From Siphonodentalium dalli (Eukaryota; Mollusca; Scaphopoda; Gadilida; Siphonodentaliidae): DNA of 64,000 nucleotides. The stretch covers positions 205,207,934-205,271,933 of the forward strand of contig CP136063.1 in the NCBI GenBank assembly GCA_032622095.1. The letters run 5' to 3'. Positions 1 to 64,000 of this stretch are shown piece after piece. The notes under the pieces are model-generated. The model made no database searches. It was not told the DNA's origin and saw only the letters and a program-made list of their open reading frames with translations. Position numbers and translations under genes: made by a program. Each line of letters starts with the position of its first letter. The stretch's first letter is position 1.

Positions 1-1300
1 ACCCATGTAAACCACGGTCTAGAAAAAAAAATCGTCATCTCATGTCTAACATCCCTATAAACCGGGTTTAGCTGGACGGTCGAATTATTATATGGTTTAC
101 ACTTTAAAGGCATGATCGTTTCTCGCATGTACATTTCCTATCGAATTGTGACGTTGCCTTATCGATGTTAGCTGCCCATAGAACACGGCGCCTGCATCAG
201 GTAAGTATAATTAATTAGCCTGACGATAGAGAAACACTACTGCAAAGCCATGGGTCTGGCTGGACCAGGTTTAAACCAGAGATGACGAATGCTTCACTTA
301 GGCATGTATATGTCTCGGGTTTAAGCCGCGGATTTCGCATATCAATAGGTGGTATAAACCTAGAGGTTTACGTAGACCAGGTTTAAACATGATATGACTA
401 ATCTGGCCTGCATGTTCTCGTTGGAGCGCTTTTGTGAATTGAAACCTCTTGAATGACGCCTATATATTCCCCGAATGAGAAAGTGCGATTTACAAAAATA
501 AAGTCGGATTACACTCACGTATGCAATCAATAGGAACCTATACACTCGACAACCATGAAATCAAACTCGAAATTAACCTCCGGAGGCCTTTGTCAAAATC
601 ACTGTGGTATAAAGAGACTGAAGACGTCATGAGGCGTTTTTTCATTTGTTTCTATCAGATTTCCTCAAACACATCGGACGCATCAGATCGGGATTCTCAG
701 TCAGATTTGAAGATTCCTGATCGATTTGCGGAGCACGAGTGCACAATTGCACTTCGATAATATGATTGACTCCCAAACATTGGCAAATTTCAGGGCTGCA
801 GTGCCGTAATGTGATTGCTCCAACGACACACCATGAGTGGTATTTCTCCAGCGATCGCGCGTAATTTTGATTTGTTGCTCGCTCCCGTATGCAAGTCATC
901 TTCTGCACCTGACCATGCACGCAGGCTATCCCATCATGATGGCGTACATATAGACCGAGAATTAATCATGTCTTTACTAAATGGATTCTCCCATCAGTAA
1001 TAACAGTATACATTCTATTGGAAGGATCCACTTCGTACTCGATAAGCCTTAATCGTACCATATTCCAAGCAACTCAGTCATTTATACTTTCTACAAATAG
1101 ATTCAAATAACTTATTATCAAACGCTAACTAACATTTCAAAGTTATCCTCTCGATATGCCAATTAAATGAATCGAACCATTGCATCGTGTAACCTGAGCA
1201 AAATAGCTGTGTTTATATAGGCATAACGATCAAGTGACTCCTCTCGACTGGCAATTCGTTTGGCTAATCTATAGTAATAGTAAAATGAATCAAACGTCAA
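1..1300. other. No gene recognised; degenerate GGTTTAAACC-like motifs
   Basis: No open frame here resembles a known protein. Between about 50 and 400 the short motif GGTTTAAAC or close variants recurs on both strands, for example near 269, 318 and 380, which suggests a decayed short repeat. The remainder looks like ordinary AT-rich non-coding DNA. Confidence 0.4.
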
Positions 1301-1379
1301 TTTCAAATTTATATATTATACTGAAATATACAGAGCAGTGATCATTTCAAATTTTATATTTGTCAAAATTTCTTGTTTC

Positions 1380-1475
1380 ACTTTTCATCCTCTAAATTCT
1401 AACTTTACTTCGTCCATGTCTCTATTTTCCACTCCATATCCTTTGTCTCCTACCTCTCGATCTCTAATACTATCT
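1380..1475 (+). repeat. Pyrimidine-rich low-complexity tract
   Basis: The plus strand is dominated by C and T. It leaves an open frame of about 100 codons rich in Ser, Leu and Phe, which I regard as a composition artefact. No protein family is recognisable. Confidence 0.45.
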
Positions 1476-1649
1476 TTTCATTACGCAATACTGTTCTTTT
1501 CTGAGGAGATGGCTCCATATAAGCGCCTGGCGCTTGATGTCAAATCCTCTTCTCTCTCAGACTTATCTTACTTACATATATATATATTAACATCATTTTG
1601 TAAATTGTTGTATAAATCTGGGATACTAAATAAATAATGTTTACACCAA

Positions 1650-1900
1650 CAGTATACATGGGAATGGTTTATTATTAATCTGGAGGGATATTCAAGAAAT
1701 TTGAGCAGAAGACAGACAAACAAGTATATGGCACAAGGTTCCTATTGATGTATGGGAAATGTTCCCATAATAAGTTCCACAACCTTTGAACTTATCATCT
1801 GAACATTTCCCGAGGGAACTTCTCATCAATAATTATTCTGCAAAGAAAGTGTTAAACGGACATGGATCATTCAAACCTCAAAATTTTGTTCACGTAATTT
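1650..1900 (+). repeat. Dispersed repeat, related to 27,330-27,880
   Basis: This stretch shares order and wording with 27,330-27,480 and 27,660-27,880: a TGGAATGGT-TATTATT block with a GGAGGG run, then GAACTTAT-ATCTGAACATT, then a CTCGTCAAT-like block and GGACACGG/GGACATGG. The copies are diverged and rearranged, as expected of an old dispersed repeat. It has no coding capacity. Confidence 0.45.
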
Positions 1901-3770
1901 GGAGGAGCGGATACGATAGGTCGATAAATACCCGAAATATTGATATACCGGCTTCATGTCATAAATTTTTCGCCAGAAATAAGTCAATCGCTCTTTATTT
2001 CTTAAATTCTTATTATACCATATCAGGAATAGACTATATATAACACGGAACGCTCTTTTCTGTTTCATGTCGTGCAAATGGCTGGGTTTTTTTTTGGGAC
2101 ACAAACACCGTGTTCAAAGTTGTAGGTTTAATTACTTCAATGCGTCTTTTTTTTGGTTACAGAATGCTCATAGAAAGGTAGTTCAGATATGTATCGACCT
2201 ATCTCGAAACTGGGGGGAATTCAAAAGCGAATAATATTATATGAATTTTTTAGCACAAACCGACATGTGGTTTTAATCCATATAATTTCCAAATCCTTGA
2301 CGTCAAATATATCGTGAGATAAATCATGACGTATTCTCGCAAACGGGAAACCGATCCAAAAAAAAACTCTGACACTTTTACGGTGCATATCGGTAGATAC
2401 ACGCAGGTCGGTAAACATTCCGTTTGCATGCGGCATATCTTTGTTGTCCTGACGACCAATTTAATTCATAAAAACCATTGCATGTTACCTTTAACGACGA
2501 GAATGTGCGCACTCCGTGTCAATTTTAATTCATAAATCATGCAGGAATCTTGAAAAAGGTCAACGTATTGCAACGGTGCAGTGACTCTTCGATTCATTTC
2601 GCCGATCATTTCTAGTAATAAACGCGAACATGCATGGTCTTAAAATTCCAATCAGTGTGACAGCCCCGATTACAGAATTATCAATATACAGTTTTCATGA
2701 ACTGTGTAAAAAATATGGGCAATATAAACCCAGACATATCAGCCGCTGTTGATTGGAATTGTTCGGAAATGCATTCGCAATGGAGCGTTCACGTGATTTC
2801 CTTTGGAAGATGTCGTTTGTGGACGATCAATCTCATAAACAGATACAGACGTGCTCGTTGAGAGATTAACCCTGTTAAGCCACACGTACGTGTAACTTGT
2901 AAAATGTGTTGCCATTGCCAACGAAAGTTACCCGACCCACGTGACCAATACACGGTCAAGTTGTGTGTATATATATATATATAACGTGTAGCATTACGAA
3001 ACGTGTAGCAACGTTAAGTAATCCAAGCTTCATTTCAATCGGCGATTCTGGGCTTCGTGAACTTATGTTAAATACTTCAGCAACGGTGACCGAGTCGTTA
3101 CTTCTTCCAACTAGTAAAATCAGTCACATGGTTCATTCCAGTTCTTTAAATATATCTCCAGATTCCTTCGCTCGAATCGAATTTAGTGGACGAGGATAAA
3201 AAAATGCGAAAATAATTGCGACGAATTTGAGATACTTATAGCAAGGAAGACGATACTCGAAACGACTGGGTTAATTAATATTGATTTCCTTATCATAACC
3301 AAAAAGGAAGTAAAGACACCTTTAAGAAAAAATATTGTTCCATTTTTTCACATTGACAAAATTGTTCAACAACCCTTATCACCCATGTTTATCTCACAGA
3401 CAACACTAAATAAACAAACATAAATTGAATATCATATTTATATTATAACTAGCATAATAATAACATTGATATATATCATTGCGCTAAGCTTCTACGTCAC
3501 TGCGTGTGCCGATAATACACATGTCTTACTAAAATACGAGGCCGGGTTTAGGAGCTAATTATGTGATACAATGATATACTCGTTATAGATTAATTTGTTC
3601 AAGTGGCACGTTGGTCTTTAGTTAATTTTATTTTCGACTAGGACTAGGACTAGGTCTGACTGGCTCTACACGTGTATATAAATATAGGCGAAAGCTATAA
3701 TGTAGAATACGTCACTTATACCCAAACTTAGTCTCGCGTTTATAACCGGGACTAAAGTGTTGTGTAACAC
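1901..3770. other. No gene recognised; short (TA)n at 2,968-2,983
   Basis: I see no supported coding region. There is one short TA microsatellite (2,968-2,983), and the remainder is unremarkable AT-rich sequence. Open frames here are under 80 codons and show no family features. Confidence 0.4.
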
Positions 3771-3774
3771 ACTG

Positions 3775-4300
3775 CTGAACCAGACACATTGTCCACAAAA
3801 CCAGGAAACATTGTCCACAAGAACCCATGACACACTGTCCCCGGATAAATCGTTCGCAAGAACACCTGATAAATTGTCCACCAACAACCCAGGACACATT
3901 GTCCACCAAAACACCCAGGATACATTGTCCACCAAAACCCAGGATACATTGTCCTCAAGAACACAGGACATATTGTTCACAATCACCAATGACAAATTGT
4001 CCACACGAACCAGGACACATTGTCCACAATCACGAAGGAGACATTGTCCACAAGAACCGGACACATTGTCCACCAAATACCCACGACATATTGTCACACT
4101 AACCAGGACACATTGTCCGCAATCACCCAAGACACATTGCCCACACGAACCAGGACACATTGTCCACAAGAACCAGGACATATTGTCCTCAAGAACCCAG
4201 GATACATTGTCCACAAGAACCCGGACACATTGTCCACCAGAACTCGGGGCACATTGTCAAAAAAGAATCCCGGACAAATCGTACACAAGAAACCTGATTT
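3775..4300 (+). repeat. Minisatellite array, ACATTGTCCAC-AAGAACCCAGG unit
   Basis: About 20 degenerate tandem units of roughly 22-28 bp are built on ACATTGTCCACAAGAACC followed by CAGG or CGG. Because the unit rarely contains stop trinucleotides, both strands carry long open frames of about 180 codons (plus 3,757-4,314, minus 3,666-4,214). Their translations are just the repeat read in frame, so I do not call a gene. Confidence 0.85.
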
Positions 4301-4339
4301 ATATTAATATTTGAACCGGGGTTAATTCTATTGTTGTTT

Positions 4340-4515
4340 CGGGTTTCTTATACCGACACGATCCGAGTATTGTGTAGACACGATTCGGGTTTCTTGGATA
4401 TACGATCCGGATTGTTGGTATTGACACGACCCGAGTCTCTTGTACACACGATCCGAGTCTCTTGGAGACACGATTCGAGTATCTTGTATAGACACTGTCC
4501 GGGTTTCTTTGGGTT
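4340..4515 (-). repeat. Minisatellite array, inverted relative of 3,775-4,300
   Basis: About eight units of roughly 22 bp contain GACACGATCCGAGT-CTCTTG. Read on the minus strand the unit becomes ACAAGA-AACCCGGAC-GTGTC, clearly related to the neighbouring plus-strand array. The two arrays therefore face each other across a spacer of about 40 bp. Confidence 0.7.
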
Positions 4516-4559
4516 TTGTTCGGTTACTGTGATCTTATCTTCTCAGAACTGTGATAAAT

Positions 4560-5290
4560 GGGTCAGATTATAGCTAGTGGACAAGTACTAACATTGCTTT
4601 GCACAAGATTTATGTGGCGGAACCAAAAACAAATCTATACTGGTGACGGACAGGCAAATAAAAAATCCTTCACTTCGCGAAATGAATTAAGTCACGATAC
4701 GCCACACTGAGGTTCAGTAATCTTCCCGTCGGGTAAGCTGAAACTCGGGGAAAGAAGCTTGTCTTTCAAAGCCGAGACAAGACCCCGTCTGACCCCGCCT
4801 ATACTGGTCGAACATCCCATGACAAATGCATATAGAGACCTCCCGCTATAATAGAAAACCAGTGATTAAAACCTTGAATGCCCGCAAATCGGATCGATGC
4901 CTTCCCCGCGTGACTTTTTATGTGATTTCAAACACGATGTTATCCGATTTGATCAATTGGGAGAAATATATAATTGGAAGGATTTTATGCATTCGAGAAT
5001 ATGTCAATACCCCTCGCCGCGAAAGAAGTCAGATCGAAGGAACTTTTGTTGTCTCTGAAACTTTCAAAGGACTCTACTGCATTGACGATGGCTGTTGATT
5101 CAGCCCCTCGTACAAATACTCGCCTCGCTTATTGATGGACTATTATTTCTCAGACTTGATTGATTCCATCGACTTACGGAAACCCAATCCACATTCGCGA
5201 TCTTCTAATATATGTCCTGTGCCAGAACCCGAGGGCAGTTGAACCGTGATTAACCGAGAAAAGTCGATTTCGAATCGACCGGTTTTCATT
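4560..5290. other. No supported gene; 90-codon ORF at 4,826-5,098
   Basis: A plus-strand open frame runs from an ATG at 4,826 to a stop at 5,098. It is not low-complexity, but it matches no family I recognise and has no flanking signals I can support. It could be a chance ORF or a piece of an exon. Confidence 0.25.
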
Positions 5291-5765
5291 TCTCGTCATG
5301 TGATATTGTTCTGCTTGCTATGGATTTCCCTCGTCACGTGACAAGTTTCTACTTGTTTGGATTGCCCTCTTCGCGTGATATGGTTATTCTTGTCACCATA
5401 TTTCCCTTGTCATGTGAAGTTTCTGCTTGTCACTGATTTCACTCGTCACGTGACATCTTACTTTGTGCAATGTGGTTCCCCGTCACGTGATATGTTTACG
5501 CTTGCCATATGGATTTCCCAGTCACGTGACATCGTTCTTTTTGCAATTTGGGTCCCCGTCACGTGATATGTTTACGCTTGCCATATGGATTTCCCAGTCA
5601 CGTGACATCTTTCTTTGTGCAATGGGGTTCCCCGTCACGTGATATGTTCACGCTTGCCATATGGATTTCCCAATCACGTGAAATATTTCTGCTTGTTGTG
5701 GATTTCACCCGTCACGTGAAACGTTTCTGCTTGCTATGGATTTCCCAGCTGATCACGGGATGTGT
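5290..5765 (+). repeat. CACGTG-rich minisatellite, first array
   Basis: Tandem units of about 38 bp carry GTCACGTGATATGTTT followed by CTGCTTG or ACGCTTGCC, a TATGGATTTCCC block and the next CACGTG. From about 5,480 to 5,690 a dimer of about 77 bp repeats, alternating GTCACGTGATATG and GTCACGTGACATC. I count about nine exact CACGTG palindromes. Open frames across it are repeat translations. Confidence 0.85.
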
Positions 5766-6950
5766 ACTGGATGAAAAGTGACGTTGACAGATATGGCGAT
5801 ATTACGTATTTTCCATGTATCGAATATACGTTATATTTAACGTTTATTTTAAAATATGCAAAATCCATAAACTTGATATTTGATTCCGCGTAAATGGTAT
5901 GTAAACGCGATTAACGACTACATCTGGCATCCAGATAGCAAAAGCATTGTGTAACAATCTGACAGTCTGTTGGCCGCTATAACTGACCGCCGCTGGTGTT
6001 ACATAACTCATGTCTCTGCAGTCGGTCGCGCGTAGTTTAATTCAATAGACTTCCCGCTGCTTTATGCCGCCATGCACACTTGTATGAATAACCGACTGTA
6101 ATGTATGCAGTAATGGCGAATTTCAATGACGCCACACAGATAATTGCCCGCGGTTTGGAGATAGTGATATGCACCTTCTGTGTAAGACCTCGAATTCTTG
6201 GTAGAAAAGGATTTAATTCACACACACACTTAAGCCGACCACCACGCTGTTCACAAATGCATTATACACTGCCGATCATATAATAGCTAATTTGAAGTGA
6301 GGGTAAACAAATGTATAGACATTTATGCGAGTTTTATACATGTAAGTGTATAATTTATATTTTCTAGTTCTATTTTCCATTTATGATTTTATCATACCAT
6401 CTTCACATTCAATAACCACCAAGATTGTGCGCTTGTGTGACATGGATAATAATGTCAATATGATATGGATCGGGGTTAGTTTAAAGATGAATAACATTGG
6501 AATATATTAATATCTCGTAAAGGATGCGTATATATGGATATAAATGTATCCGCCAAAGTTGTATTTCGAATAAAAATTAGGCGTAAATTTCACCCATTTT
6601 TTAAATTTTAGCATCCATAAATGTATTATTTCGAATATAAATGGTGCTTAAATTGCACGTATATTAGAAATTTAATTTCACTTAAACATTACGAATGTTC
6701 CATTAAATTATGTCTAGATTTATGGCATATACATGTACGGATCACTTAAATTTCCATAAATATAAATTTGACATAACGTGGTATTTACGGGCACGTAATT
6801 TCTACGTAAATGTGGACTAATACGTGTTCGTAAATCCCACGTAAATTCCACGTCTATCTCAAATTTATGCATATGCCGTAAATCTAGACATTTAATGCAA
6901 TGGAAATTAAGTGAAGCTCAAATGAAATTAAGTTTCAAATTTAGTGCAGT
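5766..6950. other. AT-rich spacer between two related minisatellites
   Basis: No gene is seen. The part from 6,300 to 6,950 is very AT-rich, with recurrent short words such as ATAAATTT and CGTAAAT. It separates two arrays of the same minisatellite family, so it may be inserted DNA or the original spacer. Confidence 0.4.
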
Positions 6951-8460
6951 AATGTTTCTGCCTGTTGTGGATTTCCCTCATCGCGTGATGTTTCTACTGG
7001 TATATATATACGAAATTTCATTCAATATAGTTTGTAGAATTCAACTTATCACCCAGAAACGAAAATGAACGGACTTACATACAAAACTATGGGTTTCCCC
7101 TCGTCACGTGATATGATTCTGCTTTCTAAGAATTTCCCTTGTCACGTGATATGTTCTGTTTGCAATGGATTTTGTTGATGAAGTGATATGTTTCTGATTG
7201 TTATCGATTTCCATCGTCATATGATATGTTTCTGCTTGTTATCGATTTCCCTCGTCATGTGATATGTTTCTGCTTGCTACATGTTTGGCTCGTCACGTTA
7301 TGTTTCTGATTGCTCTTGATTTCCGTCGTCATGTGATATGTTTCTGCTTGTTATCGATTTCCCTCGTCATGTGATATGTTTCTGCTTGTTATCGATTTCC
7401 CTCGTCATGTGATATGTTTGTGCTTGCTATATATTTGGCTCGTCACGTTATGTTTCTGCTTGTTATCGATTTAAGTCGCCATGTTATATGTTTCTGCTTG
7501 CTACATATTTGGCTCGTCACGTTATGTTTCTGCTTGTTATTGATTTCCATCGTCATGTGATATGTTTCTGCTTGCTACATATTTGGCTCGTCACGTTATG
7601 TTTCTGCTTGTTATTGATTTCCATCGTCAAATGATATGTTTCTGCTTGTTATCGATTTCCATTGTCATGTGATATGACTGATATGGTTCTGCTTGCTATA
7701 TATTTGGCTCGTCACGTTATGTTTCTGATTGCTCTTGATTTCCGTCGCCATGTGATATGTTTCTTCTTGTTAAATTGATATTTACCTCGTCAAGTGATAT
7801 GTTTCGGCTTGATATGAATTTTCATTGTCATGTGATATGCTTCTGCTTGCTATGGATTTCCATTATCACGTGATATGTTTCTGTTTTCTATGGATTTCTT
7901 CGTCATATGATATGTTTCCTCTTGTTATGGATTTCCCTTATCATGTGATATGTTTCCGCTTGCATGAAACGAATTTGCATCGGCACGTGGCGTGTTTCTG
8001 CTTGGGATGGACGTCTCTCTTCATGTGACATGTTTCTGCTTGCTACATATGCCCATTGTCACGTGATATTTCTGCTTGCTCTTGATTTTCATCGCCATGT
8101 GATATGTTTCTTCTTCTTGTTGATTTCCCTCGTCACGTGGTATGTTTCTACTTGCTGTGGATTTCCCCTGTCATGTGATGTTTCTGTTTTCTATGGATTA
8201 CAATCGTCACGTGATATATATAAATGATATGCTGTTATGAGTTTACCTCGTCACGTGATATGTTTCTGGAATGGATGTTCATCGTCGTGTGATATGTTTC
8301 TGCTTGTTATGGATTTCACGTGGTATATGTTTCCGCTTTCTACACTGCTTGCTACGGATTTGCCTCATCCTGTGGTGTTTCTGCTTGCTACGCATTTCAC
8401 TCGTCGCGATACTTTTATGATTGTTCCTGATTTCATTCGTGACGTGATACAGGTATGTTC
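6951..8460 (+). repeat. CACGTG/CATGTG-rich minisatellite, second array
   Basis: Around 35-40 degenerate units of roughly 36-40 bp carry CTCGTCACGTGATATG or CGTCATGTGATATG, then TTTCTGCTTG, then TTATCGATTTCC, CTATGGATTTCC or CTACATATTTGG. It is the same family as 5,290-5,765. About nine units keep an exact CACGTG and most others have CATGTG. A short unrelated piece sits near 6,990-7,080. Confidence 0.85.
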
Positions 8461-8700
8461 TGCTGATTTCAACGCATAACATAACTAACACAAGAAAACC
8501 ATAGTCAGAAATGGTAACGCCACCAAGATCGTATTATTAGCCATAAATATAAATAATAATACAATTATTCTATAAACTAGCTTTCAAATTTTATGCGGGA
8601 AATTTGCGTACTTCCATATTTCAAGTTTTCCCGTTTCTCGTGGCATACATTACTTTCATCAAACTGTCTTCTTTATTACACAAGCTGATAGGCCCGACTT
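8461..8700. other. Spacer, nothing recognised
   Basis: Short AT-rich sequence between two tandem arrays. A sub-stretch at 8,480-8,540 resembles 11,400-11,470 (AAGAAAACCA, GTCAGAAATGGTA-CGC and CAAGATC), indicating a small dispersed repeat. Confidence 0.35.
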
Positions 8701-8734
8701 CACCCGGGCTGTTTCACATCTGCTTTCCGGTGAA

Positions 8735-9262
8735 AGGTGCGATTTGACCTTCAATTGACTATTTCGAAAGTCAAGGTCAGGTCAGGGTCATGATTTGTCC
8801 AGTCCAAAACACCCCCACCCGTAGAAAACTACCCATAGGTATCAAATTTCGTCGAAATCCGTCCGTTTTACCCAACTTGACCTTTAATTAACAATTTTGA
8901 AGGTCAAGGTAAGGTCAGAGTCATGATTTGACCCGTCCAAAACACCCCCCCCCCCCCCCGACAAAAGTACCCATAGGTATCAAATTTCGTCGAAATCTAT
9001 CCGTTTTATCCGAGTTGACCTTTGATTGGCCATATTGAAGGTCAAGGTCAGGCCGAGGTCACGATTTGACCCGTTCAAAACTCTCCTCGGACCAAAGTAT
9101 CCCTAGGTATCAAATTTCGCCGAAATTTGTCCGTTTTACCCAAATTGACCTTGCATTGACAGTTTTAAAGGTCAAGGTCAGGTCGGGGTCACGATTTGAC
9201 CCGTTCAAAACACTTCCCGGACACAAATACCCATAGGTATCAAATTACGTTGAAATCTATGG
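8735..9262 (+). repeat. Tandem repeat of about 131 bp, AGGTCA-rich
   Basis: Four units start near 8,766, 8,897, 9,035 and 9,166. Each has a GAAGGTCAAGGTCAGGTCA-type core, then ATGATTTGACC, a C-rich run, CCCATAGGTATCAAATT and CGTCCGTTTTACCC. The fourth ends by changing into unrelated sequence near 9,262. There is no coding potential. Confidence 0.8.
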
Positions 9263-9689
9263 AAAGCCGAGGAGGACATGTTGGTTGCTAATTGCTAGAT
9301 ATACGACGCGGTATTTTGAAGGTGTTTCAAACTAGGAGATAGAAGTATTCTGCCTTTCAAATGGTGATGAATTATAGTAGTTTATTCAAATTTTATGGCA
9401 TAAATTGTTATTAAAACCGTATATACTATAAAAAATTAATGACTCGAAAATTAAGTGGGCCTTTAAACAAAGTCACAATTGCATTTAGGCTCATCTCATA
9501 CTCGTCCATTCAGCGATATTCTACTGCGCAGTTTGTTATAGCCTCCAGTATTTATTGAGCGTTATACCCCCAACTGTTATAATTCGCCTTTAGCAGGCGT
9601 ACTCTTGCCTCAGATTATTGAGATATTAGGTCACACATAATCACATTAAATCGCATCGTAACATAGCAATTGTGTGGGCTCCTTGGCGT

Positions 9690-9995
9690 GAATATGTAAT
9701 GAGAAATAAGGTCATACGTAATGACATTAAACTCAAGAAAACCCTCGAAAACAAAACAAAATCACATTTAATGTTTTACGTTATTTCCTTCATAAAAAGA
9801 ATCTTCGTGATAATGAACCCTCTCGTTACTTTAGAATATAGAATTAACCTTAAAATAAAAAAAATCTTTGGAACACAGAACCTTCGGAATAACGAACCTT
9901 CGGATTGGTGAACCTTCGGAATAGCGAACATTCAGAGAAATTTCGGAATAGTGGACCTTCGGGATAGTGAACCTTCGGAATAGAGCCATGCCCCC
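9690..9995 (+). repeat. AT-rich duplicated block, copy 1, with CTTCGG minisatellite
   Basis: This block is repeated at about 10,195-10,490: GTAATGACAT, CTCAAGAAAACC, AAACAAAACAAAATCACA, TTTAATGTT, AATGAACCCTCTC and AATTAACCT occur in the same order in both. From about 9,880 a 14-17 bp unit GAACCTTCGGAATAGCG repeats around eight times. Confidence 0.7.
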
Positions 9996-10194
9996 CAATA
10001 TTCATATTATATGCCCAGAGTTCAAAGGTATGGACCCATAAAATTCTAAACTTGGCCCTTAAAATAATGAACTCCAAATTGGAGCACACACAGAACACCA
10101 CTTAAGTCAACTGAACCTATGTCATGTCCCAATGCGGGAGGGTCCATATATACCACAACATTCATAGTATATGCCAAGAATTCAAAGGTATGGG

Positions 10195-10490
10195 CCCACG
10201 TAATGACATAAAATCTCAAGAAAACCAGCGAAAACAAAACAAAATCACATTTAATGTTCTAAGTTAAGTTATTTCCTCCTGTATCTGTATCGGTGTGCGC
10301 GCATGATCAGTTCGGATGTGAGCGCACACTCCATATAAAGAATCTTTGTGAAAATGAACCCTCTCAAATTAGTCTCAATACTTTAAAATATATAATTAAC
10401 CTAAAAATAACAAAAACCTTCGGAATAGAGAACCTTCGGAATAGCGGACCTTCGGGATAGCAAACCTTCATAATAGAAGTATGTCCCCAC
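10195..10490 (+). repeat. AT-rich duplicated block, copy 2
   Basis: A diverged second copy of 9,690-9,995. It is interrupted around 10,275-10,335 by extra sequence and ends with about four CCTTCGGAATAG minisatellite units (10,415-10,475). The small segments before each copy (9,996-10,037 and 10,156-10,197) are also similar, including TTCAAAGGTATGG. Confidence 0.65.
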
Positions 10491-10671
10491 AATTACACCG
10501 GTGACGTAAACACATGTGCCAATCTTAGTTGTACTCTCGTAATTATCGGTACGATGAAACGGTGACGGAATCTGACGAGGTTTGCCGAATGTACAATCAC
10601 CCAGTGAATTATCGATCGACCATGCGATACAAAAAAACCAAAAGCTATAAACACCACACTACGGTGGCGTA

Positions 10672-10693
10672 ATAACATAACATAACATAACAT
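10672..10693 (+). repeat. (AACAT)n microsatellite
   Basis: Four tandem ATAAC/AACAT pentamers. Confidence 0.7.
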
Positions 10694-10699
10694 ATATGT

Positions 10700-12840
10700 A
10701 GGTCTCGTCAATTTTGTTTTTGAGAATTTTGTTGAGAATTGTCGGTAAAAACAATTGTAAGTGACTAAGTCTAATTAAGATCCGACACTGATTGGAATGT
10801 GGGTGCATTCTAATTGCATCTGGCTCGTTTGAAGTCTTGTATGAAAAAAACATATGTATAAGTACATGTATATGTCAATATATACACGGAGAGTAAATTT
10901 AGACCATATAATAGCTGTACTTTGGTGATATTTACAGCTCGTCCTGATGTGGTCAACTATATAAGTGTATGACTCTCACTGTCGGTTCAATTCACACTGA
11001 TACTGTACATCATATATATACGGAGATAAATTATCGTTTCTGCTCAATGTGATGTGTTTATGCTGTCTAAATTTAAAGCACCTTTATTATCGTCAATTCT
11101 GATTTCGTTCCCACACTTACGTTCCAGTTCACACGGATCAAAAATAAAATCGGAAAATGGCTACGGGAATGAAATATTAAGTTAAAAGAAGAATATAAAA
11201 TAATATAACAGTTTAAGATCCGGTTAAAAGAAATATGCTGATGCCATTATCAACTACACCACAATCAGAAACCAGCACATGTGAGCGCATTCTCAGCGCA
11301 AATTGTCATTAAAACATACTTTGTTATCTAGTGTAAAATGTAATACAATTTGAATTATTGTACATATTGTTCGTAGAGACCAGTTCAGGTTGAGGCATGT
11401 TAATTACAAGAAAACCAATGTCAGAAATGGTAGCGCACTCAAGATCATATATTATATACCCATGATTGTAATTATAGAATATAAAATATATTGGTTTTGC
11501 GAATGACCAACTCAGAATTCCGTTAAAATAACAATAACAACCAGCACCTAATTAACGAACCAGCGGCCGACTCGGCCGTCTCCAACCACAACCCCCAGTG
11601 GGTTGCAGAACGAAAAAGTCTATACAAGTTGAAATATAAGACTTACAAATTATCTTTTTCATTTCTTTTATTTGTAATTGACATAGCTTGTCACAAACCA
11701 AACATCAACATTATTGACATACATGTAATAATGTAAAGGACAATAAACGAAATTGAAATTCCCAACTACACCTTTTACCGGACTCGGCCTCCGGTCGCAG
11801 TTCGATTTTTAATCCTCCCAAAAATTCCCATTCTATAAATAAAACACCCATGCGTCCAGGCGAAACAGGAATCTCTACATTAGTACACACGCGGCGCGCG
11901 TAATAAGTCGCTTTCACGCCGGTCGGACGTTCTTTTCGTCCTTCGCTAAATTGATAATTCGTAATCAGTGCAAGTCGGCTCCGTATATGTTTACCGATGG
12001 GACAATAGCCCGATTTCTTTGAAATTTTGTTATACGATAACAAAAATGATTGATACATCGTATAAGTTGACTACGAGTTGAAAACGGCGGCCATTTCACA
12101 AAAAGTGGCGGACAATTTGAATCTGTCGACCATTATGATTGGAAAAGAAATTGTTCAGTCTTCGCACTGACCATCCGTGCCAAATTTCATGCTTGTATCA
12201 CATAGTGAACGATTCCGAACGAGTCATTATTTGAAACTCAGTCGCCCCTACTACATATATGTACATGTAGGAAGGCAGTGTAACTCACCCATATAGATGA
12301 AAAATGGAAGTGCAAATATCAACTTAATGCACATTTCGTTGTTTTCTTGGTTATTTCCACGTCATAGTCAGTTTTCACCAAGTATCCTACCAAATATTAG
12401 TCATTGTATTTCCCATATAGAACCGATGAAATTGAATTTTACTTGCCAAATAATCCCGAAAATGTTATTATTAATCAGAAGGAACCGTAAAAAATTCACA
12501 AACGGGCAATATAATTACCTCCGATGTAACAGTTCCTATGCAGTGCAGCATATTTTTAAAGTACAGTACCCCTCCCATGCATGATGGCCAAAATAGCCGG
12601 AAGTTATGTATTGCTACATAACACCATTTCTCCTTACGCTTAACAAAATGGGTGGGAATGGTGGAACTGTGAATATCTATGTATAGGGAAACGAATGACG
12701 CCCTCTCCTCTAATTGATAATTGACCGCTCTTGATTGCTCCTTTATATATACCTGGTAATTTCCGCACTCATTTCGACCATGTGAAGTTAGTGTGATTCC
12801 ATTGATAGATCGTGGATCATTTCTGTGGATTCACTCAGAT
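10700..12840. other. No gene recognised; 115-codon minus ORF at 11,711-12,058
   Basis: The only open frame of note is on the minus strand (stop at 11,711, first codon at 12,058). It has mixed composition but no recognisable domain, and I cannot decide between a chance ORF and an exon. No other structure is seen beyond scattered AT-rich sequence. Confidence 0.25.
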
Positions 12841-12896
12841 TGTGATTGTCTATTCCGAGGAACAGACACGGTACATGAACAGCTTCAGAAGAACAA

Positions 12897-13300
12897 GTGA
12901 CTATTCCGAGGAACAGGAACGGAAGCAGGATCTATATCGATGTGTACGCAACGAAACACTGCACATTATAAATAATTCGATACAAAGTATCTCTCCTGCA
13001 TGGATTTTGCAACATTTGTACACAACTTTTGATAATGAAGTGTATTGATTCCAAAGAACAGCTAGCGGTGATCGGCAATCAGAAGAACGGAACAGATTAT
13101 CACTCATTTGTTCAGAACTGTGTGGAATAAAAATAATCCTATATAGGTATCAGAATTTGGTAGAGTGATTTATACTCTTGTCATTTGTATGAAGTGTGTA
13201 TTTACACAGACTGTCCCTGAACCCGGCTCTATTTCTGGTAATAGCCACTTGTTCCTGGAAAGCTGTTCCCGATTCCGTTCATGTTCCTCGGAACAGTCAA
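12897..13300. repeat. Inverted repeat of a TTCCGAGGAAC motif
   Basis: The stretch 12,897-12,930 (GACTATTCCGAGGAACAGG, then GAACGGAAGC) recurs in reverse complement at 13,266-13,300 (about 30 of 35 positions similar). A further direct half copy lies at 12,847-12,870. The arms are about 335 bp apart. The core TTCCGAGGAA is itself almost palindromic. Confidence 0.6.
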
Positions 13301-13667
13301 TCCCATCTCTTAGCACACCAAATAACCTTCCGATGGCGTATCTTATTACTGACGATATATCGTGGACCCAATAAGCCACAATTGTGGAATATCGCGAGAA
13401 AATTGTCGTAAAATGGACAGTTCTATTAGTCGATGACGTCACATTCATCGTCCAAATATACATTTATAGTCTGAACTCCCATTAGCATTCACGGTAAAAA
13501 TAACATGACTGTTCCATAATATCTCAACTTGATGTCTGCATGTTGTTTGTGGAAATATGGGGCGATGTGGTCATCTTATCTTGGTTCGATAAGTTATTGA
13601 AATTCTGCCGATAGTATACCTACATGTGAGAATGTCACGGTATTGTTATATATCACATGAATATATT

Positions 13668-15087
13668 ATACTAGGGGGTTGCCCACCACAAAATGACGGG
13701 TATATAAATGTTCTTTGTTACTTTCTAGTGTCCGCGGTCATGAACACATTTTCATTTGTATATTAGAAATGGAATGGTCATGCTTCTCTTTTTTTTTGTC
13801 GCTGAATGCGTGAGGGAACACTTTATTTCACTAAAAACTGTATTTGTACACACCCAGACCACATATGCGCATGCACACATTGAGCGAAACAAAATCAGCA
13901 TATTACTTTAAATATTACTACATACTAACTGAAACATACTCAATTCGGGAGCCTTTATTCAGCGACGAAGGGAGCTTGCGGTACATTTTGATCATAAAGG
14001 GACCCTCTTTGGAGTCTATATTCAGCATGCAGCATAAGGATCACAGACCCTGCACTGTGGCCTAATTGTATAGGAACACTTTATTTCAATAAAACTGTAT
14101 TTTCTACCCACCCCCCCACCTCTCCCCAACCCACATATATGCATGCACATACGGAACGCAACAATCAAGATATTTTACTTTATTAATATATATACTAACT
14201 GACACAGGCTCCATTCGGTGGGCTTTATTTTGCGAGGGAGGGGCCTGTGGCCCCTTTGTGAGCTTCGCGCACATTATATGATCTTTAACAGCGCGCGCAT
14301 CGCGCACATTTTGATCTTTTAAGCATTCTTATCAGATTTGCACTCAACTGAAAGATTAAAAGAGCATTAATTATTAATTAGTGTCGGCAATATGGTTTAC
14401 GCTGTATTATTATTCCCGGCCCGGGAATGGTTTTTCTAACTGAGTTCCGGCGAATCTACTGAACGGTACCCACTGGCGGGAAGTCAGACCATGTCCATTC
14501 GCCATCTTCCGGATATACCGGTACTCCTTCGATTCCACACTCAATGCACAGTTTTTATATCAAAGACAGCATTCATTACTTAAATGTTCACACCGAACTG
14601 GCAAATTGAAATACCATATTAGCACCCATTCCCAAAGAGCGTTCGGGTCTCGACTCTAGACCCCACTACATGCACTTCCACGACAAAATCAACATTCGTT
14701 ACTTATATTCACACTGAACTTGAACTGACAAATTAATTTAGCGCCTATATTTCCAACAATGCTTCGGTAGGGCGCATTGGACTTTTCGTCTACAATAGCA
14801 AAGCAAGTGTGGGTTTGCGTGCGACGTCAATGACGTCATTTTGACAAACGTCATAAGAAATAGTGTCTATACTTGAGTGCAAATACTGCATTTGGGGACC
14901 ATGTTAGATCTCAGGATTGTGTGAAATTTGGTGAGTCATCTTTTAAGACACAATGTATGCCATGGTACAAATGTGGGCTACATTGCATGCATGGTTGAAA
15001 AGTTATAAGCGCGCCAAAAGCGTGACCGAGTTATACACAGATATACACAGATACACACACAGACAGACGACCGGTTTTGTATATATA
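13668..15087 (+). mobile_element. Unclassified repeated element, copy 1
   Basis: It begins with ACTAGGGGGTTGCCC and a hairpin-like CCACCACAAAATGACGGG, and ends with ACACAGACAGACGACCGG and a TATATATAGAC tail. The start is repeated at 15,088, directly after that tail. Inside, a block of about 255 bp is tandemly duplicated (13,812-14,065 and 14,069-14,320). Ends of this type are common on invertebrate interspersed repeats, but I cannot assign a family. No protein is encoded. Confidence 0.55.
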
Positions 15088-15470
15088 GACTAGGTGGTTG
15101 CCCGTCACAAAATGACGGGTATATAAATGTTCTTTGTTACTTTCTAGTGTCCGCGGTCATGAACAAATTTCCATTTGTATATTAGAAATGGAATGGTCAT
15201 ATGCTTCTCTTTTTTTTCGCTGGATGCGCGAGGGAACACTTTATTTCACTAAAAATTGTATTTTACACACCCAGCCCACATATGCGAATGCACATATTGA
15301 GCGAAACAAAGGTCAGCATATTACTTTAAATATTACTACATACTAACTGAAACATCCTCAATTCGGGAGCCTTTATTCAGCGACGAAGGGAGCTTGCGGC
15401 AAATTTGTATCATAAACGGACCCCACCCCCTTGGAGTCTGTATTAAGCATGCAGCATAAGGATCACAGAC
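15088..15470 (+). mobile_element. Unclassified repeated element, copy 2, truncated
   Basis: It matches 13,668-14,050 closely, including the perfect CCCGTCA/TGACGGG stem at 15,104-15,120. The match stops at 15,470 exactly where a reverse transcriptase fragment begins, so this copy is cut by or fused to a LINE remnant. Confidence 0.65.
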
Positions 15471-15890
15471 ATATTCGCAGATGACACAAAAACTCTCCGA
15501 AATCCCCACCACAATAATGTGCAGACGGATATAAACGCAGTTTGCAAATGGTCATTAGATTGGCAACTTCGATGGCAAATCAGCAAAAATCCATGTCATA
15601 CACTTCGAACATAACAACCCAAGAATAGAGTACTTCATGACAGAGACGCCATTGAATCCACCAATCACAGTAAGCACGTGCGAAAAAGACCTAGGAGTGA
15701 ATGTTGATGATACACTTAAATTTGATATCCACATAAATCAAATATGCAACCGAGCGTATAAGACCCATGGTATTATAAGGAGGACATTTACAACACGCGA
15801 CCCAGAAACATTTAGGGCAATCTATGTCAGCATGATTCGACCAATAATAGAGTACTGCAATACGGCATGGTATCCACACTTGCAATATCA
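15468..15890 (+). pseudogene. LINE reverse transcriptase fragment (CR1-like), palm to thumb
   Basis: Reverse transcriptase remnant of a non-LTR retrotransposon. From 15,468 the frame reads DIFADDTKTL, the catalytic ADD motif of the palm, followed by an INAVCKWSLDWQLRWQIS-like block usual in CR1/L2-type elements. A frameshift near 15,590 moves the frame. It then continues from about 15,637 with EKDLGVNVDDTLKF, HINQICNRAYK and SMIRPIIEYCNTAWYPHL, which are thumb-region motifs of the same class. The fingers domain and everything upstream are missing, replaced by the 15,088 repeat. The element is dead. Confidence 0.8.
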
Positions 15891-15987
15891 ATGCATTAAC
15901 GGTCGCTTGCGGGGAGATAGGGGCGCAGGACACTTAACTTGTATATGTAGTGACCGCAGTGTGTTAGATTACGCTGTTGGATGAAAA
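15890..15987 (+). pseudogene. LINE endonuclease C-terminal fragment from another element
   Basis: The open frame of the preceding RT fragment runs without a stop into INGRLRGDRGAGHLTC and SVLDYAVG. This is the end of an apurinic-like endonuclease (the LNGR and SVxDY blocks that precede the RT in LINE ORF2). In an intact element this part lies upstream of the RT, so it must come from a second element joined at about 15,885-15,892. A stop follows at 15,982-15,984. Confidence 0.65.
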
Positions 15988-16339
15988 CGACTTTTAAATT
16001 CATTGGAAAATTTCAAGGTAAACGAATTCTCCCCACTATATTTTAACGTCCACCAAGGTAAGCACTTTGAAAATAAACTTCCGAAACGTATTTGAATCCG
16101 AACCTGGCCCTAACATTATTCACTTCGCGAACAGACAGCCCAAAAAAAGCCCAAGCGATGGAAACCTGAACTTGCACGCACTTTTCTTGACAATCTATAG
16201 ACAATGCTGAAATAGCAGCGGTAAAGGCCTCGTTGGAACAATCAACAAGTCGACAAAATGCTAATCGTGACATTATCGAAGATGCCTGCAGTTCCATTTC
16301 AATGATATTTTAGTAAATTCCGTAATACGTTCGGCCGAT

Positions 16340-16880
16340 TTAAGAGGGGTAACTCTATCGACAAACCAAACCAGTCGTGGTTTGACTCCGAATGCAAAGA
16401 AAAAACGGAAAGCAAGACACAAAGCTGGATCATATCACGAGCAGTGTCATAACAACATGACTGCACACTATAAGGGGGGGGGGGGTCTCAATGTAGCTGG
16501 TAAAGAATATAGGAGAACAATTGACCGTGGAATTAAGGAGACAACACAAGTAATATAACTTAATTGAGAAAGTATTTAAGTAATTATGGAAAAAGTTTTT
16601 TGGATAAGCTCAAAGAACTAACTGGGGGAACAATGCGAGCGATGAGAAATCTCGTAAACCAACTTTGAAATCCTTTGTTGAACATTTTAAAGAACTAACT
16701 GAAACGTCCGATGAAGAAAATAATCTGGAACCAATAATAGACGAAATATTTTATGAAACATGGAAATCTAACATTAATACCGAGATAACTGAGGCAGAAA
16801 TAGCAGACGCGAAAAATAATTTAAAGAACAATAAAAGGTCCCTGACAAAAATGTCCCCTGACGAAGGTGGCAGTTTGAAG
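16340..16880 (+). pseudogene. LINE linker and RT N-terminal remnant
   Basis: At about 16,360-16,400 the frame reads SWFDSECKEK, the conserved tryptophan-cysteine block between endonuclease and RT in LINE ORF2. At about 16,665-16,870 an open frame reads LKSFVEHFKELTE-like and EITEAEIADAKNNLKNNKRS, the start of the RT domain. Frameshifts and a G-run (16,476-16,485) separate these pieces. They fit the same element as the 15,890 endonuclease fragment, with the order preserved. Catalytic RT blocks are absent. Confidence 0.65.
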
Positions 16881-16974
16881 GATGTATGGCTTTCAGATCC
16901 CTTTGCTACAAACTGTTGGAGGAATTGGTTACATTACTATAATACAAAGTGTCGAGAAAGGGTCAATAACTCTA

Positions 16975-17470
16975 AAATCTATGTCGCAAAAATGTCAATA
17001 ACTCCGCCAAAATGACTCCCACTGAACTCAAAATCGCATTCTGGTTGACATCTGTGCCAAGTTTAAAAGAAATTGACTGGAAATGACGTAATACAAGCTC
17101 GGACAACTGATGCGTCCCAGGATGTACGATCCATGTATGTCGAAAAATGGCAATAATTCCGCCAAAATGACTCCATCTGAACTCAAAATCGCAGGTGCGC
17201 ATGCAGGTTCCCATGTTGGTTGACATGCATCTGTACCAAGTTTTTTTTTAAATTGCCTGGATAATGACGGAATATAGACTCGGACTAAAATGAGAGTCCC
17301 AGGATGTACGATTCTATGTCGAAAAAGGGCAATAACTCCGCCAAAAGGAGTCCGACCGAACTCAAAATCGCAGGTGTGCAGGTTACCATGCTTGATAAAT
17401 GTTTCAAGTTTAAAAGATATTGACTGGAAAAGGACGGAATACAGGCTCGGACAAAAGATGCGCCTCAGGT
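16975..17470 (+). repeat. Three tandem units of about 160 bp
   Basis: Each unit has ATGTCGAAAAA-GGCAATAA-TCCGCCAAAA, GA-CTCAAAATCGCA, a CAAGTTTAAAAGA-ATTG block and CGGACAAC/AAGATGCG-CCCAGGATGTACG. The units start near 16,978, 17,136 and 17,312. Each is slightly expanded by insertions. Confidence 0.75.
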
Positions 17471-19464
17471 TTACGGTTCTATTGGGTAACTTCGTCCACG
17501 ATCGACCTGTGCACAGTCTTGGTTTGGCAACATTATCATCGACTTAAGATTAGTATATTCCGATTTCGGAAAGAGGATTTTACTAAACTACACATTATAC
17601 ATGTATCATTAAAAAGCCATTACATATTTGCTTATGCATCACTGTAGTGACGAATATGCACGTGCTATATATCACTTGGCAAAGTTGTCATCGCGCCAAA
17701 TAAAAATGACCGCGCCGGGTCTTTACATTGGTACTTGCGGATTAATACTATTTCGAAAAGCTGCGCGTAAAACCAATATCAGACAATGCAAAATGATTGC
17801 GTTGCTCATTAAAGTTTAATTCTTGTCCAACTTCGTTTCACTAACGAAAATAGACACAAAACAAAGGGGTAAATTGGGGAACTATTTTCCGTCGCCAGCC
17901 CCAGAGCGCAATACTGCTGTAAACGGTTGTGAAGCGTCTCAGCCAATGCTGAATATATCCATTTTGCAACTTCTTCGAAGGATTTTGTTTTGTTAAAAAG
18001 GCATAAAGCTCGTTTGATAAATTTGATTCACAATTCTTTTACGCCTCGTTGTAAATCAAATTGATCAAACTCGTTTCATAAAATCTTATATCCCAACATA
18101 ACGAGTTTGAGATCCTCTACATAATTGTGTTCCTTCTTTGCAAGGAGAAAGTGGCGATTCGGCTGTAAGCCTATGTGCCTTATATTTGTCGTCTACACCA
18201 GTGACCATATATTATTGGACGCATTTGTGCTTCTCAGAGGTAGGCGATGTATATGTGCATTTATCATGTACTAGGTAAATTTGGATCATGTCAGTGACAA
18301 TCATTCATGGTTGCTACCTTATTATTTTACTTCGAAAAACGTTCTGTCATAGTTATAACTTTTATAACTACATGCATTTGCGAAAACATTGTGTCAATGC
18401 ATTATCTCATATATGCGAGTCTCCCATAGGACGCCTCGCATATATAAGCAAATACATTGGCCTAACGATATTTACCTTGACCTTGTAGTCAAGTGCTTTC
18501 TCCCCATGGATACTCGCATACAAAAGAGAATACACAGGCACAGGATTCTACACCAGCGCAACTCCCGCCAGGACTGGGTTAATGGGGTCATGGGTAGGAT
18601 CCAATTAATTTCAGATAAGATAAGATAAGATTTAATGCAAAATACACCCAAATGGACAGTTGCAAATATGAATAAAATACATATAATTTAACAAAAAATA
18701 ACTATATATATTATATATAGATCAGTAACATATATATATATACATATTACACGTACAATGTAGTGTCCTAGCGAATTTCTTTTTTCTCTTTTCATCGTAA
18801 TATTGAATGCATTTGTTATAAATTATTAATTGACTAGCTTGTATTGGAATCCCGAGCGGTGAAGAAAGTCCGGATCATGTCACATATAACATTAATGGTT
18901 CTGTTGTGTTCATTCTTCATAATAAATCTAAATTTCCCATAATTCGTCATATCTGAAAAATGTGGGAACTCTGTGAAAAACGTACCAATTGCAGTTTTAT
19001 GAAAAATGTGGGAACTCTATATATGAAAAACGTACCAATTGTAGTTTTATGGTGTCAAATCGGGCAAGGTATTTTTAAGGTTTTTTTAGTTGTTCCTTTC
19101 AGTGCATAATCGAGAGTCAAATTTCGAATGGTTCCAGAGAAGCATTCGCTTCTTTGTCTCCGGTATATATCGGATAGTGAGCATAGCGGTTGACATTACG
19201 TTTCACTTCAACAACCCAAACCACGTTGGTCAATGAACTATATGATGTCCGCTGAACGAACTGTTAAACTGCTAATTTGTTGGTTAGAGAGTGAGCCTAG
19301 AATTTGGTGGAGTTGGCGCTTACGGTCCTAATACGGTCCTAAACATCAGCTGGACAAAAACGCTTTTGAGTTGTTTCCGATCGAAGGCCGAGCAGAATTA
19401 TTGGACTGCAATGTGAACTTGTGAACTTGTGAACCGCCGGAAACAATAGCCGTCGGCAGATCGA
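17471..19464. other. No gene recognised; small repeats
   Basis: It contains an imperfect palindrome at 18,390-18,462 and three GATAA words in a row at 18,613-18,628. A direct duplication lies at about 18,955-19,050, where GAAAAATGTGGGAACTCT and GAAAAACGTACCAATTG each occur twice, about 50 bp apart. No coding region is seen, although the part near 19,140-19,460 could be the promoter region of GTPase copy A. Confidence 0.4.
18390..18462. repeat. Imperfect palindrome, relative of 22,974-23,042
   Basis: The arms contain AATGCATT-TCTCATATATGCGAG and CTCGCATATATAAGCAAATACATTGG-like sequence, with a centre of about 14 bp. The 22,974 copy is perfect; this one has several mismatches. Confidence 0.6.
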
Positions 19465-19593
19465 GATGCTCACCTTCCCTTCACCCTCCAGATAACGCTA
19501 AACGGAAAAAACACATTATATATTGTGAAAGTAATCCTTGTATGTGCTAATTACATGGGGTATCTAATCCGTTTGCATGCCGTATATAAGGAT

Positions 19594-20403
19594 ATGCTAG
19601 GCATCAAGAAAATACAGAACTATACCATTGCCATGTGCTCCGATGTATCACGATTCCAGAAAGAGGAAATGGATTACACGAATGCGACATGCGGCCACGT
19701 TAACATTGTCAAGATCGCGGTAATCGGCACAAATGGCGTCGGAAAAACGAGTTTCTTAAATCGTCTGTTAGACCACCCTCACTCGAGAGAAGTCAATTCG
19801 ACGACGATAATGGCGTCGTTGGAGATGAGAGAAATGGAGATAAGGAACAAGATAGCTGAAGATGTCCTCATCGAATTTTACGAGGTACCCGCTGTGCGAC
19901 AGTTTCAACATTTCAAAAGTTATCTTCAACGAACGTGCGACGCCTTCATTTTTCTCTATTCGCAAACTCAACCCGATTCTTTTCAAAATGTCTTCAAGGC
20001 CATAACTGAAATCCACCGAATGAGACCTAGAGAATGTGTGCCAATGGCTGTTTTATCGAACAAAGCAGATTTGCTTGAAGATTTGGACCCACATATTGGC
20101 TCTAAAGGTCTAGAACTATTGGTGGATCAGGAGATATTTTATTCTTCGTCAAAGGGAGCTTTCAAAGGTTTCGATGTGCTCAAAATGCTTCTTGGGCAAC
20201 TCGGAATGGCGTGTGATGACATAACTACTGACGAAAAGCCCGAAAGGACTTCGGTGAAGTCGATTGTTGCCGCGATGAGGCGTAGACTGACACTAGAGAG
20301 AAAACCGTCGCGAAGTTGGTCGCTAAGTTTTCCATCAAGCTTGTTATGTTCCTCGGGCGTCAAACGTCGCTTCCGAAGGGGCAGGCCGCACTGTTCTCTC
20401 TGA
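19594..20403 (+). CDS. Atypical Ras-superfamily GTPase, copy A (long tail)
   Basis: A predicted small GTPase of 269 residues in one uninterrupted exon. Motifs seen, numbered from the Met at 19,594: P-loop GTNGVGKT at 45-52 (phosphate binding), NKAD at 156-159 (guanine specificity), and SSSKG from 184 (G5-like). The switch II DxxG is replaced by FYEVPA at 95-100, so GTP hydrolysis may be lost or unusual. The tail after about 230 is basic (RRRLTLERKPSRSW and KRRFRRGRP) and ends PHCSL, not a CaaX box. It could bind membrane or partners by charge; this is inference. Divergent members such as kappaB-Ras (NKIRAS) or RGK proteins are the nearest comparisons I can suggest. Relative to the other copies, 9 bp containing a stop are missing just upstream, so the frame is open back to 19,525. 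An alternative Met lies at 19,555. Confidence 0.75.
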   Translation: MLGIKKIQNYTIAMCSDVSRFQKEEMDYTNATCGHVNIVKIAVIGTNGVGKTSFLNRLLDHPHSREVNSTTIMASLEMREMEIRNKIAEDVLIEFYEVPAVRQFQHFKSYLQRTCDAFIFLYSQTQPDSFQNVFKAITEIHRMRPRECVPMAVLSNKADLLEDLDPHIGSKGLELLVDQEIFYSSSKGAFKGFDVLKMLLGQLGMACDDITTDEKPERTSVKSIVAAMRRRLTLERKPSRSWSLSFPSSLLCSSGVKRRFRRGRPHCSL

Positions 20404-21242
20404 TTTGTAAATTGTAAATCGATTTCTGAAATGGCGATTCACGTAATATGATTATGTATATATAGCACCGCTTTCTGTGACTAAGATGCATCTTGATCGA
20501 ACATTTAACATCCAAATTTGGTGATATTCACAGTAATTATAATTTTTGAATCCTTAAAATTTATTGAAATAATGTGGTTCACATTTTAAAGATGAATTTA
20601 GTGCTGAAAACCTATTTGTATGCAGCCTATTTTATTTCTCACATTTTCTAGATGATAAAATAGCACGTTTGGACAAGTGGCACATTATATGGACCCAAGA
20701 CACGCTGTAGGTAAATATAAGTCTGTAAACACATCACAACTACAAAAAGAACATGGAGAAATAGATACACTGTGTTCTTATATTCGCTATTGATAGTTCT
20801 GCAATAACGAAATTTCGTGTGTTGAAATAATTGTTATGTAAACGAAACTGACAATGATTTGTCAACAACGATCGATAACCGTGCAGTAAGTTACAATACA
20901 TGTATAATAATTTATATTACTCTGAATTTTGAGAATAAATTTAAATTCTTTGACCCTTCCAATGTTTACTGTCAACATTGGTATCTTATTGGATTAATTG
21001 GACTTTTATCGGTAATTCCACCGTGATAGTAATGTTAAACGTGATGTTTATATAACAATGATTTTGAGAAGCGAAATCTCATTATTGGAGTGATATTTAG
21101 AATGGGAATGAGAATGAAATCGAGCCATTTGTGTATGTATACTTGTCTTGTTTATTATTGTTATTTTACAGACTTTTACACACAAAAATGTTATTTCGCA
21201 CGAACCCACTTGGAAGACATTGGGTCCCTTTAAAGACGCCGT
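20404..21242 (+). other. 3' flank of GTPase copy A
   Basis: Non-coding, AT-rich, and conserved in all five units, but with more differences here than between B and E. AATAAA at about 20,934 is a possible polyadenylation signal; B to E read AATCAA at that place. No other gene is seen. Confidence 0.4.
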
Positions 21243-21690
21243 CTTAAAGGCACTCAATCCGATATAAGAACCCCTAATTTACTATTTCTTTGGTTTCGGG
21301 GGTAAAAAATATTTGATTCGAGTCGAGGAAACCCACCCATCAATGCTCAGATTGATCAGATATCGATTTTTGAAATTTGTCAATTTTTGGAGATGTGGGC
21401 CAGAACCTCGTGCTCAAACAGACAAATTGCGGGTGTAAGATGGATAATCAAGTGGTTATTATTGTTAATAGTAACCACTTGATTTTCGAGTTATCCATCT
21501 TACCACCGCAATTTGTCTTGAGCTCGAGGTTCTGGCTTACATCTCCAAAAATTAACGAACTTCAAAAATTGATATCTGATCACTCTGAGCTTTGATCGAT
21601 GGGTTCCTCGACTCGAATCAAATATTGTTTACCCCCGAAGCCAAAGAAATAGTAATTTAGGGGTACTTAATCGGATTGAGTACCTTTAAT
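21243..21690. repeat. Large inverted repeat IR1, unit A
   Basis: The arms are about 200 bp. The left arm starts TTAAAGGCACTCAATCCG and the right arm ends CGGATTGAGTACCTTTAA. The inner stem AAGTGGTTA/TAACCACTT surrounds a loop of about 12 bp. The whole would fold into one long hairpin or cruciform. It resembles a foldback or palindromic MITE, with no coding capacity. Confidence 0.8.
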
Positions 21691-22143
21691 TGACCTTGAA
21701 TTTTCTGTACGTTCACTTCCTTAATTTCAATATACAATTTAAAAATAGAATAAATACTACAATACTTGTTTAGTTCTATAACGAAATTAAATCAACAACT
21801 ATATATGTATCGATTAAATGTCACATTACATGCATGTTTCAGCGGAATGTGCATATTAAATTATATTTTCTGATTTATAACTCGAGGTCTTTGTTCTCTT
21901 TAAAATGTTCATTAATGTATTTGCATATATGTATATACGTGCAATAATGTTGTCTATTCGTGTGCCGCATTACCGTGTATTTGTTTATTGGAATAAAATT
22001 ATAAAATTTCAAATTTCTTGGGTTTCGATATGTACATTAGTTATTATACCAGGGGATTGTCCGTCAAAATGATGGTTGTTTCAGAATTGTGCACGTGATT
22101 TCATCAAATACGTTGGCGCAATAGGCCTTCTCACTGAGTCGCG

Positions 22144-22322
22144 ACCATATTGGATCGATCCAGCCCGTTCCGTTTTTAGCGCTACATGTCAAAGTTCTGG
22201 TGTAGTATTCCATATATGGAGCTTTTGAATATTCATGAATTTCATAAATAGAATTCTACTCCAGAACTTTCACCTGTAGCAATAAAAAATACGGAACGGG
22301 GCTGGATGGATCCAAAATGACC
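22144..22322. repeat. Inverted repeat IR2 (MITE-like), unit A
   Basis: Terminal inverted arms of about 70 bp: ATATTGGATCGATCCAGCCC at the left and GGGGCTGGATGGATCCA at the right, with an AT-rich centre around CATATATGGAGC. It is shared by all five units at the same relative place, so it was present before amplification. Confidence 0.75.
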
Positions 22323-22544
22323 GCCCTCAGTGTCAAGGCGTATTGAAAGCTTCAATTAAAATTAACTTTTTAGGATTTGCTCTACCCGTCGCCCCATTCC
22401 AATGCATTATTGTATACTAATACCGATAGGGATGTTACTGTGATCTGAAACCTGAAAAAACTTCGACGAAAGTCCCAGCCGGAGTGTGGTTTTGTGGTTG
22501 TATAGTGTTCTCAGAGGTACGCGGGCCTAGCGACCGTACTTGAA

Positions 22545-22643
22545 ATGGGTGTCAGTGGCACTGTAGTTCAACTTGGAAATGGAATGATGCCATACATTGC
22601 AGTCAATGGAGCGATATGGAATGAGGAAAGCTTAACTGTTTAA
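22545..22643 (+). CDS. Small ORF, 32 codons, shared by units A, D and E
   Basis: ATG to TAA, reading MGVSGTVVQL at the start and MMPYIAVNGAIWNEESL near the end. The same frame is open in D (49,547) and E (57,154). Differences between A and D include both silent and replacement changes, so constraint is not shown. It may be a fragment of a longer protein, because the frame is open a short way upstream. Function unknown; a chance ORF is quite possible. Confidence 0.2.
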   Translation: MGVSGTVVQLGNGMMPYIAVNGAIWNEESLTV

Positions 22644-23068
22644 CCCTTTCAGTGCCAGGGGCCGATCTCATCGGCCCTAATTTACGGTCTGTAAAATCGG
22701 CTCTAAAATTTTTTTTTATTTTTTTTTTTAAAGATTTTTTGGGGTTGAATTTTGTTTGGGTTTGCTTAAGCATGCTATAGCGAATTTAAAAACAAACTGG
22801 ATAAAACCTTAGGGGCATGTTATAACTCAAAACTATCACCAAGTATTCATAGTAATACTGTTGATGCCCATGAAAAACGTAAGATTTCCTGACAAAATAC
22901 TGAAAGAGTTAAAGAATATAAGGAAAAATATTAAAATTGTAAAAATTAATAACAAATGATGAAAAATTGTTAGGCCAATGCATTCTCTTATATATGCGAG
23001 GCGACCTATGGTCGACTCGCATATATAAGAGAATGCATTGGCACAGGGTATATGGGTTGATACAAAAA
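22644..23068. other. Insertion in unit A relative to D and E
   Basis: Units D and E continue directly from the sORF into a 92-codon ORF region, whereas A carries this extra block. It starts with a perfect 8-bp-arm hairpin, GGGCCGATCTCATCGGCCC (22,658-22,676). A T-rich run follows, and it contains the perfect palindrome at 22,974-23,042. Confidence 0.6.
22974..23042. repeat. Perfect 27-bp-arm palindrome
   Basis: Left arm 22,974-23,000 (GCCAATGCATTCTC then TTATATATGCGAG), right arm 23,016-23,042 its exact reverse complement. The 15-bp centre is itself nearly palindromic (CGACC-TAT-GGTCG). A diverged relative lies at 18,390-18,462, so this is a small hairpin repeat family. Confidence 0.85.
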
Positions 23069-23930
23069 GTCCACTCGCTACGCGATGTCTGAACGCTGCC
23101 GGCACGTGTTTTTTCTTAATTAAATCTAAACAAATTTAGTGAAGTGTTTTGCCAGTTTCAATTCATTCTGGTTTGATCTAGACTATTTTCAAATGAATAA
23201 GGACGGTTCAATTTCTCAGAATAATGCAGAATGAATTGTAACCTACAAACATCTCAAATAAATAAATCCGACATTTCTTCATATTACGTGTATAGGTGCG
23301 GGCAGCGGTAGGGCCTGCGTATGGGACTTAAACCTGTCTGGAGCTTGCAAATATACAAGTGAAACACCAAGAGTACTATACGCCCCCGACCCTCAGTTTA
23401 GAGAGTGGGCAATACTAAATATTTGTATGAATGTTAATTTCTAAATTTTTAAAATGGGCTATAAATACACCAAAACACAACCAAATACGATGATCCATGC
23501 CAAAGTTACAATTACCAAGTCAAACACGGGCTGTGACTGGTAAAAATGAATGGACGAAACCCGTGTTATGTGTGGGTATAATTTACTCCATGCTGGGCTA
23601 TCACCATACCAAAGCACAGCCGTAGTTGATTACCCATGCCCGAATTACAAGCTTAAATGTCCGTACAGAGACACAATTAACATATTTGCAAGTCAAACAA
23701 GGGCCGTAACTCTGGCAAATTGAATGGACGAAATATGTAAGTCGGTATCATTTCCCCGAGCTGAGTGTTATCACCATGCAAAGGCACAACTGAATCAGAA
23801 TATCCTTTCCCAAATTAGAAACTGAACTGTTCTTTCGGACATAACATTCACAAAGTCAAACAAGGGCCGTAACTTTGGTAAAAAATGAAGACGAAACCTG
23901 TAGAATTGGATATCCTTTCACCAACATCTA
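23069..23930 (+). repeat. Tail of unit A with tandem repeats of about 130-165 bp
   Basis: From about 23,470 units recur with CAAGTCAAACA-GGGC-GTGACT, a GAATGGACGAAA block, ATCACCATGC-AAAGCACA, CCATGCCCGAATTACAAGCT and so on. The same array is longer in D (50,225-50,960) and E (57,840-58,570). The repeats are non-coding. Confidence 0.65.
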
Positions 23931-24540
23931 GGGAATTCCATATTAAGGGGAATGAATGATATGGGAGAACTTTAGAAAAAGAGATGGTCCTGAATTTGTT
24001 TTGTACTATGGGATTAGGTTGTCGTCTATTTGGTTCTGCTCTCTTGTCATACGTACCAGAAAAAGAAGCCGGTAAGCGATCGTAGTGCCAGTCATGCATG
24101 AAAATGGATGCATGTAATTTATGTAAATTATCTATTTTAAAATGTTTTCTTGTTTGAAAAGAGGATTGGTGTGACTTCTATATTTTTTGTTTCATATAAT
24201 TCTGATGGCTCGTTTTGTAATAAATATAGCTTTTTCACTGCTGGAGCATGTCCCCATATGTGGATGCCATAAACTAAGTGGCTTTGGATTAGGGCGAAGT
24301 ATAATGTTTTGAGGGCCTTGCTCGGGATAAAATGTTTAACTTTATATATCCTATAAATTGCATGAGCCATTTCTGAGCATACCATGGAAATGTGTTCGTT
24401 AAAGGTCAGGTTTTCATCTATATGGATACCTAAAAATGTGGCAGACGATTCGTTCCGCATGTTCCCTATCCGTCTGAGTTCGGCTCCATTGAGATATTTT
24501 TTAATTGTATTCCATTTTATCATTGTTTTGTGGATGCAAT
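23848..24540 (-). pseudogene. LINE reverse transcriptase 3' fragment (L2/Daphne-like)
   Basis: Read on the minus strand from 24,523, the frame reads RRIGNMRNESSATFLGIHID, ENLTFNEHI, KTLYFALIQSHLVYGIHIWG and LYLLQNE. These are the thumb and connection blocks after the RT palm in L2/Daphne-type LINEs. A frameshift near 24,205 and stops follow. The usual C-terminal block (SFPLIWNSL in a minus frame at 23,848-24,099) is also present. The palm and all upstream parts are missing, cut at 24,541 where satellite DNA begins. Confidence 0.8.
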
Positions 24541-24561
24541 CTCATATATATTTTGAAGACC

Positions 24562-24603
<42 letters not shown>

Positions 24604-26396
24604 ATTAATACAAATCTACGATTCTCGACCGATCGGGACGAAACTTGGTACGTGTGTGTAGTTTGACCAGGCGGTCGTCGTTGTCGTATTGGCGAGCCCG
24701 TGCGACGCCCGTGCAGCGCATGCGCAGACGAGATCTCGGAAACGGGTGGAGCTATCGACTTGAAATTTGGTATGTGAATGTATCTTGCCCCGGATACGAA
24801 TTTTATCGGGTCGCCGAGCCCGTGCGATGCCAGCTTCGCGCATGCGCAGACGAGATCTCGGAAACGGGTGGAGCTATCGACTTGAAATTTGGTATGTGAA
24901 TGTATCTTGCCCCGGATACGAATTTTATAGGGTCGCCGAGCCCGTGGGACGCCAGCTTCGCGCATGCGCAGACGAGATCTAGGAAACGGGTGGAGCTGTC
25001 GACTTGAAATTTGGTATGTGAATGTATCTTGCCCCGGATACGAATTTTATCGGGTCGCCGAGCCCGTGCGACGCCAGCTTCGCGCATGCGCAGACCAGAT
25101 CTCGGAAACGGGTATAGCTATCGAGTTGAAATTTGGTTTTTGAATAGCCCGGACAACGTCGGGCTGGGTAGAGCTATCGACATGAAATTTGGTTTTTTAA
25201 TATCCCAGACAACGTCGGGCTGGGTAGAGCTATCGACTTGAAATTTGGTTTTTGAATAGCCCGGGCTCATCAGATCTCGGAAACGGGTGGAGCTATCGAC
25301 TTGAAATTTGGTTTTTGAATAGCCCGGACAACGTCGGGCTCATCGGCTAGTCTCATATATATTTTGACGACCTCTGTTTGTTTGTCTGTCTGTCTGTCTG
25401 TCTGTATGTCTGTCATTTATACAAATCTACTATTCTCGACCGATCGGGACGAAACTTGGTACGTGTGTGTTGTTTGACCAGGCGGTGGACGTTGTCGTAT
25501 TGACGGGCCCGTGCGGCGCCCGCTTCGCGCATGCGCAGACGAGATCTCGGAAACGGGTGGAGCTATCGACTTGAAATTTGCTATGTGAATGTATCTTGCC
25601 CCGGATACGAATTTTATCGGGTCGCCGAGCCCGTGCGATGCCAGCTTCGCGCATGCGCAGACGAGATCTCGGAAACGGGTGGAGCTATCGACTTGAAATT
25701 TGGTATGTGAATGTATCTTGCCCCGGATACGAATTGTATCGGGTCGCGAGCCCATGCGACGCCAGCTTCGCGCATGCGCAGACCAGGTCTTGGAAACGGG
25801 TGGAGCTATCGACTTGAAATTTGGTTTTTGAATAACCCGGACAACGTCGGGCTCATCGGCTAGTCTCATATATATTTTGAAGACCTCTGTCTGTTTGTCT
25901 GTTTGTTTGTCTGTCTGTCATTAATACAAATCTACGATTCTCGACCGATCGGGACGAAACTTGGTACGTGTGTGTAGTTTGACCAGGCGGTCGACGTTGT
26001 CGTATTGGCGAGCCCGTGCGGCGCCCGCTTCGCGCATGCGCAGACGAGATCTCGGAAACGGGTGGAGCTATCGACTTAAAATTTGGTATGTGAATGTATC
26101 TTGCCCCGGATACGAATTTTATCGGGTCGCCGAGACCGTGCTACGCCAGCTTCGCGCATGCGCAGACGAGATCTCGGAAACGGGTAGAGCTATCGACTTG
26201 AAATTTGGTTTTTGAATAGCCCGGACAACGTCGTGCGGCACCAGTTTCGAGCATGCGCAGACGAGATCTCGGAAACGGGTGGAGCTATCGACTTGAAATT
26301 TGCTATGTGAATGTATCTTGCCCCGGATACGAATTTTATCGGGTCGCCGAGCCCGTGCGACGCCAGCTTCGCGCATGCGCTGACCAGATCTCGGTC
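24541..26396 (+). repeat. Compound satellite block 1 (122-bp units with CTGT heads)
   Basis: Three modules start near 24,541, 25,349 and 25,864. Each has a head (CTCATATATATTTTGA, GACCTCTG, a (CTGT)n microsatellite, ACAAATCTAC, CGATCGGGACGAAACTTGGT). Then come units of about 122 bp with CGCATGCGCAGACGAGATCT, GGAAACGGGTGGAGCTATCG and GATACGAATTTTATCGGGTC, and a foot with CCCGGACAACGTCGGGCTCA. All long open frames here on both strands are repeat translations. Confidence 0.9.
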
Positions 26397-28305
26397 AACA
26401 GAATATATGCAACAAATGACTGAATTTGAGCCATGAATTAGTGCAAAATATACTCATGTACTCTATGAACGATGCAAACAACGTGGTAATTATAATGAAA
26501 ATGAGTTTATGACTCGACTATAATCAACAATAATACACACGTCGCATGTTCTTTCTTATGCTGAGATTATTATTAGTAATACTTTTTATTAAATGCTTGC
26601 CTATAAAATATCGGGAAATTACCGAAACCTAGATCTTGGTATGTATCTCTTATAGAAGCCACAGTGAAATATACGATGTCGTTATTTCACTGTAGGTTTC
26701 GTTATATTTTACTGTAGACTGTCGGGTGTTTCACGCGAGCGAAACATTTGAAGACAAATTCTATAACCGCGCATTATAGTAATTTTTCTGCAAACATATC
26801 TGCTTTAACCCATAACCTTATTCGAAACAAGAGTTATTTCTTCAAATTTAATCCGTGCGTAAAGTTAAAACAGACACCCTATATATATACAGAAGTGTCG
26901 TCAGGTATTCGGCGTTTTTGATTGGCTAGCCGCAACTTATCATGCATCACGTAGCTGTTACCCATGCACGTGGGATTTATATATTTCGACTGTGGTAATG
27001 CGAGACTTGTTAGATTCGATTCCGTGTTTCATTTCTTTGAATGAGTCTTGTTGCTTTATCTAGGTATATATAATTGCGCACGTTTGTTTCTAGGAAGTAC
27101 TCTTCCCGAGTGGTGTTCATATTGCTGTACTATTAAAAGTAAAAATGCCGCATAATTTAGCTGCTTTGATCTTTAATAAGATGCATATACTAACAAAATA
27201 CCTGTATATAGTTTTTTGTTTGAATACCTGACATCTCATTCGTGTTTGGAAATAAATATCGAATTTTCATTCGATATTATAGAAGTTTTATAGTATTGGC
27301 CCTTGAGGCTTTCGACGTATATGCAGGGCAGGATACTAAATGTACCTCCGTGGCCGTTTGATGAACTTATTATCTCAACATTCCCCAAGGTAACTGCTCG
27401 TCAATGAGCATTAAGTAAAGAAATTGCTAATGGACACGGTAGTCATAAACGCTATTTCTTTTGATTTTTTTTCAGCGTCCGATGTAAATTCTAAATCTGC
27501 CTGTTTTGAACATGAATGTCCGAACATCAAAGCCTCCAATGAATAGGTTCACATCAGTTCGATCTCGTATCGAAATTACAAAAGATCAAATGGTATAGTT
27601 ATGATACTTGCAAATACATGCATCAAATAAGACGATGCATATTGTTAACCTTTTATTTGCAGAATGGTATAACATTATATATTGGAATGGTCTATTATTC
27701 ATTTGGAGGGGTGTTAATGTAACAAAAGCAGGCGACAGCCAGAAAAAAAGCAGATAATACAAGAGCATAATGATTCATATTCATTGGTGGCAAATATTCA
27801 GAAAATAATTCCAACAAACGATCGTTTGGTGAACTTATTATCTGAACATTACTACTCGTCAGTCACGGTCAGAGAGTATTCAGTTTGGAAGGGATTAATG
27901 TTAGTCCATATAGCACACATCACTGGAAATTGAAATTTTTCAGACAAAAACCCCCATATTTAGATAATGTAAATAATTTCGGCCATATTTGTATTTTTGC
28001 GAACCGCTCTGCAGGCTAGAATATTTTATGGTTAATTAAACATATATGTTTCTATTGATACACGCATGTTTCAAACGAACTACCTAGCTTTAAAAAGTGT
28101 CTACTATTTATGATAAAATCGTAAATGAGCCGGAATTTCTATTAAATTTATCGGGATGAGAGCAAGCTATGGTCGCTATCCCATTGAGGGAACATTCCGC
28201 TTTGCGAAATTATATTTTGAATAGTGGATATCACCATTTAACTGGGAGATGTATAGATTCATCTGAGGGAAGATACGTTCATTTAACAAAACCGCATGGT
28301 CTGGT
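26397..28305. other. No gene recognised; possible promoter-like patch near 26,880-27,060
   Basis: Mostly AT-rich. At 26,881-26,930 a TATATATA run lies close to TTGATTGGCTAG, an inverted CCAAT box, but no coding exon follows that I can support. Segments 27,330-27,480 and 27,660-27,880 belong to the dispersed repeat at 1,650-1,900. Confidence 0.35.
27330..27880 (+). repeat. Dispersed repeat, two partial copies
   Basis: Both 27,355-27,450 and 27,825-27,870 carry GTTTG-TGAACTTATTATCT and then a CTCGTCA block. The piece 27,660-27,790 matches 1,650-1,750. Together they suggest a decayed repeat family with no coding capacity. Confidence 0.45.
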
Positions 28306-28309
28306 TTGG

Positions 28310-28470
28310 TGATACCCTCGGGTTTGGCGTTGCCACGTACACGGGGGTGAAATAACTGCGAGGCAGTTTACGAGTGAATGCACCCGTATACACATGTTTC
28401 ATTGTGGGTTATGATAATAAAGAATTGAATCGCTTGAGAATCGAATCGCTAGCGTTACCTTAATACATTA
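28310..28470 (-). repeat. Dispersed repeat, inverted copy of 38,670-38,825
   Basis: Its reverse complement matches the right part of units B and C: AATGTATTAAGGTA, CGATTC-ATTCTCAAGCGA, CACAATGAAACATGT, TACGGGTGCATTCACT and CCGTGTACGTGG in the same order. It lies immediately 3' of the minus-strand LINE. Confidence 0.7.
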
Positions 28471-28639
28471 TATGCTTTATTCTTTGATCCAATGTGACAT
28501 GAGAAAACGAAAATTATATACAAAATATGAATAGAACGAAGAAAGTTTGAATGTACAAAATATACAACGACCTCTCGGGTGTCATAATCAGCATTATCAA
28601 CATCGCTTTCATCATCACCAGTTTCTTCCTCAAAATAAT

Positions 28640-28707
28640 AGTCATCAATCATCATCATCATCATCATCGTCGTTATCATCATCATCATCATCATCATCAT
28701 CGTCGTT

Positions 28708-28738
<31 letters not shown>

Positions 28739-28742
28739 CCAC
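28640..28742 (+). repeat. (ATC)n microsatellite
   Basis: CATCAT runs are broken twice by CGTCGTT. The Ser-, His- or Asp-rich open frames on both strands at this place are translations of the repeat. Confidence 0.9.
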
Positions 28743-28900
28743 CACGTGTAATCGTTGTCGTCGCGATCATATTCACCATAGCGTCGACGTTGATCATCGT
28801 GATTGTTTTCATAATCACCATGATCATAATATTCATAATATGGTCACCACGTGCCGGCTTCAAAGTGGTTGTTAAAAAAAATGGCAACAGTAGCGACTAA

Positions 28901-28918
28901 ACAACAACAACAACAACG
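28901..28918 (+). repeat. (AAC)n tract at the LINE 3' end
   Basis: On the minus strand this reads (GTT)n and starts 3 bp after the stop of the LINE ORF (28,921-28,923). It may be part of the 3' UTR or a tail of the element. Confidence 0.4.
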
Positions 28919-28920
28919 GA

Positions 28921-29522
28921 TTAATCGTTGTTATCCAACTTAAAGTTAATCAATCGTATAAACGAGCAAAGTCTACGTAAAAAACTTACGTCATTCAAAT
29001 TTAGTATGTCGTCTAAGATATCAATAGTCGCATTTTGTATACTTGTAAATTGTCGGGGCATGAGACGATTTCTAGCCTCGATTAAACATTCACATTCATC
29101 AAGTAGTGCATTTCATCTCCAAGTTGACGTTTATTACACAGAGGACACAATCTTCGAAGAACAGTGGTGTCGTTCCATCGGCCTGTCTCTATTGGCAGGC
29201 GATGATTACTCGTGCGGAATTGACAGAGAGTTATTCTATTCTTGGTATCCAAGCAATCCAAATATGTTTCGAAATTTATGTCATGTTTGAAAATTTTATA
29301 TGTGTTGCCTCTGCTAGATTGTTCAATATCAGACAACCAGGTTGTGCGAAATTGATTATTTAAACTGCACTTGAGGTATGACATTAATGTTTCTGGACAT
29401 GTGATATTTTCCATGTTCCAAAGATGAATCTGTCCACAATTTGTTAGGATGGTCTTTATTTTTTCCATCCACTGGAATTTTACAGTTGAAACTTCACATA
29501 CTTTTATGGCTAGTAAATACAA
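28921..29522 (-). pseudogene. LINE ORF2 C-terminal region with zinc-knuckle-like motif
   Basis: Last part of the large minus-strand LINE. The frame 29,522 to about 29,095 reads LCQFRTSNHRLPIETGRW, RLCPLCNKRQLGDEMHYL. A frameshift near 29,095 leads into ECECLIEARNRLMPRQF and ends at a TAA at 28,921. The Cys-x2-Cys, His and Cys pattern is the putative nucleic-acid-binding C-terminus found in many invertebrate LINEs. A further frameshift at about 29,515 separates it from the RT thumb. Confidence 0.75.
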
Positions 29523-30170
29523 AGTCTTACAAATCTGCTCTGATTCATATTCTTAATTTTCATCCAATATTTCATAATACGCAGGTTGATTGTATATTCA
29601 ATGGGCAATCTCCCACTCTCACCATATAACATAAAATTTGGGGTGGATGATTTCAAATGTAGAACTTGCCTTATAAATTGTCTGTGCATAACTTCAAATA
29701 TATCATTATTTCCTGATCCCCATACCTCACAGCAATAAAACATGACTGGCAAAACTTGGGTATCAAATAATTCAAACATGTTTTTAACTGACAAGCAATG
29801 TGTTCTAGATTTTGAGATTATTGAATACATCGCCTTAGTTGCTTTATTCATCAAAGTTTTTTTTGTATCCGAGTACGAGCCTGATTTTGTATGTACAATT
29901 CCAAGATAGTTAAAGTTCTTGACAACTTCAATTGTTTGTCCATTGTATGTAAATATTCTATTTTTAGGCAAGCTTCTTTTAGAAATCAGCATTATTTTGG
30001 TTTTTTCAATGTTAACACTTAACTTCCACTTCTCACAGTACTTTTGAAAACTATTAAGTGCTTTCTGTAGATTTATCGGTGTTTCAGCCATAAGTACGGT
30101 GTCGTCTGCATATAAAATAATAAATAATTTGACATATTCTGCAAATTGGTCTCTATATCCTTTGACATTT
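29510..30170 (-). pseudogene. LINE reverse transcriptase, palm YADD to thumb
   Basis: The catalytic YADD is encoded at 30,101-30,112 (minus strand, frame reading LFIILYADDTVLMAET). The frame continues with SFQKYCEKWKLSVNIEKTK, IEVVKNFNYLGI and LFDTQVLPVMFYCCEVWG, typical palm-thumb blocks. A 1-base loss in a GGGG run near 30,170 puts this part out of frame with the upstream fingers and palm. Confidence 0.85.
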
Positions 30171-31158
30171 TTGACAAACCCCGAACGCCATTCGTATTGA
30201 GAAAATCTTCCAGGTCATTGAGGTAAAGTGAGAACAGTAGGGGTGATAGGTTTCCACCTTGTCGTACTCCAGACAAACATGGGAAACAATCGGATGTTGT
30301 ATTGCCCAAACGAACCTTTGATTTGATGTTTGTGTACATATTTCTAATAACCGTGAGTAGTTTTCCATTTATATCATTGTTAATGAGTTTGTGCCATAGC
30401 CCTTTCCTCCACACCTTATCAAATGCTTTCTTAAAATCAATAAATGCACAATACATATTCCTATTAAATACCTTTGAAATTGCCGTTAACATATGTAAAA
30501 CAAAAATATTATCAGTTGTGGAATAACCCTTTCTGAAACCCGCCTGGTTCTCACAGAGAACTTCTCTTTCTTCAACGTAAGAATATAACCTGTTAGAAAG
30601 AATCTTTGTAAACAATTTGCCGAAGCAGCTTAAAAGCGTGATAGGTCTGTAGTTTTTTGGATCTTCCTTATTACCCTTTTTCTTATAGAGCGGGATGATA
30701 GTTCCAATTCCCCATATATGTGGTACACAACCTGATTCGAAGACTAAATTAAATGTTTTACAATATATGTCGATAAGGGTGTCAGAGGATGCCTTGATAT
30801 ATTCGTTTATAATTCCATCTTCTCCAGGGGACTTATTGTTCTTTAAACTTTTGATAGCTAACACGACTTCTTCTTTGCTTATTGGTCGGTTTAGTTCGTC
30901 GTTTGTATTACTTGTCTCAATGAGCATACGTATATCTGAGTCATCTGTGATAGATTCAGAATTAAGTATTCGGAAGTGTTCTTCAAATTTGTCTATTTCA
31001 ACTGGGTTATTACATGTTATATCTCGCTTATTAAGTGTAGACCAGAATTTCCTTGAATGTTCTATTTTTAGTTTAGATAGTTCATGTGTGATATTCTCCC
31101 TATGTATTGCAATTGCGTTGTCCATTTCTCGCTTGTATCTCCTACTCATTTCACGCAT
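30170..31158 (-). pseudogene. LINE reverse transcriptase, fingers and palm
   Basis: It reads EEVVLAIKSLKNNKSPGEDG, IIPLYKKKGNKEDPKNYRPI, ENQAGFRKGYSTTDNIFVLH, CAFIDFKKAFDKVW (first catalytic Asp) and LSGVRQGGNLSPLLFSLYLN. These are the standard RT blocks in the right order. The region is open over about 330 codons and well preserved. The frame before it (endonuclease and linker) overlaps out of phase at about 31,150, so a frameshift lies there. Confidence 0.9.
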
Positions 31159-31760
31159 CGATATCGCTTGGCTTTGCGGTATTCTTTACGCGCTTTCCAG
31201 CATGCAGAATTAAACCATGGTTTGTTGTTCCTTTTTCGTGCTTTCCGCTTTCTAATCGGAGGTCCAAATGTGTCACGTGACGATTTAAGAAGAACTTCTG
31301 ATATTCTGTCTACTATTTCACTAACTTCCGTATTATTAGTGGTAAAAGGTGGGCAACTGTTCAACAAAGATCGCAATTCTGATATTTCCATGGGGTCAAG
31401 ATTCCATATGAACTCGGTTTTTTTGGATGGGTCCCATTTATATTTATGACAGGTTTTAGTTTCCTCGTTAGATAATTCAGTAGTGTGATCTATATTTATT
31501 GCTAATTCCGTTGAGATACCTTTATGCACGCCTGAAAATAATTTGTTTGCTTCCCCGACTATAAAATCTACGGCCATTGGCAGTGCGTTTAGAGAACACA
31601 GCATGTAATCTACAACTGATGCGTCACGACATGTATAACACCCTATTTTACTGTCAGTACCCAATCTTCCATTCAATATTAATAAATCATTATGATGGCA
31701 AACATTCAATAATTGTTTGCCCAAACTATTCGTCGTTGCGTCCATGCTATGCCTCTTTAA
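31146..31760 (-). pseudogene. LINE endonuclease C-terminal part and linker
   Basis: It reads LLILNGRLGTDSKIGCYTC and SVVDYMLCS, the end of the apurinic-like endonuclease. NNKPWFNSACWKARKEYRKA follows, the linker before the RT. Phase changes at both ends break the ORF. Confidence 0.85.
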
Positions 31761-32340
31761 TGGTAAACCACAATTTTATAGCACCATCTCCGCAGTTATG
31801 TGGTTATCATAAGTAACAATATCATTTTCATCGTTTGGAATATAGTCTAGATTTTGAGACGTCCGGGCATTGAAATCGCCAGTAATGAAAATATTATCAC
31901 ATCGTTGCCTCATTTGTAAAATGTCTGCGTCAGTTTCATTAAAGGCTGAATTTGATAAATATTTAGTTCCTTCTGGTGGAACTTAAACAGCTCCCAGTAT
32001 AATTTTAACTCCATGTTGCTGTATTTCCAACCAGTGAATAAACTGACAGTCTGTGTGCAGTATGTGTGTCGATGAGGTTAAATAAGATTTTACTCCAATG
32101 ATAATTCCACCAGATTTAACACGAGAAAGTTTCGTGCGATTTTTCATGTGTAGAACAAAACCTGGTAAGTCAAGATTATCGCAACCATCTGTCTTTGTCT
32201 CTGACAGACAGATAATATCATGCTTAGCACACATATTTTGGAATTCTGGGTAGGCCAGTTTTTTTCTGACACCACAAACATTTAAACCTAATATTCTGAT
32301 ACCGTGATTTTTAACATTCTCGACATGAATCGTTGTTTGT
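31761..32340 (-). pseudogene. LINE endonuclease N-terminal and central part
   Basis: LNVCGVRKKLAYPEF near 32,280 and DIICLSETKTD near 32,200 give the first endonuclease blocks, including the catalytic Glu. KSGGIIIGVKSYL follows. An in-frame TAA at 31,983-31,985 falls where a VPPEG block begins. Beyond it the same frame reads ITGDFNAR (31,863-31,880), another active-site block. Stops and a frameshift follow near 31,770-31,790. Confidence 0.85.
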
Positions 32341-33020
32341 CCAGCTGGTATATTAATTTCATTAATACTCGCGTCAGGAATAGAGTTATCTCCATTGATA
32401 AAAGTTTCGACGGGTCGTACATGCATGGGAGTGTATTCTCGGTAATCCTCTCTTTCCGGATATATTGTTTCGTAAGCTTCATGCAATATTTCCGAAAAGT
32501 GAGGATTGGTCTCGGGGTTTACAATATGGCTATAATCACAGTCATCAAAATAATAATCATAATATTCTCCAAAATCATCATTATCAACGTCCTCATCGTC
32601 ATTATCATCCTCATCACCATCATCATCATCATCATCATCCTCATCACCATCATCGTCGTCGTTATCATTATCATTATCATTATCACCATCCTCATCATCG
32701 TCATCACCATATTTAGTGTTATCAACATTATAATCACCAATATCGCACAAAAATGCTCATGTACAGCAGAGAAACATGATTTTTCAGCTTTGATTATTTG
32801 GTTTGTATGCATACTCTTAATCGATTCATAATTTGGGTAGTGAATTATCCGATGTCGTGTGAGTTCATATTCGTAATCATCGTTTCCGTGAACAGAGTTG
32901 GTATTGCTTTTAATGTGTTTTGCATTCCAAGTTGAATTGTAATTATCAGCTATATCATCATTCCAACCATCAGCGAAATCATTTTCAACTGTTCCAACAG
33001 AAACAGAAGCCTTAGAGTTT
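32341..33020 (-). pseudogene. LINE N-terminal extension with Asp/Glu-rich microsatellite
   Basis: The minus-strand frame continues upstream of the endonuclease. At 32,580-32,710 an ATC/ATT-type microsatellite encodes a run of Asp, Glu and Asn. A frameshift near 32,752, in a T run, separates it from about 85 further codons (to about 33,020) that are not low-complexity. It stops where satellite begins, so the true 5' end is not visible. No family is recognised for this extension. Confidence 0.6.
32580..32712 (+). repeat. (ATC)n/(ATT)n microsatellite within the LINE
   Basis: Mixed CATCAT, CATTAT and CCTCAT trinucleotides. On the minus strand they keep an acidic reading frame open. Confidence 0.85.
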
Positions 33021-33029
33021 ACTTCGCGG

Positions 33030-35110
33030 GCTCATCGGTAGTCTCATATATATTTTGAAGACCTCTGTTTGTCTGTCTGTCTGTATGTCTGTCATTTATA
33101 CAAATCTACGATTCTCGACCGATCGGGACGAAACTTGGTACGTGTGTGTAGTTTGACCAGGCGGTCGACGGTGTCGTATTGGCGAGCCCGTGCGGCGCCC
33201 GCTTCGCGCATGCGCAGACGAGATCTCGGAAACGGGTGGAGCTATCGACTTGAAATTTGGTATGTGAATGTATCTTGCCTCGGATACGAATTTTATCGGG
33301 TCGCCGAGACCGTGCAACGCCAGCTTCGCGCATGCGCAGACGAGATCTCGGAAACGGGTGGAGCTATCGACTTGAAATTTGCTATGTGAATGTATCTTGC
33401 CCCGGATACGAATTTTATCGGGTCGCCGAGCCCGTGCGACGCCAGCTTCGCGCATGCGCAGACCAGATATCGGAAACGGGTGGAGCTATCGACTTGAAAT
33501 TTTGTTTTTGAATAGCCCGGACAACGTCGGGCTCATCGGCTAGTCTCATATATATTTTGAAGACCTCTGTCTGTCTGTTTGTCTGTTTGTCTGTCATTAA
33601 TACAAATCTACGATTCTCAACTGATCGGGACGAAACTTGGTACGTGTGTGTAGTTTGACCAGGCGGTCGTCGTTGTCGTATTGGCGAGCCCGTGCGACGC
33701 CCGTGCAGCGCATGCGCAGACGAGATCTCGGAAACGGGTTGAGCTATCGACTTGAAATTTGCTATGTGAATGTATCTTGCCCCGGATACGAATTTTATCT
33801 GCAGTGATATATATTTTCAGTCCGCTTTCCTACATTGTAATATTTGGGGGGTTTGGGTATTTCAGGTTTAAATGTGTTTAGATAACATTGAAGGTTAAGA
33901 TCTCGAGTCTTAATTTTGGTTGCATTCCAATTGCCCCGGATACGAATTTTATCGGGTCGCCGAGCCGTGCGACGCCAGCTTCCCACATGCGCAGACCAGA
34001 TCTCGGAAACGGATGGAGCTATCGACTTGAAATTTGTTTTTTGAATAGCCCGGACAACGTCGGGCTCATCGGTAGTCTCATATATATTTTGAAGACCTCT
34101 GTTTGTCTGTCTGTCTGTATGTCTGTCATTTATACAAATCTACGATTCTCGACCGATCGGGACGAAACTTGTACGTGTGTGTAGTTTGACCAGGCGGTGG
34201 ACGTTGTCGTATTGGCGACCCCGTGCGGCGCCCGCTTCGCACATGCGCAGACGAGATCTCGGAAACGGGTGGAGCTATCGACTTGAAATTTTCTATGTGA
34301 ATGTATCTTGCCACGGATACGAATTTTATTGGGTCGCCGAGCCCGTGCGACGCCAGCTTCGCGCAAGCGCAGACGAGATCTCGGAAACGGGTGGAGCTAT
34401 CGACTTGAAATTTGGTTTTTGAATAGCCCGGACAACGTCGGGCTCATCGGCTAGTCTCATATATATTTTGAAGACCTCTGTCTGTCTGTTTGTCTGTGTG
34501 TCTGTCATTAATACAAATCTACGATTCTCGACCGATCGGGACGAAACTTGGTACGTGTGTGTAGTTTGACCAGGCGGTCGACGGTGTCGTATTGGCGAGC
34601 CCGTGCGGCGCCCGTGCAGCGCATGCACAGACGAGATCTCGGAAACGGGTTGAGCTATCGACTTGAAATTTGCTATGTGAATGTATCTTGCCCCGGATAC
34701 GAATTTTATCTGCAGTGATATATATTTTCAGTCCGCTTTCCTACATTGTAATATTTGGGGGGTTTGGGTATTTCAGGTTTAAATGTGTTTAGATAACATT
34801 GAAGGTTAAGATCTCGAGTCTTAATTTTGGTTGCATTCCAATTGCCCCGGATACGAATTTTATCGGGTCGCCGAGCCCGTGCGACGCCAGCTTCGCGCAT
34901 GCGCAGACGAGATCTCGGAAACGGATGGAGCTATCGACTTGAAATTTGCTATGTGAATGTATCTTGCCCCGGATACGAATTTTATCGGGTCGCCGAGCCC
35001 ATGCGACGCCAGCTTCGCGCATGCGCAGACCAGATCTCGGAAACGGGTGGCGCGATCGGGACGAAACTTGGTTACATGTGTGTAGTTTGACCAGGCGGTC
35101 AATATCAGCT
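33030..35110 (+). repeat. Compound satellite block 2
   Basis: Same family as 24,541-26,396, with module heads near 33,041, 33,541, 34,076 and 34,455. A non-satellite piece of about 138 bp, with TGCAGTGATATATATTTTCA and GGGGGGTTTGGGTATTTCAG, occurs at 33,799-33,938 and again at 34,710-34,848. This shows a higher-order duplication with a period of about 911 bp. Confidence 0.9.
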
Positions 35111-35562
35111 CATCAGATTTCAGATCCGAGATCAACTTTTCACGTGCCGAGGTCAAATCTGTTTTTACGCCGTTTTGCGCTAATATATTTCAGCTCGGTG
35201 CTCACAAATCGATTCGATATAGCGCGAATAATAAATTGCCAGTCATATAATTTGGATGGTTAGAATATGTGGCGCTTCCTCTTTCCAACGATATATCACA
35301 CGCCTGTGTCCGTTTAAAGTTTCTACCTTAATTGTCGGGAAGAACGCAGGACCATGCTTCGGTCATCGAAAAACATTCCGTGAATCTATTACGCCGTCAA
35401 GAGATCGTGACGTGATCGCGTTTAACTCTTAACCGGCCGATGTCGCGTTAACTCATCATGGGCCGAGGTATCCGCAAATCAGAACAGATATCGGAAACGG
35501 GTGGAGCTATCGACTTGAAATTTGCTATGTGAATGTATCTTGCCCCGGATACGAATTTTATA
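35111..35562. other. Spacer with a final satellite fragment
   Basis: No gene is seen. The last 80 bp (35,480-35,562) are a partial 122-bp satellite unit that runs directly into GTPase unit B at GAATTTTATA. Confidence 0.5.
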
Positions 35563-35618
35563 CTGGAAAATTATTGACTTTGACATAATTTTGATCGGAT
35601 GAGCATTTAAGAAAAAAA

Positions 35619-35624
35619 TATAAA
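35619..35624 (+). promoter_or_regulatory. TATA-box candidate, GTPase copy B
   Basis: TATAAA lies 250 bp upstream of the proposed start in a conserved leader, followed by an (AAC)n tract of about 20 bp. The same box occurs in C (40,980), D (46,355) and E (53,977) but not in A. This is sequence resemblance only. Confidence 0.3.
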
Positions 35625-35868
35625 TTGGGTGGAAACTAAAGATGAGAATACAGAATATGTCTATATAGAGGAAACAAAAACAACAACAACAACAACAACA
35701 ATAAACAAATGTGAACTTCACCTTCACCATCCTGACAACGCTAAACGGAAAAAACACATTATATATAGTGAAAGGAACGGCGGCGTGGTGTGTTTCTTAG
35801 TCCTTATATGTGCTAATTGCGTCGGATATCTAATCCGCGAATGACGTTTGCATGCCGTATATAATGAT

Positions 35869-36576
35869 ATGCTAGGCATCAAGAAAATATGTAACTATAC
35901 CATTGCCATGTGCTCCGATGTATCACGATTCCAGAAAGAGGAAATGGATTACACAAATGCGACATGCGGCCACGTTAACATTGTCAAAATCGCGGTAATC
36001 GGCACAAATGGCGTCGGAAAAACGAGTTTCTTAAATCGTCTGTTTGACCACCCTCCCTCGAGAGAAGTCAATTCGACGACGATAATGGCGTCGTTGGAGA
36101 TGAGAGAAATGGAGATAAGGAACAAGATAGCTGAAGATGTCCTCATCGAATTTTACGAGGTACCCGCTGTGCGACAGTTTCAACATTTCAAAAGTTATCT
36201 TCAACGAACGTGCGACGCCTTCATTTTTCTCTATTCGCAAACTCAACCCGATTCTTTTCAAAATGTCTTCAGGGCCATAACTGAAATCCAGCGAATGAGA
36301 CCTAGAGAATGTGTGCCAATGGCTGTTTTATCGAACAAAGCAGATTTGCTTGAAGATTTGGACCCACATATTGGCTCTAAAGGTCTAGAACTATTGGTGG
36401 ATCTGGAGATATTTTATTCTTCGTCAAAGGGAGCTTTCAAAGGTTTCGATGTGCTCAAAATGCTTCTTGGGCAACTCGGAATGGCGTGTGATGACATAAC
36501 TACTGACGAAAAGCCCGAAAGGAATTCGGTGAAGTCGATTGTTGCCGCGATGAGGCGCAGACTGTTAACATTTTAA
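35869..36576 (+). CDS. Atypical Ras-superfamily GTPase, copy B (short tail)
   Basis: 235 residues in one exon. It has the P-loop at 45-52, FYEVPA at 95-100 in place of DxxG, NKAD at 156-159 and SSSKG from 184. The start is taken at the first ATG of the conserved frame (purine at -3); the frame is open seven codons further, but only to a TTG. The next Met, MCSDV, is at 35,908. Copy-specific replacements include Phe for Leu and Pro for His just after the P-loop helix, and Leu for Gln in DLEIF. The C-terminus reads RRRLLTF because about 300 bp, including the basic tail, are deleted relative to A, D and E. This loss is shared with copy C. It is the same family as A; whether it is functional is unknown. 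Confidence 0.7.
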   Translation: MLGIKKICNYTIAMCSDVSRFQKEEMDYTNATCGHVNIVKIAVIGTNGVGKTSFLNRLFDHPPSREVNSTTIMASLEMREMEIRNKIAEDVLIEFYEVPAVRQFQHFKSYLQRTCDAFIFLYSQTQPDSFQNVFRAITEIQRMRPRECVPMAVLSNKADLLEDLDPHIGSKGLELLVDLEIFYSSSKGAFKGFDVLKMLLGQLGMACDDITTDEKPERNSVKSIVAAMRRRLLTF

Positions 36577-37233
36577 AGATGAATTTAGTGCTGAAAACCA
36601 ATTTGTATGCAGCCTATTTTATTTCTTTCGTTTTCTAGATTATAAAATAGAACGTTTGGACAAAAAGTGGCACATTATATGGACCCAAGGCACGCTGTAG
36701 GTAAATATAAGTCTGTAAACACATCACAACTATAAAAAGAACATGGAGAAATAGATACACTGTGTTCTTATATTCGCTATTGATACTTCTGCAATAACGA
36801 AATTTCGTGTATTGAAATAATTGTTATGTAAACGAAACTGTTACAGTGATTTTTCAACAACGACCGATAACCGTGCAGTAAGTTAGAATACATGTATAAT
36901 AATTGTATTTTACTCTGAATTTTGAGAATCAATTTTCAATGATTTCACCCTTCCAATGTTTACTGTCAACTTTGGTATCTTATGGGATTAATTGGACTTT
37001 TATCGGTAATTCCACCTGACAGTAATGTTAAACGTGATGTTTATATAACAATGGTTTTGAGAAGCGAAATCTCATTATTGGAGAGATATTAAGAATGGGA
37101 ATAAGAACGAAATCGAGCCATTTGTGTATGTATTTATCTTGTTTATTATTGTTATTTTACAGACTTTTACAAATAAAATGTTCTTTCGCATGAACCCACT
37201 TGGAAGACATTGGATGCCTTTAAAGACGCTATC

Positions 37234-37651
37234 TTAAGGGTACTCAATCCAATTAAGGACCCCTCAATTACTATGTCTTTTGATTCGGGTAAAAAAATAT
37301 TTGATTCGAGTCGAGGAACCCACCCATCAAAGCTCAGAGTGATCAGATATAGATTTTTGAAGTTTGTCAATTTTTGGAGATGTGGGCCAGTACCTCGTGA
37401 TCAAACAGACAAATTGCGGGTGTAAGATGGATAACTCTAAAATCAAGTGGTTATCCATCTCACACCGCAATTTGTCTGTTTGAGCACGAGGTTCTGGCCC
37501 ACATCTCCAAAAATCAACAAACTTTAAAAATCGATATCTGATCACTCTGAGCTTTGATGGGTGAGTTCCTCGACTCGAATCAAATATTTGTTACCCCCGA
37601 AGCCAAAAAAATAGTAATTTAGGAGTGCTTAATCGGATTGAGTACCTTTAA
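37234..37651. repeat. Large inverted repeat IR1, unit B (centre deleted)
   Basis: Same palindrome as in the other units, but about 33 bp around the apex are missing: AAGTGGTTAT joins directly to CCATCTCACACCG. This is a lesion expected when a long hairpin is deleted at its tip. Confidence 0.8.
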
Positions 37652-38096
37652 TTGACCTTGAATTTTCTGTACGTTCACTTCACTTAATTTCAATATACAA
37701 TTTAAAAATAGAATAAATACTACAATACTAATCTTGTTTGGTTCTATAACGAAATTAAATCATCAACTATATATGTATCCATGAAATGTCACATTACATG
37801 CATGTTTCAGCGGAATGTGCATATTAAATTATATTTTCTGATTTATAACTCGAGGTCTTTGTTCTCTTTAAAATGTTCATTAATGTATTTGCATATATGT
37901 ATATACGTGCAATAATGTTGTCTATTCGTGTGCCGCATTACCGTGTATTTGGTGATTGGAATAAAATTATAAAATTTCAAATTGACATTAGTACATTAGT
38001 TATTATATACCAGGAGATTGTCCGTCAAAATGATGGTCGTTTCAGAATTGTGCACGTGATTTCATCAAATACGTTAGCGCAATAGGCCATGTCGCG

Positions 38097-38268
38097 GTCA
38101 TATTGGATCCATCCAGCCCCGTTCCGTTTTAGCGCTACATGTCAAAGTTCTGCAGTAGCATTCCATATATGGAGCTTTTGAATATTCATGAATTTCATAA
38201 ATAGAATGCTACCCCAGAACTTTCACCTGTAGCAATAAAAAAACGGGGCTGGATGGATCCAATATGAC
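38097..38268. repeat. Inverted repeat IR2 (MITE-like), unit B
   Basis: GTCATATTGGATCCATCCAG and CTGGATGGATCCAATATGAC are the perfect outer 20 bp of the two arms. The inner arms continue imperfectly for about 50 bp. Confidence 0.8.
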
Positions 38269-38439
38269 AGCCCTCAGTGGCAAGGCGTATTGAAAGCATC
38301 AATTAAAATTAACTTTTTAGGATTTCCTCTACCCATCGCCCCATTCCAATGCATTATTGTATATTACTACCGATAGGGGTGTTACTGTGTTCTGAAACCT
38401 GAAAAAACTTCGACGAAAGTCCCAGCCGGAGTGTGGTAT

Positions 38440-40028
38440 TCTTGCGGAAATTATCAAAATTTGATAAATTTTATTTCTAAATTATTACTTACAACGAAGA
38501 CCGCATGCCCCTTTAAGTGCGAACTGTCTCCAATAAGATGCAATATACGGTCAGATACACACTATTTAATTCATTAAACGTTAGTTCATTCAATTTCTCT
38601 TTCACATTGTTTAATAGCAACCTTCCTCAAAATGTGGTCTGTATCGAGGACAGTCTGTCGTGGAGCCAGGGAATGTATTAAGGTAGCGATTCAATTCTCA
38701 AGCGACTCAATTCTTTATTATCACAACCCACAATGAAACATGTATACGGGTGCATTCACTAGTAACGCTGTTACTGCCTCACAGTTATTTCAACCCCCGT
38801 GTACGTGGTATCGCAAAACTGGACTGACCATTGCATATTTCCTCGACGGTGGGGGTGGGGGGGGGGGGGGTTGCAGCACCATGAGTCCTGCAACCACTCC
38901 TGATTTATAACTTGATATTTTAGTTGACAGTCATGTCTGACGTGTCTGTATGCTACGAGTGATTAATCTAATATGCAATATGCAGCAATTTATTTATATA
39001 ATTATGAACATATTATTACAGCTTTAAATTTGAAGGTATATACAGAAGGTGGTGTTGCTGTGTCTTCGTTTGGGAAAAGGGTTGTTTAGCTACGAGTTCC
39101 CAACAGCGTCACCTTTCCTCTCTTGTGTTATACATGACAATTTATTGTATACGCACAATTTGCAACTGGAATATTTAAGTAAAACATTATATTGTGAATT
39201 CTTTCCCAGATAATCCCGGTTGATGTATAATATTCAACTCAAACCCTTAGTTATTCGAAGATTTCGAGAACCAGCCCCCCCCCCCCCCAATCATGGATTA
39301 TGGTCGAAAATGTTATAATTCAAGCCTGTACAGGCTAAAATTGTGACAGTTAGAAACTTGTTCAACCTTTGGCGTGAGAAACATATACTCTTCTATAAAT
39401 TCTGGGTGAAAATGGGGGGAGGGGGTGTGGCTCTTTTTAATTTCAGCACTGTACGCGCATTAATTTTTTGGCGCTGTTATGGGTATTTGCATGTAAATTC
39501 CAATTGAAAATAATCACATGAGCTCGCTCTCAAATTATTCGAGCAATCTCAACAAGCCTGAATTGTCCTAAAAGAGCTTCACATTCTGCCATATTTTATT
39601 TTTGTTTTGGATGACCCTGTTTCCAAGAAATGACGAGAAACAAATCAAGTATAAAATCGACGGACTCAAACCACTTTTCGAAATGAATTAAAACCGTGAA
39701 ACACAGCAACAGATATAAGACAGGATTTATTCATTTCGGCATTGATGAAAGAAGACATGTTTATCACTGGCCTGAAATGTCTTGATAACAATTAGTTTGA
39801 TAATGGCTTATAACTACTCACTGGTCTCGCCTGTTGAAATTGACCGATCGCGCGCAGGCGATTAATACTATCACTGATTGGTGTGACCATGTAAAATACA
39901 TCGAATACATGGATTTCACATACATAAATTACATATAAGTGTGTATCCACCCTTAAGGGTCGCTGAGTGGTCGGTCATTCTTGTCGGTTTTGTCGTCATG
40001 GGCACGAATCCTCTTCTGAATACATTGT
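38440..40028 (+). other. Right half of unit B, non-coding
   Basis: Shared only with unit C. It includes the dispersed repeat 38,670-38,825 (inverted copy at 28,310-28,470), a G-run at 38,848-38,870 that could form a G-quadruplex, and a C-run at 39,275-39,288. No gene is seen. Confidence 0.5.
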
Positions 40029-40744
40029 TCAAAAAGTCGTTTTTGTTTGTTGTGCGCATCGAAATTTTGTAGATCGAGGTCTATAAATACATCCTATGAT
40101 ATATATTTCATGTTTTCCGAATTCAAGCTCAATGAACACAGTTTCGATAACATGTGGGATAAATATTGATAGATCGGGCCTGTTTCTATGCGTGACAGTG
40201 TCCATTATGTAAATACTAACACCGCCCCTACCATCATCGTGATCATGCCTTGATTTAAATTCCATGGAGTGATGACCGGACCGGAGAGTTTAAAGTCCAA
40301 TGCTTGGTGTATTTTAAATGTTTCGATTAGCGATATTATATCAAGATTGTTGTCATTGGTTTTCATGTCACATAAAAGATTTTGTAAGTTTTGAAAATTT
40401 GTGTTGATGCTTCTGCAGTAAAGACCAAACATTGACAGTTTAGTCTTCTTGTTGAAAATATCTTTCGCTTGTAGAGTTGAGAAGTAACGGCAATTGTTTT
40501 GATCAAAAACAGACAGAGTTGGTTCTTCATCTTCCTCTAGACTAGCGCATTTGGCTGCAAGATCAAAATTATGCGCTTCCCTAACCTCACTCAGTGTTAC
40601 GTTATTTGTGGCCATAAGGTGATTTGTTGATATTTTTATAACATATGTGCCCTTGTTCAGATCAGTCAGCATATACCCGTGATTTAAGTACGGTCTGCAC
40701 ACGACGTTGCACCTGTAAATAATATTAGACATTGTAAGATGCAT
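40029..40744 (-). pseudogene. LINE 5' fragment with endonuclease, unit B (frameshifted)
   Basis: Minus-strand remnant reading LSMFGLYCRSINTNFQNLQN, LDIISLIETFK, GRGGVSIYI and IIGCIYRPRST. This is the start of an L2/Daphne-type endonuclease preceded by about 115 residues of ORF2 leader. An extra CCGGA at 40,281-40,285, absent in copy C, shifts the frame, and Ile replaces Thr just before the catalytic Glu region. Nothing after the YRP block is readable. Confidence 0.75.
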
Positions 40745-40979
40745 TTGTTTTCATAGAAACAATTTTCTTTAGTGGGTATATTAATTTTAATAGTTTCACA
40801 CCATGAACTCAGGAAATTGATAGCAGTATTTTAAGTTGTTTAAGGGAAAGAGCTTTCGAAATTGAATTTTAAGCCAAAAATAACTTTTATTTCTGGTAGT
40901 GACCATGGATTTTCCCAAGTTCACGGGAAAATTATTGACTTTGACATAGTTTTGATCGGATGAGCATTTAAGAAAAAAA

Positions 40980-40985
40980 TATAAA
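40980..40985 (+). promoter_or_regulatory. TATA-box candidate, GTPase copy C
   Basis: TATAAA, 250 bp upstream of the proposed ATG, in the conserved leader. Resemblance only. Confidence 0.3.
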
Positions 40986-41229
40986 TTGGGTGGAAACTAA
41001 AGATGAGAATACAGAATATGTCTATATAGAGGAAACCAAAGCAACAACAACAACAACAACAATAAACAAATGTGAACTTCACCTTCACCTTCCTGACAAC
41101 GCTAAACGGAAAAAACACAATATATATAGTGAAAGGAACGGCGGCGTGGTGTGTTTCTAAGTCCTTATATGTGCTAATTGCGTGGGATATCTAATCCGCG
41201 AATGACGTTTGCATGCCGTATATAATGAT

Positions 41230-41937
41230 ATGCTAGGCATCAAGAAAATATGTAACTATACCATTGCCATGTGCTCCGATGTATCACGATTCCAGAAAGA
41301 GGAAATGGATTACACAAATGCGACATGCGGCCACGTTAACATTGTCAAAATCGCGGTAATCGGCACAAATGGCGTCGGAAAAACGAGTTTCTTAAATCGT
41401 CTGTTAGACCACCCTCACTCGAGAGAAGTCAATTCGACGACGATAATGGCGTCGTTGGAGATGAGAGAAATGGAGATAAGGAACAAGATAGCTGAAGATG
41501 TCCTCATCGAATTTTACGAGGTACCCGCTGTGCGACAGTTTCAACATTTCAAATATTATCTTCAACGAACGTGCGACGCCTTCATTTTTCTATATTCGCA
41601 AACTCAACCCGATTCTTTTCAAAATGTCTTCAGGGCCATAACTGAAATCCAGCGAATGAGACCTAGAGAATGTGTGCCAATGGCTGTTTTATCGAACAAA
41701 GCAGATTTGCTTGAAGATTTGGACCCACATATTGGCTCTAAAGGTCTAGAACTATTGGTGGATCAGGAGATATTTTATTCTTCGTCAAAGGGAGCTTTCA
41801 AAGGTTTCGATGTGCTCAAAATGCTTCTTGGGCAACTCGGAATGGCGTGTGATGACATAACTACTGACGAAAAGCCCGAAAAGAATTCGGTGAAGTCGAT
41901 TGTTGCCGCGATGAGGCGCAGACTGTTAACATTTTAA
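41230..41937 (+). CDS. Atypical Ras-superfamily GTPase, copy C (short tail)
   Basis: 235 residues, the same motif positions as copy B and the same C-terminal deletion ending RRRLLTF. Copy-specific replacements are FKYYLQ (Tyr for Ser) after switch II and EKNS (Lys for Arg) near the end. The P-loop, NKAD and SSSKG are unchanged. B and C share both the deletion and the right half of the unit, so they are sister copies. Confidence 0.7.
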   Translation: MLGIKKICNYTIAMCSDVSRFQKEEMDYTNATCGHVNIVKIAVIGTNGVGKTSFLNRLLDHPHSREVNSTTIMASLEMREMEIRNKIAEDVLIEFYEVPAVRQFQHFKYYLQRTCDAFIFLYSQTQPDSFQNVFRAITEIQRMRPRECVPMAVLSNKADLLEDLDPHIGSKGLELLVDQEIFYSSSKGAFKGFDVLKMLLGQLGMACDDITTDEKPEKNSVKSIVAAMRRRLLTF

Positions 41938-42595
41938 AGATGAATTTAGTGCTGAAAAACCAATTTGTATGCAGCCTATTTTATTTCTTTCGTTTTCTAG
42001 ATTATAAAATAGAACGTTTGGACAAAAAGTGGCACATTATATGGACCCAAGGCACGCTGTAGGTAAATATAAGTCTGTAAACACATCACAACTATAAAAA
42101 GAACATGGAGAAATAGATACACTGTGTTCTTATATTCGCTATTGATACTTCTGCAATAACGAAATTTCGTGTATTGAAATAATTGTTATGTAAACGAAAC
42201 TGTTACAGTGATTTTTCAACAACGACCGATAACCGTGCAGTAAGTTAGAATACATGTATAATAATTGTATTTTACTCTGAATTTTGAGAATCAATTTTCA
42301 ATGATTTCACCCTTCCAATGTTTACTGTCAACTTTGGTATCTTATGGGATTAATTGGACTTTTATCGGTAATTCCACCTGACAGTAATGTTAAACGTGAT
42401 GTTTATATAACAATGGTTTTGAGAAGCGAAATCTCATTATTGGAGAGATATTAAGAATGGGAATAAGAACGAAATCGAGCCATTTGTGTATGTATTTATC
42501 TTGTTTATTATTGTTATTTTACAGACTTTTACAAATAAAATGTTATTTCGCATGAACCCACTTGGAAGACATTGGATGCCTTTAAAGACGCTATC

Positions 42596-43048
42596 TTAAG
42601 GGTACTCAATCCAATTAAGGACCCCTCAATTACTATGTCTTTTGATTCGGGTAAAAAAATATTTGATTCGAGTCGAGGAACCCACCCATCAAAGCTCAGA
42701 GTGATCAGATATAGATTTTTGAAGTTTGTCAATTTTTGGAGATGTGGGCCAGTACCTCGTGATCAAACAGACAAATTGCGGGTGTAAGATGGATAACTCT
42801 AAAATCAAGTGGTTATTATTGTCAATAGTAACCACTTGATTTTCGAGTTATCCGTCTCACACCGCAATTTGTCTGTTTGAGCACGAGGTTCTGGCCCACA
42901 TCTCCAAAAATCAACAAACTTTAAAAATCGATATCTGATCACTCTGAGCTTTGATGGGTGAGTTCCTCGACTCGAATCAAATATTTGTTACCCCCGAAGC
43001 CAAAGAAATAGTAATTTAGGGGTGCTTAATCGGATTGAGTACCTTTAA
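42596..43048. repeat. Large inverted repeat IR1, unit C
   Basis: Full-length form of about 453 bp with the apex AAGTGGTTA-TTATTGTCAATAG-TAACCACTT intact. Confidence 0.8.
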
Positions 43049-43491
43049 TTCACCTTGAATTTTCTGTACGTTCACTTCACTTAATTTCAATATACAATTT
43101 AAAAATAGAATAAATACTACAATACTAATCTTGTTTGGTTCTATAACGAAATTAAATCATCAACTATATATGTATCCATGAAATGTCACATTACATGCAT
43201 GTTTCAGCGGAATGTGCATATTAAATTATATTTTCTGATTTATAACTCGAGGTCTTTGTTCTCTTTAAAATGTTCATTAATGTATTTGCATATATGTATA
43301 CGTGCAATAATGTTGTCTATTCGTGTGCCGCATTACCGTGTATTTGGTGATTGGAATAAAATTATAAAATTTCAAATTGACATTAGTACATTAGTTATTA
43401 TATACCAGGAGATTGTCCGTCAAAATGATGGTCGTTTCAGAATTGTGCACGTGATTTCATCAAATACGTTAGCGCAATAGGCCATGTCGCG

Positions 43492-43663
43492 GTCATATTG
43501 GATCCATCCAGCCCCGTTCCGTTTTAGCGCTACATGTCAAAGTTCTGCAGTAGCATTCCATATATGGAGCTTTTGAATATTCATGAATTTCATAAATAGA
43601 ATGCTACCCCAGAACTTTCACCTGTAGCAATAAAAAAACGGGGCTGGATGGATCCAATATGAC
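43492..43663. repeat. Inverted repeat IR2, unit C
   Basis: Same 172-bp element as in unit B, with perfect outer arms of 20 bp. Confidence 0.8.
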
Positions 43664-43834
43664 AGCCCTCAGTGGCAAGGCGTATTGAAAGCATCAATTA
43701 AAATTAACTTTTTAGGATTTCCTCTACCCATCGCCCCATTCCAATGCATTATTGTATATTACTACCGATAGGGGTGTTACTGTGTTCTGAAACCTGAAAA
43801 AACTTCAACGAAAGTCCCAGCCGGAGTGTGGTAT

Positions 43835-45408
43835 TCTTGCGGAAATTATCAAAATTTTATTTCTAAATTATTACTTACAACGAAGACCGCATGCCCCTTT
43901 AAGTGCGAACTGTCTCCAATAAGATGCAATATACGGTCAGATACACACTATTTAATTCATTAAACGTTAGTTCATTCAATTTCTCTTTCACATTGTTTAA
44001 TAGCAACCTTCCTCAAAATGTGGTCTGTATCGAGGACAGTCTGTCGTGGAGCCAGGGAATGTATTAAGGTAGCGATTCGATTCTCAAGCGACTCAATTCT
44101 TTATTATCACAACCCACAATGAAACATGTATACGGGTGCATTCACTAGTAACGCTGTTACTGCCTCACAGTTATTTCAACCCCGTGTACGTGGTATCGCA
44201 AAACTGGACTGACCATTGCATATTTCCTCGACGGTGGGGGTGGGGGGGGGGGGGGTGCAGCACCATGAGTCCTGCAACCACTCCTGATTTATAACTTGAT
44301 ATTTTAGTTGACAGTCATGTCTGACGTGTCTGTATGCTACGAGTGATTAATCTAATATGCAATATGCAGCAATTTATTTATATAATTATGAACATATTAT
44401 TACAGCTTTAAATTTGAAGGTATATACAGAAGGTGGTGTTGCTGTGTCTTCGTTTGGGAAAAGGGTTGTTTAGCTACGAGTTCCCAACAGCGTCACCTTT
44501 CCTCTCTTGTGTTATACATGACAATTTATTGTATACGCACAATTTGCAACTGGAATATTTAAGTAAAACATTATATTGTGAATTCTTTCCCAGATAATCC
44601 CGGTTGATGTATAATATTCAACTCAAACCCTTAGTTATTCGAAGATTTCGAGAACCAGCCCCCCCCCAATCATGGATTATGGTCGAAAATGTTGTAATTC
44701 AAGCCTGTACAGGCTAAAATTGTGACAGTTAGAAACTTGTTCAATCTTTGGCGTGAGAAACATATACTCTTCTATAAATTCTGGGTGAAAATGGGGGGAG
44801 GGGGTGTGGCTCTTTTTAATTTCAGCACTGTACGCGCATTAATTTTTTGGCGCTGTTATGGGTATTTGCATGTAAATTCCAATTGAAAATAATCACATGA
44901 GCTCGCTCTCAAATTATTCGAGCAATCTCAACAAGCCTGAATTGTCCTAAAAGCGCTTCACATTCTGCCATATTTTATTTTTGTTTTGGATGACCCTGTT
45001 TCCAAGAAATGACGAGAAACAAATCAAGTATAAAATCGACGGACTCAAACCACTTTTCGAAATGAATTAAAACCGTGAAACACAGCAACAGATATAAGAC
45101 AGGATTTATTCATTTCGGCATTGATGAAAGAAGACATGTTTATCACTGGCCTGAAATGTCTTGATAACAATTAGTTTGATAATGGCTTATAACTACTCAC
45201 TGGTCTCGCCTGTTGAAATTGACCGATCGCGCACAGGCGATTAATACTATCACTGATTGGTGTGACCATGTAAAATACATCGAATACATGGATTTCACAT
45301 ACATAAATTACATATAAGTGTGTATCCACCCTTAAGGGTCGCTGAGTGGTCGGTCATTCTTGTCGGTTTTGTCGTCATAGGCACGAATCCTCTTCTGAAT
45401 ACATTTGT
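43835..45408 (+). other. Right half of unit C, non-coding
   Basis: Matches 38,440-40,028. The G-run (44,235-44,255) and C-run (44,656-44,667) differ in length from unit B, as expected for slippage. No gene is seen. Confidence 0.5.
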
Positions 45409-46119
45409 TCAAAAAGTCGTTTTTGTTTGTTGTGCGCATCGAAATTTTGTAGATCGAGGTCTATAAATACATCCTATGATATATATTTCATGTTTTCTGA
45501 ATTCAAGCTCAATGAACACAGTTTCGATAACATGTGGGATAAATATTGATAGATCGGGCCTGTTTCTATGCGTGACAGTGTCCATTATGTAAATACTAAC
45601 ACCGCCCCTACCATCATCGTGATCATGCCTTGATTTAAATTCCATGGAGTGATGACCGGAGAGTTTAAAGTCCAATGCTTGGTGTATTTTAAATGTTTCG
45701 GTTAGCGATATTATATCAAGATTGTTGTCATTGGTTTTCATGTCACATAAAAGATTTTGTAAGTTTTGAAAATTTGTGTTGATGCTTCTGCAGTAAAGAC
45801 CAAACATTGACAGTTTAGTCTTCTTGTAGAAAATATCTTTCGCTTGTAGATTTGAGAAGTAACGGCAATTGTTTTGATCAAAAACAGACAGAGTTGGTTC
45901 TTCATCTTCCTCTAGACTAGCGCATTTGGCTGCAAGATCAAAATTATGCGCTTCCTTAACCTCACTCAGTGTTACGTTATTTGTGGCCATAAGGTGATTT
46001 GTTGATATTTTTATAACATATGTGCCCTTGTTCAGATCAGTCAGCATATACCCGTGATTTAAGTACGGTCTGCACACGACGTCGCACCTGTAAATAATAT
46101 TAGACATTGTAAGATGCAT
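45409..46119 (-). pseudogene. LINE 5' fragment with endonuclease, unit C (open over 236 codons)
   Basis: The minus-strand frame is open from an ATG at 46,119 to a stop at 45,409. It has an ORF2 leader, then LSMFGLYCRSINTNFQNLQN, LDIISLTETFK (catalytic Glu), GRGGVSIYI and IIGCIYRPRST. The rest of the endonuclease and the whole RT are absent, so it cannot act in retrotransposition. It lacks the 5-bp insertion of unit B. Confidence 0.75.
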
Positions 46120-46354
46120 TTGTTTTCATAGAAACAATTTTCTTTAGTGGGTATATTAATTTTAATAGTTTCACACCATGAACTCAGGCAATTGATAGCA
46201 GTATTTTAAGTTGTTTAAGGGAAAGAGCTTTCGAAATTGAATTTTAAGCCAAAAATAACTTTTATTTCTGGTAGTGACCATGGATTTTCCCAAGTTCACG
46301 GGAAAATTATTGACTTTGACATAATTTTGATCGGATGAGCATTTAAGAAAAAAA

Positions 46355-46360
46355 TATAAA
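46355..46360 (+). promoter_or_regulatory. TATA-box candidate, GTPase copy D
   Basis: TATAAA in the conserved leader, with a shorter (AAC)n tract than the other copies. Resemblance only. Confidence 0.3.
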
Positions 46361-46598
46361 TTGGGTGGAAACTAAAGATGAGAATACAGAATATGTCTAT
46401 ATAGAGGAAACCAAAGCAACAACAACAACAATAAACAAATGTGAACTTCACCTTCACCATCCTGACAACGCTAAACGGAAAAAACACATTATATATAGTG
46501 AAAGGAACGGCGGCGTGGTGTGTTTCTAAGTCCTTATATGTGCTAATTGCGTGGGATATCTAATCCGCGAATGACGTTTGCATGCCGTATATAATGAT

Positions 46599-47303
46599 AT
46601 GCTAGGCATCAAGAAAATATGTAACTATACCATTGCCATGTGCTCCGATGTATCACGATTCCAGAAAGAGGAAATGGATTACACAAATGCGACATGCGGC
46701 CACATTAACATTGTCAAAATCGCGGTAATCGGCACAAATGGCGTCGGAAAAACGAGTTTCTTAAATCGTCTGTTAGACCACCCTCATTCGAGAGAAGTCA
46801 ATTCGACGACGATAATGGCGTCGTTGGAGATGAGAGAAATGGAGATAAGGAACAAGATAGCTGAAGATGTCCTCATCGAATTTTACGAGGTACCCGCTGT
46901 GCGACAGTTTCAACATTTCAAAAGTTATCTTCAACGAACGTGCGACGCCTTCATTTTTCTCTATTCGCAAACTCAACCCGATTCTTTTCAAAATGTCTTC
47001 AGGGCCATAACTGAAATCCAGCGAATGAGACCTAGAGAATGTGTGCCAATGGCTGTTTTATCGAACAAAGCAGATTTGCTTGAAGATTTGGACGCACATA
47101 TTGGCTCTAAAGGTCTAGAACTATTGGTGGATCAGGAGATATTTTATTCTTCGTCAAAGGGAGCTTTCAAAGGTTTCGATGTGCTCAAAATGCTTCTTGG
47201 GCAACTCGGAATGGCGTGTGATGACATAACTACTGACGAAAAGCCCGAAAGGAATTCGGTGAAGTCGATTGTTGCCGCGATGAGGCGCAGACTGACACTA
47301 TAG
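46599..47303 (+). CDS. Atypical Ras-superfamily GTPase, copy D (tail lost by 2-bp insertion)
   Basis: 234 residues. The motifs are as in the other copies; it differs by Ile for Val in GHINIV before the P-loop and Ala for Pro in LDAHIG, the latter shared with E. The sequence encoding the basic tail is still present downstream. However, a TA insertion (CACTATAGAG instead of CACTAGAG) creates an immediate stop after RRRLTL. The truncation is therefore recent and independent of the deletion in B and C. Confidence 0.7.
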   Translation: MLGIKKICNYTIAMCSDVSRFQKEEMDYTNATCGHINIVKIAVIGTNGVGKTSFLNRLLDHPHSREVNSTTIMASLEMREMEIRNKIAEDVLIEFYEVPAVRQFQHFKSYLQRTCDAFIFLYSQTQPDSFQNVFRAITEIQRMRPRECVPMAVLSNKADLLEDLDAHIGSKGLELLVDQEIFYSSSKGAFKGFDVLKMLLGQLGMACDDITTDEKPERNSVKSIVAAMRRRLTL

Positions 47304-48253
47304 AGAGAAAACCGTCGCGGAGTTGGTCGCTAAGTTTTCCATCAAGCTTGTTATGTTCCTCGGGAGTCAAACGTCGCTCCCGAAGGGGCAGGCCGCACTG
47401 TTCTCTCTGATTTGTAAATTGTAAATTGATTTCTGAAATGGCGATTCACGTAATATGATTATGTATATATAGCACCGCTTTCTGTGACTAAGATGCATCT
47501 TGATCGAACATTTAACATCTGAATTTGGTGATATTCACAGTAATTATTATTTTTGAATCCTTAAAATTGATTAAAATAATGTGGTTCACATTTTAAAGAT
47601 GAATTTAGTGCTGAAAACCAATTTGTATGCAGCCTATTTTATTTCTTACGTTTTCTAGATTATAAAATAGAACGTTTGGACAAAAAGTGGCACATTATAT
47701 GGACACAAGGCACGCTGTAGGTAAATATAAGTCTGTAAACACATCACAACTATAAAAAGAACATGGAGAAATAGATACACTGTGTTCTTATATTCGCTAT
47801 TGATACTTCTGCAATAACGAAATTTCGTGTGTTGAAATAATTGTTATGTAAACGAAACTGTTACAGTGATTTTTCAACAACGACCGATAACCGTGCAGTA
47901 TGTTACAATACATGTATAATAATTGTATTTTACTCTGAATTTTGAGAATCAATTTTCAATGATTTCACCCTTCCAATGTTTACTGTCAACTTTGGTATCT
48001 TATGGGATTAATTGGACTTTTATCGGTAATTCCACCTGACAGTAATGTTAAACGTGATGTTTATATAACAATGGTTTTGAGAAGCGAAATCTCATTATTG
48101 GAGAGATATTAAGAATGGGAATAAGAACGAAATCGAGCCATTTGTGTATGTATTTATCTTGTTTATTATTGTTATTTTACAGACTTTTACAAATAAAATG
48201 TTATTTCGCATGAACCCACTTGGAAGACATTGGATGCCTTTAAAGACGCTATC

Positions 48254-48706
48254 TTAAGGGTACTCAATCCGATTAAGCACCCCTCAATTACTATGTCTTT
48301 TGCTTCGGGGTAAAAAATATTTGATTCGAGTCGAGGAACCCACCCATCAAAGCTCAGAGTGATCAGATATCGATTTTTGAAGTTTGTCAATTTTTGGAGA
48401 TGTGGGCCAGTACCTCGTGATCAAACAGACAAATTGCGGGTGTAAGATGGATAACTCTAAAATCAAGTGGCTATTATTGTCAATAGTAACCACTTGATTT
48501 TCGAGTTATACATCTCACACCGCAATTTGTCTGTTTGAGCACGAGGTTCTGGCCCACATCTCCAAAAATCAACAAACTTTAAAAATCGATATCTGATCAC
48601 TCTGAGGTTTGATGGGTGAGTTCCTCGACTCGAATCAAATATTTGTTACCCCCGAAGCCAAAGAAATAGTAATTTAGGGGTGCATAATCGGATTGAGTAC
48701 CTTTAA
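48254..48706. repeat. Large inverted repeat IR1, unit D
   Basis: About 453 bp, with the apex intact except for one change in the left inner stem (AAGTGGCTA). Confidence 0.8.
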
Positions 48707-49151
48707 TTGACCTTGAATTTTCTGTACGTTCACTTCACTTAATTTCAATATACAATTTAAAAATAGAATAAATACTACAATACTAATCTTGTTTGGTTCT
48801 ATAACGAAATTAAATCATCAACTATATATGTATCCATGAAATGTCACATTACATGCATGTTTCAGCGGAATGTGCATATTAAATTATATTTTCTGATGTA
48901 TAACTCGAGGTCTTTGTTCTCTTTAAAATGTTCATTAATGTATTTGCATATATGTATATACGTGCAATAATGTTGTCTATTCGTGTGCCGCATTACCGTG
49001 TATTTGGTGATTGGAATAAAATTATAAAATTTCAAATTGACATTAGTACATTAGTTATTATATACCAGGAGATTGTCCGTCAAAATGATGGTCGTTTCAG
49101 AATTGTGCACGTGATTTCATCAAATACGTTAGCGCAATAGGCCATGTCGCG

Positions 49152-49323
49152 GTCATATTGGATCCATCCAGCCCCGTTCCGTTTTAGCGCTACATGTCAA
49201 AGTTCTGCAGTAGCATTCCATATATGGAGCTTTTGAATATTCATGAATTTCATAAATAGAATGCTACCCCAGAACTTCCACCTGTAGCAATAAAAAAACG
49301 GGGCTGGATGGATCCAATATGAC
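49152..49323. repeat. Inverted repeat IR2, unit D
   Basis: 172-bp MITE-like element with perfect outer arms. Confidence 0.8.
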
Positions 49324-49546
49324 AGCCCTCAGTGGCAAGGCGTATTGAAAGCATCAATTAAAATTAACTTTTTAGGATTTCCTCTACCCATCGCCCCATT
49401 CCAATGCATTATTGTATATTACTACCGATAGGGGTGTTACTGTGTTCTGAAACCTGAAAAAACTTCGACGAAAGTCCCAGCCGGAGTGTGGTTTTGTGGT
49501 TGTATAGTGTTCTCAGAAGTACGCGGGCCTAGCGATCGTACTTGAA

Positions 49547-49645
49547 ATGGGTGTCAGTGGCACTGTAGTTCAACTTGGAGATGTGATGATGCCATACATT
49601 GCCGTCAATGGTGCGATATGGAATGAGGACAGTTTAAATGTTTAA
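49547..49645 (+). CDS. Small ORF, 32 codons, unit D
   Basis: Counterpart of 22,545-22,643; reads MGVSGTVVQLGDVMMPYIAV at the start. Not recognised. Confidence 0.2.
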   Translation: MGVSGTVVQLGDVMMPYIAVNGAIWNEDSLNV

Positions 49646-49916
49646 GCAACACCATGCAGAGGTCAGCCAGCATAGCCATTTTAAAAGTTTGGGATCAATT
49701 GGACGAAAACGGTTGGCCGTAGGGCGTGCTGAAGTATTTAGTCATCAAAGCAAGAGTGTTCGCTTATTTTATTGTCGGGTGGTGTTAACCATGCTAACAC
49801 AATTCGGCATCAAATATACCAAGCAGCAAAACAGAGAGTTCAGTCCCCACGCTACGCGATGTCTGAACGCTGCCTGCACGTGTATGTTCTTAATTCAATC
49901 TAAACAAAATTATTGA
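49638..49916 (+). CDS. Hypothetical 92-residue ORF, unit D
   Basis: ATG to stop, starting MFKQHHAEVSQHSHFKSLGS. It overlaps the small upstream ORF by 8 bp. The copy in unit E (57,245) is identical in protein sequence, but the surrounding DNA is equally conserved, so this is no proof of selection. The later part includes CTACGCGATGTCTGAAC, also present in unit A without the ORF start. Function unknown; possibly not a gene. Confidence 0.25.
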   Translation: MFKQHHAEVSQHSHFKSLGSIGRKRLAVGRAEVFSHQSKSVRLFYCRVVLTMLTQFGIKYTKQQNREFSPHATRCLNAACTCMFLIQSKQNY

Positions 49917-50224
49917 AGTTTTGCCAGTTTCAATTCAATCTGGCTTGATCTAGACCATTATCAAATGAATATGGACGGTTCAGTTTCTCAGAATAATGCA
50001 GAATGAATTGTAACCTACCAAATTCTCAAATAAATAAATGCGACATTTCTTCACATTACTTTTATGTATATACGTGCAGCGGTAGGTCCTGCGTAGGGGA
50101 CTGAACTCTGCCTGTAGCTTGCAAATATACAAGTGAAACACTAAGCGTGCTATTCGCCCCGCTCCTCAGTTTAGAGAGTGGGCAATACTAAATATTTGTA
50201 TGGATGTTATTTTCTAAATTTTTA

Positions 50225-50960
50225 AAACGGGCTATAAATACACCAAATACGATGATCCATGCCCAAGTTACAAGCTGAAATTTTCATACGGATACAAAAT
50301 TCAGAAATTACCAAGTCAAACACGGGCTGTGACTGTTAGAAATGAATGAACGAAACCCGTATTATATGTGGGTATAATTTACCGCATGCTGAGCTATCGC
50401 CATACCAAAGCACAGCCGTAGCTGATTATCCATGCCCGAATTTCAAGCTGAAATGTCGGTACAGAGACAAAATTAACACATTTGCATGCGAGTCGAACAA
50501 GGGCCGTAACTCTGGAAAAATGAATGGACGAAATATGTAGTAAGTCGGTATCATTATATAGAGCTGAGTGTGTTATCGCCATGCAAAAGCACAACTGAAT
50601 CAGATTATCCTTGCCCAAATTACAAACTGAACTGTTCTTTCGGACATAAAATTCACAACGTCAAACAAGGGCCGTAACTTTGGTAAACAATGCAGGAAGA
50701 AACCTGTAGTATGTGGATATCCTTTCCCCAAACATGTGCTATCACCATGTCCAAGAACAACGAAATCCAACAATTAACACCCGAGTTACAAGCTGAAATG
50801 TTCGTACGGAAATAAATTTCCTAGTCAAGCAAGGACGATAACTCTGGTAAAAAATAATGCACGAAACCCGTAGTATCTGGATATCCTTTTCCCCAACATG
50901 TGCTATTACCATGCGCTAAAGGACAACAGCAGAATCCGGTAATTAACACCCGAGTCACAA
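50225..50960 (+). repeat. Tandem repeat array of about 130-170 bp, unit D
   Basis: About five diverged units with GTCAAACA-GGGC-GTAACT-TGG, GACGAAACCCGTAGTAT-TG, CATGTGCTATCACCATG and CCGAGTTACAAGCTGAAATG blocks. Also in E (57,840-58,570) and partly in A. Confidence 0.75.
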
Positions 50961-51329
50961 GGTGACATGGTCGGGTTGAGACGTCCCGACGTATACGTAC
51001 TGACGGACGGACGGCTATATATGCCTAGAACATCCTATTCGTGGCATGATAAACGTAGAATTGAACATTTATTTGCCCCTCGACATCACTACCGCGTTGT
51101 GAATATTCATTACCCGTAGTTTGACTGAAATAAATGCCCAATTCGTGTTGGGCGTTGGATCGATTGGGCATGACCAACGCCATGCATGCAACAATGCAAA
51201 AAAGCGAAACCTCTTGCAGTGATGCCGATAAAAATAATTGTGACACTTTTTCCAGGGTTGTAATAGAAATTTCGTAGAGGTGTACTTTCCTGCGACACTT
51301 TTCTCATAACAACACGGCATCTACAGAAA

Positions 51330-51530
51330 TGCCCTAAATAATCGATTCCTTAACCACAGCAGAATTATTGGTAATTTTTCAGGATTTAGTCGGAAATATG
51401 GCTTGTTGCCATTCATCGGAAAGCTCTCAGTGAGAACTTTCCGATGAATGGCAACAAGCCATATTTCCGTTTAAATCCTGAAAAATTACCCATAATTCTG
51501 TTGTGGTTAAGGAGTCGATTATTTAGGGCA
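51330..51530. repeat. Palindrome IR3, unit D (about 201 bp)
   Basis: The arms start TGCCCTAAATAATCGA and end TCGATTATTTAGGGCA. The inner stem is GGCTTGTTGCCATTCATCGG/CCGATGAATGGCAACAAGCC, and the centre is AAGCTCTCAGTGAGAACTT. Only a few mismatches occur over about 95-bp arms. Confidence 0.85.
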
Positions 51531-51807
51531 TTACTGTACATGTATAGACGCTCCATTTCTATCGATATTACTATGAATATCTGGTCTGCTTGATAACGTG
51601 GAGAAATAAATACATGTAATAGAATTACTTTGAAATAAGCTCCTATCTGTGTTCACAGTCGGCAGCGTTGGAAAAATGCACACCGAAAACGGAACGTGTA
51701 ACTACCGAGTACCGAGAACGTGATGCGACATCGAACCATGCCCATTCAAGTGATTACAGCATGTGGTGTAGCGGATATCGGGCATGTCCTTCATGTAAGA
51801 ACACACC

Positions 51808-51981
51808 AACCCTATCTCTAACCCTAACCCTAGCCCTAGCCCTAACCCTAGCCCTATTGAGCATAACCATAACCATAACCCTACCCCTAACCCTAACCCT
51901 AACCCTAACCCCTACCCCTAACCCTGACCCTAACACTAACCCTGACCATAACCCTAACCATAACCTTAACCCAACCTAACA
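51808..51981 (-). repeat. Degenerate telomere-like (CCCTAA)n tract, unit D
   Basis: CCCTAA and variants (CCCTAG, CCATAA, CCCCTAA, CCCTGA) over about 170 bp. It is the metazoan telomere unit in degenerate form, so it is interstitial rather than an active end. The G-rich strand is the minus strand. Confidence 0.85.
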
Positions 51982-52357
51982 CATATGGAGAATGGATGGT
52001 GGTGCGTGGTTTCGTGTATTCTTACATGAAGGATATACCGTATATCGCATTGAGAGATTTTCGATTTTGTTCCTGCATAACGACGACAGAGTAGAATTAC
52101 ATCCCTTATACTACAGATGACCCATCCATACCAAACTGTATCGTTATCACACCAACATGTTCAATTCACAGGCTCTTGTGCTATTGCACTATGGAAATAG
52201 ATTCAGTGAGATCCACATATATTGAACCGCATTTTTCTCTAGTCACTTTGTAATCTTCATGAAACCATGTCTCCGTACAATATACTAATGTTTTTCAACT
52301 CACCTAAAAATGGCACTTTCTGATTGGCCGTGAGCTGCGTCATATATTGTTTAGTGT

Positions 52358-52414
52358 TGTGCTAAATTTAGCACACTACTACACTTGCATATAGTTTCGT
52401 GCTAAATTTAGCAC
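52358..52414. promoter_or_regulatory. Pair of GTGCTAAATTTAGCAC palindromes
   Basis: Perfect palindromes at 52,359-52,374 (18 bp with flanking T/A) and 52,399-52,414, whose starts are 40 bp apart. Just upstream lie an inverted CCAAT box (GATTGG at 52,322) and CATATATTG. It resembles a double binding site for a dimeric protein; no binding factor is known to me. The same pair occurs at 63,026-63,081. Confidence 0.35.
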
Positions 52415-52882
52415 AATACTCTACCAAACTCGCAAAAATCAACGGTTAAGAGATCTAGAGAAAATATATATGGAAATGTATTCACCAATTTACTGAGCCA
52501 TGACCAATGCAAGTGAAATCAAAACGTTATTTTGAAATATATATTCAATGGAAAGAAGTCTACTTAGTACGAAGCGGCAACATTCGTTTGAATTTACTAT
52601 GCGGTTCCGTTTCGGTTTTCGTGCATTCAAAAACAAAACTTAAGTACTATGCGATTCGGTTTATTATGATTCTCTTAAACTATTTGATTTAAGTAAAACT
52701 AGTTGTTATACCGAATGGACTTTGCACAGTCCAGCAGTTTGTTTTGGTGTGATACATATTTGTATTGTAGGCCCTATATATGCATGCTACAAGTTCGAAA
52801 TGTTCAGTGAAATATAATATATAGAGCATGTTTTGTCGTTGACTACGTGGATATAGTGCCAACTGGAGTGTGCACATGTATA

Positions 52883-53879
52883 GTAGTGATGCGGACCGGA
52901 CCGCTTTGGACCGGTCCGGACCGGGTGTCACTGGACCGGACCGGACCGCTTTTTGCCGCCGGTCCGGTCCACTATTTTACTTCAGTTATAATAAACTATC
53001 GCGAATATTATTGCGTATTTGCCGTCATATCAATTAGCAACGATGTATTGACGCATTCAAGTGGTTAATATCTATTAAACGTTTGATGCCACGAAAACAA
53101 TGTATAGATGTACTTTGTACATGTCACTTTCCTTATAATGTATCAATGTAACACTGGCCAACACTATATGTAGCACCCTATCAATGTGACAAACATGCAA
53201 CTGAATGAGTATGGAACTATTTGTCATAAACAATGTAACATGGCATCAACTAATTAATTTGGATGGATATCGAATCGAGTATTCTATTGTTTTTCACAGT
53301 TATATGTATCGAAGAAACATGCAAACCACATTACATAGTACATACACAAGACAGTCACATTAATCCAATAGTAGTTGTACTTCCGTCAATGTATCACATT
53401 ATTATATAATTACTGTAATTGTCAGGACTATACAATCAGCCATCACAATCCCCAAGACTCCAATATTAATGTAGTAGTCATATTAGTACACATTTGTATA
53501 ATTGTCATCAGTATAGTTATTTCGTTTAAATTTCAATTTAATGAAAATAAGTATGATACGAATCATGCATACGATGAGTTGAGTGCCATGTTAGATTGGT
53601 TATAATACATTCTGGTCCTAGCTATATATCTGTCCAATACATTTAATTAGTGCATGATCGCATTACTAGAAATACTATTATCGTGCATCGTTCCCACTAT
53701 ATCCCACCAGAGACAGACAAGGATGCATACAATCGGCAAACAATGAAAGTTTTAACATATATGGACTCATTGCAATGCACTGAACTCAGTGATCTTATAG
53801 TTTGTACTATACACAGTAAAAACTTTGAGAAAACAGAGAATTCATTAACATATAGCCTATTATAGGTGGACCGGACCGG
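52883..53879 (+). mobile_element. GGACC-rich insertion, possible hAT-like remnant
   Basis: Inserted between units D and E. It starts TAGTGATGCGGACCGG, like the ends of many hAT transposons, followed by overlapping GGACCGG/CCGGTCC words to 52,975. About 900 bp of AT-rich DNA with short ORFs follow (53,375-53,605; 53,650-53,865, no domain recognised), and it ends GTGGACCGGACCGG. The right end is not a clear inverted copy of the left, so the assignment is weak. Confidence 0.4.
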
Positions 53880-53976
53880 ACTTTTATTTCTGGTAGTGAC
53901 CATGGATTTTCCCAAGTTCACGGGAAAATTATTGACTTTGACATAATTTTGATCGGATGAGCATTTAAGAAAAAAA

Positions 53977-53982
53977 TATAAA
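53977..53982 (+). promoter_or_regulatory. TATA-box candidate, GTPase copy E
   Basis: TATAAA in the conserved leader, followed by the longest (AAC)n tract of the family. Resemblance only. Confidence 0.3.
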
Positions 53983-54229
53983 TTGGGTGGAAACTAAAGA
54001 TGAGAATACAGAATATGTCTATATAGAGGAAACAAAAACAACAACAACAACAACAACAACAATAAACAAATGTGAACTTCACCTTCACCATCCTGACAAC
54101 GCTAAACGGAAAAAACACATTATATATAGTGAAAGGAACGGCGGCGTGGTGTGTTTCTAAATCCTTATATGTGCTAATTGCGTCGGATATCTAATCCGCG
54201 AATGACGTTTGCATGCCGTATATAATGAT

Positions 54230-55036
54230 ATGCTAGGCATCAAGAAAATATGTAACTATACCATTGCCATGTGCTCCGATGTATCACGATTCCTAAAAGA
54301 GGAAATGGATTACACAAATGCGACATGCGGCCACGTTAACATTGTCAAAATCGCGGTAATCGGCACAAATGGCGTCGGAAAAACGAGTTTCTTAAATCGT
54401 CTGTTAGACCACCCTCACTCGAGAGAAGTCAATTCGACGACGATAATGGCGTCGTTGGAGATGAGAGAAATGGAGATAAGGAACAAGATAGCTGAAGATG
54501 TCCTCATCGAATTTTACGAGGTACCCGCTGTGCGACAGTTTCAACATTTCAAAAATTATCTTCAACGAACGTGCGACGCCTTCATTTTTCTCTATTCGCA
54601 AACTCAACCCGATTCTTTTCAAAATGTCTTCAGGGCCATAACTGAAATCCAGCGAATGAGACCTAGAGAATGTGTGCCAATGGCTGTTTTATCGAACAAA
54701 GCAGATTTGCTTGAAGATTTGGACGCACATATTGGCTCTAAAGGTCTAGAACTATTGGTGGATCAGGAGATATTTTATTCTTCGCCAAAGGGAGCTTTCA
54801 AAGGTTTCGATGTGCTCAAAATGCTTCTTGGGCAACTCGGAATGGCGTGTGATGACATAACTACTGACGAAAAGCCCGAAAGGAATTCGGTGAAGTCGAT
54901 TGTTGCCGCGATGAGGCGCAGACTGACACTAGAGAGAAAACCGTCGCGGAGTTGGTCGCTAAGTTTTCCATCAAGCTTGTTATGTTCCTCGGGAGTCAAA
55001 CGCTCCCGAATGGGCAGGCCGCACTGTTCTCTCTGA
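54230..55036 (+). CDS. Atypical Ras-superfamily GTPase, copy E (long tail)
   Basis: 268 residues in one exon, the only copy besides A with the full basic C-terminal tail (RRRLTLERKPSRSW, then GVKRSRMGRPHCSL). P-loop at 45-52, FYEVPA at 95-100 and NKAD at 156-159. The G5-like loop reads SSPKG instead of SSSKG, which could weaken base contact. Other replacements are Leu for Gln in SRFLKEE and Asn for Ser in FKNYLQ. A 3-bp deletion and a substitution alter the KRRFRRG of copy A to KRSRMG. Start choice as for the other copies. With its TATA-containing leader and intact tail it is the best candidate for a complete gene in B to E. Confidence 0.75.
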   Translation: MLGIKKICNYTIAMCSDVSRFLKEEMDYTNATCGHVNIVKIAVIGTNGVGKTSFLNRLLDHPHSREVNSTTIMASLEMREMEIRNKIAEDVLIEFYEVPAVRQFQHFKNYLQRTCDAFIFLYSQTQPDSFQNVFRAITEIQRMRPRECVPMAVLSNKADLLEDLDAHIGSKGLELLVDQEIFYSSPKGAFKGFDVLKMLLGQLGMACDDITTDEKPERNSVKSIVAAMRRRLTLERKPSRSWSLSFPSSLLCSSGVKRSRMGRPHCSL

Positions 55037-55879
55037 TTTGTAAATTGTAAATCGATTTCTGAAATGGCGATTCACGTAATATGATTATGTATATATAGCA
55101 CCGCTTTCTGTGACTAAGATGCATCTTGATCGAACATTTAACATCCAAATTTGGTGATATTCACAGTAATTATTATTTTTGAATCCTTAAAATTGATTAA
55201 AATAATGTGGTTCACATTTTAAAGATGAATTTAGTGCTGAAAACCAATTTGTATGCAGCCTATTTTATTTCTTACGTTTTCTAGATTATAAAATAGAACG
55301 TTTGGACAAAAAGTGGCACATTATATGGACCCAAGGCACGCTGTAGGTAAATATAAGTCTGTAAACACATCACAACTATAAAAAAAACATGGAGAAATAG
55401 ATACACTGTGTTCTTATATTCGCTATTGATACTTCTGCAATAACGAAATTTCGTGTGTTGAAATAATTGTTATGTAAACGAAACTGTTACAGTGATTTTT
55501 CAACAACGACCGATAACCGTGCAGTAAGTTACAATACATGTATAATAATTGTATTTTACTCTGAATTTTGAGAATCAATTTTCAATGATTTCACCCTTCC
55601 AATGTTTACTGTCAACTTTGGTATCTTATGGGATTAATTGGACTTTTATCGGTAATTCCACCTGACAGTAATGTTAAACGTGATGTTTATATAACAATGG
55701 TTTTGAGAAGCGAAATATCATTATTGGAGAGATATTAAGAATGGGAATAAGAACGAAATCGAGCCATTTGTGTATGTATTTATCTTGTTTATTATTGTTA
55801 TTTTACAGACTTTTACAAATAAAATGTTATTTCGCATGAACCCACTTGGAAGACATTGGATGCCTTTAAAGACGCTATC

Positions 55880-56332
55880 TTAAGGGTACTCAATCCGATT
55901 AAGGACCCCTCAATTACTATGTCTTTTGCTTCGGGGTAAAAAATATTTTATTCGAGTCGAGGAACCCACCCATCAAAGCTCAGAGTGATCAGATATCGAT
56001 TTTTGAAGTTTGTCAATTTTTGGAGATGTGGGCCAGTACCTCGTGATCAAACAGACAAATTGCGGGTGTAAGTTGGATAACTCTAAAATCAAGTGGTTAT
56101 TATTGTCAATAGTAACCACTTGATTTTCGAGTTATCCATCTCACACCGCAATTTGTCTGTTTGAGCACGAGGTTCTGGCCCACATCTCCAAAAATCAACA
56201 AACTTTAAAAATCGATATCTTATCACTCTGAGCTTTGACGGGTGGGTTCCTCGACTCGAATCAAATATTTGTTACCCCCGAAGCCAAAGAAATAGTAATT
56301 TAGGGGTGCTTAATCGGATTGAGTACCTTTAA
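55880..56332. repeat. Large inverted repeat IR1, unit E
   Basis: About 453 bp, full length with intact apex. Confidence 0.8.
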
Positions 56333-56758
56333 TTGACCTTGAATTTTCTGTACGTTCACTTCACTTAATTTCAATATACAATTTAAAAATAGAATAAATA
56401 CTACAATACTAATCTTGTTTGGTTCTATAACGAAATTAAATCATCAACTATATATGTATCCATGAAATGTCACATTACATGCATGTTTCAGCGGAATGTG
56501 CATATTATAACTCGAGGTCTTTGTTCTCTTTAAAATGTTCATTAATGTATTTGCATATATGTATATACGTGCAATAATGTTGTCTATTCGTGTGCCGCAT
56601 TACCGTGTATTTGGTGATTGGAATAAAATTATAAAATTTCAAATTGACATTAGTACATTTGTTATTATATACCAGGAGATTGTCCGTCAAAATGATGGTC
56701 GTTTCGGAATTGTGCACGTGATTTCATCAAATACGTTAGCGCAATAGGCCATGTCGCG

Positions 56759-56930
56759 GTCATATTGGATCCATCCAGCCCCGTTCCGTTTTAGCGCTAC
56801 ATGTCAAAGTTCTGCAGTAGCATTCCATATATGGAGCTTTTGAATATTCATGAATTTCATAAATAGAATGCTACCCCAGAACTTTCACCTGTAGCAATAA
56901 AAAAACGGGGCTGGATGGATCCAATATGAC
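56759..56930. repeat. Inverted repeat IR2, unit E
   Basis: 172-bp MITE-like element with perfect outer arms. Confidence 0.8.
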
Positions 56931-57153
56931 AGCCCTCAGTGGCAAGGCGTATTGAAAGCATCAATTAAAATTAACTTTTTAGGATTTCCTCTACCCATCG
57001 CCCCATTCCAATGCATTATTGTATATTACTACCGATAGGGGTGTTACTGTGTTCTGAAACCTGAAAAAACTTCGACGAAAGTCCCAGCCGGAGTGTGGTT
57101 TTGTGGTTGTATAGTGTTCACAGAGGTACGCGGGCCTAGCGATCGTACTTGAA

Positions 57154-57252
57154 ATGGGTGTCAGTGGCACTGTAGTTCAACTTGGAGATGTGATGATGCC
57201 ATACATTGCAGTCAATGGTGCGATATGGAATGAGGACAGTTTAAATGTTTAA
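57154..57252 (+). CDS. Small ORF, 32 codons, unit E
   Basis: Counterpart of 49,547-49,645. Not recognised. Confidence 0.2.
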   Translation: MGVSGTVVQLGDVMMPYIAVNGAIWNEDSLNV

Positions 57253-57523
57253 GCAACACCATGCAGAGGTCAGCCAGCATAGCCATTTTAAAAGTTTGGG
57301 ATCAATTGGACGAAAACGGTTGGCCGTAGGGCGTGCTGAAGTATTTAGTCATCAAAGCAAGAGTGTTCGCTTATTTTATTGTCGGGTGGTGTTAACCATG
57401 CTAACACAATTCGGCATCAAATATACCAAGCAGCAAAACAGAGAGTTCAGTCCCCACGCTACGCGATGTCTGAACGCTGCCTGCACGTGTATGTTCTTAA
57501 TTCAATCTAAACAAAATTATTGA
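57245..57523 (+). CDS. Hypothetical 92-residue ORF, unit E
   Basis: Protein identical to 49,638-49,916. Overlaps the small ORF by 8 bp. Not recognised; possibly chance. Confidence 0.25.
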   Translation: MFKQHHAEVSQHSHFKSLGSIGRKRLAVGRAEVFSHQSKSVRLFYCRVVLTMLTQFGIKYTKQQNREFSPHATRCLNAACTCMFLIQSKQNY

Positions 57524-57839
57524 AGTTTTGCCAGTTTCAATTCATTCTGGCTTGATCTAGACCATTATCAAATGAATATGGACCGTTCAGTTTCTCAGAA
57601 TAATGCAGAATGAATTGTAACCTACCAAATTCTCAAATAAATAAATGCGACATTTCTTCACATTACTTTTAGGTATATACGTGCAGCGGTAGGTCCTGCG
57701 TATGGGACTGAACTCTGCCTGGAGCTTGCAAATATACAAGTGAAACACTAAGCGTGCTATTCGCCCCGCTCCTCAGTTTAGAGAGTGTGCAATACTAAAT
57801 ATTTGTATGGATGTTATTTTCTAAAAAAATTTAAATGGG

Positions 57840-58570
57840 CTATAAATACACCGAAGCACAACCAATACGATGATCCATGCCCAAGTTACAAGCTGAAATT
57901 TCCACACGGATACACAATTCAGAAATTACCAAGTCAAACACGGACTGTGACTGGTAAAAATGAATGAACGAAACCCGTATTATGTGGGTATAATTTACCG
58001 CATGCTGAGCTATCGCCATACCAAAGCACAGCCGTAGCTGATTATCCATGCCCGAACGACAAGCTTAAATGTCGGCACAGAGACAAAATTAACGCATTTG
58101 AGAGTCAAACAAGGGCCGTAACTCTGGAAAAATGAATGGACGAAATATTTAGTAAGTCGGTATCATTTCCCCGAGCTGAGTGTGTTATCGCCATGCAAAA
58201 ACACAACTGAATCAGATTATCCTTGCCCAAATTACAAACTGAACTGTTCTTTCGGACATAACATTCGCAACGTCAAACAAGGGCCGTAACTTTGATAAAC
58301 AATGCAGGAAGAAACCTGTAGTATGTGGATATCCTTTCCCCGACATGTGCTATCACCATGCCCAAGAACAACGAAATCCGACCATTAACACACGGGTTAC
58401 AAGCTGAAATGTTCGTACGGACATTAATTTCCAAGTCAAACAAGGACGATAACTCTGGTAACAAAAATAATAGACGAAACCCGTAGTATCTGGGTATCCC
58501 CCCCCCGACATGTGCTATTACCATGCCAAAGGACAACAGCAGAATCCGGTAATTAACACCCGAGTCACAA
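57840..58570 (+). repeat. Tandem repeat array of about 130-170 bp, unit E
   Basis: Same array as 50,225-50,960 with small indels, including a C-run at 58,499-58,506. Confidence 0.75.
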
Positions 58571-58936
58571 GGTGGCATGGTCGGGTGGAGACGTCCCGAC
58601 GTATACGTACTGACGGACGGACGGCTATATGCCTAGAACATCCTACAGTGGCATGATAAACGTAGAATTGAACATTTATTTGCCCCTCGACATCACTACC
58701 GTTGTGAAGATTCATTACCCGGAGTTTGACTGAAATAAATGCTCAATTCGTGTTGGGTGTCGAATCGTTTGGGCATGACCAACGCCATGCATGCAACAAT
58801 GCAAAAAAAGCAAAACCTCTTGCAGTGATGCCGACAAAACAAAATTATGACACTTTTTCCAGGGTTGTAATAGAAATTTCGTAGAGGTGTACTTTTCTAC
58901 AACACTTTTCTCATAACAACACGGCATTTAGAGTAT

Positions 58937-59137
58937 TGCCCTAAATAATCGACTCCTTAACCACAGCAGAATTATGGTTAATTTTTCAGGATTTAGTCGG
59001 AAATATCGCTTGTTGCCATTCATCGGAAAGCTCTCAGTGAGAGATTTGCGACGAATGGCAACAAGCCATATTTCCGTCTATATTCTGAAAAATTATCCAT
59101 AATTCTGTTGTGGTTAAGGAGTCGATTATTTAGGGCA
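58937..59137. repeat. Palindrome IR3, unit E (about 201 bp)
   Basis: Same as 51,330-51,530 with a few more mismatches in the inner stem (GAGATTTGCGACGAATGGC on the right arm). Confidence 0.8.
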
Positions 59138-59437
59138 TTACTGTACATGTATTGACGCTCCATTTATATCGATATTACGATGAATATCTGGTCTTCTTGA
59201 TAACGTGGAGAAATAAATAGATGTAATAGAATTACTTTGAAATAAGCTCATATCTGTGTTCACAGTCGGCAGCGTTGGAAAAATACACACCGAAAACGGA
59301 ACGTGTAACTACCGAGTACAGGGTTTGCGCTGGCTCAAAATTTCCAGGTGCCAACAATGTTGCCATTTGCATTATTTTTAGAGCCACTTTATACTTTCTG
59401 TTGCCAATTTTTTTCAGACCAATATTTTTTGGAGCCA

Positions 59438-59761
59438 CTATGCCATTAAACATATTTTATTACCATTCTTTTCGTAACAATAACACTTTGTCAAAATTAA
59501 TATCGAAGATTTTCGGACGATCCGAGTAAACCCGAGAAGTTTTGGCGAACTTGCAACTTTTTGTGGCGTTCTCGTGACATTGGACACTACTATGTTGCTC
59601 GGTTTAGGTGGTGTAGCACACGTCGATGTTAAATCAGCCACTGTGTTTGGACTATCGGTATTATCTGAATGTTCGAAGAAATCAGTAACTTTCTTCATTT
59701 TAGGAGGATGTTGCGTGTCTGATGCATTGTTGCTAAAATCTAACTTGCGCTTACGAATCAT
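59438..59761 (-). CDS. Exon-like ORF, copy 1 of 3
   Basis: 107 codons from an ATG at 59,761. It starts MIRKRKLDFSNN (basic, nuclear-localisation-like). PPKMKKVTDFFEHSDN follows at about residues 19-34, then a Ser/Thr/Pro-rich stretch and PKLLGFTRIVRKS. VTDFF with preceding basic residues resembles a PCNA-interacting PIP box without the usual Gln. Such N-termini are common in transposase-related nuclear proteins, but no catalytic domain is present. The last 20 codons are probably intron or UTR. It is repeated at 60,523 and 61,600. Function not assigned. Confidence 0.4.
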   Translation of the reverse strand: MIRKRKLDFSNNASDTQHPPKMKKVTDFFEHSDNTDSPNTVADLTSTCATPPKPSNIVVSNVTRTPQKVASSPKLLGFTRIVRKSSILILTKCYCYEKNGNKICLMA

Positions 59762-60087
59762 ATTTGTTGTATGTCACAGTTTGTGAAAACTGCACGTGGT
59801 AGTAGGAGGGCGCGAAGCGCCCAGGATGGTCGAAAAGATCGAGAGATCTTCTCCTTCACCCTCAATTTGATGTTTTGGTGTTGTTTTGCATGACAAAAGC
59901 CCACCAAAAGTCTCACCATGTCTGACCGTGGCAAATTGTTGATTGGGTTGGGCCCACGAGCTTTAATAAGGGGTGGAGGGTGCCCAGGGAGTCCCTGACG
60001 AGGTTGATATCGTTGATGATGCTGATGATGCTGCTGAGCGAGCCTGGAGTGGTGCGCTGAAATGGAGAACGGGGCCCCCGATGTTAG

Positions 60088-60091
<4 letters not shown>

Positions 60092-60138
<47 letters not shown>
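60092..60138. repeat. (TA)n microsatellite
   Basis: 47 bp of alternating TA in unit 1 of the tandem duplication. Confidence 0.95.
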
Positions 60139-60142
<4 letters not shown>

Positions 60143-60522
60143 AAACTCATGTGTACAAAAGCAAGCAGTTTTTTTGTTGTCAGGAAAACAAGGGGAGGGC
60201 GGGCGCGACACCCGCATATGAAAGAGAGAGCCCGACAAGTAATGGTATGTTGTTACGTAATTATGACCCACCCTACCTCCCCATACCGTAGCACGGGCAT
60301 AGGTGAAAACATATTTTGACAATTTCATATACAGTGTTAATTAAGGATTTTATTAGCTGAAATAAATCTGAACAGCGATGACTATTGTATTACACTGAAA
60401 GAGATTTTAATTCCAATTGCATGTTTGAACACTGCTGTATTGAATGGCATGTGATGTTGAGCAGAATAGTAGAAGGGCGCGAACACCCGAGATGATCGAT
60501 GTGATATAGAGAGAGAGAGCCA

Positions 60523-60846
60523 CTATTCCATTAAACATATTTTATTACCATTCTTTTCGTAACAATAACACTTTGTCAAAATTAATATCGAAGATTTTCG
60601 GACGATCCGAGTAAACCCGAGAAGTTTTGGCGAACTTGCAACTTTTTGTGGCGTTCTCGTGACATTGGACACTACCATGTTGCTCGGTTTAGGTGGTGTA
60701 GCACACGTCGATGTTAAATCAACCACTGTGTTTGGACTATCGGTATTATCTGAATGTTCGAAGAAATCAGTAACTTTCTTCATTTTAGGAGGATGTTGCG
60801 TGTCTGATGCATTGTTGCTAAAATCTAACTTGCGCTTACGAATCAT
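60523..60846 (-). CDS. Exon-like ORF, copy 2 of 3
   Basis: Same as 59,438-59,761 with replacements Val for Ala (TVVDL) and Met for Ile (PSNMVV). Reads MIRKRKLDF at the start and KMKKVTDFF inside. Confidence 0.4.
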   Translation of the reverse strand: MIRKRKLDFSNNASDTQHPPKMKKVTDFFEHSDNTDSPNTVVDLTSTCATPPKPSNMVVSNVTRTPQKVASSPKLLGFTRIVRKSSILILTKCYCYEKNGNKICLME

Positions 60847-61172
60847 ATTTGTTGTATGTCACAGTTTGTGAAAACTGCACGTGGTAGTAGGAGGGCGCGA
60901 AGCGCCCAGGATGGTCGAAAAGATCGAGAGATCTTCTCCTTCACCCTCAATTTGATGTTTTGGTGTTGTTTTGCATGACAAAAGCCCACCAAAAGTCTCA
61001 CCATGTCTGACCGTGGCAAATTGTTGATTGGGTTGGGCCCACGAGCTTTAATAAGGGGTGGAGGGTGCCCAGGGAGTCCCTGACGAGGTTGATATCGTTG
61101 ATGATGCTGATGATGCTGCTGAGCGAGCCTGGAGTGGTGCGCTGAAATGGAGAACGGGGCCCCCGATGTTAG

Positions 61173-61176
<4 letters not shown>

Positions 61177-61211
<35 letters not shown>
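61177..61211. repeat. (TA)n microsatellite
   Basis: 35 bp of alternating TA in unit 2 of the tandem duplication. Confidence 0.95.
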
Positions 61212-61215
<4 letters not shown>

Positions 61216-61599
61216 AAACTCATGTGTACAAAAGCAAGCAGTTTTTTTGTTGTCAGGAAAACAAGGGGAGGGCGGGCGCGACACCCGCATACGAAAGAGA
61301 GAGCCCGACAAGTAATGGTATGTTGTTACGTAATTATGACCCACCCTACCTCCCCATACCGTAGCACGGGCATAGGTGAAAACATATTTTGACAATTTCA
61401 TATACAGTGTTAATTAAGGATTTTATTAGCTGAAATAAATCTGAACAGCGATGACTATTGTATTACACTGAAAGAGATTTTAATTCCAATTGCATGTTTG
61501 AACACTGCTGTATTGAATGGCATGTGATGTTGAGCAGAATAGTAGAAGGGCGCGAACACCCGAGATGATCGATGTGATATAGAGAGAGAGAGAGAGCCA

Positions 61600-61923
61600 C
61601 TATTCCATTAAACATATTTTATTACCATTCTTTTCGTAACAATAACACTTTGTCAAAATTAATATCGAAGATTTTCGGACGATCCGAGTAAACCCGAGAA
61701 GTTTTGGCGAACTTGCAACTTTTTGTGGCGTTCTCGTGACATTGGACACTACTATGTTGCTCGGTTTAGGTGGTGTAGCACACGTCGATGTTAAATCAAC
61801 CACTGTGTTTGGACTATCGGTATTATCTGAATGTTCGAAGAAATCAGTAACTTTCTGAATTTTAGGAGGATGTTGCGTGTCTGATGTATTGTTGCTAAAA
61901 TCTAACTTGCGCTTACGAATCAT
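61600..61923 (-). CDS. Exon-like ORF, copy 3 of 3 (with the original upstream flank)
   Basis: Same ORF with Thr for Ala (NNTSD) and PPKIQKVTDFF, which gives Ile and Gln before VTDFF. Upstream on the minus strand (61,955 onwards) is sequence not found before copies 1 and 2, so this is the copy most likely linked to its own promoter. Confidence 0.4.
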   Translation of the reverse strand: MIRKRKLDFSNNTSDTQHPPKIQKVTDFFEHSDNTDSPNTVVDLTSTCATPPKPSNIVVSNVTRTPQKVASSPKLLGFTRIVRKSSILILTKCYCYEKNGNKICLME

Positions 61924-61954
61924 ATTTGTTGTATGTCACAGTTTGTGAAAACTC

Positions 61955-62258
61955 AGCTACGAATGACATATTTATGGTAATTTATCTAACACCTACTATC
62001 AATACACAGCTTCCTAACGATGTAGACTCAAGGAAGCCCATTGTTTGGCTAATGTTTGTCAAATTAGAGTCAATAGCCATGCTTAGTGTTATTATCGAGT
62101 AGAAATTCGAAACCCTTTCACCACAGCGATAAAATAAGTCGATCTGGCATAAGCCGCGAATCTATTATAAGCTTTTAATTAGGAGCTATGTCGTGACCGG
62201 ATATCAATGTTTTGTTTCCAACCGATTGACTGCAAGCTTTATTATATGCTCGATGGGT
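61955..62258. other. Spacer, nothing recognised
   Basis: Unique AT-rich sequence between the third ORF copy and the TTAGGG tract. It may hold the promoter of the minus-strand ORF, but I see no clear TATA or initiator. Confidence 0.35.
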
Positions 62259-62262
62259 ACAT

Positions 62263-62366
62263 GGTTAGGGTTAGGGTTAGGGTTAGGGTTAGAGTCAGGG
62301 TTAGGGGTAGGGTTAGGGGTATGGTTAATGGTAGGGTTAAGGGTAGGGTTAAGGGTAGGGTTAGGT
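62263..62366 (+). repeat. Degenerate telomere-like (TTAGGG)n tract
   Basis: Starts with about five near-perfect GGTTAG repeats, then variants GGTTAGGGGTA and GGTTAAGGGTA. It is opposite in strand to the tract at 62,487. Confidence 0.85.
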
Positions 62367-62486
62367 TTATGGTTACGGTCCGAGTACCGAGAACGTGATG
62401 CGACATCGAACCATGCCCATTCAAGTGATTACAGAATGTGGTGTAGCGGATATCGGGCATGTCCTTCGTGTAAGAATACACTAACC

Positions 62487-62647
62487 CTATCTCTAACCCT
62501 AACCCTATCCCTAACCCTAGCCCTATTAACCATAACCATAAACCTAACCCTACCCTCAACCCTACCCCTAACCCTACCCCACCATACCCCTAACCCTGAC
62601 CCTAACCCTAACCATAACCCTAACCCTATCCCTAACCCCAACCTAAC
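62487..62647 (-). repeat. Degenerate telomere-like (CCCTAA)n tract, unit E
   Basis: Homologue of 51,808-51,981. With the TTAGGG tract at 62,263-62,366 it forms a head-to-head pair around about 120 bp of unique sequence. Confidence 0.85.
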
Positions 62648-63025
62648 ACATATGGAGAATGGAGGGTGGTGCGTGGTTTCGTGTATTCTTACATGAAGGA
62701 TACACCATATATCGCATTGATCGATTTTTCGATTTTGTTCCTGCATAACGACGACAGAGTAGAATTACCGCCCTTATACTACATATGACCCATCCATACC
62801 AAACTGTATCGTTATCACATCAACATGTTCAATTCACAGGCTCTTGTGCTATTGCACTATAGAAATAGATTCAGTGAGATCCACATATATTGAACCGCAT
62901 GTTCTCTAGTCACTTTGTAATCTTCATGAAACCATGTCTCCGTACAATATACTAATGTTTTTCAACTCACCTAAAAATCGCACTTTCTGATTGGCCGTGA
63001 GCTGCGTCATATATTGTTTAGTGTT

Positions 63026-63081
63026 GTGCTAAATTTAGCACACTACTACACTTGCATATAGTTTCGTGCTAAATTGAGCAC
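63026..63081. promoter_or_regulatory. Pair of GTGCTAAATTTAGCAC palindromes, second copy
   Basis: The first (63,026-63,041) is perfect. The second (63,066-63,081) has one mismatch (AAATTGAGCAC). The spacing is the same as in unit D. Confidence 0.35.
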
Positions 63082-63577
63082 AATACTCTACCAAACTCGC
63101 AAAAAGCAACGGTTAAGAGATCGAAAGAAAATATATACGGAAATGTATTCACCAATTTACTGAGCCGTGACCAATGCAAGTGAAATCAAAACGTTATTTT
63201 GAAATCTATATTCAATGGAACGAAGTCTACTTACGAAGCGGCAACATTCGTTTGAATTTACTATGCGGTTCCGTTTCGGGTTTTCGTGCATTCAAAAATA
63301 AAACTTAAATACTATGCGATTCGGTTTGTTATGATTCTCTTAATCTAGCTGTTTATCGACAAGGGAATAATCATATTTGATCTAAGTAAAACGAGTTATT
63401 ATACTGAATGGACTTTGCACAGTCCAGCAGTTTGTTTTGGTGGGATACAGATTTGTATAGTAGGCCCTATATATGCATGCTACAAGTTCGAAATGTTCGG
63501 TGAAATATAATATATGGAGCATGTTTTGTCGTTGACTACGTGGATATAGTGTCAACTGGAGTGTGCACATGTATAGT

Positions 63578-64000
63578 TCACTATTATTCGCGTCCGGAAC
63601 TATACCCACCCAACTGAGCACTATACCCGCATAGTAAACTCCAAGCCATGCTCTATTTATTAAATAGTTCATATCATTGTGCTGATAGAGCATTAATTAT
63701 CAAAGCAAAATTCACAGAAATTAACAATTTATCGCTTTTAGACATTCTGGTGACCAAATATACATGTATAGGTAAAATAATACTTGACTGCTGTTATTTG
63801 TTGTTACTAAATGTTTTCGGGTAGCCAATTGCAACCCTTCATTTTATTCAAATAGTCACATCCACTAAAACCGCCATAAACAGACAGAATTTTATAAAAT
63901 AGACAGATATTGTTCTTATACCAATCATAAATATCGCGTACATTGCATGTTATTGACACGATTGTACGCTTCGTTATGTAAACAAACAGCTAAAACGTTA
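63578..64000. other. Unique sequence right of unit E, nothing recognised
   Basis: AT-rich with no supported ORF. It begins where homology to unit D ends at 63,577. Confidence 0.4.

Follow-up and report, generated by a model that had tools for sequence, protein, structure and literature searches.

The locus described here raises the question of what a Ras-like protein may do when the DxxG motif of its switch II has been replaced and its gene stands in a tandem array. It lies in a window of 64,000 nucleotides from the scaphopod Siphonodentalium dalli, the window being the whole stretch of DNA that was analysed.

Five Ras-like reading frames in duplicated blocks

Five intact Ras-like open reading frames, all on the plus strand, were found between positions 19594 and 55036, in agreement with a sequence-only reading that had proposed a five-copy array there. 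Protein identity to copy A is 96–97% across the array, and the distances from ATG to ATG are uneven (16.3, 5.4, 5.4 and 7.6 kb). Copy A (19594..20403) and copy E (54230..55036), which shows a 3-bp in-frame difference from A, carry a long basic C-terminal tail and end in GRPHCSL, with a Cys at −3. This tail is gone from the other three copies, which are truncated at the C-terminus: the same deletion of about 287 bp removed it from copies B (35869..36576) and C (41230..41937), both ending in RRRLLTF, and a 2-bp (TA) insertion removed it from copy D (46599..47303), which ends in RRRLTL. No copy ends in a CaaX motif (0/5), so that the prenylation box had rightly been described as missing.

In all five copies the array frame runs through 231 codons without a stop, against 7–15 stops in each of the remaining five frames, and the open frame is thus not a matter of chance. 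A TATATAA element, putatively part of a promoter, precedes copy A (19583..19589, plus strand), with equivalents at 35858, 41219, 46588 and 54219 for copies B to E, and lies at the same offset of 11 bp upstream of the MLGIKK ATG in every copy. Given this position, translation would more likely start at the second ATG (MCSDVS..., 19633 in copy A).

The copies sit within recent segmental duplications, all on the plus strand, among which A is the divergent copy. The first 3.1 kb of the block with copy A (19532..23927) share about 93% identity with the D and E blocks; past a gap, identity is 86–90%. Outside the CDS, block C (40883..46257) differs from block B (35562..40882) at 27 of 4602 aligned bases, and block D (46258..51712) matches block E (53880..59319) at 96.6% across 5479 bp. 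The distal part of block B is unlike the D and E blocks; a minus-strand ORF in it appears LINE-like by eye.

When the 2.23-Gb genome was searched with the array as query and 35 candidates were scored, 11 matches were obtained, five of them the array copies. The next match beyond the array was 31% identical, and no further close copy outside the array was present among the 35 scored candidates. Because all five close copies found belong to one array and share flanks, a mobile-element carrier was rejected.

Ras-family membership and nucleotide-binding motifs

The proposed Ras-like identity was upheld by profile searches. All five copies match Pfam Ras (PF00071) with E-values of 2.3e-14 to 2.3e-13 and 50.5–53.7 bits, above the curated cut-off of 21.6 bits, while the two copies searched against NCBIfam small_GTP scored 41.6 and 39.0 bits, just below its cut-off of 42.5. 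Among PDB sequences, copy B matched M-Ras at 2.4e-10, and a family-profile query matched Rap, DiRas and Ras. Structure prediction, with the five window copies as input, gave a mean pLDDT of 39.6 and a pTM of 0.37, and at this pLDDT the order of strands and helices resembles the Ras fold only loosely. Members without DxxG, such as RGK, are still counted in the superfamily (PMC4081519). The sequence matches support assignment of the array product to the Ras family despite the missing DxxG.

G1 (GTNGVGKTS) and G4 (NKAD) are present in all five copies, as had been reported from the letters. Equally, the FYEVPA described at switch II is found in every copy: the G3 position reads IEFYEVPA, with EVPA in place of DxxG, and in the alignment Glu replaces Asp at the position of Ras-57. 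G5 is SSSK in four of the five copies and SSPK in copy E. Ras residues 12, 57, 60 and 61 are well known for their effects on hydrolysis and switching.

Placement among Ras-like proteins

Trees were built from sets of 25 and 26 rows, each with and without the G3 columns. They included three of the five array copies (A, C and E) and both members of the C5 pair L014/L015; the identical-reading pair L023/L024 was represented by L024, and the RASD-like exon L049 was left out throughout. In the best trees the array falls on the RASD/DiRas side, amid eight further Ras-like loci of this genome, most of them with a single exon, with modest support (85/81 with the G3 columns and 83/61 without, in the 25-row set; neither starred). 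RASD (Dexras1/Rhes) and DiRas thus share its side of the tree, the position of the array there not being firm; RASD1 and DIRAS1, in the sequences used, retain DxxG, unlike the array. As sole sister of the array, RASD1, the RASL10-like L016, L014/L015 and L027 were not rejected, with p-AU values of 0.15–0.25, and DIRAS1 alone was borderline (0.050). HRAS/RALA (0.034) and RERG/RASL12 (0.021) were disfavoured as sisters.

Two further single loci with open one-frame Ras-like proteins share the ungapped context I-E-x-x-E-[VL]-P with the array: L028 (C8:116.5 Mb), whose G3 reads EVPS, and L026 (C3:190.1 Mb), whose G3 reads ELPG. L014 and L015, also open in one frame, read DTAA and so retain the Asp-57 that is Glu in the array. 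Ras-like loci of this genome present a G3 series of DTAG, DCAG, DTAA, ELPG, EVPS and EVPA. Since E-[VL]-P recurs at L028 and L026, the unusual G3 may characterise a subfamily, and the array, instead of being a single broken gene, may together with these two loci make up a small, home-grown family of stuck switches.

The relationship depends in part on the G3 columns themselves. With these columns, the array, L028 and L026 form one side of the tree (89/95 with 25 rows, 75/83 with 26); without them, L026 and L028 pair apart from the array (82/84 and 90/85), the grouping of all three having a p-AU of 0.46 and 0.38, respectively. When L026 was removed as well, L028 joined L014/L015 (89/95), and the constraint of array plus L028 gave a p-AU of 0.22. 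Aligned identity to copy A is 25% for L028, 23% for L026 and 22% for L014/L015, with L014 reaching 31% over its matched stretch. L028 and L026 are absent from the 11 matches of the array query (35 candidates scored), and the array is absent from the eight matches of L028 and the nine of L026. In direct comparison they match the array at 4.9e-10 and 1e-8, both below NKIRAS, GEM and HRAS. The E-[VL]-P loci may share an origin. Only tentatively, and as an unlikely case, would we take them for a functioning lineage subfamily in which the hydrolytic switch was lost once in a common ancestor, signalling by copy number and partner divergence, with the array as its youngest branch.

The kappaB-Ras and RGK families, from which an ancestor had earlier been suggested, were each considered. 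Like the array, kappaB-Ras (NKIRAS) belongs to the Ras family and has no CaaX, but it retains Asp-57 and Gly-60 (DTGG in this genome, presumably DTRG in human NKIRAS) in a multi-piece gene, whereas the array reads EVPA in a one-exon frame. A separate NKIRAS gene of at least five pieces lies at C2:227.54–227.555 Mb and rules out the array as the NKIRAS orthologue of this genome. Two of its detected pieces are 59–60% identical to the NKIRAS1 query, against 26–28% for the array, and it groups with human NKIRAS at 100/100 in the 26-row tree; this makes it improbable that the array is a derived NKIRAS retrocopy, one-exon and CaaX-less, acting through NF-kB or RalGAP partners. By score, too, the array is closer to L014, L015, L016 and L017 of its own genome, although human NKIRAS2 and NKIRAS1 follow right behind these four (E about 1e-11), and the FY[DE]xx[GA] switch-II context and the absence of CaaX are common to both. 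No best tree unites the array with NKIRAS, so that this part of the proposal goes unsupported there, but the clade itself, at a p-AU of 0.19–0.34 in the 25- and 26-row sets, is neither shown nor rejected. PMC8526694 describes NKIRAS as mainly GTP-bound and without CaaX, with switch changes thought to lock GTP. The RGK proteins (Rad/Gem/Rem) resemble the array in their non-canonical G3, the lack of CaaX and a basic C-terminus (copies A and E), and GEM was matched at 1.4e-7 in the PDB and at 1.9e-11 in direct comparison. Grouping with the GEM/RRAD sequences used was nevertheless disfavoured with 26 rows (p-AU 0.012 with the G3 columns, 0.004 without) and with 25 (0.017 with them, borderline at 0.051 without), and GEM and RRAD presumably retain the G3 Asp that is Glu in the array. 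The array ends GRPHCSL, RRRLLTF and RRRLTL bear no resemblance to the RGK signature as judged from the GEM/RRAD ends. According to PMC4081519, RGK proteins have a conserved 11-residue C-terminal signature and a G3 that is DXWE in vertebrates; when the alignment to GEM was inspected by eye, the Arg/His contact residues given there did not appear. An RGK-like ancestor is thus not borne out, and an RGK-type protein working on calcium-channel beta subunits is scarcely credible.

Selection, gene conversion and decay

Between copy A and copies B to E, substitutions number 12–14 in 695–696 CDS bases and 35–38 in 662 bases of 3' flank (Fisher p 7.7e-5 to 1.2e-3). Indels are absent from 687 CDS bases (19594–20280, a span ending just ahead of the tail lesions) as against 19–25 in 1.9–2.0 kb of flank (Poisson P(0) 1.5e-4 to 1.6e-3). 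The hand-counted nonsynonymous to synonymous ratio of 14:5 among the five copies fits neutrality (binomial p 0.58), and no diversifying selection was found in all copies or among B to E (10:2, p 1.0). Synonymous divergence of copy A, at 2.2–2.8%, is also lower than that of the flanks, so a good part of the similarity between the coding sequences may be due to gene conversion. Copies D and E look locally homogenised, with 6 differences in 696 CDS bases and 124 in 4680 elsewhere, increasing distally; B and C show no CDS deficit (7/696 vs 27/4602, p 0.2). Gene conversion within the array is likely, and the evidence for selection is mixed.

These data bear on whether the array is real and whether it matters. 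That misassembly or uncollapsed haplotypes multiplied one or two genes is very improbable: blocks B and C do differ at only 34 of 5298 aligned bases, but each of copies B, C, D and E has private coding changes and A is unlike all four, the 3' flanks of copy A are 5–9% divergent, the distal part of B/C is unlike that of D/E, and unrelated repeats lie between A and B. Evolutionary noise, meaning that a Ras-like gene already under relaxed constraint was recently duplicated in tandem and that its copies, kept alike by gene conversion, are heading for decay without any special role, is a possibility to be taken seriously, if a doubtful one. It would accord with the neutral ratio, the equally low synonymous divergence, the homogenised D–E pair beside a B–C pair without CDS deficit, and the loss of the tail by separate lesions in D and in B/C. 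Against it stand the five open frames, the indel-free coding span between indel-rich flanks, the invariance of G1 and G4, and the reappearance of E-[VL]-P in the open frames of L028 and L026.

Proposed function

We lean towards regarding the array product as a nucleotide-binding, hydrolysis-deficient (class ii) pseudoGTPase, encoded by a Ras-family gene that would be specific to this lineage, with its coding frame in one exon, and that recent tandem segmental duplication would have amplified. With the P-loop, Thr-35, NKxD and the G5 S-x-K kept, the protein should bind GTP and Mg2+. Judging from its motifs, hydrolysis would be lost through Asp-57 to Glu, Gly-60 to Ala, Gln-61 to Val and Gly-12 to Asn (Ras numbering), and the same four substitutions would blunt the GDP/GTP conformational switch. 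As CaaX is absent, the protein would be soluble, and, constitutively 'on' or fixed in conformation, it could bind a putative Ras-family partner or act as a decoy for it; gene dosage, in place of GEFs and GAPs, would govern its activity. Solubility, partner, expression and GTP locking are all predicted properties of the array proteins.

The best reading by analogy is that such a protein would follow a logic like that of Rnd or kappaB-Ras while belonging to neither. Rnd proteins are prenylated members of the Rho family, whereas the array belongs to the Ras family and has no CaaX box. In PMC5593906, Rnd proteins are class ii pseudoGTPases that have degenerated around switch II and always carry GTP; the array protein, likewise altered there, is predicted to hold GTP unhydrolysed. 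The same text counts relatively few pseudoGTPases described so far, and none of the open-licence papers listed describes a tandem-duplicated Ras-like pseudoGTPase family. If the genes are related, the graded G3 series from DTAG to EVPA would show a GTPase losing its switch stepwise, and it would allow a test of whether the dead forms retain nucleotide and partner binding.

Results

Identity and motifs of the array copies

The genome comprises 2.23 Gb in nine contigs and, judged by size, gene content and repeats, is probably that of an animal; the window corresponds to G000:C3:205207934-205271933. Five Ras-like open frames lie on its + strand: copies A (19594-20403), B (35869-36576), C (41230-41937), D (46599-47303) and E (54230-55036). 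The B-E proteins share 96-97% identity with A. Over 231 codons the coding frame is free of stops in all five copies, and each other frame holds 7-15 (n=5). A Pfam search, proposed earlier as a check on the family assignment, placed 5/5 copies above the cut-off for Ras. Among PDB sequences, the top match of copy B was M-Ras (2.4e-10), and a family profile built from two window copies and seven other Ras-like ORFs of the genome had Rap, DiRas and Ras chains as its top matches (Rap2A, 3.6e-42).

The sequence-only reading had described Ras-like copies that keep the P-loop and NKAD, depart from DxxG at G3 and lack a prenylation box, and all of this was borne out. G1 reads GTNGVGKTS and G4 NKAD throughout, G5 is SSSK in four copies and SSPK in E, and EVPA occupies the G3 position in all five; inspection of the C-terminal ends found no CaaX terminus in any copy. 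The degenerate G3 is real in every copy. In a 26-row alignment the EVPAV of the window copies aligns with DTAGQ of HRAS, placing (in Ras numbering) Glu at Asp-57, Pro at Ala-59, Ala at Gly-60 and Val at Gln-61. Gly-12 is replaced by Asn, and the Thr of the Thr-35 column is kept. In Ras, changes at residues 12, 60 and 61 abolish hydrolysis and GAP action and hinder the switch; nucleotide is held by G1, G4 and G5.

Array structure and possible constraint on the coding frame

Self-comparison of the window showed all copies to be embedded in duplicated DNA, with ATG-to-ATG spacings of 16.3 kb (A-B), 5.36 kb (B-C), 5.37 kb (C-D) and 7.63 kb (D-E). The A-B interval contains unrelated repeats; in it, satellite-like repeats at 24540-26394 and 33027-34958, with a 122-bp period in part, flank LINE-like ORFs. 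Over 3.1 kb the A block matches the D and E blocks at ~93% identity, and the distal part common to B and C is different from that of D and E. B and C also share a ~287 bp deletion that takes out the C-terminal tail, D has lost its tail via a 2-bp insertion, and A and E retain theirs. A TATATAA precedes the MLGIKK ATG by 11 bp in 5/5 copies, which suggests that translation would start at the next ATG (19633 in A).

Other repeats in the window are a minisatellite-like array at 7087-8344 (self-matches ~38 bp apart), an interstitial AACCCT/TTAGGG telomere-type hexamer array at 51808-51980 (28.5 copies, 77% match), a 1.4-kb segment repeated at ~1.09 kb offset at 59432-61953 (98.3%), and a 1.2-kb segment common to the D-E gap (51705-52884) and the window end (62380-63577; 91.7%).

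Copy A differs from the others at 12-14 of 695-696 CDS bases, compared with 35-38 of 662 in the adjacent 3' flank (p 7.7e-5 to 1.2e-3), and indels number zero in 687 CDS bases, a stretch that ends at 20280, just short of the B, C and D tail lesions, versus 19-25 in ~2 kb of flank. Synonymous divergence is likewise low (2.2-2.8%), and a hand count of nonsynonymous to synonymous changes, 14:5, fits neutrality (p 0.58). D and E differ at 6/696 CDS positions and 124/4680 elsewhere, increasing with distance from the gene, and look locally homogenised. Between B and C there was no CDS deficit of differences (7/696 vs 27/4602, p 0.2). The low synonymous divergence, the 14:5 tally and the D-E homogenisation weigh against a strong claim of constraint; we read these data as retention of the frame, with any selection signal blurred by gene conversion and young copies.

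Relation to known Ras families

A genome-wide protein search with the array (35 candidates scored) gave 11 matches at E <=0.001. Five were the array copies themselves and the other six were more divergent loci, the closest of them at 31% identity. In trees of 25 or 26 rows, which included three of the five window copies and 11 reference sequences, the array fell on the same side as DIRAS1, RASD1, NKIRAS and other Ras-like loci of this genome. Support for joining it to those own-genome loci (85/81 with the G3 columns, 83/61 without; 25 rows) fell short of firm. By direct comparison, the top non-array scores went to four Ras-like loci of the genome (L014, L015, L016, L017), then to NKIRAS2, NKIRAS1 and GEM.

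An RGK-like or kappaB-Ras-like ancestor had been proposed. The former is disfavoured: grouping with GEM/RRAD gave p-AU 0.017 with and 0.051 without G3 columns (25 rows), and 0.012 and 0.004 (26 rows). The latter is unsupported: the genome holds a separate NKIRAS gene on contig C2. Grouping the array with NKIRAS was not rejected (p-AU 0.22 with and 0.34 without G3 columns for 25 rows, and 0.19 and 0.20 for 26 rows). Two pieces of the C2 gene are 59-60% identical to the NKIRAS1 query, with which the array shares 26-28%, and the gene groups with human NKIRAS (100/100, 26 rows).

On closer inspection the C2 gene (L071/L072, G000:C2:227536700-227556400) has at least five pieces. Some are short near-duplicates: the switch-II piece VSLYKHYFTFPD is present twice and also occurs as a variant, and there are three pieces of the QVDYHVASTWASREK type. 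These are possibly duplicated, mutually exclusive exons.

Possible kin with E-[VL]-P at G3

Searches of the genome with L014, L028, L026 and L017 yielded Ras-like loci whose G domain is whole or nearly whole in one frame. G3 is DTAG in L017 (C6), L019 (C1; not one-exon, its C-terminal match lying 3 kb off), L027 (C5) and L029 (C3), DCAG in L024 (C5), DTAA in the L014/L015 pair (C5), ELPG in L026 (C3:190.1 Mb) and EVPS in L028 (C8:116.5 Mb). With the RASL10-like L016 (DCPY), strict DxxG is absent from 5/12 own-genome non-window rows of the 26-row alignment (L014, L015, L026, L028, L016).

Elsewhere in the genome, L042 (G000:C9:7404300-7406000) is a 269-aa Rab-like open frame that has NLSC by eye where its neighbour L040, ~40 kb away, has DTAG, and so is a further small GTPase copy with a degenerate G3. 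Two near-identical Ras-like locus pairs on C5 (69.5/95.2 Mb and 80.1/83.5 Mb, one in opposite orientation) are either large duplications on the chromosome or assembly duplication.

Discussion

The recurrence of E-[VL]-P at two dispersed loci is a new point. An ungapped I-E-x-x-E-[VL]-P common to the window copies, L026 and L028 makes a shared origin attractive, and the best trees with G3 columns joined the three (89/95, 25 rows; 75/83, 26 rows). Against this, with these columns out L026 and L028 paired without the array (82/84 and 90/85, respectively), and the joint clade was neither favoured nor rejected (p-AU 0.46 and 0.38); with L026 also out, L028 went with L014/L015 (89/95, 25-row set). 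Long branches occur throughout. Genome searches likewise gave no link: neither L026 nor L028 was among the array's 11 matches at E <=0.001, and the array was not among the eight genome matches of L028 or the nine of L026.

Based on its motifs, the array product is most likely a class ii pseudoGTPase, a class described as binding nucleotide with no catalysis and exemplified by Rnd (PMC5593906). The same logic is predicted for the array from sequence alone: nucleotide would be bound and catalysis absent, as in Rnd, and the product would depend on dosage and partner binding, not on cycling by GEFs and GAPs. A second precedent is NKIRAS, described as a CaaX-less Ras family member found mainly in the GTP-bound form (PMC8526694); the array likewise lacks CaaX and is predicted to bind GTP. 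Given that E-[VL]-P recurs at L026 and L028, the array may be part of a subfamily in which the switch was lost, and not simply one broken gene copied five times.
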